NCBI RefSeq assembly: GCF_003634045.1 | Contig: NZ_RBIM01000006.1 | Coordinates: forward strand, 124,001 to 188,000 | DNA length: 64,000 nucleotides | Reading direction: 5' to 3' | Origin: Maricaulis maris | Lineage (GTDB): Bacteria; Pseudomonadota; Alphaproteobacteria; Caulobacterales; Maricaulaceae | In this document: one piece after another, positions 1 to 64,000 of the stretch | Numbering within the stretch: the first letter of the stretch is position 1 | Layout of the letters: each line of letters opens with the position of its first letter | The notes under the pieces: generated by a model | What the model was told of the DNA's origin: nothing | The model's input: only the letters and a program-made list of their open reading frames with translations | The model's database searches: none | Program-made: the position numbers and the translations under genes

Positions 1-72
1 TTCCCAAACGACTTCCCGCCCGCAGCCCAGCGGCGTTACGAGCCCGATACCGGTGACGACAACGCGGCGCAT
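1..72 (-). CDS. fabF: 3-oxoacyl-ACP synthase II, N-terminal fragment
   Basis: The first 24 codons of a minus-strand gene that runs off the left edge. They translate to MRRVVVTGIGLVTPLGCG followed by a few more residues, which is the standard opening of beta-ketoacyl-ACP synthase II, the condensing enzyme of fatty-acid elongation. It starts 9 bp after the acpP stop, the usual acpP-fabF order. The catalytic Cys-His-His residues lie outside the window, so the call rests on the N-terminus and context. Confidence 0.85.
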   Translation of the reverse strand, partial: MRRVVVTGIGLVTPLGCGREVVWE

Positions 73-81
73 GAGGGGGTG

Positions 82-318
82 TTAGCCCACCTTCTCGGAG
101 ATGAACTTCACGGCATCACCGACCGTCTGGATGTGCTCGGCAGCGTCATCCGGAATTTCGATATCGAATTCTTCTTCGAACGCCATAACGAGTTCGACAT
201 TATCCAGGGAGTCGGCGCCCAGATCGTCGATGAAGCTGGCTTTGTCGGTGACCTTTTCGGCCTCGACATCAAGATGCTCAATGACAATTTTGGTAACGCG
301 CTCGAGAACGTCAGACAT
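82..318 (-). CDS. acpP: acyl carrier protein
   Basis: A 78-residue acidic protein, the normal length for ACP. The GADSLD motif places the phosphopantetheine-bearing serine at residue 37. It carries growing acyl chains for the cytoplasmic type II fatty-acid synthase. It sits between fabG (159 bp upstream) and fabF (9 bp downstream). The 159-bp gap before it suggests its own promoter in addition to read-through from fabD-fabG, which suits the high ACP demand of a cell; no convincing promoter consensus was found there. Overlapping plus-strand open frames are shadows. Confidence 0.97.
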
Positions 319-477
319 TTCAGACCCTCATAGTGATTCACCGCGCCAATATAGCGGTGCAGGACAGGACGGGAAGCGGCGAAACAGTGGGCCATTCCCG
401 GGATGCGCGGGCAGTTAGCATGTTTCCCCCGGCAAGACCAGAATGGGAAACCACGCCCGCAGGTTCAAGTTCTACAG

Positions 478-1215
478 TTAAATCATCGCCATGCCGCCAT
501 TCACATGCAGCGTCTGCCCGGTGACATAACCGGCTTCTGCGCTGGCGAGATAGACGACAGCATTGGCGATATCATCGCCCGAGCCAAGATCGCCGGCCGG
601 AATCTTGGCCAGGATGGTCGAGCGTTGATCCTCATTGAGCACATCGGTCATCGGCGAGGCGATGAAACCGGGTGCCACACAATTCACGGTGACGCCGCGG
701 GCGGCGACTTCCTGGGCCAGCGATTTGGAGAAGCCGATCATGCCAGCCTTCGAGGCACAGTAATTGGTCTGGCCCGGATTGCCGGTGACGCCGACCACCG
801 ATGTGATGCCGACGATCCGGCCCCACCGTGCCTTCATCATGCCACGCAAGGCGGCACGGGTCAGACGGAAATAGCTTTCCAGATTGACGCGAAGCACCGT
901 GTCCCAGTCTTCGTCCTTCATCCGCATCAGGAGCTGGTCCTTGGTGATGCCGGCATTGGCGACCAGGATATCCAGTGAGCCCATGGCCTCGGCCGCCTGC
1001 TTCGGCAGCGCGTCGACGGCAGCGGCGTCGGACAGGTTGCAGGGCAGGACATGGGCGCGCTCGCCCAGATCATCGGCGAGTTCCTGCAGCACGTTTTCAC
1101 GCGTACCGGACAGGGCCACCGTGGCGCCCTGGGCGTGCAGTTTGCGGGCAATTGCATTGCCCAGCCCGCCGGTCGCTCCGGTCACGAGGGCATTCTTGCC
1201 GGTAAGATCGAACAT
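478..1215 (-). CDS. fabG: 3-oxoacyl-ACP reductase
   Basis: A 245-residue short-chain dehydrogenase that reduces 3-oxoacyl-ACP with NADPH in the fatty-acid elongation cycle. The nucleotide-binding TGATGGLG motif is at residues 12-19, an NAG motif follows near residue 87, and the catalytic pair is Tyr152/Lys156 in YCASK. The C-terminus ends in the typical GQTLHVNGGMAM. The start follows a GGAG ribosome-binding site. Its start lies 4 bp after the fabD stop, so the two are surely co-transcribed; the fabD-fabG-acpP-fabF context separates it from the many other SDR proteins. Confidence 0.96.
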   Translation of the reverse strand: MFDLTGKNALVTGATGGLGNAIARKLHAQGATVALSGTRENVLQELADDLGERAHVLPCNLSDAAAVDALPKQAAEAMGSLDILVANAGITKDQLLMRMKDEDWDTVLRVNLESYFRLTRAALRGMMKARWGRIVGITSVVGVTGNPGQTNYCASKAGMIGFSKSLAQEVAARGVTVNCVAPGFIASPMTDVLNEDQRSTILAKIPAGDLGSGDDIANAVVYLASAEAGYVTGQTLHVNGGMAMI

Positions 1216-1219
1216 GGGA

Positions 1220-2167
1220 CTACTCCTTCAGCGAGGCAGCAAAGGCTTCCAGATCGGACGCCGAGTTGAGCGGAACGCCAGTGGCGTCCTTGGTCGTGCG
1301 CTTGAGCATGGTCGAGAGCACCTTGCCCGAACCGGCTTCGGCGAGCGTGGTGATGCCGGCCTCCTCGACCATCCACAACACGCTTTCGCGCCAGCGGACC
1401 CGGCCGGTGACCTGTTCGACCAGCTGTTTGCGGATTGTTTCAACATCCGACGTCGGGCGTGCGGTGACGTTGGCGACAACCGGCACGGTCGGCGCTTGGA
1501 TGGTCGCGGTGCCAAGCGCTTCGGCCATGGCGTCGGCGGCAGCCTGCATCATCGGGCAATGGAAGGGCGCCGAGACCGGCAGTTTCATTGCTTTCTTCAG
1601 ACCCAGCTCGCCGGCCTTGGCGATGGCCGCGTCGATGGCGGCGGTGGAGCCGGAGATCACGATCTGGCCGGGCGCATTGTCATTGGCAATCGCGCACACG
1701 CCGGCGGTGGCACCGGCAGCAACAGCGGCGGCAGCGAGTTCCTCATCGGCGCCCAGAAGCGCCGCCATGGTGCCCTCACCGACCGGAACCGCCTTCTGCA
1801 TGGCGAGGCCGCGCAGCTTGAGCAGTTTGGCGGCATCAGAGATCGACAGCGCGCCGGCAGCCGCCAGGGCCGAATACTCACCAAGACTGTGACCGGCGAC
1901 GAAGTCCGCCACGTTGACCTTTACGTCAAACTCGGCGTCGAGCACGGCCATCACCGCCAGGCTGGCCGCCATCAGGGCCGGCTGGGCATTCTCGGTCAGG
2001 GTCAGGGTTTCGATCGGGCCCTCGGCCATCAGGCCGCTGAGATCCTGGCCCAGCGCCGCATCGACCTCGTCAAGCACAGCCCGGGCCGAGGCAAACTGTC
2101 CGGCCAGTTCCTGCGCCATGCCGACGACCTGGCTACCTTGCCCCGGAAAGACAAAGGCGAGTTTCAT
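1220..2167 (-). CDS. fabD: malonyl-CoA:ACP transacylase
   Basis: A 315-residue enzyme that loads malonyl groups onto ACP to feed fatty-acid elongation. It has the N-terminal GQGSQ motif (residues 9-13) and the nucleophile elbow GHSLGEY with Ser94. Length and motifs are typical of FabD. It is the first gene of the minus-strand fab run, and its start is preceded by GGAGGG about 6 bases upstream. It faces rpsF across a 242-bp divergent intergenic region that must hold promoters for both directions. Confidence 0.96.
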   Translation of the reverse strand: MKLAFVFPGQGSQVVGMAQELAGQFASARAVLDEVDAALGQDLSGLMAEGPIETLTLTENAQPALMAASLAVMAVLDAEFDVKVNVADFVAGHSLGEYSALAAAGALSISDAAKLLKLRGLAMQKAVPVGEGTMAALLGADEELAAAAVAAGATAGVCAIANDNAPGQIVISGSTAAIDAAIAKAGELGLKKAMKLPVSAPFHCPMMQAAADAMAEALGTATIQAPTVPVVANVTARPTSDVETIRKQLVEQVTGRVRWRESVLWMVEEAGITTLAEAGSGKVLSTMLKRTTKDATGVPLNSASDLEAFAASLKE

Positions 2168-2363
2168 GGCGATCCCTCCCCCATGAAGATTTGAGTTGGC
2201 CGCTGACTAGCCCTTCCCGAGGGGCGCGCGCAAGAGGCGATGCGGCTTGCACATGCAGGCCGTATGGGCTATGGCCCGCGCTTCGCTTGGTTGCGGTCTC
2301 CCGTTCATGGCGTTGAAGCATGGTGTTTCAACCGAATTGGAGAGCCGCCGCAGACCTGCCCGA

Positions 2364-2402
2364 CCCTTCGGCATGGTGTGCGCCGCAACCGTTATCGAAG
2401 GG
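2364..2402 (+). promoter_or_regulatory. candidate S6:S18 leader hairpin over the rpsF RBS
   Basis: CCCTTCG (2364-2370) pairs perfectly with CGAAGGG (2396-2402). The right arm is part of the AGGGAG Shine-Dalgarno of rpsF (ATG at 2410), so the stem would hide it. The 25-nt loop ends in an unpaired ACCG just before the stem. Many bacteria have an autoregulatory S6:S18-binding leader before rpsF that contains a CCG element near the start codon. The pairing is seen in the sequence; the regulatory role is inferred. Confidence 0.45.
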
Positions 2403-2409
2403 AGCCTTC

Positions 2410-2763
2410 ATGGCACTTTACGAGCACATCTTCATCGTGCGTCCGGACGTTTCGCCGGCGCAGATGGAATCTCTTCTCGAAGAGACCAAAGCCCTGATCG
2501 AAGAAAAGGGCGGCAAGACCGGCAAGACCGAATACTGGGGTCTGCGCAATCTTGCTTACCGCATCAACAAGTCACGCAAGGGCCATTACGGCCTCATCGA
2601 CATCGACGCTGAAGCCGCCGTGATCGACGAGCTCGAGCGCCTGCAGCGTCTGTCGGAAGACGTCATCCGTTACATGACCCTGCGCGTTGAAGCCCACACC
2701 GAAGAGCCGTCGGCCATCCTCACCAAAAAGGATGATCGCCGCGGTCGTCGCGAGCGGAACTAG
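2410..2763 (+). CDS. rpsF: 30S ribosomal protein bS6
   Basis: A 117-residue protein beginning [13 protein letters not shown], the classic bS6 opening, with a basic C-terminal tail ([12 protein letters not shown]). S6 binds S18 on the platform of the small ribosomal subunit. The ATG at 2410 was chosen over the open frame beginning at 2320 because the bS6 family starts at MALYE and a GGGAG site stands just upstream. rpsR follows after 11 bp and then rplI, the conserved S6-S18-L9 operon. The leader upstream can fold over the RBS. Confidence 0.97.
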
Positions 2764-2774
2764 GAGAACGAACG

Positions 2775-3029
2775 ATGTCTTCAGGCAATATTTCGAACCT
2801 GCCGGCGCGCCGTCCGTTCATGCGTCGTCGCAAGGTCTGTCCGTTCTCCGGTGAAAATGCACCGGCGATCGACTTCAAGGACCCCAAGCTCCTGCTTCGC
2901 TACATGTCCGAGCGTGGCAAGATCGTCCCGTCCCGCATCACGGCAGTTTCGGCCAAGAAGCAACGTGAACTGGCTCGCGCCATCAAGCGTGCGCGTCAGC
3001 TGGCCCTGCTTCCGTATGTGGTTGATTAA
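2775..3029 (+). CDS. rpsR: 30S ribosomal protein bS18
   Basis: An 84-residue basic protein with the [15 protein letters not shown] region and the family core [20 protein letters not shown]18 forms a heterodimer with S6 on the 16S rRNA platform. A single cysteine remains in the KVCPF motif, as in many alphaproteobacterial S18 proteins that bind no zinc. It lies 11 bp after rpsF and 11 bp before rplI with a clear GGAG site, so translation is probably coupled. Confidence 0.97.
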
Positions 3030-3040
3030 GGAGAACTGAC

Positions 3041-3676
3041 ATGAAACTGGTTCTCTTGGAACGCGTTGAAAATCTCGGCGTCATTGGTGACGTCGTTTCC
3101 GTGCGCCCCGGCTTCGCCCGCAACTTCCTTCTGCCGCAAGGCAAGGCATTGCGCGCAACCGAAGCCAACATGGCGCGCTTTGAAGTCGAGCGCGAGCTCC
3201 TCGAAAAGCGCAATGCCGAACGGGCTGCGGAAGCTGCTGAAGCCGGCAAGACGATTGATGGCGAGAAATTCGTCATGATCCGCCAGGCCGGCGAAAGCGG
3301 TCAGCTCTACGGTTCTGTCACCTCGCGTGACATTGCCGAGATCGTGTCTGAAAGCGGCACCAAGGTCGTCCGTTCGCAGGTCGCCCTGAATGCGCCGATC
3401 AAGACGCTGGGTCTGCACGAGCTGAAGATCAAGCTGCACGCCGATGTTTCCGTGACCGTGACGATCAATATCGCACGCTCGCAGGACGAGGCTGAACGCC
3501 AGGAAGCTGGCGAAGACGTGATCGCGGCCCAGGCCGATGAAGATCGCGCCATCGCTGAAGCCCAGGCGGCCGAACTCTTCGAAGCCAGCGAGGAAGGCCA
3601 GGAATTGGCTGCCCAGCGCGACGCCAACGAAGACGCCGGTGCCGGCGAAGAGGAAAGCGAAGAGACGGAAGCCTAA
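3041..3676 (+). CDS. rplI: 50S ribosomal protein bL9
   Basis: A 211-residue protein beginning MKLVLLERVENLGVIGDVV, the N-terminal rRNA-binding domain of L9, followed by the long connecting helix (about residues 40-75) and the C-terminal domain. It stabilises the L1 stalk base of the 50S subunit. It is longer than the roughly 150 residues of E. coli L9 because of a very acidic C-terminal tail from about residue 150 (rich in Glu, Ala and Asp), a feature of alphaproteobacterial L9. It is the last gene of the S6-S18-L9 operon and is followed by an intrinsic terminator. Confidence 0.96.
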   Translation: MKLVLLERVENLGVIGDVVSVRPGFARNFLLPQGKALRATEANMARFEVERELLEKRNAERAAEAAEAGKTIDGEKFVMIRQAGESGQLYGSVTSRDIAEIVSESGTKVVRSQVALNAPIKTLGLHELKIKLHADVSVTVTINIARSQDEAERQEAGEDVIAAQADEDRAIAEAQAAELFEASEEGQELAAQRDANEDAGAGEEESEETEA

Positions 3677-3704
3677 GCTTCCGCCACTTCATGGCTTTTG
3701 CGGA

Positions 3705-3739
3705 AACGGGCCGGTCACCAGACCGGCCCGTTTTCTTTT
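3705..3739 (+). terminator. intrinsic terminator after rplI
   Basis: A 12-bp perfect stem (AACGGGCCGGTC at 3705-3716, GACCGGCCCGTT at 3721-3732) with a 4-nt ACCA loop, followed by a T-rich run ending near 3739. It separates the ribosomal-protein operon from dnaB. Confidence 0.9.
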
Positions 3740-3756
3740 GCGACCAAGTCGTCGAC

Positions 3757-3776
3757 TTATCCACACCTGTCCACAG
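3757..3776 (+). promoter_or_regulatory. DnaA box(es) upstream of dnaB
   Basis: TTATCCACA at 3757-3765 is a perfect match to the strong DnaA-box consensus. A second, weaker copy in the same orientation (TGTCCACAG) follows at 3769-3777. They lie about 100 bp before the dnaB ATG and just after the rplI terminator, so they would sit in or near the dnaB promoter. Binding by DnaA is inferred from the match. Confidence 0.55.
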
Positions 3777-3858
3777 GCCTGGTAAAGAGCTGTGGGCAAT
3801 CCCAGCCGACACCGTCTCAGGGGGTGTATCGCGTGGCCAGCTTCTGTATCCCAAGAGC

Positions 3859-5343
3859 ATGACCACAGCCCTCCTGCCCTACGAAGCCGAATCCGACGTC
3901 GCCGAGCTGGACTCCGCCCCGCACAATCTCGACGCCGAACAAGCCTTTCTGGGCGCGCTCCTCTACGACAATGAAATGTTCCACCGCGTCGCCGACTGGT
4001 TGAAGGCGGAGCATTTCTACGACCCCGTGCATGGTCGCATCTTCGAGAGCGCCACCGATCTGATCGGTCGCGGCTCGCTGGCCGACGCGGTCGTGCTCAA
4101 GACCCATTTCGATCGCGATGACGGCCTCAAGGACATTGGCGGCACCACCTATCTCGCTGTACTCATGGAAGGCGCCGCGACCGGCAATGCGGCCCTCGAA
4201 TACGCCCGCATCATCTACGAGCTGGCACTGCGCCGCGAACTGATCCGGATCGGCAATGACCTGGCCAATGCCGCCAGCGCCGATGTCGAGGTCCAGGCCC
4301 GCGAGCTGATCCAGGAGATCGAGCAGCAGCTTTACAATCTCGCCGAGGAAGGCTCGGCCTCGCGCGGCTTCGTCTCGTTCAAGCAGGCGCTGGCGGAATC
4401 GGTCGAGACAGCGGCCGCTGCCTATGAGCGCGATGGCGGCCTGTCGGGTATTTCATCGGGCCTGAAGTCGCTCGATGAGAAACTCGGCGGCATGCACCCG
4501 TCCGATCTCATCATCCTTGCCGGTCGTCCCTCGATGGGAAAGACCGCCCTGGCGACCAATATCGCCTTCGACGTGGCCCGGAACTACCAATTCGAGATCC
4601 AGCCCGACGGCAGCAAGAAGACCACCAATGGCGGCGTTGTCGGTTTCTATTCGCTGGAAATGTCGGCGGAACAGCTCGCGACGCGTCTGATCGCCGATTA
4701 TACCGGCATCCCCGGCTACATGATCCGCCAGGGCACGATCGACGCCACCCAGTACGAAGAAATCCGCGACGCCTGCCTCGAGATCCAGGGCCTGCCGCTC
4801 TATATCGACGATACGGGTGGCCTGCCGATTTCCGCCCTCGCCGCCCGCGCCCGCCGCCTCAAGCGTACCCACGGGCTCGACCTGATCGTGGTCGACTATC
4901 TGCAGCTGGTGACCTCGTCGAAGAACCGGTCCGGCGGCAGCCGCGTGGAAGAAGTCTCCGAAGTCACCCAGAACCTCAAAGCCCTGGCCAAGGAATTGTC
5001 GGTCCCCGTGATCGCCCTGTCGCAGCTCTCGCGCCAGGTCGAAAACCGGGAAGACAAGAAACCGCAGCTCTCCGACCTTCGCGAATCCGGCTCGATCGAG
5101 CAGGATGCCGACGTGGTGCTCTTCGTGTATCGTGAGGCCTATTACAAGGAACGCGAGAAACCGCGAGAGGACACGCCGGAATATCTGGCATGGGAAGAGG
5201 AATTCCGCCGCATCGAAAAGCTCGCCGAAGTGATCATCGGCAAGCAGCGTCATGGTGCGATCGGGACGGCGAAAATGGCGTTCGACGGCGCTCGGACCAA
5301 GTTTACGGATCTGGAAACGCGCTTTGACGACACTTCGTCCTGA
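3859..5343 (+). CDS. dnaB: replicative DNA helicase
   Basis: A 494-residue hexameric 5'-3' helicase of the replication fork. The N-terminal domain carries the family signature NLDAEQAFLGALL (residues 23-35). Walker A is GRPSMGKT (222-229, Lys228), Walker B lies in DLIVVDYLQLV, and the C-terminal EQDADVVLFVYR motif is present. The ATG at 3859 was chosen because family homology begins just after it; the frame stays open back to 3691, but that stretch would run through the DnaA boxes and terminator. The 3' end overlaps the start of alr. Confidence 0.96.
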   Translation: MTTALLPYEAESDVAELDSAPHNLDAEQAFLGALLYDNEMFHRVADWLKAEHFYDPVHGRIFESATDLIGRGSLADAVVLKTHFDRDDGLKDIGGTTYLAVLMEGAATGNAALEYARIIYELALRRELIRIGNDLANAASADVEVQARELIQEIEQQLYNLAEEGSASRGFVSFKQALAESVETAAAAYERDGGLSGISSGLKSLDEKLGGMHPSDLIILAGRPSMGKTALATNIAFDVARNYQFEIQPDGSKKTTNGGVVGFYSLEMSAEQLATRLIADYTGIPGYMIRQGTIDATQYEEIRDACLEIQGLPLYIDDTGGLPISALAARARRLKRTHGLDLIVVDYLQLVTSSKNRSGGSRVEEVSEVTQNLKALAKELSVPVIALSQLSRQVENREDKKPQLSDLRESGSIEQDADVVLFVYREAYYKEREKPREDTPEYLAWEEEFRRIEKLAEVIIGKQRHGAIGTAKMAFDGARTKFTDLETRFDDTSS

Positions 5344-6436
5344 CCTTGCCACGCCCGACGGGCTGGCCCGCCCGGCTCCGCGCCTGATCATCGACCTCGC
5401 CGCCATCCAAAGAAATTACGCCAAGCTGCAAGCGCTGGCCCCGACTGCCGAGGTCGGCGCCGTGGTCAAGGCCAATGCCTATGCCCTCGGCGCGACCGAG
5501 ATCATACCGGCGCTGGCCGAGGTCGGCTGCCGCCAGTTTTATACAGCCCACACCGCTGAAGGCGTCGAAGCCCGCCAGGCGCTGGCAGGGCGCGCGGCAG
5601 CGATCTATGTGTTCAACGGATTCTGGCCGTCTGAACTGCCGACCTTGCGGGCGCATGGCCTGATCCCGGTGGTCAACACGCTCGACCAGCTCGCCAGCCT
5701 GCGCGCCACGGCGCCGGACCTGCCCTGCGCCCTGCATCTCGATACCGGCATGAACCGGCTCGGGCTTGGCCGGATGGAAACCGAACACCTGCTGACCCAT
5801 CGCGACTTGCTGGACGGGCTCGATGTCCGTCAGATCATGAGCCATCTCGCCTGCGCCGATGCCCCTGCGCACCCGCTTAATGCCGCGCAACTGGAACGCT
5901 TCTCCACCATCCGGGCTGCCTTTCCCGACATTCCCGCCAGTCTTGCCAATTCCGCCGGCGCCCTTCTGGGCCAGGCCTGGCATTTCGACGTGCTTCGCCC
6001 CGGCCTGGCGCTTTATGGCGGTACGCCGGCACCCGGCCATCCCTCACCCTTTGAAGCCACCGTGCGCATCGACGCGCCGATCCTGCAGATCCGCGAGCTC
6101 GAAGCGGGAGATACGCTGGGCTATGGCGCGACCTGGACGGCGGAGCGGCCAATGCGGGTCGCCACCATCGCTGCCGGCTATGCCGACGGGCTGCTCTGGG
6201 CCAGCGCCAAGGGCGGCGCCGGACATGTCGGACCGGTGCGCACACCGATCCTGGGCCGCGTCTCGATGGACCTGATCGCGGTCGACCTCACTGATGTGAA
6301 AACACCGCTCGAACCGGGCATGCCGGTCAGCTTCCTCGGCGAGCATCTCGACGATATCGCCGAGGCGGCCGGCACAATCTCCTATGAATTCCTGGTCCGG
6401 CTCGGCATCCGCTTCGACCGGGTCTACCAAAGCTGA
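5324..6436 (+). CDS. alr: alanine racemase
   Basis: A PLP-dependent racemase making D-alanine for peptidoglycan. The PLP lysine is Lys49 in VVKANAYALG, and the second catalytic base is Tyr267 in LGYGATW; the fold-type III barrel and C-terminal domain are complete. No suitable ATG lies near the start of homology, since the nearest in-frame one (5252) is deep inside dnaB. The most likely start is TTG at 5324 (encoding MTTLRPDLA), giving 370 residues and a 20-bp overlap with dnaB. The motif has KANAY in place of the commoner KADAYG. Confidence 0.92.
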   Translation: MTTLRPDLATPDGLARPAPRLIIDLAAIQRNYAKLQALAPTAEVGAVVKANAYALGATEIIPALAEVGCRQFYTAHTAEGVEARQALAGRAAAIYVFNGFWPSELPTLRAHGLIPVVNTLDQLASLRATAPDLPCALHLDTGMNRLGLGRMETEHLLTHRDLLDGLDVRQIMSHLACADAPAHPLNAAQLERFSTIRAAFPDIPASLANSAGALLGQAWHFDVLRPGLALYGGTPAPGHPSPFEATVRIDAPILQIRELEAGDTLGYGATWTAERPMRVATIAAGYADGLLWASAKGGAGHVGPVRTPILGRVSMDLIAVDLTDVKTPLEPGMPVSFLGEHLDDIAEAAGTISYEFLVRLGIRFDRVYQS

Positions 6437-6523
6437 GATCGCGATGGCCTGCCCGCCCGGGCCAGGACTTGTTCTGTCACCCCGGCGGGTTTGAATACCT
6501 GCGAGCAAGGGAGCTGATTCGCC

Positions 6524-7900
6524 ATGGCGCGCGCCGATACCACCTATGTCTGCCAGTCCTGCGGCGGTGTGCAGCCGAAATGGGCGGGTCGCTGCGATGC
6601 CTGCGGCGAATGGAACACGCTGATCGAGGAAACTCCGTCGGCACCGCTCGGAAGCCAGGCAACAAGCGCCAAGCGGCGCGGCCGGGCCGCCCGGCTCAAC
6701 CTCGTCGATCTGGGGTCGGAAAGCCCGGAGCCGGCCCGCCTGCAATCAGGCATCAGCGAGCTTGACCGGGTTTGCGGTGGCGGCCTGGTGCCCGGCTCGG
6801 CCATCCTCGTCGGCGGTGACCCCGGCATCGGCAAATCGACTCTCCTCCTGCAGATGATGGCTCAGATCGCCCGCAGCGAGGCCCGCGCCATCTATGTCTC
6901 CGGCGAGGAAGCGATCGACCAGGTCCGCCGCCGTGCCCGCCGCCTCGGCCTGGCCGACGCGCCGGTCTCGCTGGCGTCTGAGACCGCGCTCAATGATATT
7001 CTCGACGGGCTGAAAGCGGAAAAGCCGGACATTGTCGTGATCGATTCGATCCAGACGGTCTGGTCTGACCAGCTGGCCGCAGCACCGGGCACGGTAGCCC
7101 AGGTTCGCGCCTGCGCCCAGGAACTCGTCCGCTTCGCCAAGAAGAGCAATTGCACCGTCATCTTGGTCGGCCATGTCACCAAGGACGGCCAGATCGCCGG
7201 CCCGCGCGTGGTCGAGCACATGGTCGATGCCGTGCTCTATTTCGAGGGCGAACGCTCGCATCAATTCCGCATCCTGCGCGCCGTGAAGAACCGCTTCGGT
7301 CCGACCGACGAGATCGGCGTCTTCGAAATGGGCGACAAGGGGCTGGCGGAAGTCGCCAATCCCTCCTCCCTGTTTCTTGACGGCCGCGGCGGTGACACGC
7401 CGGGCGCGGCCGTCTTTGCCGGCATGGAGGGAACGCGGCCCGTCCTGTCGGAAATCCAGGCCCTAGTCGCCCCGGCCGCCTTCGGCACCGCCCGCCGCGC
7501 CGTGGTCGGCTGGGACAGTGGTCGCCTGGCCATGGTGTTGGCGGTGCTGGAAGCGCGCTGCGGCGTTGATATTGCGGGACGGGACATATTTCTCAACGTC
7601 GCTGGTGGCCTGAAAATCACCGAACCGGCGGCCGATCTGGCCGTCGCGGCGGCGATTGTCTCCTCAGCATTGGACGTCGCCCTGCCGGCCGACGGCGTTG
7701 TTTACGGAGAAATCAGTCTTTCCGGCGATGTTCGCCCGGTCGGACGCAGTGATTCGCGCCTCAAGGAAGCCGCCAAGCTTGGCTTCACGCGGGCCATCGC
7801 CCCCCAGGCTGCGGCCGACGAGACCGCCCCGATCCGGGTCGATGGCGTGGCCACGGCGCTCGAATTGGTGCAGACTCTTCGGGCAATGGCGGGCGAATAG
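6524..7900 (+). CDS. radA: DNA repair protein RadA
   Basis: A 458-residue RecA-like ATPase that helps branch migration and processing of recombination intermediates. The N-terminal C4 zinc finger uses Cys10, Cys13, Cys24 and Cys27. Walker A is GDPGIGKST (residues 98-106), the RadA-specific KNRFG motif follows, and the C-terminal Lon-like domain includes DLAVAAAIVSS. Length is normal. It begins a plus-strand run; cvpA starts 18 bp after its stop, so they are probably co-transcribed. Confidence 0.96.
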   Translation: MARADTTYVCQSCGGVQPKWAGRCDACGEWNTLIEETPSAPLGSQATSAKRRGRAARLNLVDLGSESPEPARLQSGISELDRVCGGGLVPGSAILVGGDPGIGKSTLLLQMMAQIARSEARAIYVSGEEAIDQVRRRARRLGLADAPVSLASETALNDILDGLKAEKPDIVVIDSIQTVWSDQLAAAPGTVAQVRACAQELVRFAKKSNCTVILVGHVTKDGQIAGPRVVEHMVDAVLYFEGERSHQFRILRAVKNRFGPTDEIGVFEMGDKGLAEVANPSSLFLDGRGGDTPGAAVFAGMEGTRPVLSEIQALVAPAAFGTARRAVVGWDSGRLAMVLAVLEARCGVDIAGRDIFLNVAGGLKITEPAADLAVAAAIVSSALDVALPADGVVYGEISLSGDVRPVGRSDSRLKEAAKLGFTRAIAPQAAADETAPIRVDGVATALELVQTLRAMAGE

Positions 7901-7918
7901 TTACGGAGTGTCGCGCCG

Positions 7919-8563
7919 ATGGACTCTACACTGACGGCCTTTGACGGCATTGGCCTGACCATCCTGCTGGCCTCGGGTCTGCTGGCGCTGGTGCGCGGCT
8001 TCGTTCGCGAGGCCCTGTCGGTGACGGCTTTCGTGGCCGCATCGCTGGCGACCTTGTGGGCGCTGCCGGCCTTTATCGGTCCGGCACAGGACATGATTGA
8101 TCCGGACTGGCTGGCGCCGCTGGCCGTCGGCGCGATCGTTTTCATCATCATCTATCTGGCGGTCACCTTCGTGACGAGTTCGCTGTCGCGCGGCCTGGCC
8201 AAGGGCGAGGATGTCAATGTGGTCGACCGGACGCTGGGCTTTGCCTTTGGCCTGGTGCGCGGCCTGGTTCTACTGGGGCTTGGTGTGATCTTTGTCGCCG
8301 CGACTTTCGGCGAGAACGGGCGTCCGCCGACCTCGGTCACACAGGCCCGGATCTATCCGCTGGTAAACGCGACGGCGCGGGCCCTGCAGACACTGGCGCC
8401 GGAAAGCTCGCGCATCGGCTCGACCGCCCCCCTGCCCGGTGGCCCCAACGACCCGATTGCAGAAACAATAAGAAATAATGACACGTCCTATGGCAGACGT
8501 GACCGAAACCGACTAGATGACCTCATCGGTTCGACCACGGATGACCAGGAAGACGATGGATGA
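7919..8563 (+). CDS. cvpA: CvpA family membrane protein
   Basis: A 214-residue inner-membrane protein with about four hydrophobic segments in the first 130 residues and the family-type GLVRGFVREA-like motif (LALVRGFVREALS). The last 70 residues are polar and probably cytoplasmic. CvpA is named for colicin V production in E. coli and lies upstream of purF there too. Here its stop overlaps the purF start by 4 bp (ATGA), so the two are translationally coupled. The molecular function of CvpA is still unclear. Confidence 0.88.
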   Translation: MDSTLTAFDGIGLTILLASGLLALVRGFVREALSVTAFVAASLATLWALPAFIGPAQDMIDPDWLAPLAVGAIVFIIIYLAVTFVTSSLSRGLAKGEDVNVVDRTLGFAFGLVRGLVLLGLGVIFVAATFGENGRPPTSVTQARIYPLVNATARALQTLAPESSRIGSTAPLPGGPNDPIAETIRNNDTSYGRRDRNRLDDLIGSTTDDQEDDG

Positions 8564-10041
8564 GCGACCACAGCGCCATTCCCGCCACACTGACCTACGA
8601 TCCGGAGAGTGATCGCCCCCAGGAAGAATGCGGTGTTTTCGCCGTATATGGCGCCGACGACGCCGCCATCCTGACCGCGCTCGGCCTCCACGCGCTTCAG
8701 CATCGGGGACAGGAAGCCTGCGGTATCGCGACCCATGACGGGTCACGTTTTCATATCGAGCGCTATCTTGGCCTCGTTGGCGAGAATTTCACCTCACCCG
8801 ACCTGCCACAACGCCTGCCCGGCCGCGTCGCGATCGGCCATGCCCGTTATTCGACGCAAGGCGCATCGGTGCTGCGCAATGTCCAGCCCCTGTTTGCCGA
8901 TGTGCGCGGCGGCGGTATTGCCCTCGCCCATAACGGCAATCTGACCAATGCCCGCGTCCTGCGCGAGGAATTGGTCAATCACGGCCAGATTTTCCAGTCG
9001 ACCTCAGACAGTGAAGTCGTGCTCCACCTCGCGGCCCTGTCCAAGAAGAGCAAGCTGACCAATCGCGTCCTGTCGGCGCTGAAACAGGTCCAGGGCGCCT
9101 TTGCCTTCGTCGCCGTCGTCAATGACCGGTTGATCGTGGCGCGCGACCCCTATGGCATTCGTCCGCTGGTGATGGGTCGGCTCGGCGAGGCCTATATCTT
9201 CGCGTCCGAAACCTGTGCCCTCGACATGGTCGGCGCCACATTCGTGCGCGAGATCGAACCCGGCGAAGCGATTGTCGTGAACCAGGACGGGCTGCGCTCG
9301 GAACGGTTTGCGCCGGCCCGCCAAGCCCAGACCTGCGCCTTTGAGTACATTTATTTCGCCCGCCCCGACTCGGTGATCGGCGGCCGCAGCGTCTACGAAG
9401 CCCGCAAGGAAATGGGTCGTCAGCTGGCGCTGGAAACCCCGGCCGATGTCGATGTCATCATCCCTGTGCCCGACAGTGGCGTACCGGCCGCGATCGGCTT
9501 TTCAGAAGCCTCAGGCATTCCCTTCGAGCTGGGCATCATCCGTTCGCACTTCGTCGGCCGGACCTTCATCCAGCCGACCCAGGACCGGCGCGACCTGTCC
9601 GTTCGCCGCAAACACGCGGCCAACGCTGCCGTGGTGCGTGGCAAGCGTGTTTTGCTGATCGATGATTCCATTGTTCGCGGTACGACGTCGCTGAAAATCG
9701 TGCGCATGATGCGCGAGGCGGGCGCGTCGGAAGTGCATTTCCGTTCAGCCTGCCCGCCGATCAAGCATCCTGACTTCTACGGCATCGACATGGCCGGCCG
9801 GGCCGAGCTGATCGCGGCCAACATGTCGGTTGAGGAAATGGCGCAGAAGCTGGAGGCCGACAGCCTCGGCTTCCTGACCGTCAACGGCCTTTATCAAGCT
9901 GTTGTCGGTGCGCCGCGCAATGACAAGCAGCCGCAGCTCGCCGACCATTATTTCACGGGTGAATACCCGACCCATTTGGCCGACCATGATCGTGATCTCT
10001 CGGCCAAGGAATTCCAGCTCTCCTTCCTGGTGGACGCATGA
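8560..10041 (+). CDS. purF: amidophosphoribosyltransferase
   Basis: A 493-residue enzyme that makes phosphoribosylamine from PRPP and glutamine, the first step of purine synthesis. The N-terminal nucleophile is Cys24 in QEECGVFAVYG, implying removal of a 23-residue propeptide. The phosphoribosyltransferase motif VLLIDDSIVRGTT is at about 364-376. A later run of cysteines typical of Fe-S PurF is only partly evident, so a cluster is uncertain. It is coupled to cvpA upstream and to the SDR gene downstream, which starts inside its last codons (ATGA). Confidence 0.96.
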   Translation: MSDHSAIPATLTYDPESDRPQEECGVFAVYGADDAAILTALGLHALQHRGQEACGIATHDGSRFHIERYLGLVGENFTSPDLPQRLPGRVAIGHARYSTQGASVLRNVQPLFADVRGGGIALAHNGNLTNARVLREELVNHGQIFQSTSDSEVVLHLAALSKKSKLTNRVLSALKQVQGAFAFVAVVNDRLIVARDPYGIRPLVMGRLGEAYIFASETCALDMVGATFVREIEPGEAIVVNQDGLRSERFAPARQAQTCAFEYIYFARPDSVIGGRSVYEARKEMGRQLALETPADVDVIIPVPDSGVPAAIGFSEASGIPFELGIIRSHFVGRTFIQPTQDRRDLSVRRKHAANAAVVRGKRVLLIDDSIVRGTTSLKIVRMMREAGASEVHFRSACPPIKHPDFYGIDMAGRAELIAANMSVEEMAQKLEADSLGFLTVNGLYQAVVGAPRNDKQPQLADHYFTGEYPTHLADHDRDLSAKEFQLSFLVDA

Positions 10042-10754
10042 CCCAGATTGATCTTCAAGGCCGCCTCGCTCTGGTGAGCGGGGCGTCGCGCGGTATTGGC
10101 CGGGCCATGGCGCTCGAACTGGCCAAGGCTGGCGCCCACGTCATCGCGACGGCGCGCACCACGGGCGGGCTGGAAGAACTTGATGATGACATCACCAAGG
10201 CCGGCGGCAGCTGCACCCTGGTCCCGCTCGATCTGATGAGCCAGGACGGGATCGAAAAGCTTGGCGGCATCATCACCGAACGTTGGGAGAAGCTCGACAT
10301 CCTGCTGGCCAATGCCGGCGCGCTGGGCGTGCTGACCCCGGCCTCGCAGGTCAAATCCAAGACCTGGCACGAAGTGATCGGCGTCAACCTGATGGCCCCG
10401 GCCCGCATGATCCGCGCCTTCGAGCCGCTTCTGCTGGCCTCTGACGCGGCCCGTGCCGTCTTCATCTCATCCGGCGCCGCCACCTCACGCCGCGCCTTCT
10501 GGGCGCCCTATGCGGCCTCCAAGGCCGGCCTCGACGCGCTGGTCGAGAGCTGGGCCAATGAGCATGTCAATAATCCGAAAATCCGGATCAATACGGTCTA
10601 TCCGGGCGTTTTGCGTACGCAGATGCGGGCCAAGGCTTTCCCGGGCGAAGATCCGATGACCCTGCCGGAACCGGCCGCTCTGTGGCCGCTACTGGCCGAG
10701 CTGGTCAGCCCGGCCTGTACGCGGCACGGCGAAATCGTGAAATTTGAAGGCTAA
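10038..10754 (+). CDS. short-chain dehydrogenase/reductase
   Basis: A 238-residue SDR protein with cofactor motif GASRGIGRA near residues 15-23, NAGA near 90, and the catalytic YAASK. Its substrate cannot be told from sequence. It overlaps the purF stop by 4 bp and so is translated from the cvpA-purF message. SDRs with this placement after purF are common in alphaproteobacteria but have no settled role. It is convergent with der, 23 bp away, with a small CGTCCG-AAC-CGGACG hairpin between them. Confidence 0.88.
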   Translation: MTQIDLQGRLALVSGASRGIGRAMALELAKAGAHVIATARTTGGLEELDDDITKAGGSCTLVPLDLMSQDGIEKLGGIITERWEKLDILLANAGALGVLTPASQVKSKTWHEVIGVNLMAPARMIRAFEPLLLASDAARAVFISSGAATSRRAFWAPYAASKAGLDALVESWANEHVNNPKIRINTVYPGVLRTQMRAKAFPGEDPMTLPEPAALWPLLAELVSPACTRHGEIVKFEG

Positions 10755-10762
10755 TTGTTCCG

Positions 10763-10777
10763 CGTCCGAACCGGACG
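10763..10777. terminator. small hairpin between convergent SDR gene and der
   Basis: CGTCCG (10763-10768) and CGGACG (10772-10777) form a 6-bp perfect stem with a 3-nt loop, placed exactly between the two convergent stop codons. There is no strong T-run on either side, so termination activity is only a possibility. Confidence 0.3.
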
Positions 10778-12250
10778 TCAGGGCTTGCGCCCAGCGGCCT
10801 TGCCCTTGGCCTGTTGCTGCCCCTTGGGCGGTTTGACCGGCCGGTTGGGACGCGCCGGCTTGCCGGACTTGTCGGCCGCAACACTGCCGCCGCGATCACC
10901 GTCGACATAGGGGTTCTTGCCAGCCTTGACGATCAGGCGGATCGGCACGCCGGGCAATTCAAATGCATCGCGCAAACCGTTGACCAGATAGCGTTTATAG
11001 CTCTCCGGCAGGTCTGACGCGCGCGAACACATCATCACGAAAGTCGGCGGACGCCCCTTGGTCTGGGTGATATAGCGCGGCTTGATCCGGCGGCCATTGA
11101 CGGCGGGCGGCGGATGCCGCTCGGTCATTTCATGCAGCCAATCATTGAGGTCACGCGTCTTGACCTTGGCGTCCCAATTCTCGTGCAGTTTGGCCAGGGT
11201 CGGCATGATCGCGTCGAGACCCTTTTTCTTCAGGGCCGAAATCGGCAACAGGGGCGCACCGGTCATCTGTGGCAGAAGGCGTTCAAACTCGAGCCGGATT
11301 TCCTTGAGATAGGCCTCGCGATTGGGCACGAGATCCATCTTGGATACACAGATCGCGACGGCCCGCCCCTCCTTGTAGGCCATGTCGGCCAGGTGCAGGT
11401 CCTGTTTCTCAAGCGGGTGGTCCGCATCCATCAGCAACAGCACAACTTCGGCGAACTTGACGGCGCGCAGCGTGTCGGCGGCGCTCATGCGTTCGAGCCG
11501 GTCGGCGACCTTGCCGCGCTTGCGCAGGCCGGCCGTGTCGTGCAGGCGCACGCGGCGCCCGTCCCAGACCCAGTCGACGGAAATGGCGTCGCGGGTGATG
11601 CCGGCCTCGGGGCCTGTGATCAGGCGCTCCTCGCCGATCAACGTATTGATCAGGGTCGACTTGCCGGCATTGGGACGACCGATGACGGCAATGCGCAGCG
11701 GCGGATCGCCCTCATCCTTGCTGCGGCGACGAGCCGCCTTGGCCATCGGACCAAGGGCTTCGAGCATCGCATCATAGAGATCGCCGATACCGGCGCCATG
11801 GGCAGCAGAGAAGGCAATCGGTTCGCCCATGCCCAGTTCGAAAGCGTCCATCAGGCCGTCTTCGCCCGCCTTGCCTTCACATTTATTGGCCAGCAGCAGG
11901 ACCGGTTTTCCGGTGCGGCGGATGACATCGGCAAAGACGATATCGAGCGGTGTGACGCCGGCCCGGGCATCAATCAGCAGCAGGCAGAGATCGGCATCAT
12001 GGATGGCCATTTCGGTCTGGGTGCGCATCTCTGCGTCCAGGCCTTCTTTCTCGGCATCATCATATCCGGCGGTGTCGATCAGCAGCAGCGGCAGATCGCC
12101 CAAACGCCCACGCGCCTCGCGCCGGTCCCGCGTGACACCGGGGCGGTCATCGACAATGGCCAAGGGTTTCCCGGCCAAGCGATTGAACAAGGTCGATTTT
12201 CCCACATTCGGCCGTCCAACGACGGCGATGCGGGGCAAGTGAGCAGTCAT
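10778..12250 (-). CDS. der: ribosome biogenesis GTPase Der (EngA)
   Basis: A 490-residue double-GTPase needed for 50S subunit maturation. G domain 1 has GRPNVGKS (residues 12-19), G domain 2 has GRPNAGKS (191-198); each is followed by its switch and NKxD-type motifs (NKCE, SKMD). A KH-like domain and a Lys/Pro/Arg-rich tail follow. It is downstream of the yfgM-like gene and bamB, the same order as in E. coli. Its start lies 10 bp after the bamB stop, indicating one operon. Confidence 0.96.
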   Translation of the reverse strand: MTAHLPRIAVVGRPNVGKSTLFNRLAGKPLAIVDDRPGVTRDRREARGRLGDLPLLLIDTAGYDDAEKEGLDAEMRTQTEMAIHDADLCLLLIDARAGVTPLDIVFADVIRRTGKPVLLLANKCEGKAGEDGLMDAFELGMGEPIAFSAAHGAGIGDLYDAMLEALGPMAKAARRRSKDEGDPPLRIAVIGRPNAGKSTLINTLIGEERLITGPEAGITRDAISVDWVWDGRRVRLHDTAGLRKRGKVADRLERMSAADTLRAVKFAEVVLLLMDADHPLEKQDLHLADMAYKEGRAVAICVSKMDLVPNREAYLKEIRLEFERLLPQMTGAPLLPISALKKKGLDAIMPTLAKLHENWDAKVKTRDLNDWLHEMTERHPPPAVNGRRIKPRYITQTKGRPPTFVMMCSRASDLPESYKRYLVNGLRDAFELPGVPIRLIVKAGKNPYVDGDRGGSVAADKSGKPARPNRPVKPPKGQQQAKGKAAGRKP

Positions 12251-12260
12251 GCGTTTGCGC

Positions 12261-13637
12261 CTAGCGGAGCGCGATCATCCGCGCATCATCGGTGACGACA
12301 TATACGGTTTCATTGGCAATGACAGGGGGGATGAACACATCGCCCCGCAATTCCTGCTCCGACAGGATGCTGCCGTTGAAGGCATCAAGCACCACCATGT
12401 CACCGCGGCTTGAGTTCACGACGAGACGTCCGCCGGCCATGACCGGGCCGGTCCAGGCGAGACGGTTCTTGCGCTCGCGCGCATTTTCAAACAGCGACAA
12501 CTGGGTGATCCAGTAGACCTCGCCATCATGACGATTGATGCAGACGATCTCGGCCTCGCTGGTGGTCACGAAGAGGAAATCCCCGGCGACCCAAGGCGCA
12601 TGCAGACCGCCGGCAGGCTGGCTCCACAGGCGCTCACCGGTACGCAGGGAGATCGCCGCGAGCAGGCCGGAATGGCTCATCGCATAGACGACGTTGTCGA
12701 CCACGACCGGGCTGCCGGCAACGTCATTGATTTCCGACATTGCGGTCAGGCCGCCAGACCGCGTCAGGCTGTCCTGCCAGATCGGGTTGCCGTTCTGCAC
12801 CCGCAGGGCAATCAGTTCGCCGGACGCAAACGGCGCCACAACGATATCGCCGAGCACGGCCGGGCTGGGTGCGGTGAGCAGACGCGCCGATTCCACAATG
12901 CCCTGATAGGTCCACAAGACTTGGCCGGTCGCCGTGTCCAGCGCCAGAAGCTCATTGTCGTCACTCGACACGAAGATACGGTCATCGGCGACAGTCGGCG
13001 CGCCGTGGAACGGAACAAGCGTCTCGGAACGCCAAATTTCATGACCGCTCTGGGCATCCAGCGCGACGAAGAAATTGAGACCGGAATGCACATAAATGCG
13101 GCCATCATCATAAGCCAGCCCGCCCCCGAACGACATGCTGTCATAACGGTGCGTGGCCTCGATCCGGTGACGCCAGACCACCGTGCCGGTATCGGCATTC
13201 ATCGCCACGACTTCGCCACGGGCGTCAATCGCAAAGACATTGCCGTCGGCCACGACCGGACGGGCATTGAGGCGATGATCATTGTCCGAACCATTGCCGA
13301 AGCCCTGGCGCCAAGCGACGTTCAGCGGCCCGGAGGCCTGCGTGTGCTGGACCGAATTGGTCGGATATCCGCCCGGCTGAGGCCAAACCGTGTTGACATA
13401 AGCGGTCGGCAGATCGACGGCAGGGCGTTCGGCCTCACTGTCGAGACGCAGCCCCTGTTCGAAGTCGAGAATCGAGACGCGGCCATCACTTGGCGCGGTG
13501 CCGTTGAGGCGTTCATTCTCATTGTCATTGCCCCGCCCCGGGATCATGTCCAGCGGATTGGGAACCGACGAGCACGCCGCCAGCGGAGCGATAAGGGCCA
13601 CACCGAGAAGGGTGCGGATACGCGTTACATCAATCAT
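12261..13637 (-). CDS. bamB: outer-membrane assembly lipoprotein BamB-like (PQQ beta-propeller)
   Basis: A 458-residue protein starting MIDVTRIRTLLG. A signal peptide ends in the lipobox LAAC with the lipidated cysteine at residue 22. The rest consists of PQQ-type beta-propeller repeats (patterns such as GTVVWRHRI, GHEIWRSE, GQVLWTYQG). BamB is the scaffold lipoprotein of the BAM complex that inserts beta-barrels. The ATG at 13637 was chosen because the signal peptide begins there; the open frame continues to 13760 inside the preceding gene. It overlaps the upstream yfgM-like gene by 8 bp. Confidence 0.9.
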   Translation of the reverse strand: MIDVTRIRTLLGVALIAPLAACSSVPNPLDMIPGRGNDNENERLNGTAPSDGRVSILDFEQGLRLDSEAERPAVDLPTAYVNTVWPQPGGYPTNSVQHTQASGPLNVAWRQGFGNGSDNDHRLNARPVVADGNVFAIDARGEVVAMNADTGTVVWRHRIEATHRYDSMSFGGGLAYDDGRIYVHSGLNFFVALDAQSGHEIWRSETLVPFHGAPTVADDRIFVSSDDNELLALDTATGQVLWTYQGIVESARLLTAPSPAVLGDIVVAPFASGELIALRVQNGNPIWQDSLTRSGGLTAMSEINDVAGSPVVVDNVVYAMSHSGLLAAISLRTGERLWSQPAGGLHAPWVAGDFLFVTTSEAEIVCINRHDGEVYWITQLSLFENARERKNRLAWTGPVMAGGRLVVNSSRGDMVVLDAFNGSILSEQELRGDVFIPPVIANETVYVVTDDARMIALR

Positions 13638-14391
13638 CGCCTGAATCCCCGGCGTCAGTGGTTTCTTCGGTCTCGGTCGCGGTTTCAGGCGCGATTGCGG
13701 GTGCTTCCTCCGCAGCGCTGGCGTCCACCGGCTCACCGGCCAGGGCGTTGCGTTGGGCAATCAGGGCGAGCGCTTCCTGGGCCCGGCGTTGAACGCCGCT
13801 CGGCGCGTCACTGGCAAACGACAGGAACTGGTATTGGGTGCGGGCGCGTTCGATCTCGTCGGCACGCAGGGCCGCGGCAGCGATGGTTTCGCGCGCCAGA
13901 TGACGGAAGGGCGAATCCCCGCCGATCAGGACGCTGAGGCGCAGATCAATATCCGAGAAGGACAGGCTGTCCCAAGATGCCCAGACCGACCGGATTTCAG
14001 CCATGTCCCGCAGCAGTGGATCGCTTGCCTGCGCCGCTGCTTGGTCAAAGAACCTCGCCGCAGCGGCATTATCGCCCTGTTCGAGCGCCAGATTGCCGCG
14101 CTGCATCAGCGCCAGCGATACATATCCCGGCGTGCCTTCGGCAGCGACAGTCTCGAGACCGGCTGCCGCCAGGCCGAGCCGCCCGGCCTCAACATCATTC
14201 ATCGCCGCGATGAACGCATCGGACGCGGTTTCTCGCTTGCTCGTCTGCCAGGCATCGAAGCCTTGCCAGGCGACCGTTCCCAGGATGATTGCCACAGCAC
14301 CGCCGAGGACCCACGGCCCCCATTGACGCAACAAATCCTGATACTTGTCCCGGCGAAGTTCTTCGTCGACTTCTTCAAAAATATCGACCAC
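13630..14391 (-). CDS. YfgM-like tetratricopeptide membrane protein
   Basis: A 253-residue protein with a conserved acidic N-terminus (VDIFEEVDEELRR), one membrane segment at about residues 26-45, and a periplasmic region of TPR-like helices. YfgM in E. coli is a periplasmic chaperone partner encoded before bamB and der, matching the order here. The start is taken as GTG at 14391, preceded by CGGAG; a TTG at 14415 would add eight residues. The C-terminus is Ala/Glu/Thr-rich and probably disordered. Confidence 0.82.
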   Translation of the reverse strand: MVDIFEEVDEELRRDKYQDLLRQWGPWVLGGAVAIILGTVAWQGFDAWQTSKRETASDAFIAAMNDVEAGRLGLAAAGLETVAAEGTPGYVSLALMQRGNLALEQGDNAAAARFFDQAAAQASDPLLRDMAEIRSVWASWDSLSFSDIDLRLSVLIGGDSPFRHLARETIAAAALRADEIERARTQYQFLSFASDAPSGVQRRAQEALALIAQRNALAGEPVDASAAEEAPAIAPETATETEETTDAGDSGDD

Positions 14392-14464
14392 GTCGAAGCG
14401 GCTCCGTAATTCCAATCAATGTGCGCCGGACCCTAGCGTCACTACCCCCCTGCGGCAACAGAGG

Positions 14465-15292
14465 TCAGCCGTCGGAACGCTTCATCGTGTAGACCTCACG
14501 CTCGGACGGAAAGCTGCGGTCGCGGACTTCACGGGCAAATTGCGCCACCGCCGCATCGGTGCGCTCGGCCATATTGTCATAGCGCTTGACGAATTTCGGG
14601 GTCCAATCGAACACGCCAAGCATGTCATGGGTGACCAGGATCTGCCCGTCACAGGCTGCCGACGCACCAATCCCGATGGTCGGCACGGCGACGGTTTCAG
14701 TGATTTCACGGGCCAGGTCTTCGGCGACGCCCTCGATCACGATCGCAAAGGCGCCGGCATCGGCCGTGGCGACCGCCTCGTCGATCACCCGTCGACGCTC
14801 GGCATCCGTGCGGCCCTTGGCCTTGAACCCGCCATCGGCGAGCGCCGCCTGCGGCCGCAATCCGACATGCCCGATGACCGGGATCGACCGCGCCGCCATG
14901 AAGCGGATCGTGTCGGCGGCATAGGTACCGCTTTCGATCTTGATCGCCTGGCAGCCGGTTTCAGCCATGATGCGAGCGGCATTGGCAAAGGCTTGTTCCG
15001 GCGATTGTTCATAGCTGCCGAACGGCATGTCGACGGCGACCAGGGCCCGTTTGGCGCCGCGCATGACGGCCTGACCGTGCAGGATCATCATGTCGAGCGT
15101 GACACCGACCGTCGAGTCCAAGCCGTGCACCACCATGCCGACACTGTCACCGACCAGAAGGAGGTCGCAATGCGGATCCAGGATGCGCGCCATCGGCGTG
15201 TCATAGGCGGTCAGGCTGACGATCGGCTCACCGCCCTTGCGGGCGCGGATATCCGGCGCGGTGACCCGCCGGACCTGGGTTTGGGCAGACAT
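14465..15292 (-). CDS. panB: 3-methyl-2-oxobutanoate hydroxymethyltransferase
   Basis: A 275-residue TIM-barrel enzyme that makes ketopantoate from 2-oxoisovalerate and methylene-THF in pantothenate (CoA) synthesis. Recognisable blocks are LTAYDTPMARILD, the metal-binding LLVGDSVGMVVHG, and FVKRYDNM near the C-terminus. Length is normal. It stands between the yfgM-like gene and the anti-sigma gene on the same strand; no panC is next to it. A palindrome precedes it in the 62-bp gap. Confidence 0.95.
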   Translation of the reverse strand: MSAQTQVRRVTAPDIRARKGGEPIVSLTAYDTPMARILDPHCDLLLVGDSVGMVVHGLDSTVGVTLDMMILHGQAVMRGAKRALVAVDMPFGSYEQSPEQAFANAARIMAETGCQAIKIESGTYAADTIRFMAARSIPVIGHVGLRPQAALADGGFKAKGRTDAERRRVIDEAVATADAGAFAIVIEGVAEDLAREITETVAVPTIGIGASAACDGQILVTHDMLGVFDWTPKFVKRYDNMAERTDAAVAQFAREVRDRSFPSEREVYTMKRSDG

Positions 15293-15327
15293 GGGAGTGG
15301 CCTTTTCAAATCGGAAGGCCGGACCCT

Positions 15328-15345
15328 AGCGCAGCATGCTGCGCT
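15328..15345. repeat. perfect 18-bp palindrome upstream of panB
   Basis: AGCGCAGCATGCTGCGCT reads the same on both strands and fills much of the 62-bp gap between the anti-sigma-like gene and panB. It could be the stem of a weak terminator or a dimer-binding operator. There is no U-run after it on the minus strand. Confidence 0.4.
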
Positions 15346-15354
15346 GCAAAAGCC

Positions 15355-15696
15355 TCAGGCGAGACGGCGTGGCAGAACGGCGGCCACCATGGCCACGGCC
15401 ACGGCCATCGCGCCCGCCGCCATGACCTCCGGGCTCATCAGGAAACCGACATTGGCCATCAGCCCGTCGGTCGGCACATTGATCTGGCCGAGGATTGACT
15501 CGAGCTGTGTGCCGGCGATCGCCGAACCGGTCGACCCAGCCCCGCCGATCAGCAGGATGCGCTTGCGATCCGGGTTGGACAATTGCTTGATCACACGGTG
15601 GGAAAAAGCCTCGGCCTCGCGCTCGGTTTCCAGCGGCTCGGCGGCCTGTGCGAAGGCGGCCTTGAGCCGGGCATCGAATGCATCATCCATCGTCAT
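15355..15696 (-). CDS. small membrane protein in anti-sigma position
   Basis: A 113-residue protein with a polar, charged N-terminal half (about 45 residues) and two weakly hydrophobic segments, the last (AAGAMAVAVAMVAAVL) ending in PRRLA. It overlaps the ECF sigma gene by 4 bp (ATGA), the usual arrangement for an anti-sigma factor. The classic zinc-binding HxxxCxxC motif is absent. The role as anti-sigma is an inference from position and layout; no family was recognised. It resembles in plan the 105-residue product of 17384-17701. Confidence 0.6.
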   Translation of the reverse strand: MTMDDAFDARLKAAFAQAAEPLETEREAEAFSHRVIKQLSNPDRKRILLIGGAGSTGSAIAGTQLESILGQINVPTDGLMANVGFLMSPEVMAAGAMAVAVAMVAAVLPRRLA

Positions 15697-16235
15697 GACA
15701 CCATCTCCTCCGCGTCCGCAAAAAACGCCTGCAACTTGGCCCGGCCGCGATTGACGTGCGACTTGACCGTCCCGAGCGGCATGCCGGTCGCCTCAGCGGC
15801 TTCCGAATGCGACATACCGCAAGAATAACATAGCACAACCGCGATCCGTTCTTCTTCTTTCAACGTGGCCAGTCCGCGGTCAAGATCAACCACACTGCCC
15901 ATGTCCCGCGGCGCCTCGCTGTCGTCCATACCGGTCTGGTACTTCTCCAGCACCCGCTCGGTCGCCTTGCGCTTGCGCGCCGACATCAGGAATTGGGTGT
16001 AGGCGATCGAGCACAGCCAGGACTTGAACGAACCCGTACCCTTGAAGCTGCCGATCTTCTCATAGGCGCGGATAAAGGCGTCCTGGGCGAGATCATCTGC
16101 CAGGGCGTGATTGCGACACATGCGGTGCAGCATGCCGCGAACCAGACCCTGATGGCGCCGGACCAGCTCCCCGAAGGCCGCCGGGTTCTTCGTGGCGACC
16201 ACCAGGGCTGTGAGTTCTTCGTCCGACGCCTTCAT
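15693..16235 (-). CDS. ECF-family RNA polymerase sigma factor
   Basis: A 180-residue group 4 sigma factor. Region 2 spans about residues 15-85 (DDLAQDAFIRAYEKIGSFKG) and region 4 about 120-172, with helix-turn-helix GMPLGTVKSHVNRGRAKL. It would direct RNA polymerase to a small stress or envelope regulon. Its stop overlaps the putative anti-sigma gene; a small membrane protein gene lies 13 bp upstream. A related sigma factor with the same neighbours is at 17688-18227. Confidence 0.93.
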   Translation of the reverse strand: MKASDEELTALVVATKNPAAFGELVRRHQGLVRGMLHRMCRNHALADDLAQDAFIRAYEKIGSFKGTGSFKSWLCSIAYTQFLMSARKRKATERVLEKYQTGMDDSEAPRDMGSVVDLDRGLATLKEEERIAVVLCYSCGMSHSEAAEATGMPLGTVKSHVNRGRAKLQAFFADAEEMVS

Positions 16236-16248
16236 CAGCCCGCTCCGA

Positions 16249-16635
16249 TTACTCGGAGCCGTCTTTTTTGCTGCCCAACAGGCCGAAACCGATCAGGACC
16301 AAGCCGATAAAGCCCGGGAAGCTGGCGACGGCCGGCATGATGTATCTGGCTTCCTCATCGCCTTCGACGGCGCCGATAGTCCAACCGAGAACCACAAAGG
16401 CCGCAGCCACCGCAACCAGGATCAGACCGGCTTTGAGGTCGCCATTGCGATCCTTGCGCGGCATGCCCAGCGCGCGGATTGTTTCCGGATCGAGCGCCTG
16501 ACCAGCCTGTATGGCCGTCTCAATCGTGCTCAGGGTGGATTTGCGTTTCTGGGTTCCGGCATTCACCGCGACCCAGACAATTCCCAGCACCATGATGAAC
16601 GGTGCCAGTGAAACCAGCATGACCGGAAATTCCAT
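16249..16635 (-). CDS. small membrane protein (DUF6249-like)
   Basis: A 128-residue protein with three hydrophobic segments: residues 5-22, about 68-88, and 100-118. A cytoplasmic loop after the first segment contains IQAGQALDPETIRALG, which looks like the family motif seen in DUF6249-type proteins next to ECF sigma genes; the assignment is from memory of the pattern. The ATG at 16635 was chosen because it has an AGGAG site 8 bp upstream and starts the first membrane segment. It precedes the sigma gene by 13 bp. Confidence 0.72.
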   Translation of the reverse strand: MEFPVMLVSLAPFIMVLGIVWVAVNAGTQKRKSTLSTIETAIQAGQALDPETIRALGMPRKDRNGDLKAGLILVAVAAAFVVLGWTIGAVEGDEEARYIMPAVASFPGFIGLVLIGFGLLGSKKDGSE

Positions 16636-16720
16636 TTTAAGTCTCCTGCTTATGGCCTCGGCGCATTGGGCGCCTGCTTTGACCATGAGATGCGGCGGGA
16701 TTTCAATTCGGATGCAAATT

Positions 16721-17281
16721 TTATCCGATAACGGCGACGCCAAACAGATACATGTGTAAATTCAATATGATGAGCGCTGCAATAAGCCCCAGCACGATCG
16801 CTGTCAAATCGCCACCCCAGCCCTTCACGACTGGCGGCGGTGTTTCGCGGAAGCAGGCAGCGATGAAGGTAATCAGAGACCAGACAAAGAAACTGCCGAA
16901 CAACAGGACGGCCGAGGCCTCGCTGTTGGCCAGCAGGTGCGCGCCCGACCAGACGATCACACCGGCCAGCATCGGATGGCGCACCCAGCGGCGGATATGG
17001 CCGGGCGCATAGGCCGAGGTGATCAGGATGATCCCCAGCGGCACCGCAATCAGGGCGAGATCGCGGCCCCAGTCCGGTGCCTGCCACACAGACGGTGTCG
17101 GATGCGCGATGATCTTGCCATAGATGATCAGCGCGAAACCGGCCAGCGAGATCACCGTATAGGTCAGCTTGTAGGGGGTCGCGCCGAGGCGGGTCTGCAA
17201 ACCGTCGCGCAGCCCCGGCACGATACGAAGGCAATGCACACCCAGAAACAAAACCAGTCCCACAGACAAAAGCAGCATCAA
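16721..17281 (-). CDS. NnrU family membrane protein
   Basis: A 186-residue polytopic membrane protein with about five or six hydrophobic segments and the NnrU-type core YAPGHIRRWVRHPMLAGV. NnrU proteins were first linked to nitrite/nitric-oxide metabolism in Rhodobacter, and related proteins act as isoprenoid isomerases (NnrU/15-cis-zeta-carotene isomerase family). Which role applies here is unknown. It lies between the two ECF sigma modules, 86 bp upstream of the second. Confidence 0.82.
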   Translation of the reverse strand: MMLLLSVGLVLFLGVHCLRIVPGLRDGLQTRLGATPYKLTYTVISLAGFALIIYGKIIAHPTPSVWQAPDWGRDLALIAVPLGIILITSAYAPGHIRRWVRHPMLAGVIVWSGAHLLANSEASAVLLFGSFFVWSLITFIAACFRETPPPVVKGWGGDLTAIVLGLIAALIILNLHMYLFGVAVIG

Positions 17282-17383
17282 CGCCTCCCCGAGCTCGGCT
17301 TGGACTATAGGCGATTCATCGGCGTGTCGTGGATGAAAACCGGATGCGGTATCCTGTGATGCCGATTTGACCGGTCGCGTCGA

Positions 17384-17701
17384 TCAGAACGGGCGCAAAC
17401 GTGGCAGATTGATCGTCCGGCTCAGCCAGGCGTGACCAAGAAAGGCGACCCCGCCAGCCATTGCGATGACCTGAAGCGGCATGGACATTTCCTGCCCAAG
17501 CATGTCGGCGAGGCTCTGCAAAACAGGGGAAACCAACGCCAATCCGAGCACCAGCAAGCAGCCTGCAACCAGGCGCAGGACCAGCTCGATGCGCAAGCGC
17601 CTCCGGGCGACACGCTCCATCACACGGGTCCGGAAGGCCCGGTCATTGGCCGGTGCCGCATCGGCGGCGAAGAAGTCAGCAAGCGGATCAGTCTTGTCCA
17701 T
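17384..17701 (-). CDS. small membrane protein in anti-sigma position (second copy)
   Basis: A 105-residue protein: a polar N-terminus (MDKTDPLADFFAADAAPA), a basic patch (RVARRRLR), then two hydrophobic segments at about residues 37-57 and 69-90. The ATG at 17701 gives a 14-bp overlap with the ECF sigma gene, the coupling expected of an anti-sigma factor. It has no HxxxCxxC zinc motif. The regulatory role is inferred from position only. Confidence 0.6.
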   Translation of the reverse strand: MDKTDPLADFFAADAAPANDRAFRTRVMERVARRRLRIELVLRLVAGCLLVLGLALVSPVLQSLADMLGQEMSMPLQVIAMAGGVAFLGHAWLSRTINLPRLRPF

Positions 17702-18227
17702 CACCCACTCCCAGGATTTCAGCGAGGCGCGCACGCCCTCGCAATACATGTGATTTTACAGTCCCCAGCGGCATTTCCAAGACGTTTGCGGCATCGCCAT
17801 GCGACCAGCCCTCGCCGAGGCAGAGCGAGACCGCGGCGCGCTGGTCTGGCGGCAGCTGCCCCAGCGCCTGCCGCAGGGCGATGGCGCGCTCGGTCTGGGG
17901 TGTCTCGCTATCCGGACGCAGGTCCTGCCAGTCATCGTCACGCTGGCGCGCGCGAGCCATGGACCGTGCCTGGCCCTTGGCCTTGCGCCAGGCAATCGAG
18001 AACAGCCAGGTCTTCAAACGCTCCGGATCGCGCAGCCGGCGCAATTCCGTCCAGCCCGCCAGGAAGGTCTCCTGGGCCAGATCATCGGCATCCGCATCAT
18101 AAGGACACAACCGGCACAAAAATGTGCGGATCGCCCCCTGATACCGGTCGACGATCCGCCCATAGGCCGCGTCATTGCCCGAGCGGGCCGCCGCGACCAG
18201 CGCCGCGTCCGTCGGTTGCGAGCGCAT
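17688..18227 (-). CDS. ECF-family RNA polymerase sigma factor (second)
   Basis: A 179-residue group 4 sigma factor with region 2 (DDLAQETFLAGWTELRRLRD, about residues 47-66) and region 4 (QRAAVSLCLGEGWSHGDAANVLEMPLG..., helix-turn-helix ending KSHVLRGRARL). It overlaps the putative anti-sigma gene downstream and follows a small membrane protein gene by 8 bp. Together with 15355-16635 this makes two similarly arranged modules about 2 kb apart. Confidence 0.92.
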   Translation of the reverse strand: MRSQPTDAALVAAARSGNDAAYGRIVDRYQGAIRTFLCRLCPYDADADDLAQETFLAGWTELRRLRDPERLKTWLFSIAWRKAKGQARSMARARQRDDDWQDLRPDSETPQTERAIALRQALGQLPPDQRAAVSLCLGEGWSHGDAANVLEMPLGTVKSHVLRGRARLAEILGVGDGQD

Positions 18228-18235
18228 CGGTCAGC

Positions 18236-18652
18236 CTATTTCTTGCCCTTGAAGAAGGACGATACGAAAAAAGCCGCCGACAGGACGACGAAGATCATCG
18301 CGACAAAATAGGCGACCTGGCCGATACCGATCAGGCCGACATAGCCCTCATAGGCAAACACCGCCGCAAAGCCGGCAAACAGGATCACAAGGAAGGCATT
18401 GCTGCCGGTTCCATAGTTCGACCGGTCGCCGCTCGTGCCCTGATCCAGGTCCGACCAATCCGGACGTCCTTCCGGATCATCCAGGCTGGCGATCAGGTCG
18501 GCCGGCGGCTCCTTGCCGGAGGCGGCATAGGTCTTCAGCAGGTCAATCTTGGCCTGGGTCCGCTTGTAACGCATGAAACTGCCCCAGCCAGCGGCAACGA
18601 AAAAGCCCAGCGGGAAAAGCAGCCACCAGTAATTCTCGAAAATCTCGGCCAT
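18236..18652 (-). CDS. small membrane protein upstream of ECF sigma
   Basis: A 138-residue protein with hydrophobic segments at about residues 8-24, 88-107 and 112-133. The loop after the first segment reads KTYAASGKEPPADLIASLDD, which matches in plan the AIQAGQALDPETIRALG stretch of the protein at 16249-16635. The ATG at 18652 starts MAEIFENYWWLLFPLG and was preferred to the longer frame to 18682. It ends 8 bp before the sigma gene. It may sense or relay an envelope signal, which is speculation. Confidence 0.72.
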   Translation of the reverse strand: MAEIFENYWWLLFPLGFFVAAGWGSFMRYKRTQAKIDLLKTYAASGKEPPADLIASLDDPEGRPDWSDLDQGTSGDRSNYGTGSNAFLVILFAGFAAVFAYEGYVGLIGIGQVAYFVAMIFVVLSAAFFVSSFFKGKK

Positions 18653-18755
18653 CGGGTCGATCTCCTGTTCGACAATCCACAATCGACCCGGCGATCACCG
18701 GGCCTTCACACCTGTGTCGCCGCCAAGCGACGGGTTGGATGCAGGTCGATGAAAT

Positions 18756-19373
18756 TTATTGCAGGACGGGTGTGAAACAGCAGCCCTGGACCAGTCTCGA
18801 CACACCGTCAGGAGAGCGCATGTCCACACTGGCCTGCCAACCATAGCGACGATCACTCATCCCGTCCGAGCATTGCCCGCTGGCAATCACCGCCACGCCC
18901 TCGGCGGCGCCGCTGAGATAATAGACATGAGGGTCGGGTCGGGCACGGGCGGTACGGGCATCAACCACGTTCAGCGCCAATTCCGCCCCCAGGCTTTCGC
19001 CATCATAATAGGTCGCATCCCCGCTCTCGTGCAGTTGCAGGCCCCAGAAGGGCTCCGTGCCACTGCACTGCAATCCGCCCGGCGCATCGAACTCGCCAAT
19101 GGCCGGTCGTTCCATGCGCAGAAGATAAGCGAGATTGATCCAGCCCTCGCCCTCACCAGCGATGACGCGGCCCCAGCCATGGCGCTCTTCAAGAACTTCG
19201 ACACGGCTCGCATTGGGCGACAGCGTGTCGACAATCGCCGCCGTCGGGTTGGCGGTGGCGCGGACGTTCAGCGTGTCGGTCTGATCGACATTGACGACCC
19301 GATAGAGCTGCGGCTGGGCCTGTGCCGTGCCGCAGGCAAACACAATGGCCAACAAGCCAATCAGATGACGCAT
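18756..19373 (-). CDS. secreted SH3-domain protein with COG3650-like C-terminus
   Basis: A 205-residue exported protein. A signal peptide (MRHLIGLLAIVFACGTAQAQ) is followed by a bacterial SH3 domain (about residues 25-85, TLNVRATANPTAA... GEGWINLAYL). The second half contains LQCSGTEPFWGLQL, a signature of the COG3650 family of small envelope proteins, and several cysteines. SH3b domains often bind cell-wall peptides. The exact role is unknown. The start is the ATG at 19373, directly before the signal peptide. Confidence 0.75.
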   Translation of the reverse strand: MRHLIGLLAIVFACGTAQAQPQLYRVVNVDQTDTLNVRATANPTAAIVDTLSPNASRVEVLEERHGWGRVIAGEGEGWINLAYLLRMERPAIGEFDAPGGLQCSGTEPFWGLQLHESGDATYYDGESLGAELALNVVDARTARARPDPHVYYLSGAAEGVAVIASGQCSDGMSDRRYGWQASVDMRSPDGVSRLVQGCCFTPVLQ

Positions 19374-19451
19374 GGTTTCCCCCTCAGGCAAGACCCCGCC
19401 AGCCTAGCCATGCCGGCGGGATTTGTCTTGTCCGTTGGGGCCGGTGCGCTG

Positions 19452-20318
19452 TCATGCCCGCTCGATCGGCAGATAGATGTCAGACCGCAACTCGGCCGCC
19501 GGCCTGCTGTCCGGATCATCGACATATTCGACATGCAGCGGCCTGTCGGCGAACCTGCCCAGACCACCATCAAGCACCGCCGCGTAAAGGCGGTCGATAC
19601 TGTCATGCAGGCTGTCATAATCGCCAACATGACGCAGGCGGGCATGATCGCCACCGGCCAGTGCGATCAGCTCGATCCCGTCCGGCGCTTCGATATCGCC
19701 GACCGCAATCGCACAATCAAAATGCAGGCCGGCCGGGTCCGTGAAACGGGGATCCTCATGCCAGACGCCGTAAATGCCGCGCAGGGCATCCATCGGGTGT
19801 TGGCTGAACACGCTGGCAAACAGGCGCTCATAGGCCTGGTTGAGTTCGGCATAGGCGCCGATATTGCGGATCGCGAGCAGGCGCAGCGGCGCCGTGGAGA
19901 CAATCTCGACGGCCAGCGGCACAGCCTCCCCGCCCCCCTTGTGGGCGGGGCGCAGCAATTGGTCGATCAGGTCGACGCGTCCGGCGCGCACATCGCTCGC
20001 CGAACCACCGGTCGCCGCCCGGAAGGCGCGGGCATATGACTGGCTCGACCCGTAGCCGGCGCCACCGGCTGCACGGGTGATGGACTGATCCGCATTCTGC
20101 AATTCGGGCACCGTCCGGGCCAGACGCACGCGACGGATCGTGTCACCTGGCGTCTCCCCGGTCATCAAGCGATAGACCCGGTGAAAGTGATAAGGCGAGA
20201 GCGCCGCGACGGCGGCAAGCGCCTCCACGGACAGCCCGGCCTCACTGTCGGCCTGCTCAATATGCGCAAGCACGCGCTCGATCCGTTCGGCATGGCGAAG
20301 GCGGCTGTCCGGCATCAT
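19452..20318 (-). CDS. AraC family regulator with GyrI-like effector domain
   Basis: A 288-residue transcription factor. The N-terminal AraC helix-turn-helix pair covers about residues 10-110 (LSVEALAAVAALSPYHFHRVYRLM and the second helix-turn-helix after ETPGDTIRRVRLAR). The C-terminal 150 residues match the GyrI/Rob-type effector-binding domain, with the GDIEAPDGIELIALAGG region. Such proteins usually respond to small hydrophobic ligands or drugs. The ATG at 20318 sits 8 bases after GGAG; a GTG at 20327 would overlap that site. Confidence 0.88.
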   Translation of the reverse strand: MMPDSRLRHAERIERVLAHIEQADSEAGLSVEALAAVAALSPYHFHRVYRLMTGETPGDTIRRVRLARTVPELQNADQSITRAAGGAGYGSSQSYARAFRAATGGSASDVRAGRVDLIDQLLRPAHKGGGEAVPLAVEIVSTAPLRLLAIRNIGAYAELNQAYERLFASVFSQHPMDALRGIYGVWHEDPRFTDPAGLHFDCAIAVGDIEAPDGIELIALAGGDHARLRHVGDYDSLHDSIDRLYAAVLDGGLGRFADRPLHVEYVDDPDSRPAAELRSDIYLPIERA

Positions 20319-20405
20319 GATCGTCACTCCTGTTGTGGTGAACCATGATGCCGGTCTAGCCGGTCCGGCAAGGGCAGGCGGTCCCGATCTTGCGCTTTTG
20401 CAATC

Positions 20406-21881
20406 TCAGCGCTGCAAGGGATGGGTCGTGAAATCGGGCAGGTCGACGACAATTTCCGATCGGCTCACCGCCCCGCCGCGCATGAAGGCATGCATGACCT
20501 CGCCGACTTCCGGCGTGGTCATGAAGAGATTGTGGCCGGCATTGCGGACAATCACCTGGGTGACATTGTCCAGCCCCGCCACCGCCTCCACTTGCGCCTG
20601 CGGATAGGTGCGTCCATCCAGCGTGCCGGTCAGCAGCAGGACGGGCGTGTCACCGCTCGGCCCGCGGCGGAAATCATCGCCCAGATCGAGGCCCGAAATC
20701 GCGCCGGCCAGCTGCGGCATCGGGAAATTGAGATAGGAGCCGACCAAGCCGCTCCCGGCCTGCGCTTCAAACAGGGCCAGACGCTCGGCACTGACCCCGG
20801 AGGCAATATCCATCGCGGTCGGCATCGCGCGCAGGGAGATCCCCTCTCCCGGGTCCGCGAAATAGGACAGCAGCATGATCGCCAGCGTCGGATCACCGGC
20901 ATCAAGAGCGCTGTAGAGCGCCGGCAGGATGCGCGCACTGTCCGGATCGGCGATCAGGCCCGAGGCGAATTGCTGCATGTGATGGCGTTGCAGCAGGAAG
21001 GGGATGCTGGACCCGTCCGATTGCGGCAGGTCGAGCATCATCGGCTCCGCCTCAAGCCGGGCATGAACCCGGCGCATCAAGCCGGCAATGTCCGGATAAA
21101 GCGCCGCGGCGGCGGGCTGGCTATCCACGGCCGCCTGCAAGCGCGCGAAATAGGCATCGGTCCGGGCTGGCAGCTTGACCGTCTGGTCGAGGCCTTCGGC
21201 ACTGGCGATGATCACCCGGTCGATCTCGTCAGGGATGTCGTTCAGCGCCGCCAGGGCCAGATGGCTGCCATAGGAAATGCCCCACAGCGCGATCCGGTCC
21301 GCCCCGAGATGACGCCGCAGATCCGACAGGTCGGCGACGCTTTCACGCGTCGTATAGCCGAGAAGATCAACGCCCTCGGCGGCCCAGAAGGCCGTGCAGG
21401 TATCAAGCGCTGCGCGATAGCCGGCCACGATATCGGCATCGCTGCGTTGCTGGCTTTCATCCGTCAGCTGGGCGGATTGGCAGGCTGGCGGTTGGTCCGA
21501 CAGGCCGGTACCGCGCTGGTCGAACGCAATCACATCGCCATGCTGGCGCATCGCCATGAACAACGGGAAGCGTCGGCCCTGCGCCGTACCGGACCCGGAT
21601 CCGCCCGGACCGCCGGCCAGATAGACGATGGGTGGCCCCGCAACCTCACCCGTGGCCGGAAAGCGGACATAGCTGACCGTGATCAGCCGGCTGTCGGGAT
21701 CAGCGCGGTTCTCGGGCAGCTGCATCTCGCCGCGAAAGGCTTCGACCGTCTCGCCGCTCTGGGCCGTGAAGGTCATCGGCGTTTCACCCGGCGTGTCCGC
21801 GAAAACCGCATCAAGGGGCGCCAGCGCCAGCACGGCGCCTGCCATCAGGCCGGTGCGCAAGGTGAGGTAAATGGATGTCAT
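20406..21881 (-). CDS. secreted alpha/beta hydrolase, tripeptidyl/prolyl aminopeptidase-like
   Basis: A 491-residue exported serine hydrolase. A signal peptide (about residues 1-28) precedes an alpha/beta-hydrolase fold with oxyanion region YLAGGPGGSG, nucleophile elbow GISYG, and a late Asp (LTGTLDG) and His (NAGHNLF) that complete the triad. The C-terminal part resembles the TAP-like domain. The family trims N-terminal residues from peptides in the periplasm. It is divergent from the LytTR membrane protein across 146 bp. Confidence 0.88.
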   Translation of the reverse strand: MTSIYLTLRTGLMAGAVLALAPLDAVFADTPGETPMTFTAQSGETVEAFRGEMQLPENRADPDSRLITVSYVRFPATGEVAGPPIVYLAGGPGGSGSGTAQGRRFPLFMAMRQHGDVIAFDQRGTGLSDQPPACQSAQLTDESQQRSDADIVAGYRAALDTCTAFWAAEGVDLLGYTTRESVADLSDLRRHLGADRIALWGISYGSHLALAALNDIPDEIDRVIIASAEGLDQTVKLPARTDAYFARLQAAVDSQPAAAALYPDIAGLMRRVHARLEAEPMMLDLPQSDGSSIPFLLQRHHMQQFASGLIADPDSARILPALYSALDAGDPTLAIMLLSYFADPGEGISLRAMPTAMDIASGVSAERLALFEAQAGSGLVGSYLNFPMPQLAGAISGLDLGDDFRRGPSGDTPVLLLTGTLDGRTYPQAQVEAVAGLDNVTQVIVRNAGHNLFMTTPEVGEVMHAFMRGGAVSRSEIVVDLPDFTTHPLQR

Positions 21882-22027
21882 GGCGGTCTCCGCTGCTGTT
21901 GCATGCCCCCCGGCACGCCGTCAGGAAAGCCCGCCAATGCGGCACAAACACGCGTTAATCGTTCAGCGGCAGTGAAGGACCGACAAGTGGCGGGACGTCG
22001 GACCGCGTCACCGCTAGTCTGGCAAAC

Positions 22028-23587
22028 ATGACCGTTCGCCCTCGTCCTCTCGCCGCCCTGTTTGCGGCCTGCCTCGCCTTTGCCGTCTCAGGCCTCGCCG
22101 CGCGCCTAGACGCCCAACCCTTGACCCATGTCGCCCTCGAACCGGTCCGCGTCTGTCGGGCCTCGGACCAGGACCAAGGCCCACCGGACTATGACGACCC
22201 GGCCTGCGAGACAGTTTCGGTATTCGAGCTTGATCCCCAGGGACGGCATATCTGGGCGAGATTGCGCCTGCCGCTCGACGCGGCCGGGCTGGACGGAACC
22301 GGGCCCTATGGCCTGATCGTCATGGGCAAGATGTCGAGCGAGGTTTTTCTAAATGGCAGCCGGATCGGGGCCAATGGACGCCCGGCCGACGACCGCGCCG
22401 GCGAGATCGCCGGTCGCATTGATGCCAGCCTCTTCGTCCCGCACACCCTGGTCCGGGACGGCGACAATGTGGTCGATATCCGCATGTCCTCACACCGCGG
22501 CTGGGTTCGCCTGGCATCGCCGATCCATGCGGTCCTGTTTGGTCGCTATCAGGATCCGACCCGCACCATCAGCGCCGCCTATTGGCCGAGCCTCATCACC
22601 TTCGGGGTGTTCCTGATCGGTCTCGTCTTTTTCGGGGTAACGGCCTGGCGCAATGAGGAGCGCGAAGCCTCGCTGCTGCTGGCGGCGGCGTCATTGTTTG
22701 CTGGCAGCGAACTCCTGGTCGAGTCGGCGCGCGGCCTGGTCGCCTATCCCTACCCGTTCCACGATATCCGCCTGGTGCTGATCACCGTCTGCGCCGCCGG
22801 CTTCAGCCTGTGTCTGCTGGCCTATCTTTTCAAACGCATGACCCGGCTCGCATGGCTTTCCCGCTTTGCCCGCCTGTCGGCAATCGTGCTGACAATGGCC
22901 GTCGTCGTCGCGCTGATGCCCGGCTTTGACGGCAAGACCGCCGGCGTTCTTTTCACCGCCATTGCCGCCGGCCTGGCCGGGTCGGCCCTGTGGGCAATCC
23001 GGCGCAGACCCGGCGCAATCGGACTGGTCATCCTGTTCGCCCTGACGGGTTCGGCGCTGTGGCAGTTCGGATCAGGCTTTCTGGATATCGGGTATTTCTA
23101 TACCGCCGCCGGGATACTCGCCTTCCTGATCTATCAGCAGGCCCAGTCCCTGGTCGCGGAGCGCCGCCAGCGCCGGGTCGAGACCCGCCGTGCGCTGCAG
23201 CTGGAAGCCGCCCTCGCCCAAGCCCGTCAGAAATCCGCCCCGGCCCAGATCCAGCTCGTGAGCGCCGGCCGGGTCGACTACGTCTCCAGCGACCGCATCG
23301 TCCAGCTGAAGGCGGCCGGTGATTATGTCGAGCTGCATTTCCAGGACGGCGCCACCACGCTCTATACCGGTACGCTCGGCGGGCTGGAGAGCGAATTGCC
23401 GCCAGCCTTCCTGCGGGTCCATCGCTCGCACATCGTCAACACGCTCTTCGTTTCCGCGCTGGAACGCGAGGCCAGCGGAACCGGCCGGCTGATCCTCGCC
23501 AACGGCACTCAAGTGCCGGTCAGTCGCCGCATCATGCCGGCCGTCCGCACGGCACTGGCAAGCAAAGCTGTGGACAATGCCGACTGA
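22028..23587 (+). CDS. membrane-bound LytTR DNA-binding protein
   Basis: A 519-residue protein. A signal sequence (about residues 8-28) leads to an extracytoplasmic domain (about 30-175) resembling the sugar-binding-like sensor of 7TM-DISM receptors, then seven hydrophobic segments (about 190-385). An Arg/Gln-rich linker follows, and a C-terminal LytTR DNA-binding domain (about 415-515, SSDRIVQLKAAGDYVELHF; FLRVHRSHIVN). It would bind DNA while anchored in the membrane. There is no kinase or receiver domain, so signalling must be direct. The extracellular-domain call is tentative. Confidence 0.82.
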   Translation: MTVRPRPLAALFAACLAFAVSGLAARLDAQPLTHVALEPVRVCRASDQDQGPPDYDDPACETVSVFELDPQGRHIWARLRLPLDAAGLDGTGPYGLIVMGKMSSEVFLNGSRIGANGRPADDRAGEIAGRIDASLFVPHTLVRDGDNVVDIRMSSHRGWVRLASPIHAVLFGRYQDPTRTISAAYWPSLITFGVFLIGLVFFGVTAWRNEEREASLLLAAASLFAGSELLVESARGLVAYPYPFHDIRLVLITVCAAGFSLCLLAYLFKRMTRLAWLSRFARLSAIVLTMAVVVALMPGFDGKTAGVLFTAIAAGLAGSALWAIRRRPGAIGLVILFALTGSALWQFGSGFLDIGYFYTAAGILAFLIYQQAQSLVAERRQRRVETRRALQLEAALAQARQKSAPAQIQLVSAGRVDYVSSDRIVQLKAAGDYVELHFQDGATTLYTGTLGGLESELPPAFLRVHRSHIVNTLFVSALEREASGTGRLILANGTQVPVSRRIMPAVRTALASKAVDNAD

Positions 23588-23648
23588 ACGCTTGTCCCGC
23601 GAACGCCCTTCAACCTAACGTTCAGCCGGATCGACAAAGGGGCGACGC

Positions 23649-23984
23649 ATGCGACTTCGGACAAGAAACGGCCAACTCACGCTGGGAAGCATCTACAAGC
23701 TGGTTGTTACCGGCTGGACGCTGGCCTGGTGCATGCTGTTCGCCATCTTCTTCGTATTGATGATCTTGATGGCCCTGACCGGCGCCCCGGTGACCGTGAA
23801 CAACTCCTCCGTCACCGGACTTGGCCCTGTCTTGCTCGCATCATTGCCGATGATGGTGTTGATGCCGGTGATCGTCATCATCCAGGCCTTGATATTCGGC
23901 GGCTTATTCGTGCTGGCGATGATGATCTACCGCATGTTCCGACCGATCACGGTCGAGACCGACAATACCGGCGTGTTCGGCTGA
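23649..23984 (+). CDS. small membrane protein of unknown function
   Basis: A 111-residue protein with two long hydrophobic segments (about residues 18-42 and 58-95) and short polar ends. GGGG just upstream and an ATG at 23649 support the start. It follows the LytTR membrane protein on the same strand by 61 bp and could be its target or partner; nothing in the sequence proves that. No family was recognised. Confidence 0.6.
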   Translation: MRLRTRNGQLTLGSIYKLVVTGWTLAWCMLFAIFFVLMILMALTGAPVTVNNSSVTGLGPVLLASLPMMVLMPVIVIIQALIFGGLFVLAMMIYRMFRPITVETDNTGVFG

Positions 23985-24010
23985 CCCGACAACACCGTCA
24001 CCGGGCCGGC

Positions 24011-24220
24011 CTAGTAATGCGGCGGCTTGGTGACTTCCGGGCCGGGGGCTGCTGCCTCCAGGTCTTCCAGCCGGGCCAGCATCTTGTTGACGCGCCGGGT
24101 CAGCCGGTCCAGCTCCTCGCGCTGGGCGAGGATGACACTGTTGAGATCATCCACCGTCTGGTCCTGATGGGCGATATGCGTCTCGAGCGCTTCGATGCGC
24201 GCTTGCAGGATATCAATCAC
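24011..24220 (-). CDS. slyX: SlyX family protein
   Basis: A 69-residue coiled-coil protein: IDILQARIEALETHIAHQD, then a heptad-rich LNSVILAQREELDRLTRRV and a Pro-rich C-terminus ending PPHY, which is the SlyX hallmark. The start is GTG at 24220, with GGAG six bases upstream. The same frame is open further upstream, but that part has no homology and poor coding character. SlyX function is not known. Confidence 0.85.
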   Translation of the reverse strand: MIDILQARIEALETHIAHQDQTVDDLNSVILAQREELDRLTRRVNKMLARLEDLEAAAPGPEVTKPPHY

Positions 24221-24315
24221 GGCACTCTCCACTCGGCCAATCGCGCCGCAATCTATCCGATCGCGGCGCGGATCAAAGCCGCGAAGGCTGCTTATGTCGT
24301 CGCGGCGTAGACCGG

Positions 24316-24819
24316 TCAGACCCGGGTCATGACGACAGCAAGCAGCCGGGCGCTGGCATACAGGCCGAGACCGAACACGGCATGGCTGACCACGCTGTGC
24401 AGACGCGAGAGCCAGGGCATTGGTGTGCGGCTGGCCGCGACACCGGCGCCCAGGGCCGGTTGCAGGACGAGAAAGGGCGCCAGTACCGTGGCAACACCGA
24501 CCATGAGCGCCGCCCCGGGCGTCGGGTCTTGCAGCCAGCCGGGCCCGGTGATGGCAATCAGCACGCCTGCAAAGATGACCCCGGTGAGGAAATGGATCAA
24601 CCAACCGACCACCGCTTCGCCCGCCGTCACAGCCCCTCCCGTCCGGCCGGTATCAAACCGCCCACGGACACGACCGATGGCCCAGCGACCAACGCGGCCA
24701 TAGTCCAGTGGCGGCACGCCCAGCCAGCGCTGGCGCAACCAGACCCAGGCATCAAGCACCAGGCTGGCACCGATCCCGATGGCGATGATGGATGACAGGG
24801 TCGCCCCGACATCGCTCAT
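24316..24819 (-). CDS. DUF2938 family membrane protein
   Basis: A 167-residue membrane protein with about four hydrophobic segments and the DUF2938 layout: an N-terminal GASLVLDAWVWLRQRW segment, a GWLIHFLTGVIFAG segment and a C-terminal HSVVSHAVFGLGLY segment. Function is unknown. Its start overlaps the stop of the methyltransferase gene by 4 bp (ATGA), so both are made from the same message and share the MerR-type promoter. Confidence 0.82.
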   Translation of the reverse strand: MSDVGATLSSIIAIGIGASLVLDAWVWLRQRWLGVPPLDYGRVGRWAIGRVRGRFDTGRTGGAVTAGEAVVGWLIHFLTGVIFAGVLIAITGPGWLQDPTPGAALMVGVATVLAPFLVLQPALGAGVAASRTPMPWLSRLHSVVSHAVFGLGLYASARLLAVVMTRV

Positions 24820-25676
24820 GAGCCGGCCTCGACAAGCGAGCGAATGGCTTTGATCTGCCAGCAGGCCGCGTTGAAACGGACGAACTGGTTCTCGATGAAT
24901 GGGACCATCGCCTCAACCATCGCCGCCAACACCGAGCGCTGTCGTTCGGGATCGAGTTGGTCATAGATGCGCCCGACCGGCCCCAGACGGATCAGATAGC
25001 TCTCGAGCGCGCTGCGCGGAAACTGGCAGCCTATATCCAGTGGTTCAAAGCGGATATCGCGCCAGCCGGCATCGGCCAGCAAAGCCGTCACACGTTCGGC
25101 ATCACCCCAGCGGAACTGGCCCGGACCGTCAGGGTCGGATCGGGGAAGCTCAGCCAGGATCGGCGCCACCGCCCGCGCCGCCGCGGTCATGAAGGGATTG
25201 TCCTCCGCAACGCGCCAGACCACGGCATCAAGCTGGCCGCCCGGCGTGACGGCGGTCAGCAGATTGCGCAGCGCCGCCACCTCGTCTGCAAAAAACATCA
25301 TCCCGAAGCGTGACTGGACCCGGTCGAACCGGCCCGGCAGGAAATGATGGGTCTCGGCGTCCGCACAAATCAGCTCGACACCGGCGCGGGCATCACGGAC
25401 CCGGCGCCGGGCGGCCTCCAGCATGGGCGCGGAGATATCGATACCCACCACCCGCCCGGCCTCGCCCAAGCGTCGCGCCGCCGCGACCACGGTGGCGCCG
25501 GTGCCGCAACCGACATCGAGCACCCAGTCGCCACTGCCGGGCGATACCGCCTCGACCAGCCGGTGTTCAAACGCCTCGAAAGTCGCATCGAGCAGGGCCT
25601 GGCTCGCCACCCAATTCGCTCCGGACGTGCCCGCCCAGCCGGTATCCTGCGTCAATTTATCTGTCTGTGCGGACAT
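24816..25676 (-). CDS. SAM-dependent methyltransferase (class I)
   Basis: A 286-residue class I methyltransferase. Motif I is VLDVGCGTG at about residues 54-62, followed by an acidic loop at VVGIDIS and the CADAETHHF post-I motif. The remainder resembles UbiE/type 11 enzymes, but the substrate is unknown. It is divergent from a MerR regulator; the gap holds a promoter with a 19-bp spacer and palindrome. It is coupled by ATGA to the DUF2938 gene downstream. Confidence 0.88.
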   Translation of the reverse strand: MSAQTDKLTQDTGWAGTSGANWVASQALLDATFEAFEHRLVEAVSPGSGDWVLDVGCGTGATVVAAARRLGEAGRVVGIDISAPMLEAARRRVRDARAGVELICADAETHHFLPGRFDRVQSRFGMMFFADEVAALRNLLTAVTPGGQLDAVVWRVAEDNPFMTAAARAVAPILAELPRSDPDGPGQFRWGDAERVTALLADAGWRDIRFEPLDIGCQFPRSALESYLIRLGPVGRIYDQLDPERQRSVLAAMVEAMVPFIENQFVRFNAACWQIKAIRSLVEAGS

Positions 25677-25720
25677 GCCGCCCTCCTCATCCTGGCTTGC
25701 GGATCAACCGCGATGAGGGC

Positions 25721-25751
25721 ATGCTGCCACTTCAAGTTAACTTGAGGTCAA
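25721..25751 (-). promoter_or_regulatory. MerR-type promoter/operator for the methyltransferase gene
   Basis: On the minus strand TTGACC (complement of 25746-25751) and CAGCAT (complement of 25721-25726) are separated by 19 bp, the long spacer typical of MerR-regulated promoters. The spacer region holds the palindrome CTTCAAGTTAACTTGAGG (25730-25747), a near match to the E. coli SoxR box. A MerR-family gene begins 9 bp away on the other strand. Confidence 0.65.
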
Positions 25752-25755
25752 GAGC

Positions 25756-26181
25756 GTGACTGCACTCGATATCTCCGTGATCGCCCGGCGCTCCGGCCTG
25801 CCGGCCTCAACGCTGCGCTATTACGAGGAAAAGGGCTTGATCCGATCCGTGGGCCGGCACGGGCTGAAGCGGGTGTTTGATGACGATGTATTGGAACGGC
25901 TGTCGCTGATTGCGCTGGGCCGCGCCTCCGGCTTCTCGCTCGACGAGATCGCAGCGGTGCTCGGCACCGATGGTCGCCCGAAGATCGACCGCGGCATGCT
26001 GACTGACAAGGCGGACGAGCTTGACCGCACGATCCGCCTGCTCAGCGCCATGCGGGACGGGTTGCGACATGCGGCGGAGTGCCAGGCGCCCAGTCATCTG
26101 GAATGCCCGAGTTTCCAACGTTTCATGCGGGCCGCCGCAGCGGGCCGTCTGCGCGGCGCCGATCCGCGACAGCGCGGCTGA
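25756..26181 (+). CDS. MerR family transcriptional regulator
   Basis: A 141-residue regulator: winged helix-turn-helix (ISVIARRSGLPASTLRYYEEKGLI, residues 4-27), a dimerisation helix, and a C-terminal Cys-containing tail (CQAPSHLECPSF). The last is seen in many MerR relatives; it is not the four-cysteine Fe-S motif of SoxR. GTG is the start. It is divergent from the methyltransferase-DUF2938 pair and probably controls it, and itself, through the 19-bp-spacer site. The inducer cannot be told. Confidence 0.9.
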   Translation: MTALDISVIARRSGLPASTLRYYEEKGLIRSVGRHGLKRVFDDDVLERLSLIALGRASGFSLDEIAAVLGTDGRPKIDRGMLTDKADELDRTIRLLSAMRDGLRHAAECQAPSHLECPSFQRFMRAAAAGRLRGADPRQRG

Positions 26182-26222
26182 TCAGGCTCAGCGCGACGCC
26201 CTGACGGTCAGGAAAGCGGCGT

Positions 26223-26456
26223 TCAGGACACCGAAATCGGTTTGCGGGCGCGCGGCTTTTTCGGCGCGGCCGGCTTGGCCACGGCGGCAGTCTTGGCTTC
26301 CATGGCAAGGCGAGCCTCGCGCAGGGATTTCAGCTGGGCGGAGCGCTCAACTGCTTCTTCATCGAGCAGGGATCGCACCGTGCTGTCCGTGATTTCGGCG
26401 CGGGACTGGGCCGTTTTCGGCGTCGTGCGCAGCAGGTCGGCATAGGGTGTGGTCAT
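26223..26456 (-). CDS. small Ala/Lys-rich hypothetical protein
   Basis: A 77-residue protein: MTTPYADLLRTTPKTAQSR, a helical charged middle (LLDEEAVERSAQLKSLREAR) and a Lys/Ala/Pro tail (AAPKKPRARKP) that looks disordered and basic, like nucleic-acid-binding tails. An AGGAG site lies 8 bases before the ATG at 26456. It follows the cold-shock gene and its terminator, so it needs its own promoter or read-through. No family was recognised. Confidence 0.6.
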   Translation of the reverse strand: MTTPYADLLRTTPKTAQSRAEITDSTVRSLLDEEAVERSAQLKSLREARLAMEAKTAAVAKPAAPKKPRARKPISVS

Positions 26457-26477
26457 GAGCGGTCTCCTGAAGGTCTG

Positions 26478-26513
26478 AAGAAAAACAAAGAGGCCGGGCA
26501 ATCGCCCGACCTC
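26478..26513 (-). terminator. intrinsic terminator after the cold-shock gene
   Basis: On the minus strand GAGGTCGGGC pairs with GCCCGGCCTC (positions 26504-26513 with 26490-26499; one G-T pair) around a 4-nt loop, followed by a T-rich run (26478-26489). It lies 47 bp after the stop codon of the cold-shock protein. Confidence 0.88.
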
Positions 26514-26560
26514 TTCAATCTCGTCACCAGGCGCGTGATGCGCCGGTCGGAGCAGTCGGC

Positions 26561-26770
26561 TTAAACGGTCTGAAGATTTTCAGCCGCGTTCTTGCCGGAG
26601 CGCTTGTCCTGGACGACTTCAAAGGTCAGCTTTTGACCTTCGCTGATCGTCGACAGGCCCGAACGCTCGACAGCAGAGATGTGCACGAAAACGTCGGTCG
26701 AGCCATCATCCGGCTGGATGAAGCCAAAACCTTTGGAAGTATTGAAGAACTTAACGGTACCAGTAGCCAT
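26561..26770 (-). CDS. cold-shock domain protein
   Basis: A 69-residue CspA-type protein. The cold-shock fold carries RNP1 (KGFGFIQP) and RNP2 (VFVHIS). It binds single-stranded RNA or DNA and acts as an RNA chaperone. Length matches CspA. An AAAAGGA site lies 8 bases before the ATG. A long leader of about 140 bp separates it from the likely promoter at 26920-26949, as is common for csp genes. An intrinsic terminator follows. Confidence 0.95.
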
Positions 26771-26919
26771 GACGAGATCCTTTTCAATCAGTCACATTTG
26801 GGTGGGCCCCGCCGACCGCGTGTCGACGAATGCCCGAAGTGTCGAAATTTGAAAGGGAAGAGCGTCAGGAAGGCGACAAGTCGCGCCCGGAAGATTCGGC
26901 AATCAAGTTCGAGTGAGCG

Positions 26920-26949
26920 CTATATGGGGGTTGTCCGGGGATTTGGCAA
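26920..26949 (-). promoter_or_regulatory. candidate promoter of the cold-shock gene
   Basis: On the minus strand TTGCCA (complement of 26944-26949) and ATATAG (complement of 26920-26925) are spaced by 18 bp. This would give a 5' leader of about 140 nt before the csp start codon, in line with the long leaders of cold-inducible csp messages. Confidence 0.4.
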
Positions 26950-26986
26950 GGCAAATCGCTTTGGGGGGCGGTCAAAGGCAAGTCGC

Positions 26987-27020
26987 ATGTATTGACAATG
27001 TATATACTGATGATCAAATT
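26987..27020 (+). promoter_or_regulatory. candidate promoter/operator of the toxin-antitoxin pair
   Basis: TTGACA at 26992-26997 is a perfect -35 box. Two ATGTAT direct repeats (26987-26992, 26998-27003) and GTATATAC surround it in a short AT-rich patch unlike its surroundings. With a 17-bp spacer the start point would fall close to the antitoxin ATG (27027), and no Shine-Dalgarno is visible, so the message may be leaderless. The repeats would suit autorepression by the ribbon-helix-helix antitoxin. Confidence 0.4.
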
Positions 27021-27026
27021 CATTGC

Positions 27027-27362
27027 ATGACCAAGGATCGCCAATTTCCCGGCAAGGCCAAGCCTGGCACCCCGCTGGCCGTCGCCGACCAGGCCGGCAC
27101 GACCAAGGGCAGCATCAATCTTCGCATTGAAGGCCAGACCCGGACGCTGATCGACGAGGCAGCCGCCTCGTTGGGCAAGTCGCGCACCGAATTCATGATC
27201 GACACCGCCCGCAGCCGCGCCATCGACGTCCTGCTCGACCGCAGGCTCTTCCAGCTCGATCCGGATGCCTTCGACGCCTTCGCTGATGCGCTGGAGACGC
27301 CGGCCGATCCCGGCGAAAAACTGACCGCACTAATGCAGCGCCGGCCGGCATGGACGGCCTGA
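27027..27362 (+). CDS. DUF1778-type antitoxin (TacA-like)
   Basis: A 111-residue ribbon-helix-helix antitoxin. The DNA-binding part is GSINLRIEGQTRTLIDEAA...SRTEFMIDTARSRA (about residues 31-70), and the C-terminal tail is expected to wrap the toxin. TacA-type proteins repress their own operon and neutralise a GNAT toxin. The toxin gene overlaps its end by 13 bp. The ATG at 27027 was chosen; the frame is open to 26913 but that stretch overlaps the promoter region. Confidence 0.85.
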   Translation: MTKDRQFPGKAKPGTPLAVADQAGTTKGSINLRIEGQTRTLIDEAAASLGKSRTEFMIDTARSRAIDVLLDRRLFQLDPDAFDAFADALETPADPGEKLTALMQRRPAWTA

Positions 27363-27847
27363 GCGCGCCGCAAGCGATCAACGCGGCGCACGACCTCGCA
27401 GCTTTCGACTGCGGCGAGCCCGCCCTTGATGACTGGCTCAAACACCGGGCCCTGAAGAATGAGAGCCGCTTTTCGCGGACCTATGTCGTGTGCGAGGGCG
27501 ACACGGTCGTCGCCTATGTCAGCCTGTCCGCCGGATCTGTCGAACGGTCAGCGGTGCCCGGCAGGCTCCGCCGCAATGCGCCGGACGCAATCCCGGTGGC
27601 GATCATCACGCGGCTGGCCGTCAGCCGCAGCCATGCCGGCCAAGGCCTCGGCCAAGACCTCCTCGCCGACGCCCTGCGCCGCATCGCCATCGCCTCACGA
27701 ACCATCGGCATCGCCGCCGTGTTGGTTCACGCCAAGAGCGAGGCAGCGAAACGCTTTTATATGCGGTGCGCCGAGTTTCAGGCCTGGCCGTCGGATGGTC
27801 GGGTATTGTTTTTGCCGGTGGGGGTGTTGGTGAAGGCGCTCGGTTGA
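27350..27847 (+). CDS. GNAT acetyltransferase toxin (TacT-like)
   Basis: A 165-residue GNAT-fold protein. The acetyl-CoA motif A is ITRLAVSRSHAGQGLGQDLL (about residues 85-104), and the C-terminal YMRCAEFQAWP region matches the TacT toxin branch, in which a conserved Tyr and the F-x-A/P end are usual. TacT toxins acetylate the amino group of charged tRNAs and block translation. The 13-bp overlap with the antitoxin is typical. Activity is inferred from family. Confidence 0.85.
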   Translation: MDGLSAPQAINAAHDLAAFDCGEPALDDWLKHRALKNESRFSRTYVVCEGDTVVAYVSLSAGSVERSAVPGRLRRNAPDAIPVAIITRLAVSRSHAGQGLGQDLLADALRRIAIASRTIGIAAVLVHAKSEAAKRFYMRCAEFQAWPSDGRVLFLPVGVLVKALG

Positions 27848-27888
27848 GGGAAGCGCCCCCGTCACTCACCCTTCCCTTTTCCCTTCCC

Positions 27889-28000
27889 CTCACCATTTTT
27901 CCCGGAAGCGCGTCAGCGCTATCCGGGACCTACGGGAAACTCAGCGCTTCAAGGCAAGTCCGGTCGGCCCCGGGTCTTCGCCCGGGAAAAATGGCGTGAG
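27889..28000. repeat. REP-like composite palindrome
   Basis: The ends form an imperfect inverted repeat: CTCACCATTTTTCCCGG at 27889-27905 against CCCGGGAAAAATGGCGTGAG at 27981-28000 (two-base indel). Inside are a hairpin TCCCGG...CCGGGA (27898-27928) that itself contains AGCGC/GCGCT, and CCCGGG-TCTTCG-CCCGGG (27969-27986). This is the structure of an interspersed repeat element; no second copy was found in the window. Confidence 0.55.
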
Positions 28001-28052
28001 GGATTGGGCGCTGGCGGCTGGCTTTGAGAGCGGGCGCGCAGAGCACTCCCAG

Positions 28053-28181
28053 CCATACATCCCTTGCCGAGAGATAGCCGTATCCGGTTCTTGAGCTCAA
28101 GGGTTTCAACCGCGAAGCGGCGCTACGCGCCCTTGACCTCAAGAACCGGATACGGCCCGCTGGCTGACAAGGGAGGTATGG
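28053..28181. repeat. large nested palindrome, copy 1 (129 bp)
   Basis: Bounded by CCATAC...GTATGG. The inner arms 28077-28103 and 28130-28156 match at 26 of 27 positions, around a 26-nt loop with GCGAAGCGGCG. Outer arms pair CCATACATCCCTTG with CAAGGGAGGTATGG (one mismatch). The same architecture recurs at 39591-39721 and 45951-46081. It lies between convergent genes. Confidence 0.85.
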
Positions 28182-28243
28182 GAAGAGGCATGACCTAACT
28201 ACGCGGCATACCGATAACCGCTAGACGATAGAAGCGATCACTT

Positions 28244-28843
28244 CTAGGGGCGCATTAAACGCGCGCCATCGCGGTCCATCCGCTCGGCACGCTGCGAGAC
28301 GTCAACCACAGCACACCTAACCGGGAAGTACCTACAGATCGTCCCGAGAATGACGCAGACGCCATGCTCAGGATCAATAAGCTTAAACACATGCCCGACA
28401 GATTCTTCAATGATCGCAAAATCACCAATGATTGCTCCTGGGACAACTGGTCCAGCTGAGCAATTGAGCAAAAAATCATCCAACCGTTCGTCAAAATGCT
28501 CGATCGCATTTCGCAATTGACGATCTTTCAATGGATTAGTATCCGAAACTTCGAAGGCATCCCGCAACTTGATTGCTCGAGACTGAGTGTAGTTATCGCG
28601 CCTCGTTGGCCAAAAATACCTAGACACTGACGATGCGTGCGACAGCGCTTCTTGCAAATGCGCCATCGCAACATTCGGGTCGTCAACATTTTCGAGCGCT
28701 GCGTCCAAAGCATCGAACGACATGCGTGCTCGGTTGGCCGAATACAGCAAGCTGCTGATGTAGAAAGCCTCGTACTGGGGAACGATCCCGTCGTATTGTT
28801 GTACGATCAGATCTGCACGCCGCTTTTTCTCCTCCGAGTCCAC
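28244..28843 (-). CDS. hypothetical protein of unknown function (accessory gene)
   Basis: A 199-residue soluble protein with no recognised family. It is mostly helical and charged in the first 110 residues (DSEEKKRRADLIVQQYDGI; IKLRDAFEVSD) and has a C-terminal part rich in Ile, Val and Cys (GVCVILGTICRYFPVRC) of likely beta-strand character. Its base composition is more AT-rich than the neighbours and its codons look less GC-biased, pointing to recent acquisition. It starts 3 bp after the guaA stop on the same strand. Its stop lies in a palindrome TAGAAG-TGATCG-CTTCTA. Confidence 0.7.
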   Translation of the reverse strand: MDSEEKKRRADLIVQQYDGIVPQYEAFYISSLLYSANRARMSFDALDAALENVDDPNVAMAHLQEALSHASSVSRYFWPTRRDNYTQSRAIKLRDAFEVSDTNPLKDRQLRNAIEHFDERLDDFLLNCSAGPVVPGAIIGDFAIIEESVGHVFKLIDPEHGVCVILGTICRYFPVRCAVVDVSQRAERMDRDGARLMRP

Positions 28844-28846
28844 CCC

Positions 28847-30406
28847 CTACTCCCACTCAATCGTCCCCGGCGGCTTGCTGGTCACATCATAGACCACGCG
28901 ATTAACTCCGCGCACTTCATTGATGATCCGTGTCGCAACACGGCCCAGGAAGTCGTGGTCATAGGGGTAGTAGTCGGCCGTCATGCCGTCGACGGAGGTC
29001 ACGGCGCGCAGGGCGAGGACGGCGTCATAGGTGCGTTCATCGCCCATCACGCCGACCGTATTGACTGGCAGCAGGACCGAGAAGGCCTGCCAGATCTCGT
29101 CGTAAAGGCCGGCCTTCTTGATTTCCTCGATATAGATGGCGTCGGCCTTGCGCAGGATGTCGGCCTTTTCCTTGGAGACGGCGCCGGGGATGCGGATGGC
29201 GAGGCCCGGTCCCGGGAAGGGATGACGGCCGACAAAAGCGTCCGGCAGGCCGAGCTCACGGCCCAGCGCGCGGACCTCGTCCTTGAACAGCTCGCGCAGC
29301 GGCTCGACCAGCTTCATCTTCATGCGCGCCGGCAGGCCACCGACATTATGGTGCGACTTGATGGTGACCGAGGGCCCGCCATCAAAGCTGACGCTTTCGA
29401 TCACATCAGGGTAGAGCGTGCCCTGGGCGAGGAAGTCGGCGCCGCCAGCCTCCTTCGCCTTCTCGTCGAAGACATCGATGAACAGGCTGCCGATGATCTT
29501 GCGTTTCTTCTCCGGGTCATCAACGCCTTCCAGTGCCGACAGGAAGAGATCCTCGGCTTCGGCATGGACAAGCGGGATATTGTAATGCTCGCGGAACAGG
29601 GTGACGACCTCATCGGCCTCGCCCTGGCGCATCAAACCGGTATCGACGAAGACACAGACCAGCTGGTCGCCGATGGCTTCGTGCAGCAGCACCGCCGCAA
29701 CTGAGCTGTCGACCCCGCCGGACAGGCCGCACAACACCCGCTTGTCACCAACCTGTTCGCGGATCTTGGCGATCGCCTCATCCTTGAAATTGGCCATCGA
29801 CCAATCCCCGGTCAGACCGGCGATCTGGTGGGTGAAATTGTTGAGCAGAGCCGCCCCACGCGGCGTGTGCACGACTTCCGGGTGGAATTGCACGCCGTAG
29901 AAACGGCGTTCCTCATCGGCGATGGCCGCAAAGGGCGCATGGCCGGACTTGGCAATGACCTTGAAGCCTTCGGGCAACGCCGCGACGCGATCACCATGGC
30001 TCATCCAGACGCGTTCCTCATGACCGATCGGTCCAAAACCGGCAAACAGCGGGCTGTCCTCGATCAGGGTAATATCCGCCCGCCCGAACTCGCGTTCGTC
30101 GGAGGCTTCGACCCGGCCGCCCAGCTGGGCGCACATGGTCTGCTCGCCATAGCAGATGCCCAGCACCGGAATGCCGCGTGTGAAGACGGATGCATCGGCG
30201 CGCGGAGAATTGTCCCAATGGGTGGAATGCGGCGAGCCTGACAGGATGATCGCCTTGGGATCGTAGGCATCGATGAACGCGGCATCGGCGCGGTTATAGG
30301 GGTGGATTTCGCAAAACACGCCGCTTTCGCGGACACGGCGCGCGATGAGCTGGGTCACCTGGCTGCCGAAATCGATGATAAGGAGTTTGTCGTGTTGATC
30401 AGTCAT
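28847..30406 (-). CDS. guaA: GMP synthase (glutamine-hydrolysing)
   Basis: A 519-residue enzyme that converts XMP to GMP. The N-terminal class I glutaminase has the nucleophile Cys85 in GICYGEQ and a His/Glu pair later (GVQFHPEV). The ATP-pyrophosphatase domain carries the P-loop LSGGVDSSV, and the C-terminal dimerisation domain ends KPPGTIEWE, which is diagnostic. The ATG at 30406 (MTDQHDKLL) was chosen over GTG at 30418. guaB, its pathway partner, is 6 kb away on the same strand. Confidence 0.96.
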
Positions 30407-30634
30407 GGGCGTTCGCACCCGCGCGCGCAGGTGTCCCGGAGGTCAGATTGTGGGGAGATGGCAGAAACATCTGTCAGCATGTGGCCCGATAGCGCGAGTC
30501 AGTCCGCTTGACCAGTCCCGGGCGACGCCGGACCTGCGCTTTGGCAGATTTTGCCCGGAAAACCGGCCGGCGGGCTTGAACCGGACCTCAAGCACGCGCA
30601 GGTAAGGCAGGTGCCGCTGCCAAGGAGTGCTGTC

Positions 30635-31222
30635 ATGCGTCTGCCCGCCCTTCTCAGTCTTGTTGCCTTGCTTGCTGCTTGTTCCCAGCCGGTTACCGGC
30701 GCCGACTGGCGGCTCGACAGCGAGGCTTCGCACCTGGGCTTTGTCTCGATCAAATCCGGCGACGTCGCCGAGGCGCATCACTTCACCGGGCTTCGCGGAT
30801 CGGTCGACGGCCAGGGCCGGGCCGAGCTGGTCATTGACCTCGACACGGTCGCGACCGGCATCGATATCCGCAATGAGCGCATGCGTGAGCATTTTTTTGA
30901 AACGGGTGAATTCCCGCAGGCGCGGATCACCACCACGCTCGACCTCGCAGCCTTGGCCGATCTGGACATTGGCGAGCGTCGCCCGCTGACGCTCGAGGCG
31001 GTAATCGACCTGCACGGGGCCTCGGCCAATATACAGGCCGACGTCATGGTCACCGATATTGACGGGCATAATGTGCTTGTTGAAAGCCACGGACCGGTCT
31101 TGTTGCACACGGCTGATTTCGGCCTGACCGACGGTCTCGCGACCTTGCAGGACCTCGCCGGTCTGCCCTCGATCACACCGGTCACACCGGTCACCTTCTC
31201 TCTGGTTTTCACGCGCGGCTGA
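30635..31222 (+). CDS. YceI family lipoprotein
   Basis: A 195-residue protein. A signal peptide (MRLPALLSLVALLAAC) ends in a lipobox LAAC with the lipidated cysteine at residue 16. The mature part is the YceI beta-barrel-like fold (WRLDSEASHLGFVSIKSGDV...; HFFETGEFPQARI), which binds polyprenoid-like lipids. An AGGAG site lies 8 bases before the ATG. The gene is divergent from guaA. The presumed ligand is not known. Confidence 0.87.
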   Translation: MRLPALLSLVALLAACSQPVTGADWRLDSEASHLGFVSIKSGDVAEAHHFTGLRGSVDGQGRAELVIDLDTVATGIDIRNERMREHFFETGEFPQARITTTLDLAALADLDIGERRPLTLEAVIDLHGASANIQADVMVTDIDGHNVLVESHGPVLLHTADFGLTDGLATLQDLAGLPSITPVTPVTFSLVFTRG

Positions 31223-31310
31223 TCATCCCGCTTGGCGAGACACGGTGGCCCGGGTCAATCTTGCGCGAACAACCGGTCGCGCGATGATCGGCCCGCTGAC
31301 CGGAGTTTAA

Positions 31311-32369
31311 ATGCCGACCGCCCGTCCCCACGCCGAGATCATCGAGCTGCAATACCTGCGGGCGATCGCTGTCATGATGGTCGTGGTCGGCCATCTGCAC
31401 CAGGCCGGAAGCCGGTTTCTCGGAGCCGACGGGTTCGGACCCGTCGGGTTTACCGGATTTGCCGGCGTCGACGTGTTCTTCGTCATTTCCGGCTTCATCA
31501 TCCACACGCTCTACCGTCAAGCCGACGGCCCGTCCCTCGCCTTCGGGCTGAAGCGGTTGAACCGGATCTTCCCGCTCTACTGGATTTTCACGGCGCTGGT
31601 CGCCATCGGTTACATGCTGATCGGTGACCAGTTGGGCTTTGCCGATCAGTCCATCGATTGGGTAACCAGCCTGAGCCTGCTGCCTACCGGTCAGCCGCCA
31701 CTCCTGCTGGTCGGCTGGACGCTGACCCATGAGCTCTACTTCTACCTCGTCTACGGGCTTGCGCTCTTCCTGCCACGGCGCTGGAGACTTGCGGCGGCGG
31801 GCCTCTGGGCCGGGCTGACCCTTCTTGCCATGACCGATATTCTGCGCCCCGGCCCGCCTTGGGCAGTACTGGCCCTGAGCGGCTTCAACCTGCAATTTCT
31901 CGCCGGCATCGTGCTGGCGGAGTTCCGCGACCGGCTACCGAGCATGCGCGGTGCGGCAAGCCTGCTCGCCGTGCTGGGCTTTGCACTGGCCGCCGTCTGG
32001 ACCGGACGCTTTGGCATTGAAGGTCTGGCCCACGCGGACACCCGGGCGATGATCTTCGCCCCGCTCGCGATTGGTATCGTCGCTGCAGTTCTGGCCTGGC
32101 AACCACGCTGGCCACGCGGCTTCGCGGCAGTCGGTGACTGGTCCTATGCCATCTATCTCGGCCACCTCTTGGTCATCAGCGTGTTGGCGCGTCTGCTGCC
32201 CGATCTCATCCCCGGCGCACTGTCGGGCCTGCTGGTATTGTATGCGACCGGCCTGACCGGCAGCATCGCGCTCGGGGCACTGGCCCACCGCTGGGTCGAG
32301 CGGCCCTTATTGGTCGCGGGAAAGCAGCTGATCAGCCGCGTCAGTCGGCCCGGACGACCGCGAACCTAG
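31311..32369 (+). CDS. acyltransferase family 3 membrane protein
   Basis: A 352-residue membrane protein of the acyltransferase 3 (OafA/NodX) family with about ten hydrophobic segments. It starts IIELQYLRAIAVMMVVVGHLHQAG with the conserved arginine and histidine, followed by GVDVFFVISGFII, the family hallmark. Such enzymes add acetyl or other acyl groups to exported sugars (O-antigen, capsule). The C-terminal tail is basic. Acceptor unknown. Two sulfotransferase genes lie downstream, so it could act on a surface glycan with them; that is inference. Confidence 0.9.
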   Translation: MPTARPHAEIIELQYLRAIAVMMVVVGHLHQAGSRFLGADGFGPVGFTGFAGVDVFFVISGFIIHTLYRQADGPSLAFGLKRLNRIFPLYWIFTALVAIGYMLIGDQLGFADQSIDWVTSLSLLPTGQPPLLLVGWTLTHELYFYLVYGLALFLPRRWRLAAAGLWAGLTLLAMTDILRPGPPWAVLALSGFNLQFLAGIVLAEFRDRLPSMRGAASLLAVLGFALAAVWTGRFGIEGLAHADTRAMIFAPLAIGIVAAVLAWQPRWPRGFAAVGDWSYAIYLGHLLVISVLARLLPDLIPGALSGLLVLYATGLTGSIALGALAHRWVERPLLVAGKQLISRVSRPGRPRT

Positions 32370-32498
32370 CGACCGACAGACACGGGACTCGGTCAGGTTA
32401 CGCCTGCATGAACTTTCCGTAACACATTGAACTATTGTAACTTATTCCGCAGTCGATCGACTGGTAATCCGTGCTGACAAGTCCTCCCCGGATCGGTC

Positions 32499-33299
32499 AT
32501 GCAGTACGCTGTCGGAAAATCTCCCATCTTCATTGGCGGCGCGCCGCGCTCCGGCACGACCTTGTTGCGCGCCATGGTCAATGCCAGCCGCAATATCGTG
32601 TGCGGCCCGGAAATGCGGATCATCCCGGCGCTATGCCATCTCGCCGAACAGATCGAAACCGGCCAGGCCGACATGCTGGAACGTGGCTATGGCCTCGACC
32701 GGCAGGCCCTCAATGATCGCTTTGCCCGCACCATCGACAGCCTGCTCGCGCCCCTGCACGCCCGCACCGGGGCCCGCGTCGCCGAAAAGACCCCGGCCAA
32801 TATCCTGCACTTTTCCCGCCTGCGGCAGATATTCCCGGACAGTCCGCTGATCGGCATTGTCCGCGATGGTCGCGACGTCGTTGCCTCCCTCCTGTCGATG
32901 GATTGGACTGATGGCAGCACCGGCCAGCCAATGGCGATCACGCGCGATGCCGAAGCGGCCGCCCGCCTGTGGTGCGCCAGCATTGATGCCGGCCGTCGGA
33001 TGCACGGTGATCCGAATTATTTCGAGCTGCGCTATGAGGCACTGGTCAGCGATCCGGCCGGCACGATTTCCCCCTTGTTTGACGCGCTCGGCGAGGACGA
33101 CGCGGCCAAGGCCCGGGCCCTCGATCACGCCCGCGAGTTTGACGCCGCCGCCGGCACGGCTGAATCCAGCGCCGGACGCGTCGCCGGTCCGGTCGACCGC
33201 CGGGCCATCGGACGCTGGCAGCAAGACCTCGACACCGCCCAGCGCGACACGGTGATGCGTATTGCCGGCCAGCATCTGGCTGATTTGGGCTATGTCTGA
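32499..33299 (+). CDS. sulfotransferase family protein
   Basis: A 266-residue PAPS-dependent sulfotransferase. The 5'-phosphosulfate loop is PRSGTTLLR (residues 16-24) and the 3'-phosphate motif is IVRDGRDVVASL (about 120-131). A KTPAN motif precedes it. These enzymes transfer sulfate from PAPS to hydroxyls or amines of sugars, lipids or proteins; the acceptor here is unknown. The ATG lies close after a short AT-rich leader. Its stop overlaps the next gene by 8 bp. Confidence 0.88.
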   Translation: MQYAVGKSPIFIGGAPRSGTTLLRAMVNASRNIVCGPEMRIIPALCHLAEQIETGQADMLERGYGLDRQALNDRFARTIDSLLAPLHARTGARVAEKTPANILHFSRLRQIFPDSPLIGIVRDGRDVVASLLSMDWTDGSTGQPMAITRDAEAAARLWCASIDAGRRMHGDPNYFELRYEALVSDPAGTISPLFDALGEDDAAKARALDHAREFDAAAGTAESSAGRVAGPVDRRAIGRWQQDLDTAQRDTVMRIAGQHLADLGYV

Positions 33300-34140
33300 C
33301 ACGTCCGGCGCAGCGGCGCGCCGCGACGGGGCGGGCCTGATTTTTGCCGGTGGCTGCCCGCGTTCCGGCCTGACCGTGCTGCGCCGCCTGATCGAACCGC
33401 ACCGCCATGTCCATTGCGGTCCCGACACCGGCCTGCCGCCCTCGATCGCCATGCAATGGCAGAATTTCGCCCGTGAGCTGGGGCCGCTGCACGCCCGGGA
33501 TTTCGATCTCGGCGCCGAGGACATGCGCCAATCCATGGCCGAACTCCTGACCGGCATGATCAGCGCACCGTTGGATACACCGGGTGTCGAGGTCCTGGTT
33601 GAAAAGACCAGCCTCAATGTCGCTGCCTTTGATCCACTCGGACGCCTCCTGCCGCAGGCCCGCTTCATCCATGTCGTGCGGGATGGCCGCGATGTCGCCA
33701 ACTCCCTGCTCGCCCGCGACTGGCGCGACCCGCAGGGCCGCCCCTTCCTGCATGTCAGCGATCCGGGCGCGGCGCTGAAATACTGGACCGACCTGACCGG
33801 TATCGGCCTCGCCGCCGAACGCAGCCTGGCAGGCCGTATTTGCCGCGTGCGCTATGAAGATCTGGTGACCCGACCCAAAGCGACCATGACGACTCTGATG
33901 ACCTTCCTCGGCTTCAAGTTCGAACCGGCCCAGCTGCACTTCGCCACGAGACGCATCGAGCTGCACGGGCTGGAACACGACAGCGTGCCGCTGATCAACC
34001 AGCCCCTGACCCGGCGACGGGCGGGCGCGGGTTCGGCGCTGGATGGACAGGTGACCGCGGCAACGCGGCAAAGGCTGACCGAACTCGGATACGGACCGCA
34101 GGCGACCGCCGGCAAACGGCGGCGCAACGGCTGGAGATAG
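33292..34140 (+). CDS. second sulfotransferase family protein
   Basis: A 282-residue relative of the preceding protein. The 5' loop reads PRSGLTVLRRL, with Leu in place of the usual first Thr of SGTT, and the 3' motif VRDGRDVANSL is intact. It starts with MSDTSGAAARRD at 33292, overlapping the first sulfotransferase by 8 bp, so the pair is one operon and may have arisen by duplication. The changed loop may alter PAPS binding or it may simply be tolerated. A basic tail ends the protein. Confidence 0.82.
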   Translation: MSDTSGAAARRDGAGLIFAGGCPRSGLTVLRRLIEPHRHVHCGPDTGLPPSIAMQWQNFARELGPLHARDFDLGAEDMRQSMAELLTGMISAPLDTPGVEVLVEKTSLNVAAFDPLGRLLPQARFIHVVRDGRDVANSLLARDWRDPQGRPFLHVSDPGAALKYWTDLTGIGLAAERSLAGRICRVRYEDLVTRPKATMTTLMTFLGFKFEPAQLHFATRRIELHGLEHDSVPLINQPLTRRRAGAGSALDGQVTAATRQRLTELGYGPQATAGKRRRNGWR

Positions 34141-34343
34141 TTTTCATGGCAGGCGGAGCGGGCTGCGACGACCTTGCCATTTGCTGGCCACAGACCCACC
34201 GCAGAGAGCGCCCCGATGGCCTATTGCGTGTGTGGTGCCCGCGCTCACCGCGGCACTGGGGCTAGCATTCGTCTCGGCCTTCAACCTTCACGCCCATGCC
34301 GACCTGAAAATGCCCTGGTGGGGCGGTATCATTCAGCCGTCCA

Positions 34344-35657
34344 TCACCCCACCCGCTCCATCACGCAGATGTAAAACCCGTCAGTGTCCGTCCGACCCGG
34401 CGAAAGCTGCAGCGCGCCATGTTCGGTGACGCAGGGTTCCAGCAATTCTTCCGCGCCGTCGCCAAGACCGCCAGAGCGGATCAGCACGTCCAGCACCGGC
34501 ACCGGCTTGAATCCCTCGATCTTGTCGAGGAAGGCGTTGACCCGGTCGCCATTTTCTTCCGGCAGGACCGAGCAGGTGATGTAAACGAGGCGGCCGCCCG
34601 GCTTCACATAGCGATGACCGCGTTCCAGCACGATGTCCTGTTCGGCCATGCGCTTTTCCAGCGCCATCGGCTTCAACCGCCATTTGGCGTCGGGACGGCG
34701 GCGCCAGGTGCCGGTTCCGGTACAGGGGGCGTCGCAGAAGACGACATCCATTTTCTCAACAAAGCCGCCCAAGGCCTTGTCTTCGCTATCGTCGTGAACC
34801 TGGACATTGCGCACATCGGCGCGCTTGAGACGCGGCCAGATGGCGCGCAGCCGGCGCCAGTCAATGTCCCAAGCATGGACCTGTCCGGTATTGTGCAGCA
34901 GGGCTGACAGGGCCAGCGTCTTGCCGCCGGCACCGGCGCAATAATCCAGTATCTGCTCGCCTGCACGGGCGCCCGAGGCGAGCGCTGCCAGCTGCGAGCC
35001 GATATCCTGGACCTCGACCCAGCCCTTGCCATAGGCGGGAATGCTCTCGGCCGCCGCCGACTTGCCGCGCGGGTCGCGCTGCGGGATGCGAATACCTGAG
35101 CGCACCAAAGGGCTATTTTCAGCCGCTTTCAGTTTCGACGATACCTCTTTGAAAGCACGATCAAAATCGACCTTTGCTTCATTCACCCTGAGATCGACCG
35201 GAGCCCGTGAAGAGAGCCTCCGCCCCTCTTCCGCCGCCGCCTCACCAAAGGCCCGGATCAGGCTTTCTTCCAGCCATTCCGGCACGTCACCACGGATATG
35301 AAGCGGCGCGTCGGAAATGTCCCGCGCCAAGCCCTCTCGCTCGGCGTCGGTCAGCTTTTCCGGCGCGTGGTCATCACCGTCAAACATGGCGTCAATGGCA
35401 TCGGCCTCGATGCCCCAAACCCGACCGACCGTGCCGATCGCCAGCGTGCGGGGCGCATCACCTTCCATCGCGAAGGCGGTCGAGGACTGGTGACGCAGCG
35501 CGTCGAGCACCAGCCCGCCAATCCAGGCCCGATCACCCGAGCCGGCAAAGCGGTGCGCCTTGCCCCAATCGCGCACGGCATCCTTCACCGGCTGGTGCTG
35601 GGTCTGGAGCGTGTCGAGAATCTCGATGGCCGCGGCAATGCGTGCGCCGTCTCTCAT
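34344..35657 (-). CDS. RsmB/NOP family RNA (cytosine-C5) methyltransferase
   Basis: A 437-residue enzyme. The N-terminal half resembles the NusB-like RNA-binding part of RsmB, and the C-terminal half is the SAM-binding domain with the two Cys motifs: DAPCTGTGTWRRRPD and YITCSVLPEENGDRV. It methylates cytosine in 16S rRNA or a tRNA; RsmB (C967) is the closest known type, but the exact site is unproven. It overlaps the DUF3088 gene upstream by 4 bp (ATGA), the last gene of a three-gene run. Confidence 0.88.
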   Translation of the reverse strand: MRDGARIAAAIEILDTLQTQHQPVKDAVRDWGKAHRFAGSGDRAWIGGLVLDALRHQSSTAFAMEGDAPRTLAIGTVGRVWGIEADAIDAMFDGDDHAPEKLTDAEREGLARDISDAPLHIRGDVPEWLEESLIRAFGEAAAEEGRRLSSRAPVDLRVNEAKVDFDRAFKEVSSKLKAAENSPLVRSGIRIPQRDPRGKSAAAESIPAYGKGWVEVQDIGSQLAALASGARAGEQILDYCAGAGGKTLALSALLHNTGQVHAWDIDWRRLRAIWPRLKRADVRNVQVHDDSEDKALGGFVEKMDVVFCDAPCTGTGTWRRRPDAKWRLKPMALEKRMAEQDIVLERGHRYVKPGGRLVYITCSVLPEENGDRVNAFLDKIEGFKPVPVLDVLIRSGGLGDGAEELLEPCVTEHGALQLSPGRTDTDGFYICVMERVG

Positions 35658-36064
35658 GTCGGATATCCGTCTTGCAGGGGCGCACTCGGGCGCGGTTTAT
35701 TCGGCTGGGCGCCGGTATAGCACGCCGCCAGCTGGCGGCAGATGGCCTTGGGGTCGGTATAGATCCGGCGACCGCCCACGACCGCTTCGGGCTCGACATG
35801 GGCGATCGTGTCGTCGGCCAGGATGAGCGTCGGCGCATTCTGATGGTCCGCGTCCAGCAGCGTCACGATCTCCGCGCGCGGACGGGCATAGTCGATCCGC
35901 ACCAGGGTGATCGCGTCCGCCCAGTGCGGATTGACCTTGAGTGCGCCCTCCATCGTGCAGCAATCGGCGCACAGCCAGGGACCGCCGTCTGCGTCGTCCC
36001 AGGCGCCGGTCAGCAGGAAGAGGATGTCCTGGCCGGTCTCGATCATCGGCTGGTCCTGCCTCAT
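35654..36064 (-). CDS. DUF3088 family protein
   Basis: A 136-residue protein with the DUF3088 pattern: DILFLLTGAWDD, a cysteine-rich loop CADCCTMEGAL, LVRIDYARPRAEIVTLL, then APTLILADD and RRIYTDPKAICRQL. It looks like a thioredoxin-like fold without proven activity; the CxxC is suggestive. The ATG at 36064 overlaps the MAPEG stop (ATGA) and the stop overlaps the start of the methyltransferase, so all three are coupled. Confidence 0.82.
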   Translation of the reverse strand: MRQDQPMIETGQDILFLLTGAWDDADGGPWLCADCCTMEGALKVNPHWADAITLVRIDYARPRAEIVTLLDADHQNAPTLILADDTIAHVEPEAVVGGRRIYTDPKAICRQLAACYTGAQPNKPRPSAPLQDGYPT

Positions 36065-36477
36065 CGCGTGAAGATCCCGACCGCCAGCGTGATCCAAAAG
36101 GCCAGCAGGACGAAGACGCCGGCCGCGAAGCTGTAAAAGCGCCAGCGCAGATTATTGCTGGTGGTATGGATCACCGCATGGATGATGCGCAGCGCCGCCC
36201 AGACCCAGGCCAGCGCCGCGAGGACCGGGCCACCCAGACCCAGCACAAGCGCCAGGATGACACCGACGAAGAACAGGGTCGGCGTTTCCATCTGGTTCTG
36301 GAAGGCGTTGGAGACCTGCTGAACCTTGCGCGGCCAGGCGCGCTGGCCGAGCACGATATCGGCCGGCTTGACCTTTCCGGACCCGACCGCGCCGGTGCGC
36401 ATCAACGCATTGGCGAACAGCAGGACAAAGGTCAGGGCGACTTGCACCAGAAGCGGATAAATCAAAGCGTCAGACAT
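36061..36477 (-). CDS. MAPEG family membrane protein
   Basis: A 138-residue membrane protein with four hydrophobic segments and the MAPEG signature N-F-x-x-Q-x-E-T-P (NAFQNQMETPTLFFVGV). MAPEG proteins include glutathione transferases, but bacterial members of this kind lack proven substrates. The start at 36477 (MSDALIYPLLVQVALTF) was chosen at the beginning of the first membrane segment. First gene of a run with DUF3088 and the RNA methyltransferase. guaB ends 119 bp upstream on the same strand. Confidence 0.85.
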   Translation of the reverse strand: MSDALIYPLLVQVALTFVLLFANALMRTGAVGSGKVKPADIVLGQRAWPRKVQQVSNAFQNQMETPTLFFVGVILALVLGLGGPVLAALAWVWAALRIIHAVIHTTSNNLRWRFYSFAAGVFVLLAFWITLAVGIFTR

Positions 36478-36507
36478 CAGGCTTCCCCTTGGAAAAATGG
36501 ATGGAAA

Positions 36508-36523
36508 CGGGGTAGTCACCCCG
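36508..36523 (-). terminator. candidate terminator after guaB
   Basis: On the minus strand CGGGGT pairs with ACCCCG around a 4-nt GACT loop, followed by TTTCC and, a little later, another run of T. The hairpin lies about 75 bp after the guaB stop and 31 bp before the MAPEG start. The U-run is weak. Confidence 0.4.
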
Positions 36524-36596
36524 CCACCAACCGGCAATCTCCGCCCGGGCATGGCCTCCATGCGAAGATGGCGGCTTGCCCTCACCGGCTATCTGT

Positions 36597-38210
<1,614 letters not shown>

Positions 38211-38239
38211 CTATCCGCTCGAGTTGTGGGGGCAATCAT

Positions 38240-39562
38240 ATGGAAGACATCGACGGGTTTGACGCCAAAGGCGAGCGAGCACGACTATTTCCTGTATTGG
38301 CCGACAGCTCGAAGGAAGGCCGCACGCTTTCAATTGTTCTGGCCACCTTGGCACAGGTTCCCGAGTTTGCCGCCAGTGTATTGAACGCGATCAATCGACG
38401 TCATGGCACTCGCACGAAAGTCGAATGCTTTACGGAAGTAACCTTCGCCAAGCGCGGCGGAGAGAAGCTCCGCCCGGACGGCCTGATAGTCGTCAGCACC
38501 GGTCGGACAAAATGGTCGGCGTTTGTCGAGGCCAAGATTGGAAATGCCGCGCTGCGCCAAGATCAGATCGAAGCCTATCTAAGGCTCGCAAAAGACGTTG
38601 GTGTCGATGCCGTCATAACAATGACCAATGATTTTGCACCACTGCCCGAACACCATCCGCTCGACGTTGACCGGCGTTTGTTGAGAAAAGTCAGCCTGCT
38701 GCACTTCTCCTGGTTCTCAATGCTCACCACCATCAACTTGTTGGCACTGAACGATGATGTCGCTGATGCAGACCATGCTTATCTACTTCGCGAATTAGAG
38801 CGCTTCCTCATTCACCCAAGCGCGGGCCTCAGACGTTTCGATAGCATGGGGACCGAGTGGACCGACGTGCTTGACCGGCTGCGCGCAGGAACGAACCTTC
38901 CAAAGAATTCACCTGAGGTGCTCGGCGTCGTTGCTAGCTGGCATAGTGAACTGAGGGACCTTTGCCTCTTATTGGCAAGGAAGACGGGAGCTTCCGCAGA
39001 CCTCAAGCTTTCGCCGAAACATCGATCTGACCCCCGTGACCGTATTCAGTTTGATGCTGACCTCTTGTCGCGATCAAAATTACTGCGTGGAACAATCTTG
39101 GTGCCCGACGCTGCGGCGGCAATCGAAATTGAAGCCGACCTGAGCACGCGGACCATTCGCACCTCAATGAAACTTGAGGCGCCAAAGGATAAGGCTCAGC
39201 AAAAATCAAGGGTGAACTGGCTCCTGCGGCAGCTTAAAGATTGCGAGGCGGACAAGGTCACGGTGATGGCCAACTGGCCCGGCACGGCACCACAAACGAC
39301 ATCGACCGTCGCCGCTGCCCGCGATGATGATCGAATACATGCTCATTCGAACAGGGCGATTGTTCCCGGCTCATTCGTCGTCATGAAACTGATGACCGAT
39401 GGACGACGGTTCGCAGGCCGCAAAACATTCATCGAAAGCCTCGAGCAGCTCGTTGTGGATGACTTCTACGGCGACGTTGCTCAAAGGCTCACGGCTTGGC
39501 GCGCGCCCCCGCCTAAGCTCCGCAGCGCCGTTGAAGACACGGATGACGGCGAGGACACCTAG
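38240..39562 (+). CDS. PD-(D/E)XK-nuclease-like protein of unknown function
   Basis: A 440-residue soluble protein. Around residues 78-110 it has the core of a PD-(D/E)XK nuclease: RPDGLIVV (Asp80), then FVEAKIG (Glu97, Lys99), then RQDQIEAYL. The rest (helical middle, C-terminal beta-rich region with a charged tail) gives no known domain. It is less GC-rich than its neighbours and stands alone, with a large palindromic repeat just after its end, so it looks acquired. It may be a defence or repair enzyme; the function is not shown by the sequence. The ATG at 38240 was preferred to the frame opening at 38159. Confidence 0.65.
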   Translation: MEDIDGFDAKGERARLFPVLADSSKEGRTLSIVLATLAQVPEFAASVLNAINRRHGTRTKVECFTEVTFAKRGGEKLRPDGLIVVSTGRTKWSAFVEAKIGNAALRQDQIEAYLRLAKDVGVDAVITMTNDFAPLPEHHPLDVDRRLLRKVSLLHFSWFSMLTTINLLALNDDVADADHAYLLRELERFLIHPSAGLRRFDSMGTEWTDVLDRLRAGTNLPKNSPEVLGVVASWHSELRDLCLLLARKTGASADLKLSPKHRSDPRDRIQFDADLLSRSKLLRGTILVPDAAAAIEIEADLSTRTIRTSMKLEAPKDKAQQKSRVNWLLRQLKDCEADKVTVMANWPGTAPQTTSTVAAARDDDRIHAHSNRAIVPGSFVVMKLMTDGRRFAGRKTFIESLEQLVVDDFYGDVAQRLTAWRAPPPKLRSAVEDTDDGEDT

Positions 39563-39590
39563 TTCACCAGCGCACCCAGCGCAAATCTCG

Positions 39591-39721
39591 CCATACTTTA
39601 CTTGCCAGCCAGCAGGCCGCAGTGACTTCGCGCCGTCAAGGCCGCCTTCGGCGCCGCGTAGCGGGCATGCGCCTTGACGGCGCGAAGTCACTGCGGCGAA
39701 ATCTCTGCAAGGAAAGAATGG
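39591..39721. repeat. large nested palindrome, copy 2 (131 bp, reverse orientation)
   Basis: Bounded by CCATAC...GAATGG. The inner arms 39617-39642 and 39671-39696 are a perfect 26-bp inverted repeat around a 28-nt loop. The reverse complement of the loop matches the loop of 45951-46081 at 23 of 28 positions, and the reverse of its left outer end (CCTGCTGGCTGGCAAG) matches the right outer ends of the other copies. The inner stem differs from the other copies. Confidence 0.85.
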
Positions 39722-39770
39722 GGCGGTCAGCGCGCCGCGCCAGCCCTCACAAGGGCGGCCGCCCCCCGCC

Positions 39771-40484
39771 CTAACGCAACCAGGCAAAGGCCCGCGTCAA
39801 AAACGCCTGCGCATCGTCCCGCACCGGCTCACCATGCGCAAACAGGACGGTTCTGGCCGGCCAGGCGAAGATGCGGTCGATGGCGGCGCGCGCCCGCTTC
39901 CGGTCGCGGAAGGCGAGACGGAATTTGCCCGGGACGGCGGGCTCCGGCCCGGTCATCCGGTCCCAGCGCGCGACCCAGCTTCGCCAGCCGGAATACCAGT
40001 CATCCGGCAGGTGCTGGATCAGGTCGGTGAAGATCACCGTGCCGCTGGACCGATGATAGAAGACGACTTCGGTGGTGATCCTGTTGCCGGGCACGACGAC
40101 CTGGTCGATCTGTCCGGCCCAGGCCGGATCTGCGGTGTCGGTCAATTCGGTGTCGAATTTCAGATCCGGGAGTTGGGCCGCCATGCCCGGCGCGCCGTGC
40201 AGGCGGGCGGCGGGATAGGCGGACTGCCAGTCGGACAGGGCGAGATGGTGCAGGCTGTTGGGCGCCACGATATGGGCGACCAGGCCGAGCGCGTCGATCT
40301 CGCGCTTGCGGGCTTCGTTCAGCGCCACCGGCGACCACACCCAGAGCCGGTCATCATCGAGGCGGATAACCACCATCCGCGTGGGGTAGTGAAATCCCGC
40401 TGCGGCTGTGACGACGTCGCCGGACGCGGTCCAGATCCCGTCTGACAGGCACCGCAAGGTCGAATTGTCCGTTGTTGCGGCCAT
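39771..40484 (-). CDS. DUF4336 family protein
   Basis: A 237-residue protein with the DUF4336 pattern: DGIWTASGDV, FHYPTRMVVIRLDDDRLWVWSPVAL, VAPNSLHHLAL and the HLPDDWYSGW region, followed by LFAHGEPVRDDA. The family looks like a metallo-beta-lactamase-derived fold that lacks most metal ligands, although several His and Asp residues remain. Function is unknown. It is convergent with the PD-(D/E)XK gene, the repeat lying between them. Confidence 0.8.
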   Translation of the reverse strand: MAATTDNSTLRCLSDGIWTASGDVVTAAAGFHYPTRMVVIRLDDDRLWVWSPVALNEARKREIDALGLVAHIVAPNSLHHLALSDWQSAYPAARLHGAPGMAAQLPDLKFDTELTDTADPAWAGQIDQVVVPGNRITTEVVFYHRSSGTVIFTDLIQHLPDDWYSGWRSWVARWDRMTGPEPAVPGKFRLAFRDRKRARAAIDRIFAWPARTVLFAHGEPVRDDAQAFLTRAFAWLR

Positions 40485-40664
40485 GTGGTCACGCTAGGCA
40501 CCGGGCGGCCTGCGGGCAAGCTGCCGCGAACACACGCCCGGTTGCCGCCCTAATACGGCCCGCAAATAACCTTCCCGCCTCCCCGCTATCGCCTTGCGCG
40601 AGCGCTGCAGTAACAGCGCGCCGGGTGAGGCTGGCGCGTAACATCGGCCAATGGGGAGGCCCGC

Positions 40665-41081
40665 ATGCGCAAGCGCTTTCGCAAACGCGATGACCAGGCA
40701 GAGGTCAACATGACCCCGATGCTGGATATCGTCTTCATCCTGCTGATTTTCTTCATCGTCACCGCCACTTTCCTGTCCGAGGAGGGCGTCGATATGCGTC
40801 CACCGCCGGAATGCGAAGGCGCCGGGTGCGATGCGCCGGACCGACCGGTCATCCTGATCCAGGTCGATGGCGACAACCAGGTCTTCGTCAACCAGGACCG
40901 GACCGATATCGAACGGGTCCTGGCATCCATCAACCGCCATCGCGCCGAAAACCCGGAAAGTGCCGTCTTGCTGGAAGTCCATGACGAGAGCGATCACGGT
41001 GTCGTGGTCCGGATCTGGGATGAGATGAGCGCCAATGGCGTACCGGTGTCGATTCAGCGGACGGAGCCGGCGGCAGGCTGA
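40665..41081 (+). CDS. ExbD/TolR family protein
   Basis: A 138-residue protein with one membrane segment at about residues 15-35 (NMTPMLDIVFILLIFFIVTA), the typical ExbD signature whose aspartate carries protons, and a periplasmic domain. It normally works with an ExbB/TolQ partner to energise outer-membrane processes. Here it stands alone: no exbB, tolQ or tonB gene is adjacent. GGGGAGG precedes the ATG. The periplasmic part has an unusual Cys-rich short loop (PPPECEGAGCDAPD). Confidence 0.9.
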   Translation: MRKRFRKRDDQAEVNMTPMLDIVFILLIFFIVTATFLSEEGVDMRPPPECEGAGCDAPDRPVILIQVDGDNQVFVNQDRTDIERVLASINRHRAENPESAVLLEVHDESDHGVVVRIWDEMSANGVPVSIQRTEPAAG

Positions 41082-41179
41082 CCACGCCCATGCCCACACA
41101 CAATCTGTGGGTTTGAGGCGACCAAATTTTAACGCCGCCACGCTAGAAGACGTCGTCATCGCTATAGTTGGGGAGCGAT

Positions 41180-43231
41180 ATGCGCGTCTTTACCTGCCTG
41201 TTCACGGAACACAATCTCTGGCTTGTCCTGCTGGCGGCTGCCATGTGCGCCACCGGCTCGGTCGTGACCATGCATCTCTATCGCCGCGGCCTGAGCACGC
41301 GCGGTGCCGAGAAGTCCGGCTGGCTGTTCCTGACGGCGGTCTGCGCTGGCTCCTCGATCTGGGCGACCCATTTCATTGCCATGCTGGGTTTTCAACCCGG
41401 CGTTCCGGTGACGTTTGACGCCACGCTGACCCTCGTCTCCATGATCCTGGCGATTGCCGGCACCGGCGCCGGCCTCGCCTTGTCCGGCATGCGATTCAGC
41501 CGCCATGCCCCGGCCATCGGCGGCTGTGTGTTCGGTCTCGCCATCGCCGCGATGCACTTCACCGGCATGTTCGCTTATCGCGTCGATGGTCTGGTCGATT
41601 GGGATCAGGCCTATGTCACCGCCTCGATCGGGCTCGCGGCCGGCCTGGCTGGGATGGCCTTCTGGGCAGTTGAGCGCTGGAAGAACGGGCCAGCGGTTTT
41701 CATCGCACCGGGCATCCTTGTTGTCGCGATTGTCGCCCTGCATTTCACGGGCATGGCAGCCTTCGTCGTCACGCCGATTGCCGGCATGGAAGTGGGCGCC
41801 GACAGTGCCGCCTTCCGGGCCATGGCATTGTCTGTCGCCGTGGCCGGGATGGTGATCATCGGGACTGGCGTCACCAGCTATCTGATCGATCACCGCACCC
41901 GCGAGGAAAGCGACGAACAATTGCGCCACATGGCGCTGCATGACCCGCTGACCGGCCTCGCCAACCGCACCAGTTTCAACACCTATCTGGACGCCCGCCT
42001 CGCCAGCCCCGACGCGGACGGCGTGGCCGTGGTCGGAATCGACCTCAATCGGTTCAAGGAAATCAACGATGTCTGGGGACATGAGGCCGGCGATGCCGTG
42101 CTCTGCGCCCTCGCCGAACGGCTCAAGGGCCTGGCCGGCCAGACCCATTTTGCGGCCCGTCTGGGCGGCGACGAATTTTGCGTCGTGCTGAACGCGGAAA
42201 ACCGCATTGCCCTCCAGGAGCGCGTCGACACCATTGAGCAGATGTTCGCGACGCCGGTGAGCTATGGCGAATACGAGTCCGCCACGGGTGCGAGCATCGG
42301 CGTCGCGGTCTTCCCGCATGATGGCGCTGATCGCGACAGCCTGGTCCGCAATGCCGACCTGGCCATGTACAAGGCCAAGATGGATCCGATGCTGGACGTC
42401 TGCTTTTACGACACCGAACTCGGCGACGAGGTTCGCGAACGTCGCGCCATGGCCAATGATCTGCGCCATGCGATCGAGAATGACCAGTTGCACGTCCATT
42501 ATCAGGTCCAGACATCGATCGGGACCGGCGAAATCCGCGGTTATGAGGCGTTGCTCCGCTGGACCCATCCGCGCCTCGGCGCGATCGGCCCCGACACCTT
42601 CATCCCGCTGGCCGAGGCCAACGGGCTGATCCTGCCACTAGGTGAATGGGTCATGCGACAGGCCTGCCGGGACGCGGCGTCCTGGGACAATGATCACAAG
42701 GTCGCGGTCAACCTGTCGGCCGTGCAGCTGACCCATTCGGGCCTCGCCCGCCAGATCCAGCAAATCCTGCTGGAAACCGGCCTGCCGGTGAAGCGCCTGG
42801 AAATCGAGCTGACGGAAACAGCGCTGATCAAGGACAAGGTGCAATCCATGCATATCATGCGTCAGATCAAGGCGCTGGGCGTGTCCGTGGCACTGGATGA
42901 TTTTGGCACCGGCTATTCCTCGCTCGACATCCTGCGCACCTTCCCCTTCGACAAGATCAAGCTCGACAAGTCCTTCACCGGCGAGCTGGAAAGCGACCAT
43001 CGCTCGCTGGCCGTGGTGCGTGCCATCCTGGCGCTGGCCAAGAGCCTGGGAATTCCGGTCCTTGCAGAGGGCATCGAAACGATGACGCAGCTCGACCTGC
43101 TGCGCGACGAGGCCTGCGACGAAGGTCAGGGCTTCTTCCTGGGACGCCCGGCGCCGATGGATATCCTGGCCGAGACACCGGCATCAGACATCGTGCTGGC
43201 GGATGCCGTGCCCAAGAGCGGTACGGCGTAG
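41180..43231 (+). CDS. MHYT-GGDEF-EAL c-di-GMP signalling protein
   Basis: A 683-residue membrane protein. The MHYT sensor (about residues 1-240) has seven hydrophobic segments and His/Met motifs THFIAM, MHFTGM and LHFTGM that may bind copper or another ligand. The GGDEF domain has an intact active site GGDEF at 329-333. The EAL domain begins with EALLRW at 456-461 and has the DDFGTG motif. Both synthesis and breakdown of cyclic di-GMP are therefore possible; which dominates cannot be told. The ATG at 41180 follows GGGGAG. Confidence 0.93.
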   Translation: MRVFTCLFTEHNLWLVLLAAAMCATGSVVTMHLYRRGLSTRGAEKSGWLFLTAVCAGSSIWATHFIAMLGFQPGVPVTFDATLTLVSMILAIAGTGAGLALSGMRFSRHAPAIGGCVFGLAIAAMHFTGMFAYRVDGLVDWDQAYVTASIGLAAGLAGMAFWAVERWKNGPAVFIAPGILVVAIVALHFTGMAAFVVTPIAGMEVGADSAAFRAMALSVAVAGMVIIGTGVTSYLIDHRTREESDEQLRHMALHDPLTGLANRTSFNTYLDARLASPDADGVAVVGIDLNRFKEINDVWGHEAGDAVLCALAERLKGLAGQTHFAARLGGDEFCVVLNAENRIALQERVDTIEQMFATPVSYGEYESATGASIGVAVFPHDGADRDSLVRNADLAMYKAKMDPMLDVCFYDTELGDEVRERRAMANDLRHAIENDQLHVHYQVQTSIGTGEIRGYEALLRWTHPRLGAIGPDTFIPLAEANGLILPLGEWVMRQACRDAASWDNDHKVAVNLSAVQLTHSGLARQIQQILLETGLPVKRLEIELTETALIKDKVQSMHIMRQIKALGVSVALDDFGTGYSSLDILRTFPFDKIKLDKSFTGELESDHRSLAVVRAILALAKSLGIPVLAEGIETMTQLDLLRDEACDEGQGFFLGRPAPMDILAETPASDIVLADAVPKSGTA

Positions 43232-43272
43232 ACGTACACGATCGCTAATCGTCAGTGGCGTCGCTGGCGCCC

Positions 43273-44103
43273 CTACCGCTTGAACCCCATTGCCACCACA
43301 AAGGTCTCCGCACTTTCCGAACGGCTGGCGTCGGGCTTGAAGTGGCGGACTTTCTCGAAATTGGCTTTCAGGAAGTTCAGCAATTCGCCGTCCGATCCAC
43401 CCTGGAAAACCTTGGCAATGAAAAAGCCGCCAGGCGTAAGGGTTTCGGCGGCGAAATGCGCGGCGAGCTCCGCAAGGGCAACGATGCGCAAATGGTCGGT
43501 GCTCTTGTGGCCGGTCGTCCACGGCGCGAGATCGGAGATCACGGCGTCGGCGGCGCCGCCCATCTCCGCCTTGACCAGAGCCGGCGCGTCATCATCGGTG
43601 AAGTCTTTTTCCAGCAGGGTCGCGCCGGCAATCGCCTCGATTTCCAGCAAGTCGATACCGACAACTTCCGAGGCGCCCGCCTTCAGCGCCACCTGCACCC
43701 AGCCGCCCGGCGCCGAGCCGAGATCGACCACGCGCATGCCGGGCTTGAGCAGTTTGAAACGCTCGTCCAGCTGCAGCAGCTTGTAGGCGGCGCGCGAGCG
43801 ATAGCCCTCCATCTGGGCTTTCTTGACATAAGGATCATTGAGCTGGCGCTGCAGCCAGCGGGTCGAGGAGGTCTTGCGGCCGCGCGCCGTCTTGACCCGT
43901 TCAAACATCTGCTTGGCAGCCCGGGCGTCGCCGCCCTTCTTCATCGGACCGGACTGGCGACGACGGCGTTTGTCACTACTGCCCCAGCCGGGAAGTTCAG
44001 CATTGCTGTCGGCATCGCGGCCCTCGCCGTCAGCCTCGTCCTTGCCGCCCTGATCCTTGGGCGGGGTCGGCTCGTCCGGCGGTGTCTTGTCGTCGTCGCT
44101 CAT
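43273..44103 (-). CDS. rlmE: 23S rRNA (uridine-2'-O)-methyltransferase RlmE
   Basis: A 276-residue FtsJ-type enzyme that 2'-O-methylates U2552 of 23S rRNA. The SAM-binding motif is VVDLGSAPGGWVQVAL; the K-D-K-E catalytic residues are represented by YKLLQLDE, SDLAPWTTG, FFIAKVFQGG and SAETFVVAMGF. An N-terminal extension of about 60 Asp/Lys/Gly-rich residues precedes the core, unlike the short E. coli enzyme. It overlaps the ppx/gppA start by 4 bp (ATGA). Confidence 0.92.
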   Translation of the reverse strand: MSDDDKTPPDEPTPPKDQGGKDEADGEGRDADSNAELPGWGSSDKRRRRQSGPMKKGGDARAAKQMFERVKTARGRKTSSTRWLQRQLNDPYVKKAQMEGYRSRAAYKLLQLDERFKLLKPGMRVVDLGSAPGGWVQVALKAGASEVVGIDLLEIEAIAGATLLEKDFTDDDAPALVKAEMGGAADAVISDLAPWTTGHKSTDHLRIVALAELAAHFAAETLTPGGFFIAKVFQGGSDGELLNFLKANFEKVRHFKPDASRSESAETFVVAMGFKR

Positions 44104-45230
44104 TCGTCCGATCCCGTGGTCTGCGTCGCCGGGGTTGTGCTCTCGCCCTTGCGGCGACGGCGCCTGCGCTTCTTGGACTTTCGCATCAGATTGAGCAACA
44201 TGCCTTCGCGCAAGCCCCGATCGCCCACACGCAAGCGTTCGGCCGGCCAGAGTTCCGCGACGGCCTCATAGATCGCGCAGCCAGCAAGGACGAGCTCGGC
44301 CCGGTCAGTCCCGATGGTCGGCTCCTGGGCACGTCCATGAATGTCCAGCTCACGCAGGCGCTTGCAGGCGTCCAACGCCTCCTCGCCGGTCATCCACAAC
44401 CCATCCACCTTGGAGCGGTCATAGCGTGGCAGACGCAAATGGACACCGGCCATCGAGGTGACCGTTCCCGACGTTCCCACCAGATGGGCCCGACCTTCGC
44501 GGAACAGCGGCCGCATCGCCTTGGCACCGCGCGGCGTCTTCATCAGGTCGCGGGCATAGGCCTTCATCTCGGCATACCATTCAGCACGATCGCCCTCGCG
44601 TTCGGGAAAGCGCTCCGACAGGGTGACCACGCCGACCGGTGTCGAGGTCCAGGATTTCATCGGCGGACGGCCGCCGCTTTCGCGGCCGCCACGGCGTCGC
44701 CATTCGGCGAGGTCGACCCAGGACAGCTCGGTCGAACCGCCCCCGATATCGATGACCAGGGCCGCTTCCTTGTCCTCGTCGAGCAAGTCGACACAGCCAT
44801 GCACGGCCAGTCGCGCCTCTTCCTCGGCAGAGATGAGATCAAAGGTCAGCCCGGTCTCGCGCTCGACCCGGTCGAGAAAGTCCTGGCCATTGACCGCCAT
44901 GCGGCAGGCCTGGGTGGCGATGGAGCGATGCTTGACCACATTCTGGCGCCGGATCTTGTCGGCACAGACTTTCAGCGCTTCGACGGCCCGGTCCATGGCG
45001 CCCTCGGAAAGCGCACCACTGCCGGTTATCCCCTCACCGAGGCGGACAACGCGCGAGAAGGCGTCGACAACATGAAAACTGCTGCCCGAGCGCTGCGCCA
45101 GGAGCATGCGGCAATTATTGGTACCCAGATCAATCGCGCCGTACACGGGAGATGGCGCGCGTTTGCGCCCTCTCCGCTTGCGTGCGGCGGCGTCCTTGCC
45201 CGGAGAGCCCCGGGACGATGGCTCCGCCAT
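44100..45230 (-). CDS. Ppx/GppA family exopolyphosphatase/phosphatase
   Basis: A 376-residue phosphatase with the actin-like fold. The N-terminal phosphate motif is GAIDLGTNNCRMLLA (about residues 30-44), and VIDIGGGSTELSW (about 155) is the second. It hydrolyses polyphosphate or pppGpp; the sequence does not decide which. The ATG at 45230 (MAEPSSRG) was chosen over an upstream frame to 45320. The last 20 residues are lysine/arginine-rich. rlmE follows by overlap, so the two form an operon. Confidence 0.87.
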   Translation of the reverse strand: MAEPSSRGSPGKDAAARKRRGRKRAPSPVYGAIDLGTNNCRMLLAQRSGSSFHVVDAFSRVVRLGEGITGSGALSEGAMDRAVEALKVCADKIRRQNVVKHRSIATQACRMAVNGQDFLDRVERETGLTFDLISAEEEARLAVHGCVDLLDEDKEAALVIDIGGGSTELSWVDLAEWRRRGGRESGGRPPMKSWTSTPVGVVTLSERFPEREGDRAEWYAEMKAYARDLMKTPRGAKAMRPLFREGRAHLVGTSGTVTSMAGVHLRLPRYDRSKVDGLWMTGEEALDACKRLRELDIHGRAQEPTIGTDRAELVLAGCAIYEAVAELWPAERLRVGDRGLREGMLLNLMRKSKKRRRRRRKGESTTPATQTTGSDE

Positions 45231-45451
45231 GATATACCTCTTGCCGACCGGCGCGCCGCATCCGGGATCGGGAGGCGCGGCTCGAATCGGGCTGATCACA
45301 ATGTTGGTTGCAGGATACAAGGAAGCGACGGCCCTGCAAGGATGCGTGACCGATGGCAGCGCAGGCCGTAGCTTATTGCTCGAAACACCCTAAATATGGG
45401 CTGCCGCGCGAGGATGGTCCGCGCCGGCAGATTTGTGTCAGAGTGTTGAGC

Positions 45452-45787
45452 ATGATCGTTCGCGACGCCAAATTCGGACTCGGCGATGTGGTACGCCACC
45501 GCCTTTTCCCCTTCCGCGGGGTGGTGGTCGATGTTGATCCCGAGTTCGCCAATACCGAGGAATGGTACGAGTCCATCCCGGAAGATGTCCGCCCGTCCAA
45601 GGACCAGCCCTTCTACCATCTGCTGGCCGAGAATGATGAGAGCTATTACGGCGCCTACGTGTCCGAGGGCAATCTCCTGCCCGACGCCGAGAATGGCCCG
45701 GTCGAACATCCGCAGATTTCCGAGGCCTTCGAGGGCTTTGACGGCACCCGCTACCAGCTGAAAATGACGCCGGACCAGGCGCACTAG
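45452..45787 (+). CDS. hspQ: heat shock protein HspQ (YccV-like)
   Basis: A 111-residue protein of the HspQ/YccV hemimethylated-DNA-binding-like family. Recognisable blocks are AKFGLGDVVRHRLFPFRGVVVDVDPEFAN, DQPFYHLLAEN and YGAYVSEGNLL. In E. coli HspQ is a Lon substrate-specificity factor and heat-shock protein. The ATG at 45452 starts the family homology (MIVRDAKFGLG); the open frame runs back to 45353. The 3' end faces the FAH-family gene across the repeat. Confidence 0.92.
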   Translation: MIVRDAKFGLGDVVRHRLFPFRGVVVDVDPEFANTEEWYESIPEDVRPSKDQPFYHLLAENDESYYGAYVSEGNLLPDAENGPVEHPQISEAFEGFDGTRYQLKMTPDQAH

Positions 45788-45950
45788 GTCATCACCCATC
45801 CGAGGACCGACGCGCCTCGGCCTCGTTTTCCCTCCAGCCCGGCCATCCCCATCGACCGGCTGGACAAGGTCCCCCCTGACAAGCCGAGGGATGACGGGGA
45901 TTTGAGGATATGGCTGGTAAAAGAAAGGCTGGCGCAGCGCGCCCACCGAG

Positions 45951-46081
45951 CCATAATTCCCTTGCCGAGAGAAAGCCGTATCCGGTTCTTGAACTCAAGG
46001 GGCATGCCCGCGAAGCGGCGCCTGCGGCGCCCTTGACCTCAAGAAGCGGATACGGCCCGCTGGCTGTCATGGGATTTATGG
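45951..46081. repeat. large nested palindrome, copy 3 (131 bp)
   Basis: Bounded by CCATAA...TTATGG. The inner arms 45975-46001 and 46030-46056 match at 24 of 27 positions. The 28-nt loop at 46002-46029 begins GCATGCCCGCG. The outer arms CCATAATTCCC and GGGATTTATGG also pair. It shares the inner stem with copy 1 and the loop with copy 2. GCGCAGCGCGCC occurs on both sides and may be a third, outermost stem or a repeat of the flank. Confidence 0.85.
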
Positions 46082-46160
46082 ACAGCTCCGCGCAGCGCGC
46101 CGGATTTTGGATGCCCGTCCCCGTCTTCCCCACGCGAACCAGCAAATCGCTGCCCGCAAC

Positions 46161-46182
46161 GAAAAGGGCGGGACCACCGCCC
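46161..46182 (-). terminator. intrinsic terminator after the FAH-family gene
   Basis: On the minus strand GGGCGG pairs with CCGCCC around a 5-nt loop (46177-46182 with 46166-46171), followed by TTTTC. It stands about 44 bp after the stop codon. Confidence 0.65.
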
Positions 46183-46225
46183 CGCCCCGTTCATGTCTTG
46201 CTGAGTCCATCCCCCGACCGGCAGA

Positions 46226-47233
46226 TCAGGCCTTGACCACTTCCTGCTCGATCGCGCCGAAGATGGACTTGTTGTCCTTGTCCTTCATCTCGATACGCAC
46301 CGTATCGCCATATTGCATGAAAGGCGTGCTTGGCTTGCCGTCATTGATCGTCTCGATCATGCGGATTTCGGCGATGCAGGAATAGCCCACGCCGCCTTCG
46401 CTGATCGGCTTGCCGGGGCCGTCATCAAGCTTGTTGGACACCGTGCCCGAACCGACAATCGTGCCGGCGGTCACCGGACGGGTCTTGGCCAGGTGGGCGA
46501 CCAGCTGGCCGAAATCGAAGGTCATGTCGATGCCGCACTCGGCCTTGCCGAACAGCTCGCCATTATATTTCACCAGGAGCGGCAGGTGCAGTTTCTTGCC
46601 ATCCCAGGCCTCGCCCAGCTCGTCCGGCGTCACCGCGACCGGCGAGAAGGCGCTCGGCGGCTTGGACTGGAAGAAGCCGAAGCCCTTGGCCAGCTCGCCC
46701 GGGATCAGCCCGCGCAGGGACACGTCATTGACCAGCATGACGAGGCGGATCGATTTGGCGGCATCCTCGACCGAACAGCCCGCCGGCGCGTCGCCGGTGA
46801 TGACGGCGATCTCGCCCTCCATGTCACAGCCCCAGGCCGTATCACCCAGCGGGATGTCGGCGCGCGGCGCCAGGAAAGCGTCGGAGCCGCCCTGATACAT
46901 CAGCGGATCGGTCCAGAAAGTGGCCGGCATCTCGGCATTGCGGGCCTTGCGGACCAGTTCGACGTGATTGACATAGGCCGAGCCGTCGGCCCACTGAAAG
47001 GCGCGCGGCAACGGCGACAGGGCCTCGCGTTCATGGAAACGCTCGCGCGGAATGGTCTCGCGCTCGAGCTCGTCTGACAATGTCCGCAACTCCGGCTCGC
47101 AGCGCGCCCAGTCATCAAGCGCGGCCTGCAGCGTCGGAGCGACCTGATGGGCGTCGGCACACCAAGCAAGGTCTTTCGACACCACGACGAGGCGTCCATC
47201 GCGGCTATCCGATTTCAGTGTTGCGAGTTTCAT
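46226..47233 (-). CDS. fumarylacetoacetate hydrolase family protein
   Basis: A 335-residue protein of the FAH family. The metal-binding acidic residues are in GDTAWGCDMEGEIAVI (an E-x-E pair with a late Asp), and the GTIVGSGTVSN motif near residue 270 is typical. An N-terminal FAH_N-like part (about residues 1-75) is included. The family splits C-C bonds of beta-diketones such as fumarylacetoacetate; the substrate here is uncertain. The ATG at 47233 (MKLATLKSDSRDGR) was chosen. It has its own terminator. Confidence 0.87.
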   Translation of the reverse strand: MKLATLKSDSRDGRLVVVSKDLAWCADAHQVAPTLQAALDDWARCEPELRTLSDELERETIPRERFHEREALSPLPRAFQWADGSAYVNHVELVRKARNAEMPATFWTDPLMYQGGSDAFLAPRADIPLGDTAWGCDMEGEIAVITGDAPAGCSVEDAAKSIRLVMLVNDVSLRGLIPGELAKGFGFFQSKPPSAFSPVAVTPDELGEAWDGKKLHLPLLVKYNGELFGKAECGIDMTFDFGQLVAHLAKTRPVTAGTIVGSGTVSNKLDDGPGKPISEGGVGYSCIAEIRMIETINDGKPSTPFMQYGDTVRIEMKDKDNKSIFGAIEQEVVKA

Positions 47234-47344
47234 CCGGGTTTCCCTGTGGCTTGTGCCCTGTGGCTTGTGAATAGTTCCGGTCCGTTCCCGACCGGTTGAT
47301 CTTCGCGGAATTGACTGGCTGGCAGCGCCCACGGCCTGACGAGG

Positions 47345-47974
47345 CTAGACCGGATGGAATTCGCCGTCTTCCCCCATCCACTCCAGCACACCGTCATGGA
47401 TGGAGAAGCGGGCACCGTGCAATTGCAGCCCCCGTTCGGCGATGGCGCGCTCGACAAAGGGGAATTGGTGCAAGCGTTCGATGGAGTGGCGGATCGAGTT
47501 GAGTTCCAGCGCCGAACACAGTGTTTCACTGTCCGCACCGGCATGGTCTGCGTGAACTTCGGCGCGGGCCGACTCGAGCGGCTCCAACCACGGGCCGAGA
47601 TATTTGAAAGACAGCGTATCCAGTCCGGCGACACTAGCGGCAACACCGCCGCACTGGCCGTGCCCCATCACCACGATATGGTCGACACCGAGGGCGCTGA
47701 CAGCAAACTCGATGGCGGCCGAGACGCCATGTCGCCCGCCATCATCATCGCGCGGCGGCACCAGATTGGCGACATTGCGGACGACAAAGAGATCGCCGGG
47801 CCGGGCATTGAAGACCACGGCCGGATCCACGCGACTGTCGGAACAGGCGATGATCAGCGTGTGCGGGTTCTGACCCTTGGCCAGTTCGGCATAATGTTCG
47901 CGCTGCGTCTTGTACTCATCGCGGCAAAAATCGCGATAGCCGTCCAGCAGCTGCTTGGGCGGGAGGGTCGTCAT
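47345..47974 (-). CDS. beta-class carbonic anhydrase
   Basis: A 209-residue zinc enzyme that interconverts CO2 and bicarbonate. The zinc ligands are Cys44, His105 and Cys108 (IACSDSRVD and GHGQCGG), with the Asp46/Arg48 pair of the catalytic dyad. Length is normal. No transporter or cyanase gene is adjacent, so it most likely serves general bicarbonate supply. It follows an unrelated minus-strand gene with a strong terminator. Confidence 0.94.
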   Translation of the reverse strand: MTTLPPKQLLDGYRDFCRDEYKTQREHYAELAKGQNPHTLIIACSDSRVDPAVVFNARPGDLFVVRNVANLVPPRDDDGGRHGVSAAIEFAVSALGVDHIVVMGHGQCGGVAASVAGLDTLSFKYLGPWLEPLESARAEVHADHAGADSETLCSALELNSIRHSIERLHQFPFVERAIAERGLQLHGARFSIHDGVLEWMGEDGEFHPV

Positions 47975-48099
47975 GGCGTATCCCCTGCGTCAGGCCGGCA
48001 CGCGCCGGTCGGTCACATCGATCCCGCCGTTTTAGTTGCAATCGAAACCATTTAGAAGCCTGCGACCGCAGCCGCCGCCCGAGCCTGGCTGCCAGCGAC

Positions 48100-48134
48100 A
48101 AAAAAGCGGCCGGGGCAGAACACGCCCCGGCCGC
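48100..48134 (-). terminator. strong intrinsic terminator after the TPR gene
   Basis: On the minus strand GCGGCCGGGGC pairs with GCCCCGGCCGC (11 bp, perfect; 48124-48134 with 48106-48116) around a 7-nt loop, followed by TTTTTT (48100-48105). It stands 34 bp after the stop codon. Confidence 0.92.
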
Positions 48135-48168
48135 CAGTCTGTGCAGCTTACAAACCAGTCTGGGAGGA

Positions 48169-48642
48169 TCAGCTTGATGTCATGCACGTAAGCAGTGCGA
48201 GATTCGCAGCCACTTCGTCCTCACCGGACGACGCCGCATTGGCGGCCTGGAAGTCGGCAGCCGCCGCATCGCGATTGCCGGCCAGCCAATGGGCCGCGCC
48301 GCGATTGTTGAGTGCGCGCCAAGCGCCGTCATTCAGCTCGAGCGCCGAATTGCAGGCCGTCACGGCGGCTTCGAACTCGCCGTTCCCGGCATAGCCGGCA
48401 CACAGGTTGGAGTAAGCGGCGATCTTGTTGCGCGAGGAGATGCCGGTGTCGACGAGGCCTTCACCGATATGGACGGCATTTGCCCATTCACCACGCTCGA
48501 CGGCGTTGTACTGGGCGCGCACGGTGCCATTGGCGGTGCGGTGACCGGCAAGCGCCGGTTCAGCATCGCAGGACTGCGCAAACGTCATGGGGGTTGCGGC
48601 AACAGCCAGTGTTGCAGCGAGCAGGATGGTACGCACGATCAT
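48169..48642 (-). CDS. secreted tetratricopeptide-repeat protein
   Basis: A 157-residue exported protein. The signal peptide (MIVRTILLAATLAVAATPMTFAQ) is followed by TPR-like helices (AAYSNLCAGYAGNGEFEAAVTACNSALELNDG..., about residues 70-140) and cysteines at the ends. It probably mediates protein contacts in the periplasm. CGGAGGG precedes the ATG at 48642. It is divergent from a LysR regulator across 100 bp, so the LysR protein may control it. A strong terminator follows. Confidence 0.75.
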   Translation of the reverse strand: MIVRTILLAATLAVAATPMTFAQSCDAEPALAGHRTANGTVRAQYNAVERGEWANAVHIGEGLVDTGISSRNKIAAYSNLCAGYAGNGEFEAAVTACNSALELNDGAWRALNNRGAAHWLAGNRDAAAADFQAANAASSGEDEVAANLALLTCMTSS

Positions 48643-48742
48643 TCCCTCCGAATATGAGCAGTGCGGTGAACACTGTTTATATTTAGAACGAAGTTCCGCG
48701 AATGGAATTGACGATATCATGATCATCGGAATACAAATTCGT

Positions 48743-49651
48743 ATGGATGACTGGTCTGATTATCTCGTCTGCCTCGCTGTATCCGAGGCTGGCAGCCTGA
48801 CCGCCGCAGCCCATGAGCTCGGGGTCAGTCAACCCACGGTGACGCGCCGCCTGCAGGCGCTGGAATCGCGATTCGGTGAGCCCCTGTTCGAGCGCGAGCA
48901 AGGACAGACAAGGCTGACCCCGCTGGGCCAGCGGGTCGTCGCTCACGCCGCCCGCATGCGCGACGAGGCCTCGGCCATCGAACGCGCCGCCATGGCGCAG
49001 GACCAGTCACTGTCCGGCCTGGTCGTGGTCTCGGCCTCCGAAGGTCTGGGGGCCGACTGGTTGCCGCGAGCGCTTGTGAGTTTCCAGGTCGCCAATCCCG
49101 GTATCGGGATCGACATCACGATCAAGAACAATTCGGCCAATCTGGCTGACCGTGAAGCCGATATCGCCCTGCGCTGGAACGGACCGGGCACCCAGCAAAG
49201 TCTGGTCGGTCGCCGCGGCGCCACGGTCGGCGCCGGCCTCTATGCCTCGCGCACCTATCTGGACAAGCATGGCCGACCGCAAGTGGTCGAGGACCTGGCC
49301 GACCATGCCGGCGTGGGCTGGTCGATCGGCGATTATTTCGGCTGGCCCGCGACAGCGGCCGGCGCCCCTGTTCTGCCGCGCCATGTCTCCTTCAAGTCGA
49401 ACAGCCCGGCCAGTCATGTCAAAGGGTTGGAGGCCGGCTTCGGGGTCGGCGTGACCTCGCATCGCCTCGCCCGCAGCAGCGCCGAGCTGGAGCGCATCCT
49501 GCCGGATTTCGAGAGCTCGCTGGATTTATGGGTGGTGGCCCATGAAACCGTGCGCAAGAGCGCGCGGGTGCGTGCGGCCTTCGACCACATCATCGCGCAA
49601 ATGAAGGCCGACGCGGCCTATTTCAGCCGCGGCGAGCCCTCGATTCTCTAG
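48743..49651 (+). CDS. LysR family transcriptional regulator
   Basis: A 302-residue regulator. The N-terminal helix-turn-helix is EAGSLTAAAHELGVSQPTVTRRLQALE (about residues 14-40) and the C-terminal effector domain follows the usual periplasmic-binding-protein pattern. The start at 48743 (MDDWSDYLVCLAV) matches family length; ATG at 48719 is an alternative. It is divergent from the TPR gene, which is the natural first candidate for its target. The effector is unknown. Confidence 0.88.
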   Translation: MDDWSDYLVCLAVSEAGSLTAAAHELGVSQPTVTRRLQALESRFGEPLFEREQGQTRLTPLGQRVVAHAARMRDEASAIERAAMAQDQSLSGLVVVSASEGLGADWLPRALVSFQVANPGIGIDITIKNNSANLADREADIALRWNGPGTQQSLVGRRGATVGAGLYASRTYLDKHGRPQVVEDLADHAGVGWSIGDYFGWPATAAGAPVLPRHVSFKSNSPASHVKGLEAGFGVGVTSHRLARSSAELERILPDFESSLDLWVVAHETVRKSARVRAAFDHIIAQMKADAAYFSRGEPSIL

Positions 49652-49682
49652 CCCCGAAACGCCATCTGACAAGCGGTGCGCG

Positions 49683-50753
49683 TCAATCCTCGTCGCCATA
49701 AATGGCAACCACCGCCTCACCGCCCTCGCTCTGGCGGGCCCGATACATGCCCGGCGTGTTGAAGCTCCAGGCGATCTCGCCGGCAGGGGTCAGCGCGACA
49801 ATGCCGCCATCGCCGTCCAGCGCCCTCAGCTCGTCCATGATGACCTGGTCGGCAGCGGCCTGCAGACTCAGCCCTTGCAGCTCCACGAGAGCGCAAACCC
49901 GGCTGGCGACCGTGAGGCGGATGAAGTATTCGCCCGTGCCGGTAGCCGACACACCGCAACTGGCATTGTTGGCATAAGTGCCCGCCCCGATGATCGGACT
50001 GTCGCCGACCCGGCCCCAACGCTTGGCGGTGGTGCCACCGGTCGACGTCCCGGCCGCGATATTGCCGGCGCGATCAAGGGCCACCACGCCGACGGTTCCA
50101 AAACGATGCTCGCGGGCATCACGCTCGAGCTCGCCATGATCGACCCCGGCGGCCGCAGGCGCACCCTCGGGCCGCGCCGGAATGTCGAGCCCCAGCGCAC
50201 CGAGGGCCTGTTCCATCGCCGCCCATCGGCGCTCGGTGAAGAACCAGGCCGGCGGCACGATCTCCAACCCCTGCTCGCGGGCAAACGTCTCGGCGCCCTC
50301 ACCCTGCAGCATGACATGGCGCGAATTGTCCATCACGGCGCGGGCCAGCGAGATCGGGTGGCGGACCTGGGTCACACCCGCCACGGCACCGGCATTGAGC
50401 GTGGCGCCATCCATGATCGAGGCGTCCAGCTCATTGCGTCCGGCAGCTGTGAATACAGCGCCCCGACCGGAATTGAACAGGGGATCGTCCTCCAGACCAT
50501 GGATGACGGCCTCGATCGCGTCGAGCGCACTGCCATCACCGTCCAGCACCGCTTCACCGCGCGCCAGCGCGGCGGCCATGGCGGCGCGATATTCGGCTTC
50601 GCGCTCGGGCGTCATGGCGCCGCGCTCGATGACGCCGGCACCGCCATGGATCACGATGGCCCAATTGGCGCTATCTTCGGTCTGGGCGAGCGCCGCTGTC
50701 GTGTGGCCAAGCGTGCTGGCCGCCAGGGCGACCGCAATGAGATAACGCAGCAT
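49683..50753 (-). CDS. secreted isoaspartyl peptidase/L-asparaginase
   Basis: A 356-residue Ntn-hydrolase. The signal peptide (MLRYLIAVALAASTLGHTTAALAQ) sends it to the periplasm. The autocleavage site is RFGTVGVVALD with the nucleophile Thr220, and GTSTGG follows. It processes isoaspartyl peptides and asparagine. The pre-protein is split into alpha and beta subunits at Thr220. It is convergent with the LysR gene, 31 bp apart. No partner gene was seen nearby. Confidence 0.93.
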   Translation of the reverse strand: MLRYLIAVALAASTLGHTTAALAQTEDSANWAIVIHGGAGVIERGAMTPEREAEYRAAMAAALARGEAVLDGDGSALDAIEAVIHGLEDDPLFNSGRGAVFTAAGRNELDASIMDGATLNAGAVAGVTQVRHPISLARAVMDNSRHVMLQGEGAETFAREQGLEIVPPAWFFTERRWAAMEQALGALGLDIPARPEGAPAAAGVDHGELERDAREHRFGTVGVVALDRAGNIAAGTSTGGTTAKRWGRVGDSPIIGAGTYANNASCGVSATGTGEYFIRLTVASRVCALVELQGLSLQAAADQVIMDELRALDGDGGIVALTPAGEIAWSFNTPGMYRARQSEGGEAVVAIYGDED

Positions 50754-50819
50754 GATGAAGTCCCTCCCCTAATTCGGGCGAAGCTTCTCGCGCCCGGCCT
50801 GATTGGGCAAGGGAAGGGT

Positions 50820-51341
50820 TCAGGCGGAGTCGACGCAGAGCGGGCGCATGCCGACCAGGCTGGCATGGCTCAACCCGCCCGCCGGACGGTCAAAATAGAG
50901 CTGCAGCCCCTGCACCGTCCAACCGCGCTCGCACCACACAGTGCGAAACTCGGTGACGCAATTACCCACGCGCGCAGTCACCGCCTCGCCGGAAAATGTA
51001 TAAAGCCGCACCGCCCCGACCCGGTCGGCCGCTGTAAAGCAGGCCGCCACGCCATTGACGCGTTCACCGGCATCGAGAATCCCTGACCCTGCCTCGGTGA
51101 CATGGCGCTGCGTGACACGTCCGAAACAGTATTGCGCCGCCCGCGGTGGCGCATCGTGGAAGAAGGCGCGGACCTGGCAGGGCCGATGGCGACGTACTGC
51201 GATCTGCAAGCCATAAAAATCATGACCGGACAGGGCGATCAGACTGGTATGATAATCGGTGGTCTGCCCGAGCACCATTTCCTCGCCCTCACCCGCACGG
51301 CCAAGGCTCAACACCAACGAAACGAGTAGACTTGTCAGCAT
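50820..51341 (-). CDS. secreted hypothetical protein
   Basis: A 173-residue protein. A signal peptide (MLTSLLVSLVLSLGRAGEG) opens it. The rest is beta-strand-like with cysteines that could form disulfides (RPCQVRAFF, AQYCFGRV, AACFTAADR, GNCVTEFRTVWCERG, RPLCVDS). No family was recognised. The ATG at 51341 gives the best signal peptide. It stands alone between the isoaspartyl peptidase and pbpC genes. Confidence 0.6.
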   Translation of the reverse strand: MLTSLLVSLVLSLGRAGEGEEMVLGQTTDYHTSLIALSGHDFYGLQIAVRRHRPCQVRAFFHDAPPRAAQYCFGRVTQRHVTEAGSGILDAGERVNGVAACFTAADRVGAVRLYTFSGEAVTARVGNCVTEFRTVWCERGWTVQGLQLYFDRPAGGLSHASLVGMRPLCVDSA

Positions 51342-51460
51342 GCAATACCGGCCTCCTGATCGCGCCAACCTAGGCGCTCAATCGGGCTTTGTCCGCACAC
51401 ACATCAATCACAAGCGCGTGCGCATGCTCACGGTCAATGCGGCGCCCTGATTGTGCGCGA

Positions 51461-53527
51461 TCATTGCGCGCGTCGGGCGGCGCCGCGAACGCGGACGCTG
51501 ACCTCAGTCGCACGGCCGCGCTCGTCGACAGCACTGACCAAATAGAAGCCCGGCCCCGGTGGCACCCAGACCGGTTCGCCCAACGCATTATGGCCGACCG
51601 CACGGCCATCGGCATACCAGCGTAGCGGCCCCGGCGCCTGGGCTGCCAGGATGAAACCGCGTCCGGCATGGTCCGACCATACTTCGGCCCCATCGGGCGG
51701 GAACAGGATGTGCGGCGCCCTGTCCTGGCGGAACTCGGCGAGGGTTTGCGGTGTATCGTCAGGCAAGGTGTCGGACTCCCCCTCGACATCCATGCCGGCA
51801 TCCGGCCCGGATTGGCTGATCCCGTCAGCAATGCGGAACAGGACCGGCAGCGCCGCATCGCGACCGGTCACACCTTCGCGCGGCGCCCCGTCGGCCCGGC
51901 CCGACCAGACCACGATGGTATAGCGCCCCGCCACGCCGGCGGCCCAGGCATCGCGGAAACCGTAGGAAGTGCCGGTCTTGAAGGCGATGTCGGGCGCGCC
52001 GCGCGCCAACAATGCCGGCATGCGACCGCCCGGATGCGGCGCCCGGCGCAGCACGGCAAGGATTTCAGCCGCCGATTCCGCTGACAGGATCTGGAAGGCG
52101 CCCTCGTCCCCGACGGGGGCACGCGCCTCGTCCTCGAACCAGACCAGCGGCCGGGCCGCGCCACCATCGCCCAGCGCGGCATAGAGCGTTGCGACTTGCC
52201 GCACGGTCAGGCCCGCACCGCCCAGCGCCACCGCCAGCCCGCTGTCCTGACCGGCCTGGCGGGGTCGCAGTGGCGAGGCACCGGCAAAGCCCAGCGCCGC
52301 ATTGAAACGCCGCGCGCCGACCCCGTCCAACGTCGTCACGGCGGGAATGTTGAGCGAGTGCTGCAGCGCTTCGGCAATCGTCACATCGCCGCGGAAACGG
52401 CGATCGAAATTATCGGGCTGATAGCCGGAAAAGCGGCGCGGCAGGTCGGCAATGCGTGTGCCCGGCGCAGCAATACCGTCATCAAAGGCCATGCCGTAGA
52501 TAAACGGCTTCAGGGTGGATCCGGGCGAACGTGGCCGATCCGTCAGATCGATCCAGCCACCCGGGCGCCCCCGGCTGGCCGACCCGGCCAGAGCGCGCAC
52601 GGCCCGGCTTTCGGTCTCGATGATGATGGCCGCAAATTGCACATCATTCCCGGTCTCCGGCAATTCGGCGGCGAGGCTGTCCTGCAACATGAATTGCAGC
52701 GCCCGGTCCAGCGTCGAGACATGATCACGGACCTCGGGTCGCGCCGCGACCAGGGCCTCGGCCACATGCCAAGCTTCGGCCGGAAAGGCGCGACGCGTGG
52801 GAGCCGGATCGTTCGCCGCATCGGCCGAAGCGGTGGTGCGCGCCAGACCGACCGCCGCCAGACGGTCAAGCACCCGGCCGCGGGCGCGGATCGCAGTGTC
52901 CGGCCGGCGGTCAGGGCGACGCGCTTCGGGCGATTGCGGCAGGGCGATCAGCATGGCGATCTGGTCAATCGTCAGATCATCCGGCTCGCGCCCGAAATAG
53001 GCCCAGCTAGCCGCCCGCACCCCTTCCAGATTGCCGCCATAGGGGGCCAGGGTGAGATAGAGCTCGAGAATTTCCGCCTTGCTGAGACGCAGTTCCAGCT
53101 GCAGCGCCCGCGCCATCTGGATCAGCTTGGCCCCGAATGTCCGCTCGCGCGGCTCGATCAGGCGGGCCAGCTGCATGGTGATGGTCGATCCGCCGGACAC
53201 GATCCGGCCGGCCATCACGCCGTCGCGCGCGGCGCGGACCAGGGCCGGCAGGTCGACGCCCCAATGCTCGAAGAAGCGCTCATCCTCATAGGCCAGCAGG
53301 GCCGCAACGAAATCCGGGTCGAGCTGGTCGAGATCGGCGGCCAGGCGCCAGCGCCCCTCCTCGACCGGAAACGCACGCAGCACCTCGCCATTGCGGTCAC
53401 GGACAACGGCCGAAACCGCCCCCGGCGATGGCAGTGGCGGCGGCAGGGCGCGATCCAGCGCCAACAGCCCGACCAGCGCCACCAGTGGCGCCAGGATGAA
53501 CCAATATGCCCGCCCCAGTCCGAACAT
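51461..53527 (-). CDS. pbpC: penicillin-binding protein 1C (bifunctional)
   Basis: A 688-residue class A PBP. A short N-terminal membrane anchor (residues 4-26) is followed by the glycosyltransferase domain, with EDERFFEHWGVD and GGSTITMQLAR, then the transpeptidase domain with SPGSTLK (Ser337, Lys340), SLN and KTGTS (517-521), and a C-terminal BiPBP_C domain typical of PBP1C. It extends and cross-links peptidoglycan or repairs it. The alpha-2-macroglobulin gene ends 2 bp upstream; pbpC-A2M pairing is common in Gram-negatives. Confidence 0.93.
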   Translation of the reverse strand: MFGLGRAYWFILAPLVALVGLLALDRALPPPLPSPGAVSAVVRDRNGEVLRAFPVEEGRWRLAADLDQLDPDFVAALLAYEDERFFEHWGVDLPALVRAARDGVMAGRIVSGGSTITMQLARLIEPRERTFGAKLIQMARALQLELRLSKAEILELYLTLAPYGGNLEGVRAASWAYFGREPDDLTIDQIAMLIALPQSPEARRPDRRPDTAIRARGRVLDRLAAVGLARTTASADAANDPAPTRRAFPAEAWHVAEALVAARPEVRDHVSTLDRALQFMLQDSLAAELPETGNDVQFAAIIIETESRAVRALAGSASRGRPGGWIDLTDRPRSPGSTLKPFIYGMAFDDGIAAPGTRIADLPRRFSGYQPDNFDRRFRGDVTIAEALQHSLNIPAVTTLDGVGARRFNAALGFAGASPLRPRQAGQDSGLAVALGGAGLTVRQVATLYAALGDGGAARPLVWFEDEARAPVGDEGAFQILSAESAAEILAVLRRAPHPGGRMPALLARGAPDIAFKTGTSYGFRDAWAAGVAGRYTIVVWSGRADGAPREGVTGRDAALPVLFRIADGISQSGPDAGMDVEGESDTLPDDTPQTLAEFRQDRAPHILFPPDGAEVWSDHAGRGFILAAQAPGPLRWYADGRAVGHNALGEPVWVPPGPGFYLVSAVDERGRATEVSVRVRGAARRAQ

Positions 53528-53529
53528 GA

Positions 53530-56500
53530 TCAGTCGCGCGGCGCGATCACGATGCGGCGAGTTTCCGACCGGGCGAAGACGTCACTGCGATACATGTCCT
53601 CGACCACAGCGCCGGGCAGCGTGTACTCGCCCGGGGTCACGGCGCGCACGATATAGGCCAGCCGGCGCGGTCGCCGATGGGTCAGGTCCATCGCGGCGGC
53701 ATAGCGGTCATCACGGATCTCACTCATCGATGGCGAAAACACCTCGCCCAGCCAGCGATAAGGACCGCGGGCGCCGGCATCGGACGGCGCGATTTCCGCC
53801 TCGATCTCGAAGCCCGGCGGCAGAAGGTCCACGAGAATGGCCGGGATCAAGCGCTGCTCGTGCGGCGAGACGGTGATGTCGATCATCAGCCGATCGCCCT
53901 GGACAAGGTTCTCAAGGTCAACAGTCGAGCCATCAAGTGCCAGCACGCGTTTCTGGACCGACAGGCCCTCCGCCGCTTCACCGGGCGCCTCACGCGTTTC
54001 GCCGCGGGCGAGCTGGGTGACCCAGACCGGGCCGTCGCCAGCGGCGAGGAAGTCGAGCGGTGCGTCCAGCATGTCCGGCGTCAGCTGATAGACCGGGCGG
54101 GCCGGGTTTTCAGCCGTCAACACGCTGTCAATGGACAAGGCATCGGCGCCGCCGGACAGGCCCTGGGCGGCCATCAGGAGGAAAGCTTTTTCCTGGGTCG
54201 ACAGGCGCGAGGGCTCCGGCAGTTCGGCCACCACGCGCTCGGCCAGCCGGGCAATGCGTTCGGCATCCCCCGCCTCGGCGGCATAGGCGACAACACCGGC
54301 AAGATCGCGGCGGGCCGACTGGTACCAGTCACCACGGTTTTCATAGCCCAGCGCCGCTTCGGCCGCGTCAAAGGCACTGCGCGAACGCGCGCGGTCGCCG
54401 ATCAGGTGCAAGGCGGCGCCGAGCTGGGCGCGGGCCAACGGGCTGTCGATCCGGTCCAGCCGCTCGTCATGCATATAACGCAGGCGCGAACGATCCACCC
54501 GTCCGGCCCGGGCCAGCACATAAAGCGCATAGGCAGCACTGCGATCCGACAGGCGCTCGGCCGTATCGGTCTGGCCACGCCAGGAATAGATGCTGGTATC
54601 ATAGCCGCTGGCGCGCCAGCTTTCCTGCGCCGCAATGTGTTCGAGCACAGCATAGGCGCGATCAAGGGCAGCGTCGGGGACGGTGTAGCCGGCCGCCTTG
54701 GCGCGCGCCAGGAAGTCGACGGCATAGGCTCCGATCCACGGCCGGCTCTGGCGATCGCCGATCCGCCACAAGCCGATGGCACCATCATTGGCCTGCCGGT
54801 TGAGCAGGGTGGCGATGGCTTCCTGGATGATGGCGCGACTGCCATCCATCCCGCCAATTCCGGCGGCTCCCGCCAGCGGGTCTGCCAGCAGGAGCGGCAT
54901 GACCCGACTGGTAATCTGTTCGGTGCAGCCATAGGGGTAGCGCGACAAGGAACGCAGCAGAGCCGCCTCGTCCAACGGCGTCGGGGAGAAGCTGAGCGAG
55001 ACCGCCGAATTGCCGGGCAGATAGGCCGCCAAGGCCTCCGCGCTCAACGTCCAGTTTTCGCCGGGCAGCAATCGACCCCGTGTCACGGTCGAGGACGGCA
55101 ACCAGGCGGAGCGGACCTCGATCGGATAGTCGCGCGACACGGCAAACGCATCCGGACCGGCCACCGCCAGACCGACGGCACCAATGCCGGCATCGGCGCC
55201 AGTCAGCGGATAGCGACGGTCGGCCCGTTCGCCTTGCTGCAGGCTCAGCCTGTCCCCGGCAGAGGCCGAGACCGCGCCTGTTGCCGACACGGTCGTCTGA
55301 TAATCACCCGCCGCACCATCGACATTGTCGATGGTCAGGGTGGCGGTCGAGACATCGCCCGGCGCCAGGAAGCGCGGCAGGATCAGCTCGGCCGGCACAT
55401 CATCGCGCACGGTCACCGGCTGGGACAGCCCGCCCACCGCCGACGCGCTCCAGGCCACCGCCATCAGTCGCAGCTCGCCGTTGAAGTCTGGAATATCGAG
55501 ACTGACCGTCGTGCGACCATTGCGACCGACCGAGATCGGACCACTGAACAGGGCCACAGTGCGCGTCGGCACCACGGTCAGGCCAGCCCCGCCGATCTGG
55601 TCGCCACCGGACCGGACGGCCGCGGCAGCGCCCTGGTTGGGATCGAGCAGGCGGCCGTAATCATCATACAGTGCCACATCGAGCGCCGCCTGACCGAAGA
55701 ACCAGTCAACCGGGTCCGGCGAAGCGAACCGGGTCAGGGCGAGAATGCCCTCATCAACTGCCGCCACCGTCACGAAAGCGCCTTCGCGCACCGGACCATC
55801 CAGCGTGATGCCGAGATCAAGTGTCTGCCGCGGATGGATGCGATCCGGCACATCAAGCGCAAGTTCGAAGGTGCGATTGCCCATGTCGACTGGCAGATAA
55901 GCGATACCGACAGCGCGGCGCGGGGCCGGCTGGTCGACCGGGTGGCGCGGCGTGAACAGCGACACCATGGCATAGGCACCGGCGCCCCATTCCTCAGTGA
56001 CACGGAAGGACAGTTCGGCGCCTTCCTGCGGGATCGTGATCGAGCGCGTCTCGATGACATGATCGCTGGCGATCACAATCTCGGCCTCACCGGCATAGGG
56101 CGGCAACAGGCTGAGCGTGACCTGGTCACCGACCGCGGTCGCCGTGTCGGGCGTCGACAAGGCGACACGATCGGGAGCCTCGCTGCCCGATTGGGCGGTC
56201 GAACCCCAGCCGACCCAGAAATCGGTAGAAGCGCCCTGCCCGCTGACGGCATCGGTCACCACCAGGCGGTAGCTGCCCCAATCCAGCGCCCGGATATCGA
56301 TCGAGGCCGGGCCGGCGGCGGCGGTCGTGATCACGCCCTGTTCGATCGGAATGACTTCGCGCGTGCGGCGCCATTGCCAGCGACCATTATCGACCCGGTA
56401 CCAGTCATACTGCCAGTCGATGCGCACCAGCTGCCAGTCCAGCGGGACCGCTTGCGCGGCACCGGCCGGATCGAGGGCGACAACATCGATGGCGGTTTCG

Positions 56501-58392
56501 CGATTGCGCTCGGCCCGACCGTCAAATTGCGGACGCAGGCCAAGATAGAGATCGGCCGGACGGTAGGGAATACGCACATCATCGGCGACCGGGCGACCGC
56601 CCGGCTCGATGGCGGAGATCACCGCCCGCAGGCGCAGCGGCTGGCTGGCATCGCGACCGGCAGCGCCCAGGGCAATCGTCTGCACCGCCTGGCCGGCACC
56701 ATCGGCAACCGTATCCGGCAGATCATCGGTGAATTCGCGGAAGGGCTCATCGGACCGGCCAAAGCGGAAGTCGGCATAGTCGGAGAAGGGGCTGGGGTCG
56801 GCTTCAACACGCACCCGTCCCTCAACGACCAGACCGGCCCCCGGCGCGCCGTAGAGGAAGCGGACATTGGCCTCGATATCGCGGGTCTCGCCAGCCCGGA
56901 TCGGCGTTTCATCATCACCGTCCAGCGTCAGGGCCACACGTTGCGGCACAAAGTCCTCGACCGAGAAACGGGCCTGACCAACGCGGCCATAACCATCCAT
57001 CTCGGCGACGATCCGCCATTCCCCGCGTGCGGCGGTCCGGGGAATATCCCAGGTCCAAGTGACACCACCGGCGTCGGCTGCTGCCGGAAACCGGACATTG
57101 GCGGCCTCGATCCCGTTGGGACCGAACACGGTCAGATCAACCGGCCGGTCACTGATGGCACGGGCTTCGGCGTCGCGGATCAGGGCGCTAACCTGCACGG
57201 CCTCGCCGGGCCGATAGATCCCGCGGTCGAGATAGACGAAACCGTCAGCCCCCTCGGGACGTTGGCGGCCGGACGTGTCGAGCCCGGACAGGTCGACCGG
57301 ATTGCGCTGGAAATCGAGCACGGCGAAATCATTGTCCGGGCCGTAAGCGGTCAGCAGGCGCGGCGCCATGGCGCCTTCACCACGCGTCAGCGGCCCATCG
57401 AAACGGGCGCGGCCGCTGGCATCGGTGGTGACACTGGCCAGCACTTCATTGGAGCGGGCGACCAGTTCGACGCGCACATCGGCAACCGGTCGGGCGGTCT
57501 GCAGCGAGCGCACCATGAAATCGACACCCTCGGCGCCGCGATAGGCGGTCAGGGCGAGATCGGTGATCACCAACCAACGCGTGGCCTGGGCCGGTGTGCG
57601 ATAATCATCTTCCGCCTCGGCCGCATCGACAACACTGATGTGATAGGCGCCGGGCGACAGGGTGCCGATGGCTTCGGCAATCGGGAAGATGGTGCTGACC
57701 GGCGTGTTGAGCAGACCGGCCGTGTCCATCTCGCCGTGCCAGATGATTTCGCCAACCGCGTCGGGATCCTCGTCCTGCTCGGACCAGTAATAATCGCCCG
57801 CCGCAACATTGGCGCCGGAGGTGATGGAGCGGAAGGCGAGTGCCCGGTCATTGATACGGCGCAGGACAATCGCGACACTGTCGACATTGACCGTTTCGAT
57901 CGCCAGCCCGTCAGCGTCGAGACGCGGCAGGATGACGCCATCACCGGCAATGCCGACATAGGCGGGCCGGTCACCGAAATCGACATCAACCGTCTCATCG
58001 ACCAACAAGCCATCGCCATTGGCTGCCGGCAGACCGGCACGCAGGGTCAGCGATTGCCCGTCGCCAAAGCCGAGACCGCCGACACACAGGGTCTGACCGT
58101 CGGCGTCGAGCGCGATCGGGCGGGCCGGGGTGACAGAGACGTAGGAGGCGTAATCAACGGCAGGGTCGAGCGGGTGGGTGAAACCGAGACACAGGTTCGG
58201 CGCATCGCCGTCGACATCGACCGAATAGCGCAGGAAGGCGAACTGGCCGGGCGTGGTTTCCGCAGCCCGCGGCGCGGTGGCATCGCGCGTTTCCAACGCC
58301 GGCCCTGTCGCCGCCTCGTCCGAGCCACCCGAACACGCGCCCAAAGCCATTGCCAGCAAGCCGGCAAGCCAAATTACGGACCGTTGCGCCAT
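53530..58392 (-). CDS. alpha-2-macroglobulin family lipoprotein (YfhM-like)
   Basis: A 1620-residue exported lipoprotein. The signal peptide ends in the lipobox LGAC with Cys20 lipidated. The body has the long run of macroglobulin domains (bait-region area in the middle) and a complement-like helical thioester domain with an intact thioester motif GCTEQ (Cys1156 to Gln1159). Such proteins trap proteases in the periplasm and guard the envelope; with PBP1C they probably protect or repair damaged cell wall. The long antisense open frame is a shadow. Confidence 0.93.
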   Translation of the reverse strand: MAQRSVIWLAGLLAMALGACSGGSDEAATGPALETRDATAPRAAETTPGQFAFLRYSVDVDGDAPNLCLGFTHPLDPAVDYASYVSVTPARPIALDADGQTLCVGGLGFGDGQSLTLRAGLPAANGDGLLVDETVDVDFGDRPAYVGIAGDGVILPRLDADGLAIETVNVDSVAIVLRRINDRALAFRSITSGANVAAGDYYWSEQDEDPDAVGEIIWHGEMDTAGLLNTPVSTIFPIAEAIGTLSPGAYHISVVDAAEAEDDYRTPAQATRWLVITDLALTAYRGAEGVDFMVRSLQTARPVADVRVELVARSNEVLASVTTDASGRARFDGPLTRGEGAMAPRLLTAYGPDNDFAVLDFQRNPVDLSGLDTSGRQRPEGADGFVYLDRGIYRPGEAVQVSALIRDAEARAISDRPVDLTVFGPNGIEAANVRFPAAADAGGVTWTWDIPRTAARGEWRIVAEMDGYGRVGQARFSVEDFVPQRVALTLDGDDETPIRAGETRDIEANVRFLYGAPGAGLVVEGRVRVEADPSPFSDYADFRFGRSDEPFREFTDDLPDTVADGAGQAVQTIALGAAGRDASQPLRLRAVISAIEPGGRPVADDVRIPYRPADLYLGLRPQFDGRAERNRETAIDVVALDPAGAAQAVPLDWQLVRIDWQYDWYRVDNGRWQWRRTREVIPIEQGVITTAAAGPASIDIRALDWGSYRLVVTDAVSGQGASTDFWVGWGSTAQSGSEAPDRVALSTPDTATAVGDQVTLSLLPPYAGEAEIVIASDHVIETRSITIPQEGAELSFRVTEEWGAGAYAMVSLFTPRHPVDQPAPRRAVGIAYLPVDMGNRTFELALDVPDRIHPRQTLDLGITLDGPVREGAFVTVAAVDEGILALTRFASPDPVDWFFGQAALDVALYDDYGRLLDPNQGAAAAVRSGGDQIGGAGLTVVPTRTVALFSGPISVGRNGRTTVSLDIPDFNGELRLMAVAWSASAVGGLSQPVTVRDDVPAELILPRFLAPGDVSTATLTIDNVDGAAGDYQTTVSATGAVSASAGDRLSLQQGERADRRYPLTGADAGIGAVGLAVAGPDAFAVSRDYPIEVRSAWLPSSTVTRGRLLPGENWTLSAEALAAYLPGNSAVSLSFSPTPLDEAALLRSLSRYPYGCTEQITSRVMPLLLADPLAGAAGIGGMDGSRAIIQEAIATLLNRQANDGAIGLWRIGDRQSRPWIGAYAVDFLARAKAAGYTVPDAALDRAYAVLEHIAAQESWRASGYDTSIYSWRGQTDTAERLSDRSAAYALYVLARAGRVDRSRLRYMHDERLDRIDSPLARAQLGAALHLIGDRARSRSAFDAAEAALGYENRGDWYQSARRDLAGVVAYAAEAGDAERIARLAERVVAELPEPSRLSTQEKAFLLMAAQGLSGGADALSIDSVLTAENPARPVYQLTPDMLDAPLDFLAAGDGPVWVTQLARGETREAPGEAAEGLSVQKRVLALDGSTVDLENLVQGDRLMIDITVSPHEQRLIPAILVDLLPPGFEIEAEIAPSDAGARGPYRWLGEVFSPSMSEIRDDRYAAAMDLTHRRPRRLAYIVRAVTPGEYTLPGAVVEDMYRSDVFARSETRRIVIAPRD

Positions 58393-58519
58393 TCCTGTCT
58401 CTCCCTGTCCCAGCGCGCGCACCATAGGCCAAGGCCAATCGGAACGCATCCACAAAGCTTACGAAACATTGAGGTTTCTTAGCCCTGCCCGATCAGCGTG
58501 CAGGCGCGATCGCTGGCGC

Positions 58520-59233
58520 TCAGGCGAGCGGCAGGCCGCACAGGGCGGCGATGGTGCGCCACGGCAAGGCCGCCGACGCGAAACCGAGAATTATGATCGC
58601 CAGGCCGACCGCCAGCCGCATGCGCTGTCGCTGCGCCAAAGCGAGAATGTGAGACATCCCGAGCGCGGCGGCAGTGACGGCGGGCATGGTTCCCAGTCCG
58701 AAACCGAGCATGATCATCGCACCTGAAACGGCGCTGCCGGACAGCAGGGCATAGAACAGTGTCGCATAGACCATGCCGCAGGGCAGCAGGCCCCAGACCA
58801 GGCCGGCCATGACCGGGCTTGCCGCCTGGACGCGGTGGCCGAGCCGCGTCGCGATAAAGGACTGGATTCCGGCACCGGCCCGATCAAAACCAGCGAGTGA
58901 CGGTGCCCAGCCGATAACGGACAAGCCGATATAGACCAGCACCAGGGCACCGGCCCAGCGCAGGATGAGATGGGCTTCGGCCCGATCAAACTCGAAATAG
59001 GCCTGCGACCCCAGGGCCGCCAACACGCCCCCTGCCACGACATAGGCCATCACGCGGCCAAGCTGGGCGAGCATGAGGGTGCGCAAGCGGGCACCGTTTT
59101 GGGCTGAGGGTGAGAGTGTCATCGTCAGACTCGACGCGATCCCACCACACATGCCGACGCAATGCAGGCTGGAGGCAAAGCCGGCGAGAAACCCGCCGAC
59201 AAGGCTGAGCGGGACGAGCGTTGTGTCGGTCAT
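58520..59233 (-). CDS. UreH/TauE-like membrane protein linked to cbb3 assembly
   Basis: A 237-residue membrane protein with six hydrophobic segments and two motifs, HCVGMCGGI near the start and WGLLPCGMVY in the middle, typical of the UreH-type (PF13386) branch of the sulfite exporter TauE/SafE superfamily. Members often occur with ccoGHIS and may move copper or a thiol; that is inference here. The ATG at 59233 follows AAGGA. It lies downstream of the cco genes, separated by a plus-strand gene. Confidence 0.8.
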   Translation of the reverse strand: MTDTTLVPLSLVGGFLAGFASSLHCVGMCGGIASSLTMTLSPSAQNGARLRTLMLAQLGRVMAYVVAGGVLAALGSQAYFEFDRAEAHLILRWAGALVLVYIGLSVIGWAPSLAGFDRAGAGIQSFIATRLGHRVQAASPVMAGLVWGLLPCGMVYATLFYALLSGSAVSGAMIMLGFGLGTMPAVTAAALGMSHILALAQRQRMRLAVGLAIIILGFASAALPWRTIAALCGLPLA

Positions 59234-59355
59234 GATCATTCCTTGCCACGAGCGGCCAGGCTGGGCCACTGTCAAGAAAGCTGGAAAGCCATAAAAAAAG
59301 TGTGGCGTAATACCGCAAACCCGGCAAGCCGGAACGAACGGGTATTGGGGAGGCT

Positions 59356-60114
59356 ATGATGATCACTGTGAAACAAGTCCGGCGCGATGCGCCTTGGCAA
59401 TGGCTGCGGGCCGGCTGGCAGGATTTCGTGCGCGCGCCGCGCGTCTGCCTGACCTATGGCGCCATCTTCGTCGTTATCGGCCTGGTCATCACACTCGGGC
59501 TCGGCCTCGTGGGTTTCTCGTCCGCTGTTCCGGTCGCACTCAGCGGTTTCGCCTTGGTGGCCCCCGCCTTTGCGGTCGGCATCTATCAGGTCAGCCATGC
59601 GCTCGAACGCGGTGAAACACCCCGCTTTCTCGTGATTGTGTCGCGAATTCCTGGCCGCATCTCACAAATCGCTTTTCTGAGCCTGTTGCTCTTGCTGCTC
59701 TTGCTGGTCTGGGTGCGGATCGCACAGGTCCTGCTGATCGTGATCGCCCCCTATAGCCCGCTCGAGGCCGGCCCTTTTCTCAACTACCTTCTCACAGACG
59801 CGGCCGGGCTTACCTTGTTGGCGATCGGCACGCTGGTCGGAGCCGGCTTGGCCACCCTCGCCTTCGCCATTTCCGCACTCGCCTTCCCGATGCTCATTGA
59901 TCGCGATGTAGATGCCATCACCGCCCTCACCACCAGCCTGAAGGCCGTCATCAACCAGCCCTTTGTGATGCTGACCTGGGCTTGGCTGATTGCTTTTTTC
60001 ATCGGCGCCGGCATCGCCTTTTTCGGGATCGGCCTCGCGGTCGCCTTTCCCTGGATCGCGCTGGCGACCTGGCACGCCTATCGCGACTTCCTGCCCGCGG
60101 AACAGGCTGGCTAG
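59356..60114 (+). CDS. DUF2189 family membrane protein
   Basis: A 252-residue integral membrane protein with about six hydrophobic segments and the DUF2189 pattern (WQWLRAGWQDFVRAPRVCLTYG; PAFAVGIYQVSHALERGETP; LIDRDVDAITALTTS). Function is unknown, but this family commonly sits beside cbb3 oxidase genes. It is convergent with ccoS: both stop codons share CTAG at 60111-60114. Confidence 0.83.
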   Translation: MMITVKQVRRDAPWQWLRAGWQDFVRAPRVCLTYGAIFVVIGLVITLGLGLVGFSSAVPVALSGFALVAPAFAVGIYQVSHALERGETPRFLVIVSRIPGRISQIAFLSLLLLLLLLVWVRIAQVLLIVIAPYSPLEAGPFLNYLLTDAAGLTLLAIGTLVGAGLATLAFAISALAFPMLIDRDVDAITALTTSLKAVINQPFVMLTWAWLIAFFIGAGIAFFGIGLAVAFPWIALATWHAYRDFLPAEQAG

Positions 60115-60311
60115 TCGTCGCCATCGCGGGTGTTGTCGTCCCGTCGGGTCTCACCCGGTGACGACAGGGGCGTGTCATCATCCATCAGGATGCGTTGGGC
60201 GGCGCCGTCCATATCCTCATACTGGCCACTGCGCAGGCTCCACAAAAAGCCGACCAGACCGAGTGCGCCCATCGCCAGGGCAACCGGGATGAGCCAGATC
60301 AGGACCGACAT
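60111..60311 (-). CDS. ccoS: cbb3-type oxidase assembly protein CcoS
   Basis: A 66-residue protein: one membrane segment (about residues 4-24), the CcoS hallmark FLWSLRSGQYEDMDGAAQRIL, and a polar tail. CcoS is needed to fit cofactors into the cbb3 oxidase. Its start overlaps the ccoI stop (TGATG), and it is the last gene of ccoG-ccoH-ccoI-ccoS. Its stop shares bases with the convergent DUF2189 stop. Confidence 0.93.
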   Translation of the reverse strand: MSVLIWLIPVALAMGALGLVGFLWSLRSGQYEDMDGAAQRILMDDDTPLSSPGETRRDDNTRDGDD

Positions 60312-62506
60312 CAGCTCTGCCCCCGCGCCAGACGCAAGGCGTTCAGCGTCACCAGGACCGACGAGGCCGACATCGCGATGGCGGCGATCAAGGGCGTGAC
60401 CAGGCCGGCGACGGCCATCGGAACGGCGATCGCGTTATAGGCCGCAGCCAGACCGAAATTCTCGAGCACCCGCCGCTTGGCGCCGCGCGAGATATCCAGT
60501 GTGACCAGACAGGCCGCCAGTCGATCACCCTGCAGCACGAAATCGGCAGCGGCCTGCGAGATCTCGGCAGCCGAGGCGAGCGAGACCGAGACATGGGCCG
60601 CCGCCAGTGCCGGTGCGTCATTGATGCCGTCGCCGATCATCGCCACCGACCGTCCCCCGGCCTTGATGGCTTCCAGCGCGGCGATCTTGTCCTGCGGCTG
60701 CAATTCGGCCCGCCAATCGGCAACGCCCAGCGCCTTGGCTGCGGCAGCGACAGGTCCGGGCCGGTCGCCGGAGAGCAACAGGACGTGGCACCCCCGCGCG
60801 GTCAGGCCGGACACGGTTTCCAAGGCATCGGCCCGCAGGCGGTCTTCAAAGCGGAACCGCACCGGCTCGCTATCGCCGACCTGCAGCCAGGCTTCGGTAT
60901 GCGGGTCGCTTTGCGCCGTGATGCCGAGCCAGCGTGCGGCGCCGAAGCGGACCGGCACGCCATCCCGGCTCGCTTCCAGGCCACCGCCGGGCTGTTCACG
61001 GACACCGGCTGCAGCCTCACCCATGCCGGCTGCATCGGCGATAGCGCGTGACAAGGGGTGACGACTGGTCCGCGCCAGACGGGCGGCCTGCTCCAGCGCG
61101 TCCGCGGGCAATTCACCAATATTGACGAGACGGGGCCTTCCTTCGGTCAGCGTCCCGGTTTTGTCGAACACCACCGTGTCGACACCGGCAAATCGCTCCA
61201 ATGCATCACCGGATTTCACCAATACGCCTTCACGATAGAGCCGCCCTGACGCAACGACCTGCACCGCCGGAACCGCCAGCCCCAGCGCACAGGGACAGGT
61301 GATGATCAGGACCGCGATCGCATTGATGATGGCCGGCCGCACCTCGCCGCCGATCAACAGCCAACCGACCAGGGTCAGCGCGGCGAGTCCGTGCACGACG
61401 GGGACATAAAGCCGTGCCGCGTGATCGGCCAGTCGGACATAGCGCGAGCGCGCCTGTTCGCCAGCCTCAACCAGCCGGGTCACTTCGGCGAGCAGGGAAT
61501 TGTCGCGATCGGCCCGCGCTTCAAGCACGAGCTTGCCGTCAAGATTGAGCATGCCGGAATAGACATCCAGTCCCGGACGCGCGGTGACCGGCGCCGTTTC
61601 ACCGGTGACCAGAGATCCGTCCAGCGCCCCCTCGCCCTCCAGGATGCGGGCATCGACCGGCACCCGGTCGCCCGCGGCCAGGACAAGGCGGTCACCGGCT
61701 TTGACCTCGCGGGCCGGGATTGCGCGGAGACTGCCATCGCTCTCGAGCCGGTTGGCCGTCGCGGCCTGCATCGCCGCGAGACCCCGCGCGGCCTCGCCGG
61801 CGCGGGCACGCAGCCGCATATCGAGGAAACGTCCGATCAGCAGGAAGAAGAGCAGCATCACGGCGGCGTCGTAATAGGTCTGACCGTGACCGATAAATGT
61901 CTCCCAGACCGACAGGCTGCAGGCCAACAATACCGCCAGCGAGATCGGGACATCCATGTTGACATGGCCGCCCCGCAAAGCCGCCAGGGCCGAGCGGAAG
62001 AAAGGCTGACCGGCAAAGGCCGCCGCCGGCAGCACGATCAGGGCCGAGATCCGGTGCATGAGTGCCTGCATCGTGTCGGTCATTTCCAGCCCGCCGGACC
62101 AGACCGAGATCGACAAGAGCATGACATTCATCATCGCGAAGCCGGCCACCGCCATGGCCCGCAGCAGGCGTTTTTCCTCCTCGCGCTGCGGATCGGCGTC
62201 GCTTTCCGGTTCGTAGGGCGTCGCAGGATAGCCAAGCTGGCCGAGCAGGCGGACATAGCCGGAGGCCAGCCCCGCCTCGCCGCGCCAACTCAGGGCCAGC
62301 CGACCGGTGGACAGGTTGAGACGCGCGGTTTCCACTCGCTCATCGGCCTTCAGCCCGCTCTCGATCCGCGCGATACAACCGGCGCACGTCGCCCCGCGGA
62401 CCATCAGGTCGAGATGGGCGACATCGTCTTTGCGACGCACGAAGGCCTGCGGGTCGGCACCGCCGGCCAGCCCGGCATCATCGGCATGAACGTCTATGGC
62501 AGCCAT
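60311..62506 (-). CDS. ccoI: copper-translocating P-type ATPase CcoI (FixI)
   Basis: A 731-residue P1B-type ATPase. An N-terminal heavy-metal-associated domain has CAGC (GATCAGCIARIESGL). The membrane CPC motif TCPCALGLAVPA, phosphorylation site DKTGTLTEGR, HP motif SRHPLSRA and hinge GDGINDAPAL are all present. FixI/CcoI exports copper for assembly of the CuB centre of cbb3 oxidase. Its start overlaps fixH by 13 bp and its stop overlaps ccoS, so all four genes are co-translated. Confidence 0.94.
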   Translation of the reverse strand: MAAIDVHADDAGLAGGADPQAFVRRKDDVAHLDLMVRGATCAGCIARIESGLKADERVETARLNLSTGRLALSWRGEAGLASGYVRLLGQLGYPATPYEPESDADPQREEEKRLLRAMAVAGFAMMNVMLLSISVWSGGLEMTDTMQALMHRISALIVLPAAAFAGQPFFRSALAALRGGHVNMDVPISLAVLLACSLSVWETFIGHGQTYYDAAVMLLFFLLIGRFLDMRLRARAGEAARGLAAMQAATANRLESDGSLRAIPAREVKAGDRLVLAAGDRVPVDARILEGEGALDGSLVTGETAPVTARPGLDVYSGMLNLDGKLVLEARADRDNSLLAEVTRLVEAGEQARSRYVRLADHAARLYVPVVHGLAALTLVGWLLIGGEVRPAIINAIAVLIITCPCALGLAVPAVQVVASGRLYREGVLVKSGDALERFAGVDTVVFDKTGTLTEGRPRLVNIGELPADALEQAARLARTSRHPLSRAIADAAGMGEAAAGVREQPGGGLEASRDGVPVRFGAARWLGITAQSDPHTEAWLQVGDSEPVRFRFEDRLRADALETVSGLTARGCHVLLLSGDRPGPVAAAAKALGVADWRAELQPQDKIAALEAIKAGGRSVAMIGDGINDAPALAAAHVSVSLASAAEISQAAADFVLQGDRLAACLVTLDISRGAKRRVLENFGLAAAYNAIAVPMAVAGLVTPLIAAIAMSASSVLVTLNALRLARGQS

Positions 62507-62967
62507 AACTCACTGACCATTTCAAACGGCGCCCCCTCGACCGTGTGCACCTCAACGCGCCAATCACCGCTGCCCTCGCACGGCAGGCTGCCCCGGTAGA
62601 GGCCGGGACGGGACTCGGTAAATTCGAGCGGGCAGTCGCGGTCCGTATCTGCGCGGTGGATCAGCGTGCCGGCCAGTGCCAGATTGCCGACCGGTGCGCC
62701 CTGGGCATCGCTGATCGCGACCAGCAGGTCACGCTCCACCAGATTGATGCGCGCCTGCCAGCCGAGGGCGGCCTGGGCGTCGCGGCGGTCGAGCGTGTCA
62801 TTGTAGTTCAAACCCTGGGCATAGGAGCGCGGCACATCCTCGCCGGGATGGGTCCGGACGGCGAGCGTGATGAAGGCCGCATTGACGCCGATCGTGACGC
62901 CGAAGAAGGCGATGATCATGATCAGCACATGCCAGCCGCGCAGCGGGTTCAACGGATTGCGCATCAT
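62494..62967 (-). CDS. ccoH: FixH/CcoH family protein
   Basis: A 157-residue protein with one N-terminal membrane segment (residues 11-34, WHVLIMIIAFFGVTIGVNAAFI), followed by a periplasmic Ig-like domain containing the FixH signature NYNDTLDRRDAQAALGW. CcoH assists cbb3 oxidase assembly and stays with the mature complex in some species. It overlaps ccoG by 4 bp (ATGA) upstream and ccoI by 13 bp downstream. Confidence 0.9.
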   Translation of the reverse strand: MMRNPLNPLRGWHVLIMIIAFFGVTIGVNAAFITLAVRTHPGEDVPRSYAQGLNYNDTLDRRDAQAALGWQARINLVERDLLVAISDAQGAPVGNLALAGTLIHRADTDRDCPLEFTESRPGLYRGSLPCEGSGDWRVEVHTVEGAPFEMVSELWLP

Positions 62968-64000
62968 GGAGCTCCGGTGATCAGGACTGACGGTGTGGTC
63001 GCGGTTTCGCCGGTCGCAATATCGGACACACGGAAACGGATATCCTCGCTCGGACCATCGATCGCGTCTGCCGGCAGGGTCAGGTAGACGACATAACGTT
63101 GCGAACGATCGGCACCGATCCGGATCTGGTCGGGCTGGTCATCGCTGACCCCGAGAATACGCGCATTGATGGCGGCGTCGCCTTCGACCTCCAATCGCAT
63201 CACGCGTGCGGAATTGGCCTTGTTGATCACATTCACCGTATAGCCATTGCGCACCGAACCATCCGACAGGCGCACAAAGTTGGGATTGCGGTCACGCTGC
63301 GAATTCAGCTCGAGCTCGGTGCGGGTGATCAGGGCGCCCAGCATCAGAGCCGTGACGATCGCCAGAGATACCGCATAGACCAAGGTCCGCGGCCGGATGA
63401 AGCGATAACGCGGCGCCTCACCGGCCACGAAGCGATCGACATTGTCGTCGGTCTCATAGGTGATCAGTCCGGTCGGACGCCCGACCTTGTCCATGATGTC
63501 GTCACACGCGTCGATGCACAGCGCGCACTGGATGCATTCCAGCTGGGCCCCGTCGCGGATATCGATCCCCATCGGGCACACCGCGACGCATTGCTTGCAA
63601 TCGATACAGTCGCCACGATCATCCCAACTGTCGCCCTTCTTGTGGGCGCCGCGCGGCTCACCGCGATCAATGCGGTAGGTGACGTTGACGGCTTCGCGAT
63701 CGGTCATCGCCGCCTGGATGCGCGGCCAGGGACACATATAGGTGCAGACCTGCTCGCGCATGGTCCCGGCCAGCGTATAGGTGGTGAAGGTGAGGACGCC
63801 GGCGAAGACGTAGGAGGACGGCGCCGCCGTGCCGGCGAAGAAATTGGCCAGCGTGTCCCAGGCGTCGTGGAAATACAGTATCCAGGCACCGCCGGTGGCA
63901 AAGGCAATGACCAGCCAGACCGCATGCTTGCCGGTCTTGCGCCAGGCCTTGTTGATCGACCAGGGCGAGCGATCGAGCTTGATGCGGGCATTGCGATCAC
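62964..64000 (-). CDS. ccoG: cytochrome c oxidase accessory protein CcoG (FixG/RdxA), partial
   Basis: A minus-strand gene cut by the right edge; 344 codons are seen. The frame continues past the internal Met at 63761 to the edge without a stop (residues such as DRSPWSINKAWRKTGK, then a membrane segment). Two 4Fe-4S motifs are present, CIDCKQCVAVCP and CIQCALCIDAC, plus a membrane segment near residue 220 and a periplasmic C-terminal domain. CcoG is a cupric reductase needed for cbb3 oxidase. Its N-terminal membrane part lies outside the window. It is coupled to ccoH. Confidence 0.92.
   Translation of the reverse strand, partial: DRNARIKLDRSPWSINKAWRKTGKHAVWLVIAFATGGAWILYFHDAWDTLANFFAGTAAPSSYVFAGVLTFTTYTLAGTMREQVCTYMCPWPRIQAAMTDREAVNVTYRIDRGEPRGAHKKGDSWDDRGDCIDCKQCVAVCPMGIDIRDGAQLECIQCALCIDACDDIMDKVGRPTGLITYETDDNVDRFVAGEAPRYRFIRPRTLVYAVSLAIVTALMLGALITRTELELNSQRDRNPNFVRLSDGSVRNGYTVNVINKANSARVMRLEVEGDAAINARILGVSDDQPDQIRIGADRSQRYVVYLTLPADAIDGPSEDIRFRVSDIATGETATTPSVLITGAP

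Follow-up and report, generated by a model that had tools for sequence, protein, structure and literature searches.

Nested DNA palindromes of Maricaulis: paired arms that look like a natural record of one arm copied onto the other

The window, i.e., the entire 64-kb stretch of Maricaulis maris DNA analyzed here, holds three nested palindromes that run from CCAT to ATGG. Their parts are as follows.

28053 to 28181, plus strand: copy 1, nested palindrome from CCAT to ATGG, 129 bp, with outer arms at 28053-28066 and 28168-28181
28077 to 28156, plus strand: inner stem-loop of copy 1, with 27-nt arms at 28077-28103 and 28130-28156 and one C.C mismatch adjoining the TCAAGG core
39591 to 39721, minus strand: copy 2, nested palindrome from CCAT to ATGG, 131 bp, canonical orientation on the minus strand
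39616 to 39697, minus strand: inner stem-loop of copy 2, a perfect 27-bp stem with a 28-nt loop, its stem sequence unlike that of copies 1 and 3
39570 to 39582, no strand: small GC hairpin outside copy 2 on the low-coordinate side, read from the sequence, with the hairpin test made at family level
39729 to 39742, no strand: small GC hairpin outside copy 2 on the high-coordinate side, read likewise, with the hairpin test again at family level
45951 to 46081, plus strand: copy 3, nested palindrome from CCAT to ATGG, 131 bp, the query that drew the family
45975 to 46056, plus strand: inner stem-loop of copy 3, with arms at 45975-46001 and 46030-46056
45931 to 45943, no strand: small GC hairpin outside copy 3 on the low-coordinate side, from the sequence, the flank hairpin test and the terminator scan
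46089 to 46101, no strand: small GC hairpin outside copy 3 on the high-coordinate side, from the sequence and the flank hairpin test

An initial annotation of this DNA had described the three sites as a family with covarying stems, and the positions, ends and lengths (129, 131 and 131 bp) that it gave were all reproduced. Copies 1 and 3 indeed have nearly the same inner stem, with few mismatches, and the same loop core, GCGAAGCGGCG; both carry the C.C mismatch adjoining the TCAAGG core that is found in many copies of the family. When compared by eye with copy 3, copy 2 (reversed) differs at 5 of 28 loop bases and at 12 of 27 stem positions while remaining perfectly paired, again as described, and at the hairpin-search settings used its inner stem is the longest perfect hairpin in the window. 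The full element is ∼178 bp long, with a small GC hairpin beyond each CCAT/ATGG end. By the rough gene calls of a simple codon-score script, all three copies are flanked by convergent open reading frames, as claimed.

The copy count by BLAST and covariance model that the annotation had proposed shows that these sites belong to a large family. With copy 3 as the query, BLAST gave 70 matches in the 3.57-Mb genome from which the window comes (G000), both strands counted, and with copy 2 it gave five. A covariance model (R1) gave 114 matches on both strands, corresponding to at least 58 distinct places and possibly more, as the search scored the best 150 of 2621 first-look candidates; three of the 58 are short forms and one is interrupted by an assembly gap. 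We looked both for a scarcity of further copies and for stem changes that do not compensate one another, and found instead this abundance and the matched changes described below. Forty-one of 43 copies, gathered by sequence similarity and not by pairing, were aligned in one orientation (two were left out for runs of N) and revealed a common plan. It begins with one of the small GC hairpins, followed by the outer arm CCATAAATCNCTTG, the asymmetric segment CCGAGAGANN and a 27-nt inner arm ending in TCAAGGG. Next comes the tip, which contains two small hairpins, and after it the returning inner arm, CCGCTGGCTGA, the returning outer arm and the second small GC hairpin. The conserved tip reads TCAAGG-(CCGC NNN GCGG)(CGC...GCG)-CCTTGA. 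The outer arms, CCATAAATCNCTTG and CAAGNGATTTATGG, form terminal inverted repeats in which 86% of cells are paired among the 41 copies, and flank hairpins with a stem of at least 4 occur in 33 of 41 copies on the 5' side and 31 of 41 on the 3' side, as compared to 14.7 and 11.2 in shuffled flanks.

Pairing in the stems exceeds what the composition of the alignment columns would give. Among the 41 aligned copies, pairing holds in 92.5% of cells (98.0% in the inner stem), as compared to 82.5% in column shuffles and 33–42% in slid structures, and the observed pairing surpassed all 500 of 500 shuffles. Cells changed on both sides numbered 163, as opposed to 47 in the shuffles, and the covariation that the annotation had noted among three copies thus extends to joint changes, with pairing kept, across the family. 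In a wider set of 118 Maricaulis elements, 2199 of 2242 inner-stem pairs (98%) are Watson-Crick, a figure that is overstated because membership, first decided by similarity or R1, then also required 12 of 20 pairs in a scan. The remainder comprises 6 G.T pairs, 9 A.C pairs, 27 other mismatches and one N. Because G.T is no commoner than A.C, wobble is not favored, unlike what one would expect of a stem selected as RNA. For 116 of the 118 the distance between stem base and core is exactly 20 nt, a test that leans on copies retrieved with a fixed-length model; loops are 27–31 nt, and there are 66 distinct arm sequences. What is conserved is the scaffold, the tip and the length of the stem; the sequence of the inner stem is much freer. 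The pair adjoining the core is C.C in 54 elements, G.G in 38 and G-C in 26, a split that fits an inner part able to lie in either orientation within the same outer arms. Part of the conservation of stems within the genome of the window is plain recent ancestry.

Orthologous sites allow the changes in the two arms to be counted directly. Flanks of elements in this genome match other Maricaulis genomes at 75–94% identity, many on both sides, and comparisons for the count were picked by both flanks only, with no demand that the ortholog pair. From 34 comparisons we set aside two repeats (L033 and L045) and one false pairing of flank repeats (L011/L156, with 11 single changes). The 31 left contain 31 double changes that keep Watson-Crick pairing, where independent arms would be expected to give about 3.9. 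They also contain 28 single changes, 1 gap and 3 doubles of other kinds; one ortholog, L181, is in decay and has a broken arm. In three of the 31 the inner part fits best when inverted, clearly so for L044/L176 and L028/L166 and more weakly for L026/L076 (70% identity). Joint change of both arms is therefore far more frequent than it would be if the arms were independent, and the loop flips in place. The best single site, C1:481385, stands outside this set. There, the genome of the window and its relatives G016 and G010 carry three different perfect stems (20 of 20 pairs each) that differ from one another by 5, 5 and 3 double changes and 0 single changes, and, with the exception of one base, the loop of G010 is that of G016 reverse-complemented. 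Two further relatives, G015 and G017, have no element at this site; they hold a different palindrome, itself differing between them by matched changes, so there is no clean empty site. Arm coupling may therefore be general in Maricaulis. Many element sites are common to several Maricaulis species, so recent movement is not demonstrated.

The number of copies differs widely between species. In 19 Maricaulis genomes, two of which are only 65 and 69% complete, the core model gave 59, 47, 36, 28, 26, 26, 20, 10, 7, 6, 6, 3, 3, 3, 2, 1, 0, 0 and 0 matches on both strands, the 59 being those of the genome of the window and representing 55 places. Outside the genus, R1 matched none of 18 genomes from elsewhere in the family and, beyond the family, 4 of 24 from the rest of the order; among 289 evenly sampled Alphaproteobacteria, at least 3 genomes matched at E 1e-5, the own genome included, a lower bound because 18 candidates were scored per genome.

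The tip reaches much further. A pattern of its 25 fixed bases, of which the arms are not part, found 70 stretches in a collection of 84,980 species: 39 in Maricaulis and 31 elsewhere. Among the 31, 17 are from Acidobacteriota according to their record titles, and others are from Bradyrhizobium, Blastochloris, Hyphomicrobiales, Hyphomonadaceae, an alphaproteobacterial metagenome-assembled genome, Oribacterium, a Lachnospiraceae bacterium, Ca. Crickella (Clostridia are thus included) and Inhella; they are not all independent, as the elements in the Oribacterium stretches, for example, are almost the same, and many come from metagenome bins. Twenty-nine distant matches have full 10-nt arms, and these pair at 5 or more of the 10 positions in 27 cases (8% expected by chance) and at 7 or more in 20 (0.35% expected by chance). 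The arms of L094 (Inhella) and L145 do not pair, and a search of the Inhella genome gave no match. An alignment of 26 sequences, picked by the tip pattern or by R1, contains all four Watson-Crick types in the arms and almost no G.U. Three distant genomes with multiple copies repeat the plan with scaffolds of their own: mean arm identity between copies is 0.66 in G072 (6 copies read; 76 of 84 pairs Watson-Crick), 0.41 in G073 (8 copies; 100 of 112) and 0.59 in G077 (7 copies; 88 of 98). Stems in the acidobacterial elements are bulged. No phage or plasmid matched copy 3 by blastn, and no viral contig matched the exact tip pattern.

The explanation that we favor, to which we would give about an even chance of being correct, is that all three sites carry copies of one dispersed DNA element of nested palindromes, non-coding and mobile-like, recognized through its fold, the arms of which are kept alike by template switching. 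When single-stranded during replication, the element would fold, and the polymerase could then leave one arm and take the other as its template, carrying a change across and sometimes inverting the loop, with the outcome that the stem drifts in sequence and stays self-complementary. Copying that depends on the fold in this way accounts for the inverted loops, for the absence of wobble steps and for arms that change jointly whatever the bases involved. Excerpts of the literature on template switching describe both homogenization of inverted-repeat arms and inversion of the spacer (PMC8604942), and quasipalindrome template switching has been described in E. coli (PMC7202029, in the portion available). 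Both outcomes are found here, although import of whole hairpins is compatible with them too. The Maricaulis hairpins thus look like a natural record of one arm copied onto the other; the annotation had proposed such copying, and the ortholog counts support it, although single-arm changes are about as frequent as double ones. Arm copying alone would be insufficient to account for the frozen stem length, the conserved tip and the wide differences in copy number, which point to recognition and spread. The least certain steps are that the frozen geometry and conserved tip may be what a putative protein recognizes in folded DNA and that the same putative protein may have disseminated the element, both inside genomes and between phyla. 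A broader version, in which these elements form a new class of mobile DNA recognized by fold and tip, carried by a putative enzyme in Alphaproteobacteria, Acidobacteriota and Clostridia and owing the identity of their arms to arm copying, is more tentative, and we regard it as somewhat less probable than its negation. Among ten proteins encoded near distant copies there was no common enzyme, and none that would spread the element was found.

The main rival to arm copying is exchange of whole hairpins between copies, whereby ectopic gene conversion would swap in entire inner hairpins from elsewhere in the genome and the double changes would be imports. Copies are similar enough to recombine, one stem type is dominant in the genome of the window, five copies in another Maricaulis genome (G003) have a different one in common, and elements adjoin rearranged or inserted DNA. 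However, the perfect stems at C1:481385 share at most 12 of 20 bases with any other arm in the set of 118 elements, which is a part of all copies in all genomes, and new perfect stems would still need an origin somewhere. Inversion of the loop alone with the outer arms unturned, as in L044 versus L176, is likewise not a plain import. We consider gene conversion unlikely.

Selection on a transcribed RNA structure (a terminator, a 3'-end protector or a structured RNA) is a little less likely again. The structure is strong and conserved, a small hairpin next to copy 3 resembles a terminator, and elements in the genome of the window lie between convergent genes somewhat more often than background gaps do (18 of 43, with 9 of 52 copies left unclassified, versus 8 of 38; p = 0.04, by the same rough gene calls). 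However, the other 25 of the 43 lie outside convergent gaps, and convergent gene ends, which the annotation had taken to be the setting of all three copies in the window, are not the rule for the family. Its suggestion of terminators is not supported either: judged by a GC stem with a T tract behind it, the surroundings of copy 3 have one terminator-like site in the adjoining small hairpin and one outside the element, but there is none at copies 1 and 2 and none within the three CCAT-ATGG elements themselves. An Rfam 15 scan of the window gave 0 matches above the gathering threshold, with sub-threshold microRNA models at copy 3 only, and among the unpaired cells of the 118 elements neither G.T (6) nor A.C (9) approaches the other mismatches (27), with G.T the rarest.

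A terminus-biased site of chromosome organization, bound by a protein and kept by selection, is a still weaker candidate, and we hold it to be quite improbable. Density is uneven in the genome of the window (6.1 copies per 100 kb on contig C7 versus 0.4 on C4), and few of the matches listed fall in the origin quarter (2 of 39 in G016 and 1 of 22 in G010, with dnaA at ∼1.2 kb), but several Maricaulis relatives have 0–3 matches, which an essential site would not permit, and the free stem sequence speaks against ordinary binding of double-stranded DNA. Movement as a REP/BIME/REPIN-like element by a Y1 (RAYT) transposase, also raised by the annotation, can be largely dismissed: the palindromes are dispersed and variable in copy number, and Y1_Tnp is present in 5 of 19 Maricaulis genomes (G010, G003, G005, G009 and G012), but it is absent from the own genome and from four others of the seven genomes with at least 20 core matches (none in G006, G015, G016 or G017), the element has several times the length of a REP, and there is no clear strand preference, as a tally by hand of the 34 G016 matches listed gave 14 plus and 9 minus in the first half and 7 plus and 4 minus in the second, assuming a terminus near 1.45 Mb. 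Of the earlier interpretation, then, the family, the covariation and the copying of arms are supported, whereas terminators, RAYT-driven movement and convergent ends as a rule are not.

Dispersed palindromes and MITEs are already known kinds of element; what appears to be new is the combination of fixed-length, free-sequence arms under a tip common to several phyla. We found no description of the tip, the family or such arms in the open-access full-text literature, although one may exist elsewhere. REPs are, in the sections of PMC3733652 that define them, palindromes of 20–40 bp tagged GTAG or CGTC, and REP, BIME and REPIN sequences (PMC3733652, PMC3116915 and PMC8266576, each in part) resemble the Maricaulis element as dispersed, high-copy palindromes that probably spread in trans. 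The latter, however, is ∼178 bp and nested, its stem is free between copies and its tip is conserved, and neither tag occurs at the ends of the ∼178-bp family consensus. The CIR elements of Caulobacter and Brucella, as characterized in parts of PMC2229807 and PMC10969869, are also alphaproteobacterial, intergenic (∼110 bp) and built of inverted-repeat arms, but they carry GANTC sites and place a linker between their two arms, where the Maricaulis element has one nested axis. Judged by the GANTC sites, identity with CIRs was rejected: there is no conserved GANTC (CcrM) site in the terminal loop, and any GANTC occurs in only 6 of 118 elements. Quasipalindrome correction (PMC7202029, PMC8604942 and PMC6649704, in their relevant passages) similarly leaves identical arms, inverted spacers and palindromes kept while drifting; those systems are mutational processes or mitochondrial gene palindromes (e.g., the coding palindromes of Nematomorpha, PMC6649704), whereas the Maricaulis element is dispersed and bacterial, its geometry is fixed and its tip recurs in several phyla. 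MITEs such as ERIC, Correia/NEMIS, YPAL and RPE, in the account excerpted from PMC2229807, are also small, with inverted repeats and mobility that they do not encode. The Maricaulis element differs in its nested outer and inner stems and hypervariable arms, and neither a target duplication nor a parent transposase was found; the BLAST and model matches, from searches not targeted at half-elements, are whole or inner-deleted elements.

Maricaulis offers dozens of naturally occurring palindromes at orthologous sites, where the copying of arms and the inversion of loops are directly legible, so that template switching can be weighed quantitatively against selection in the genome of a wild organism. 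Should an enzyme spread these elements, it would represent a new mode of recognition for mobile DNA, one that relies on the geometry of a hairpin and on a short tip and leaves the sequence of the arms free, and a tip of 25 fixed bases common to several phyla makes that idea testable.

Individual sites record how copies decay, apparently through loss of the inner stem, as short forms without it are found. The junctions at one such form (G000:C7:3885) and at the copy 1 site in G015 suggest deletion between short repeats. At the copy 2 site, G015 retains the outer hairpin only, and G016, G012 and G013 have junctions without the element. At none of the sites compared did we see a target-site duplication or a clean pair of filled and empty sites with exact ends. 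Within the genome of the window, 13 pairs of copies lie less than 6 kb apart, against an expectation of 8.2 for the same number of copies per contig (P = 0.03), and in 8 of these pairs both copies point the same way. At one site ∼1.9 kb separates two copies where G010 and G017 carry one; a cassette plan (element-gene-element) was considered, and other close pairs did not conform to it. The copy 3 ortholog in G016 has ∼4.4 kb inserted at its left end. The copy 1 site of G016 holds a full element with both small hairpins, and in the genome of the window and G017 other DNA directly follows ATGG at this site, with a 199-aa open reading frame in it as seen in the former.

Beside copy 1 of the nested palindrome, the genome under study (G000) carries the following ORF:

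window 28244-28843, ORF of 199 aa, with copy 1 on one side and the GMP synthase gene on the other

The predicted product had no match in Pfam. The alignment with another Maricaulis genome, G017, continues through this stretch, and a further one, G016, is without it while retaining the full copy 1 element. At the ortholog of copy 3 in G016 (L282), an insert of ∼4.4 kb sits at the element's left end; it carries an ORF of 1034 aa, and inverted sequences of the GGTGACAGGCACC type are found close by its ends. Elsewhere in G000, two element copies (L002 and L003; G000:C7:213390-215266) are separated by ∼1.9 kb encoding a 328-aa ORF, for which Pfam likewise returned no match, and the same site in G010 and G017 holds one element only, with contiguous flanks.

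Element density in G000 varies by contig, reaching 6.1 per 100 kb on C7 as compared to 0.4 on C4. In the complete genomes G016 and G010, few elements were located near dnaA among the matches listed.

Five elements read in two stretches of G003 (L298 and L299) have a single stem type in common (GCCAGACTGGACTTGTCTCG and its variants), which differs from that of G000; the stems of two further G003 copies (L057 and L075) are different from the GCCAGACTGGACTTGTCTCG type. In G015 (L308) and G017 (L306), the position corresponding to G000:C1:481385 is occupied by a second palindrome (GGGGACAGGT..AATTA..TAATT..ACCTGTCCCC), and when these species are compared, both of its arms show matched changes, i.e., are altered together. 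Outside Maricaulis, a larger palindrome (TGTCAAGG...CCTTGACA) in the genome of Edaphobacter aggregans (L254) encloses one tip hairpin, and the two together make up a distinct type of nested element.
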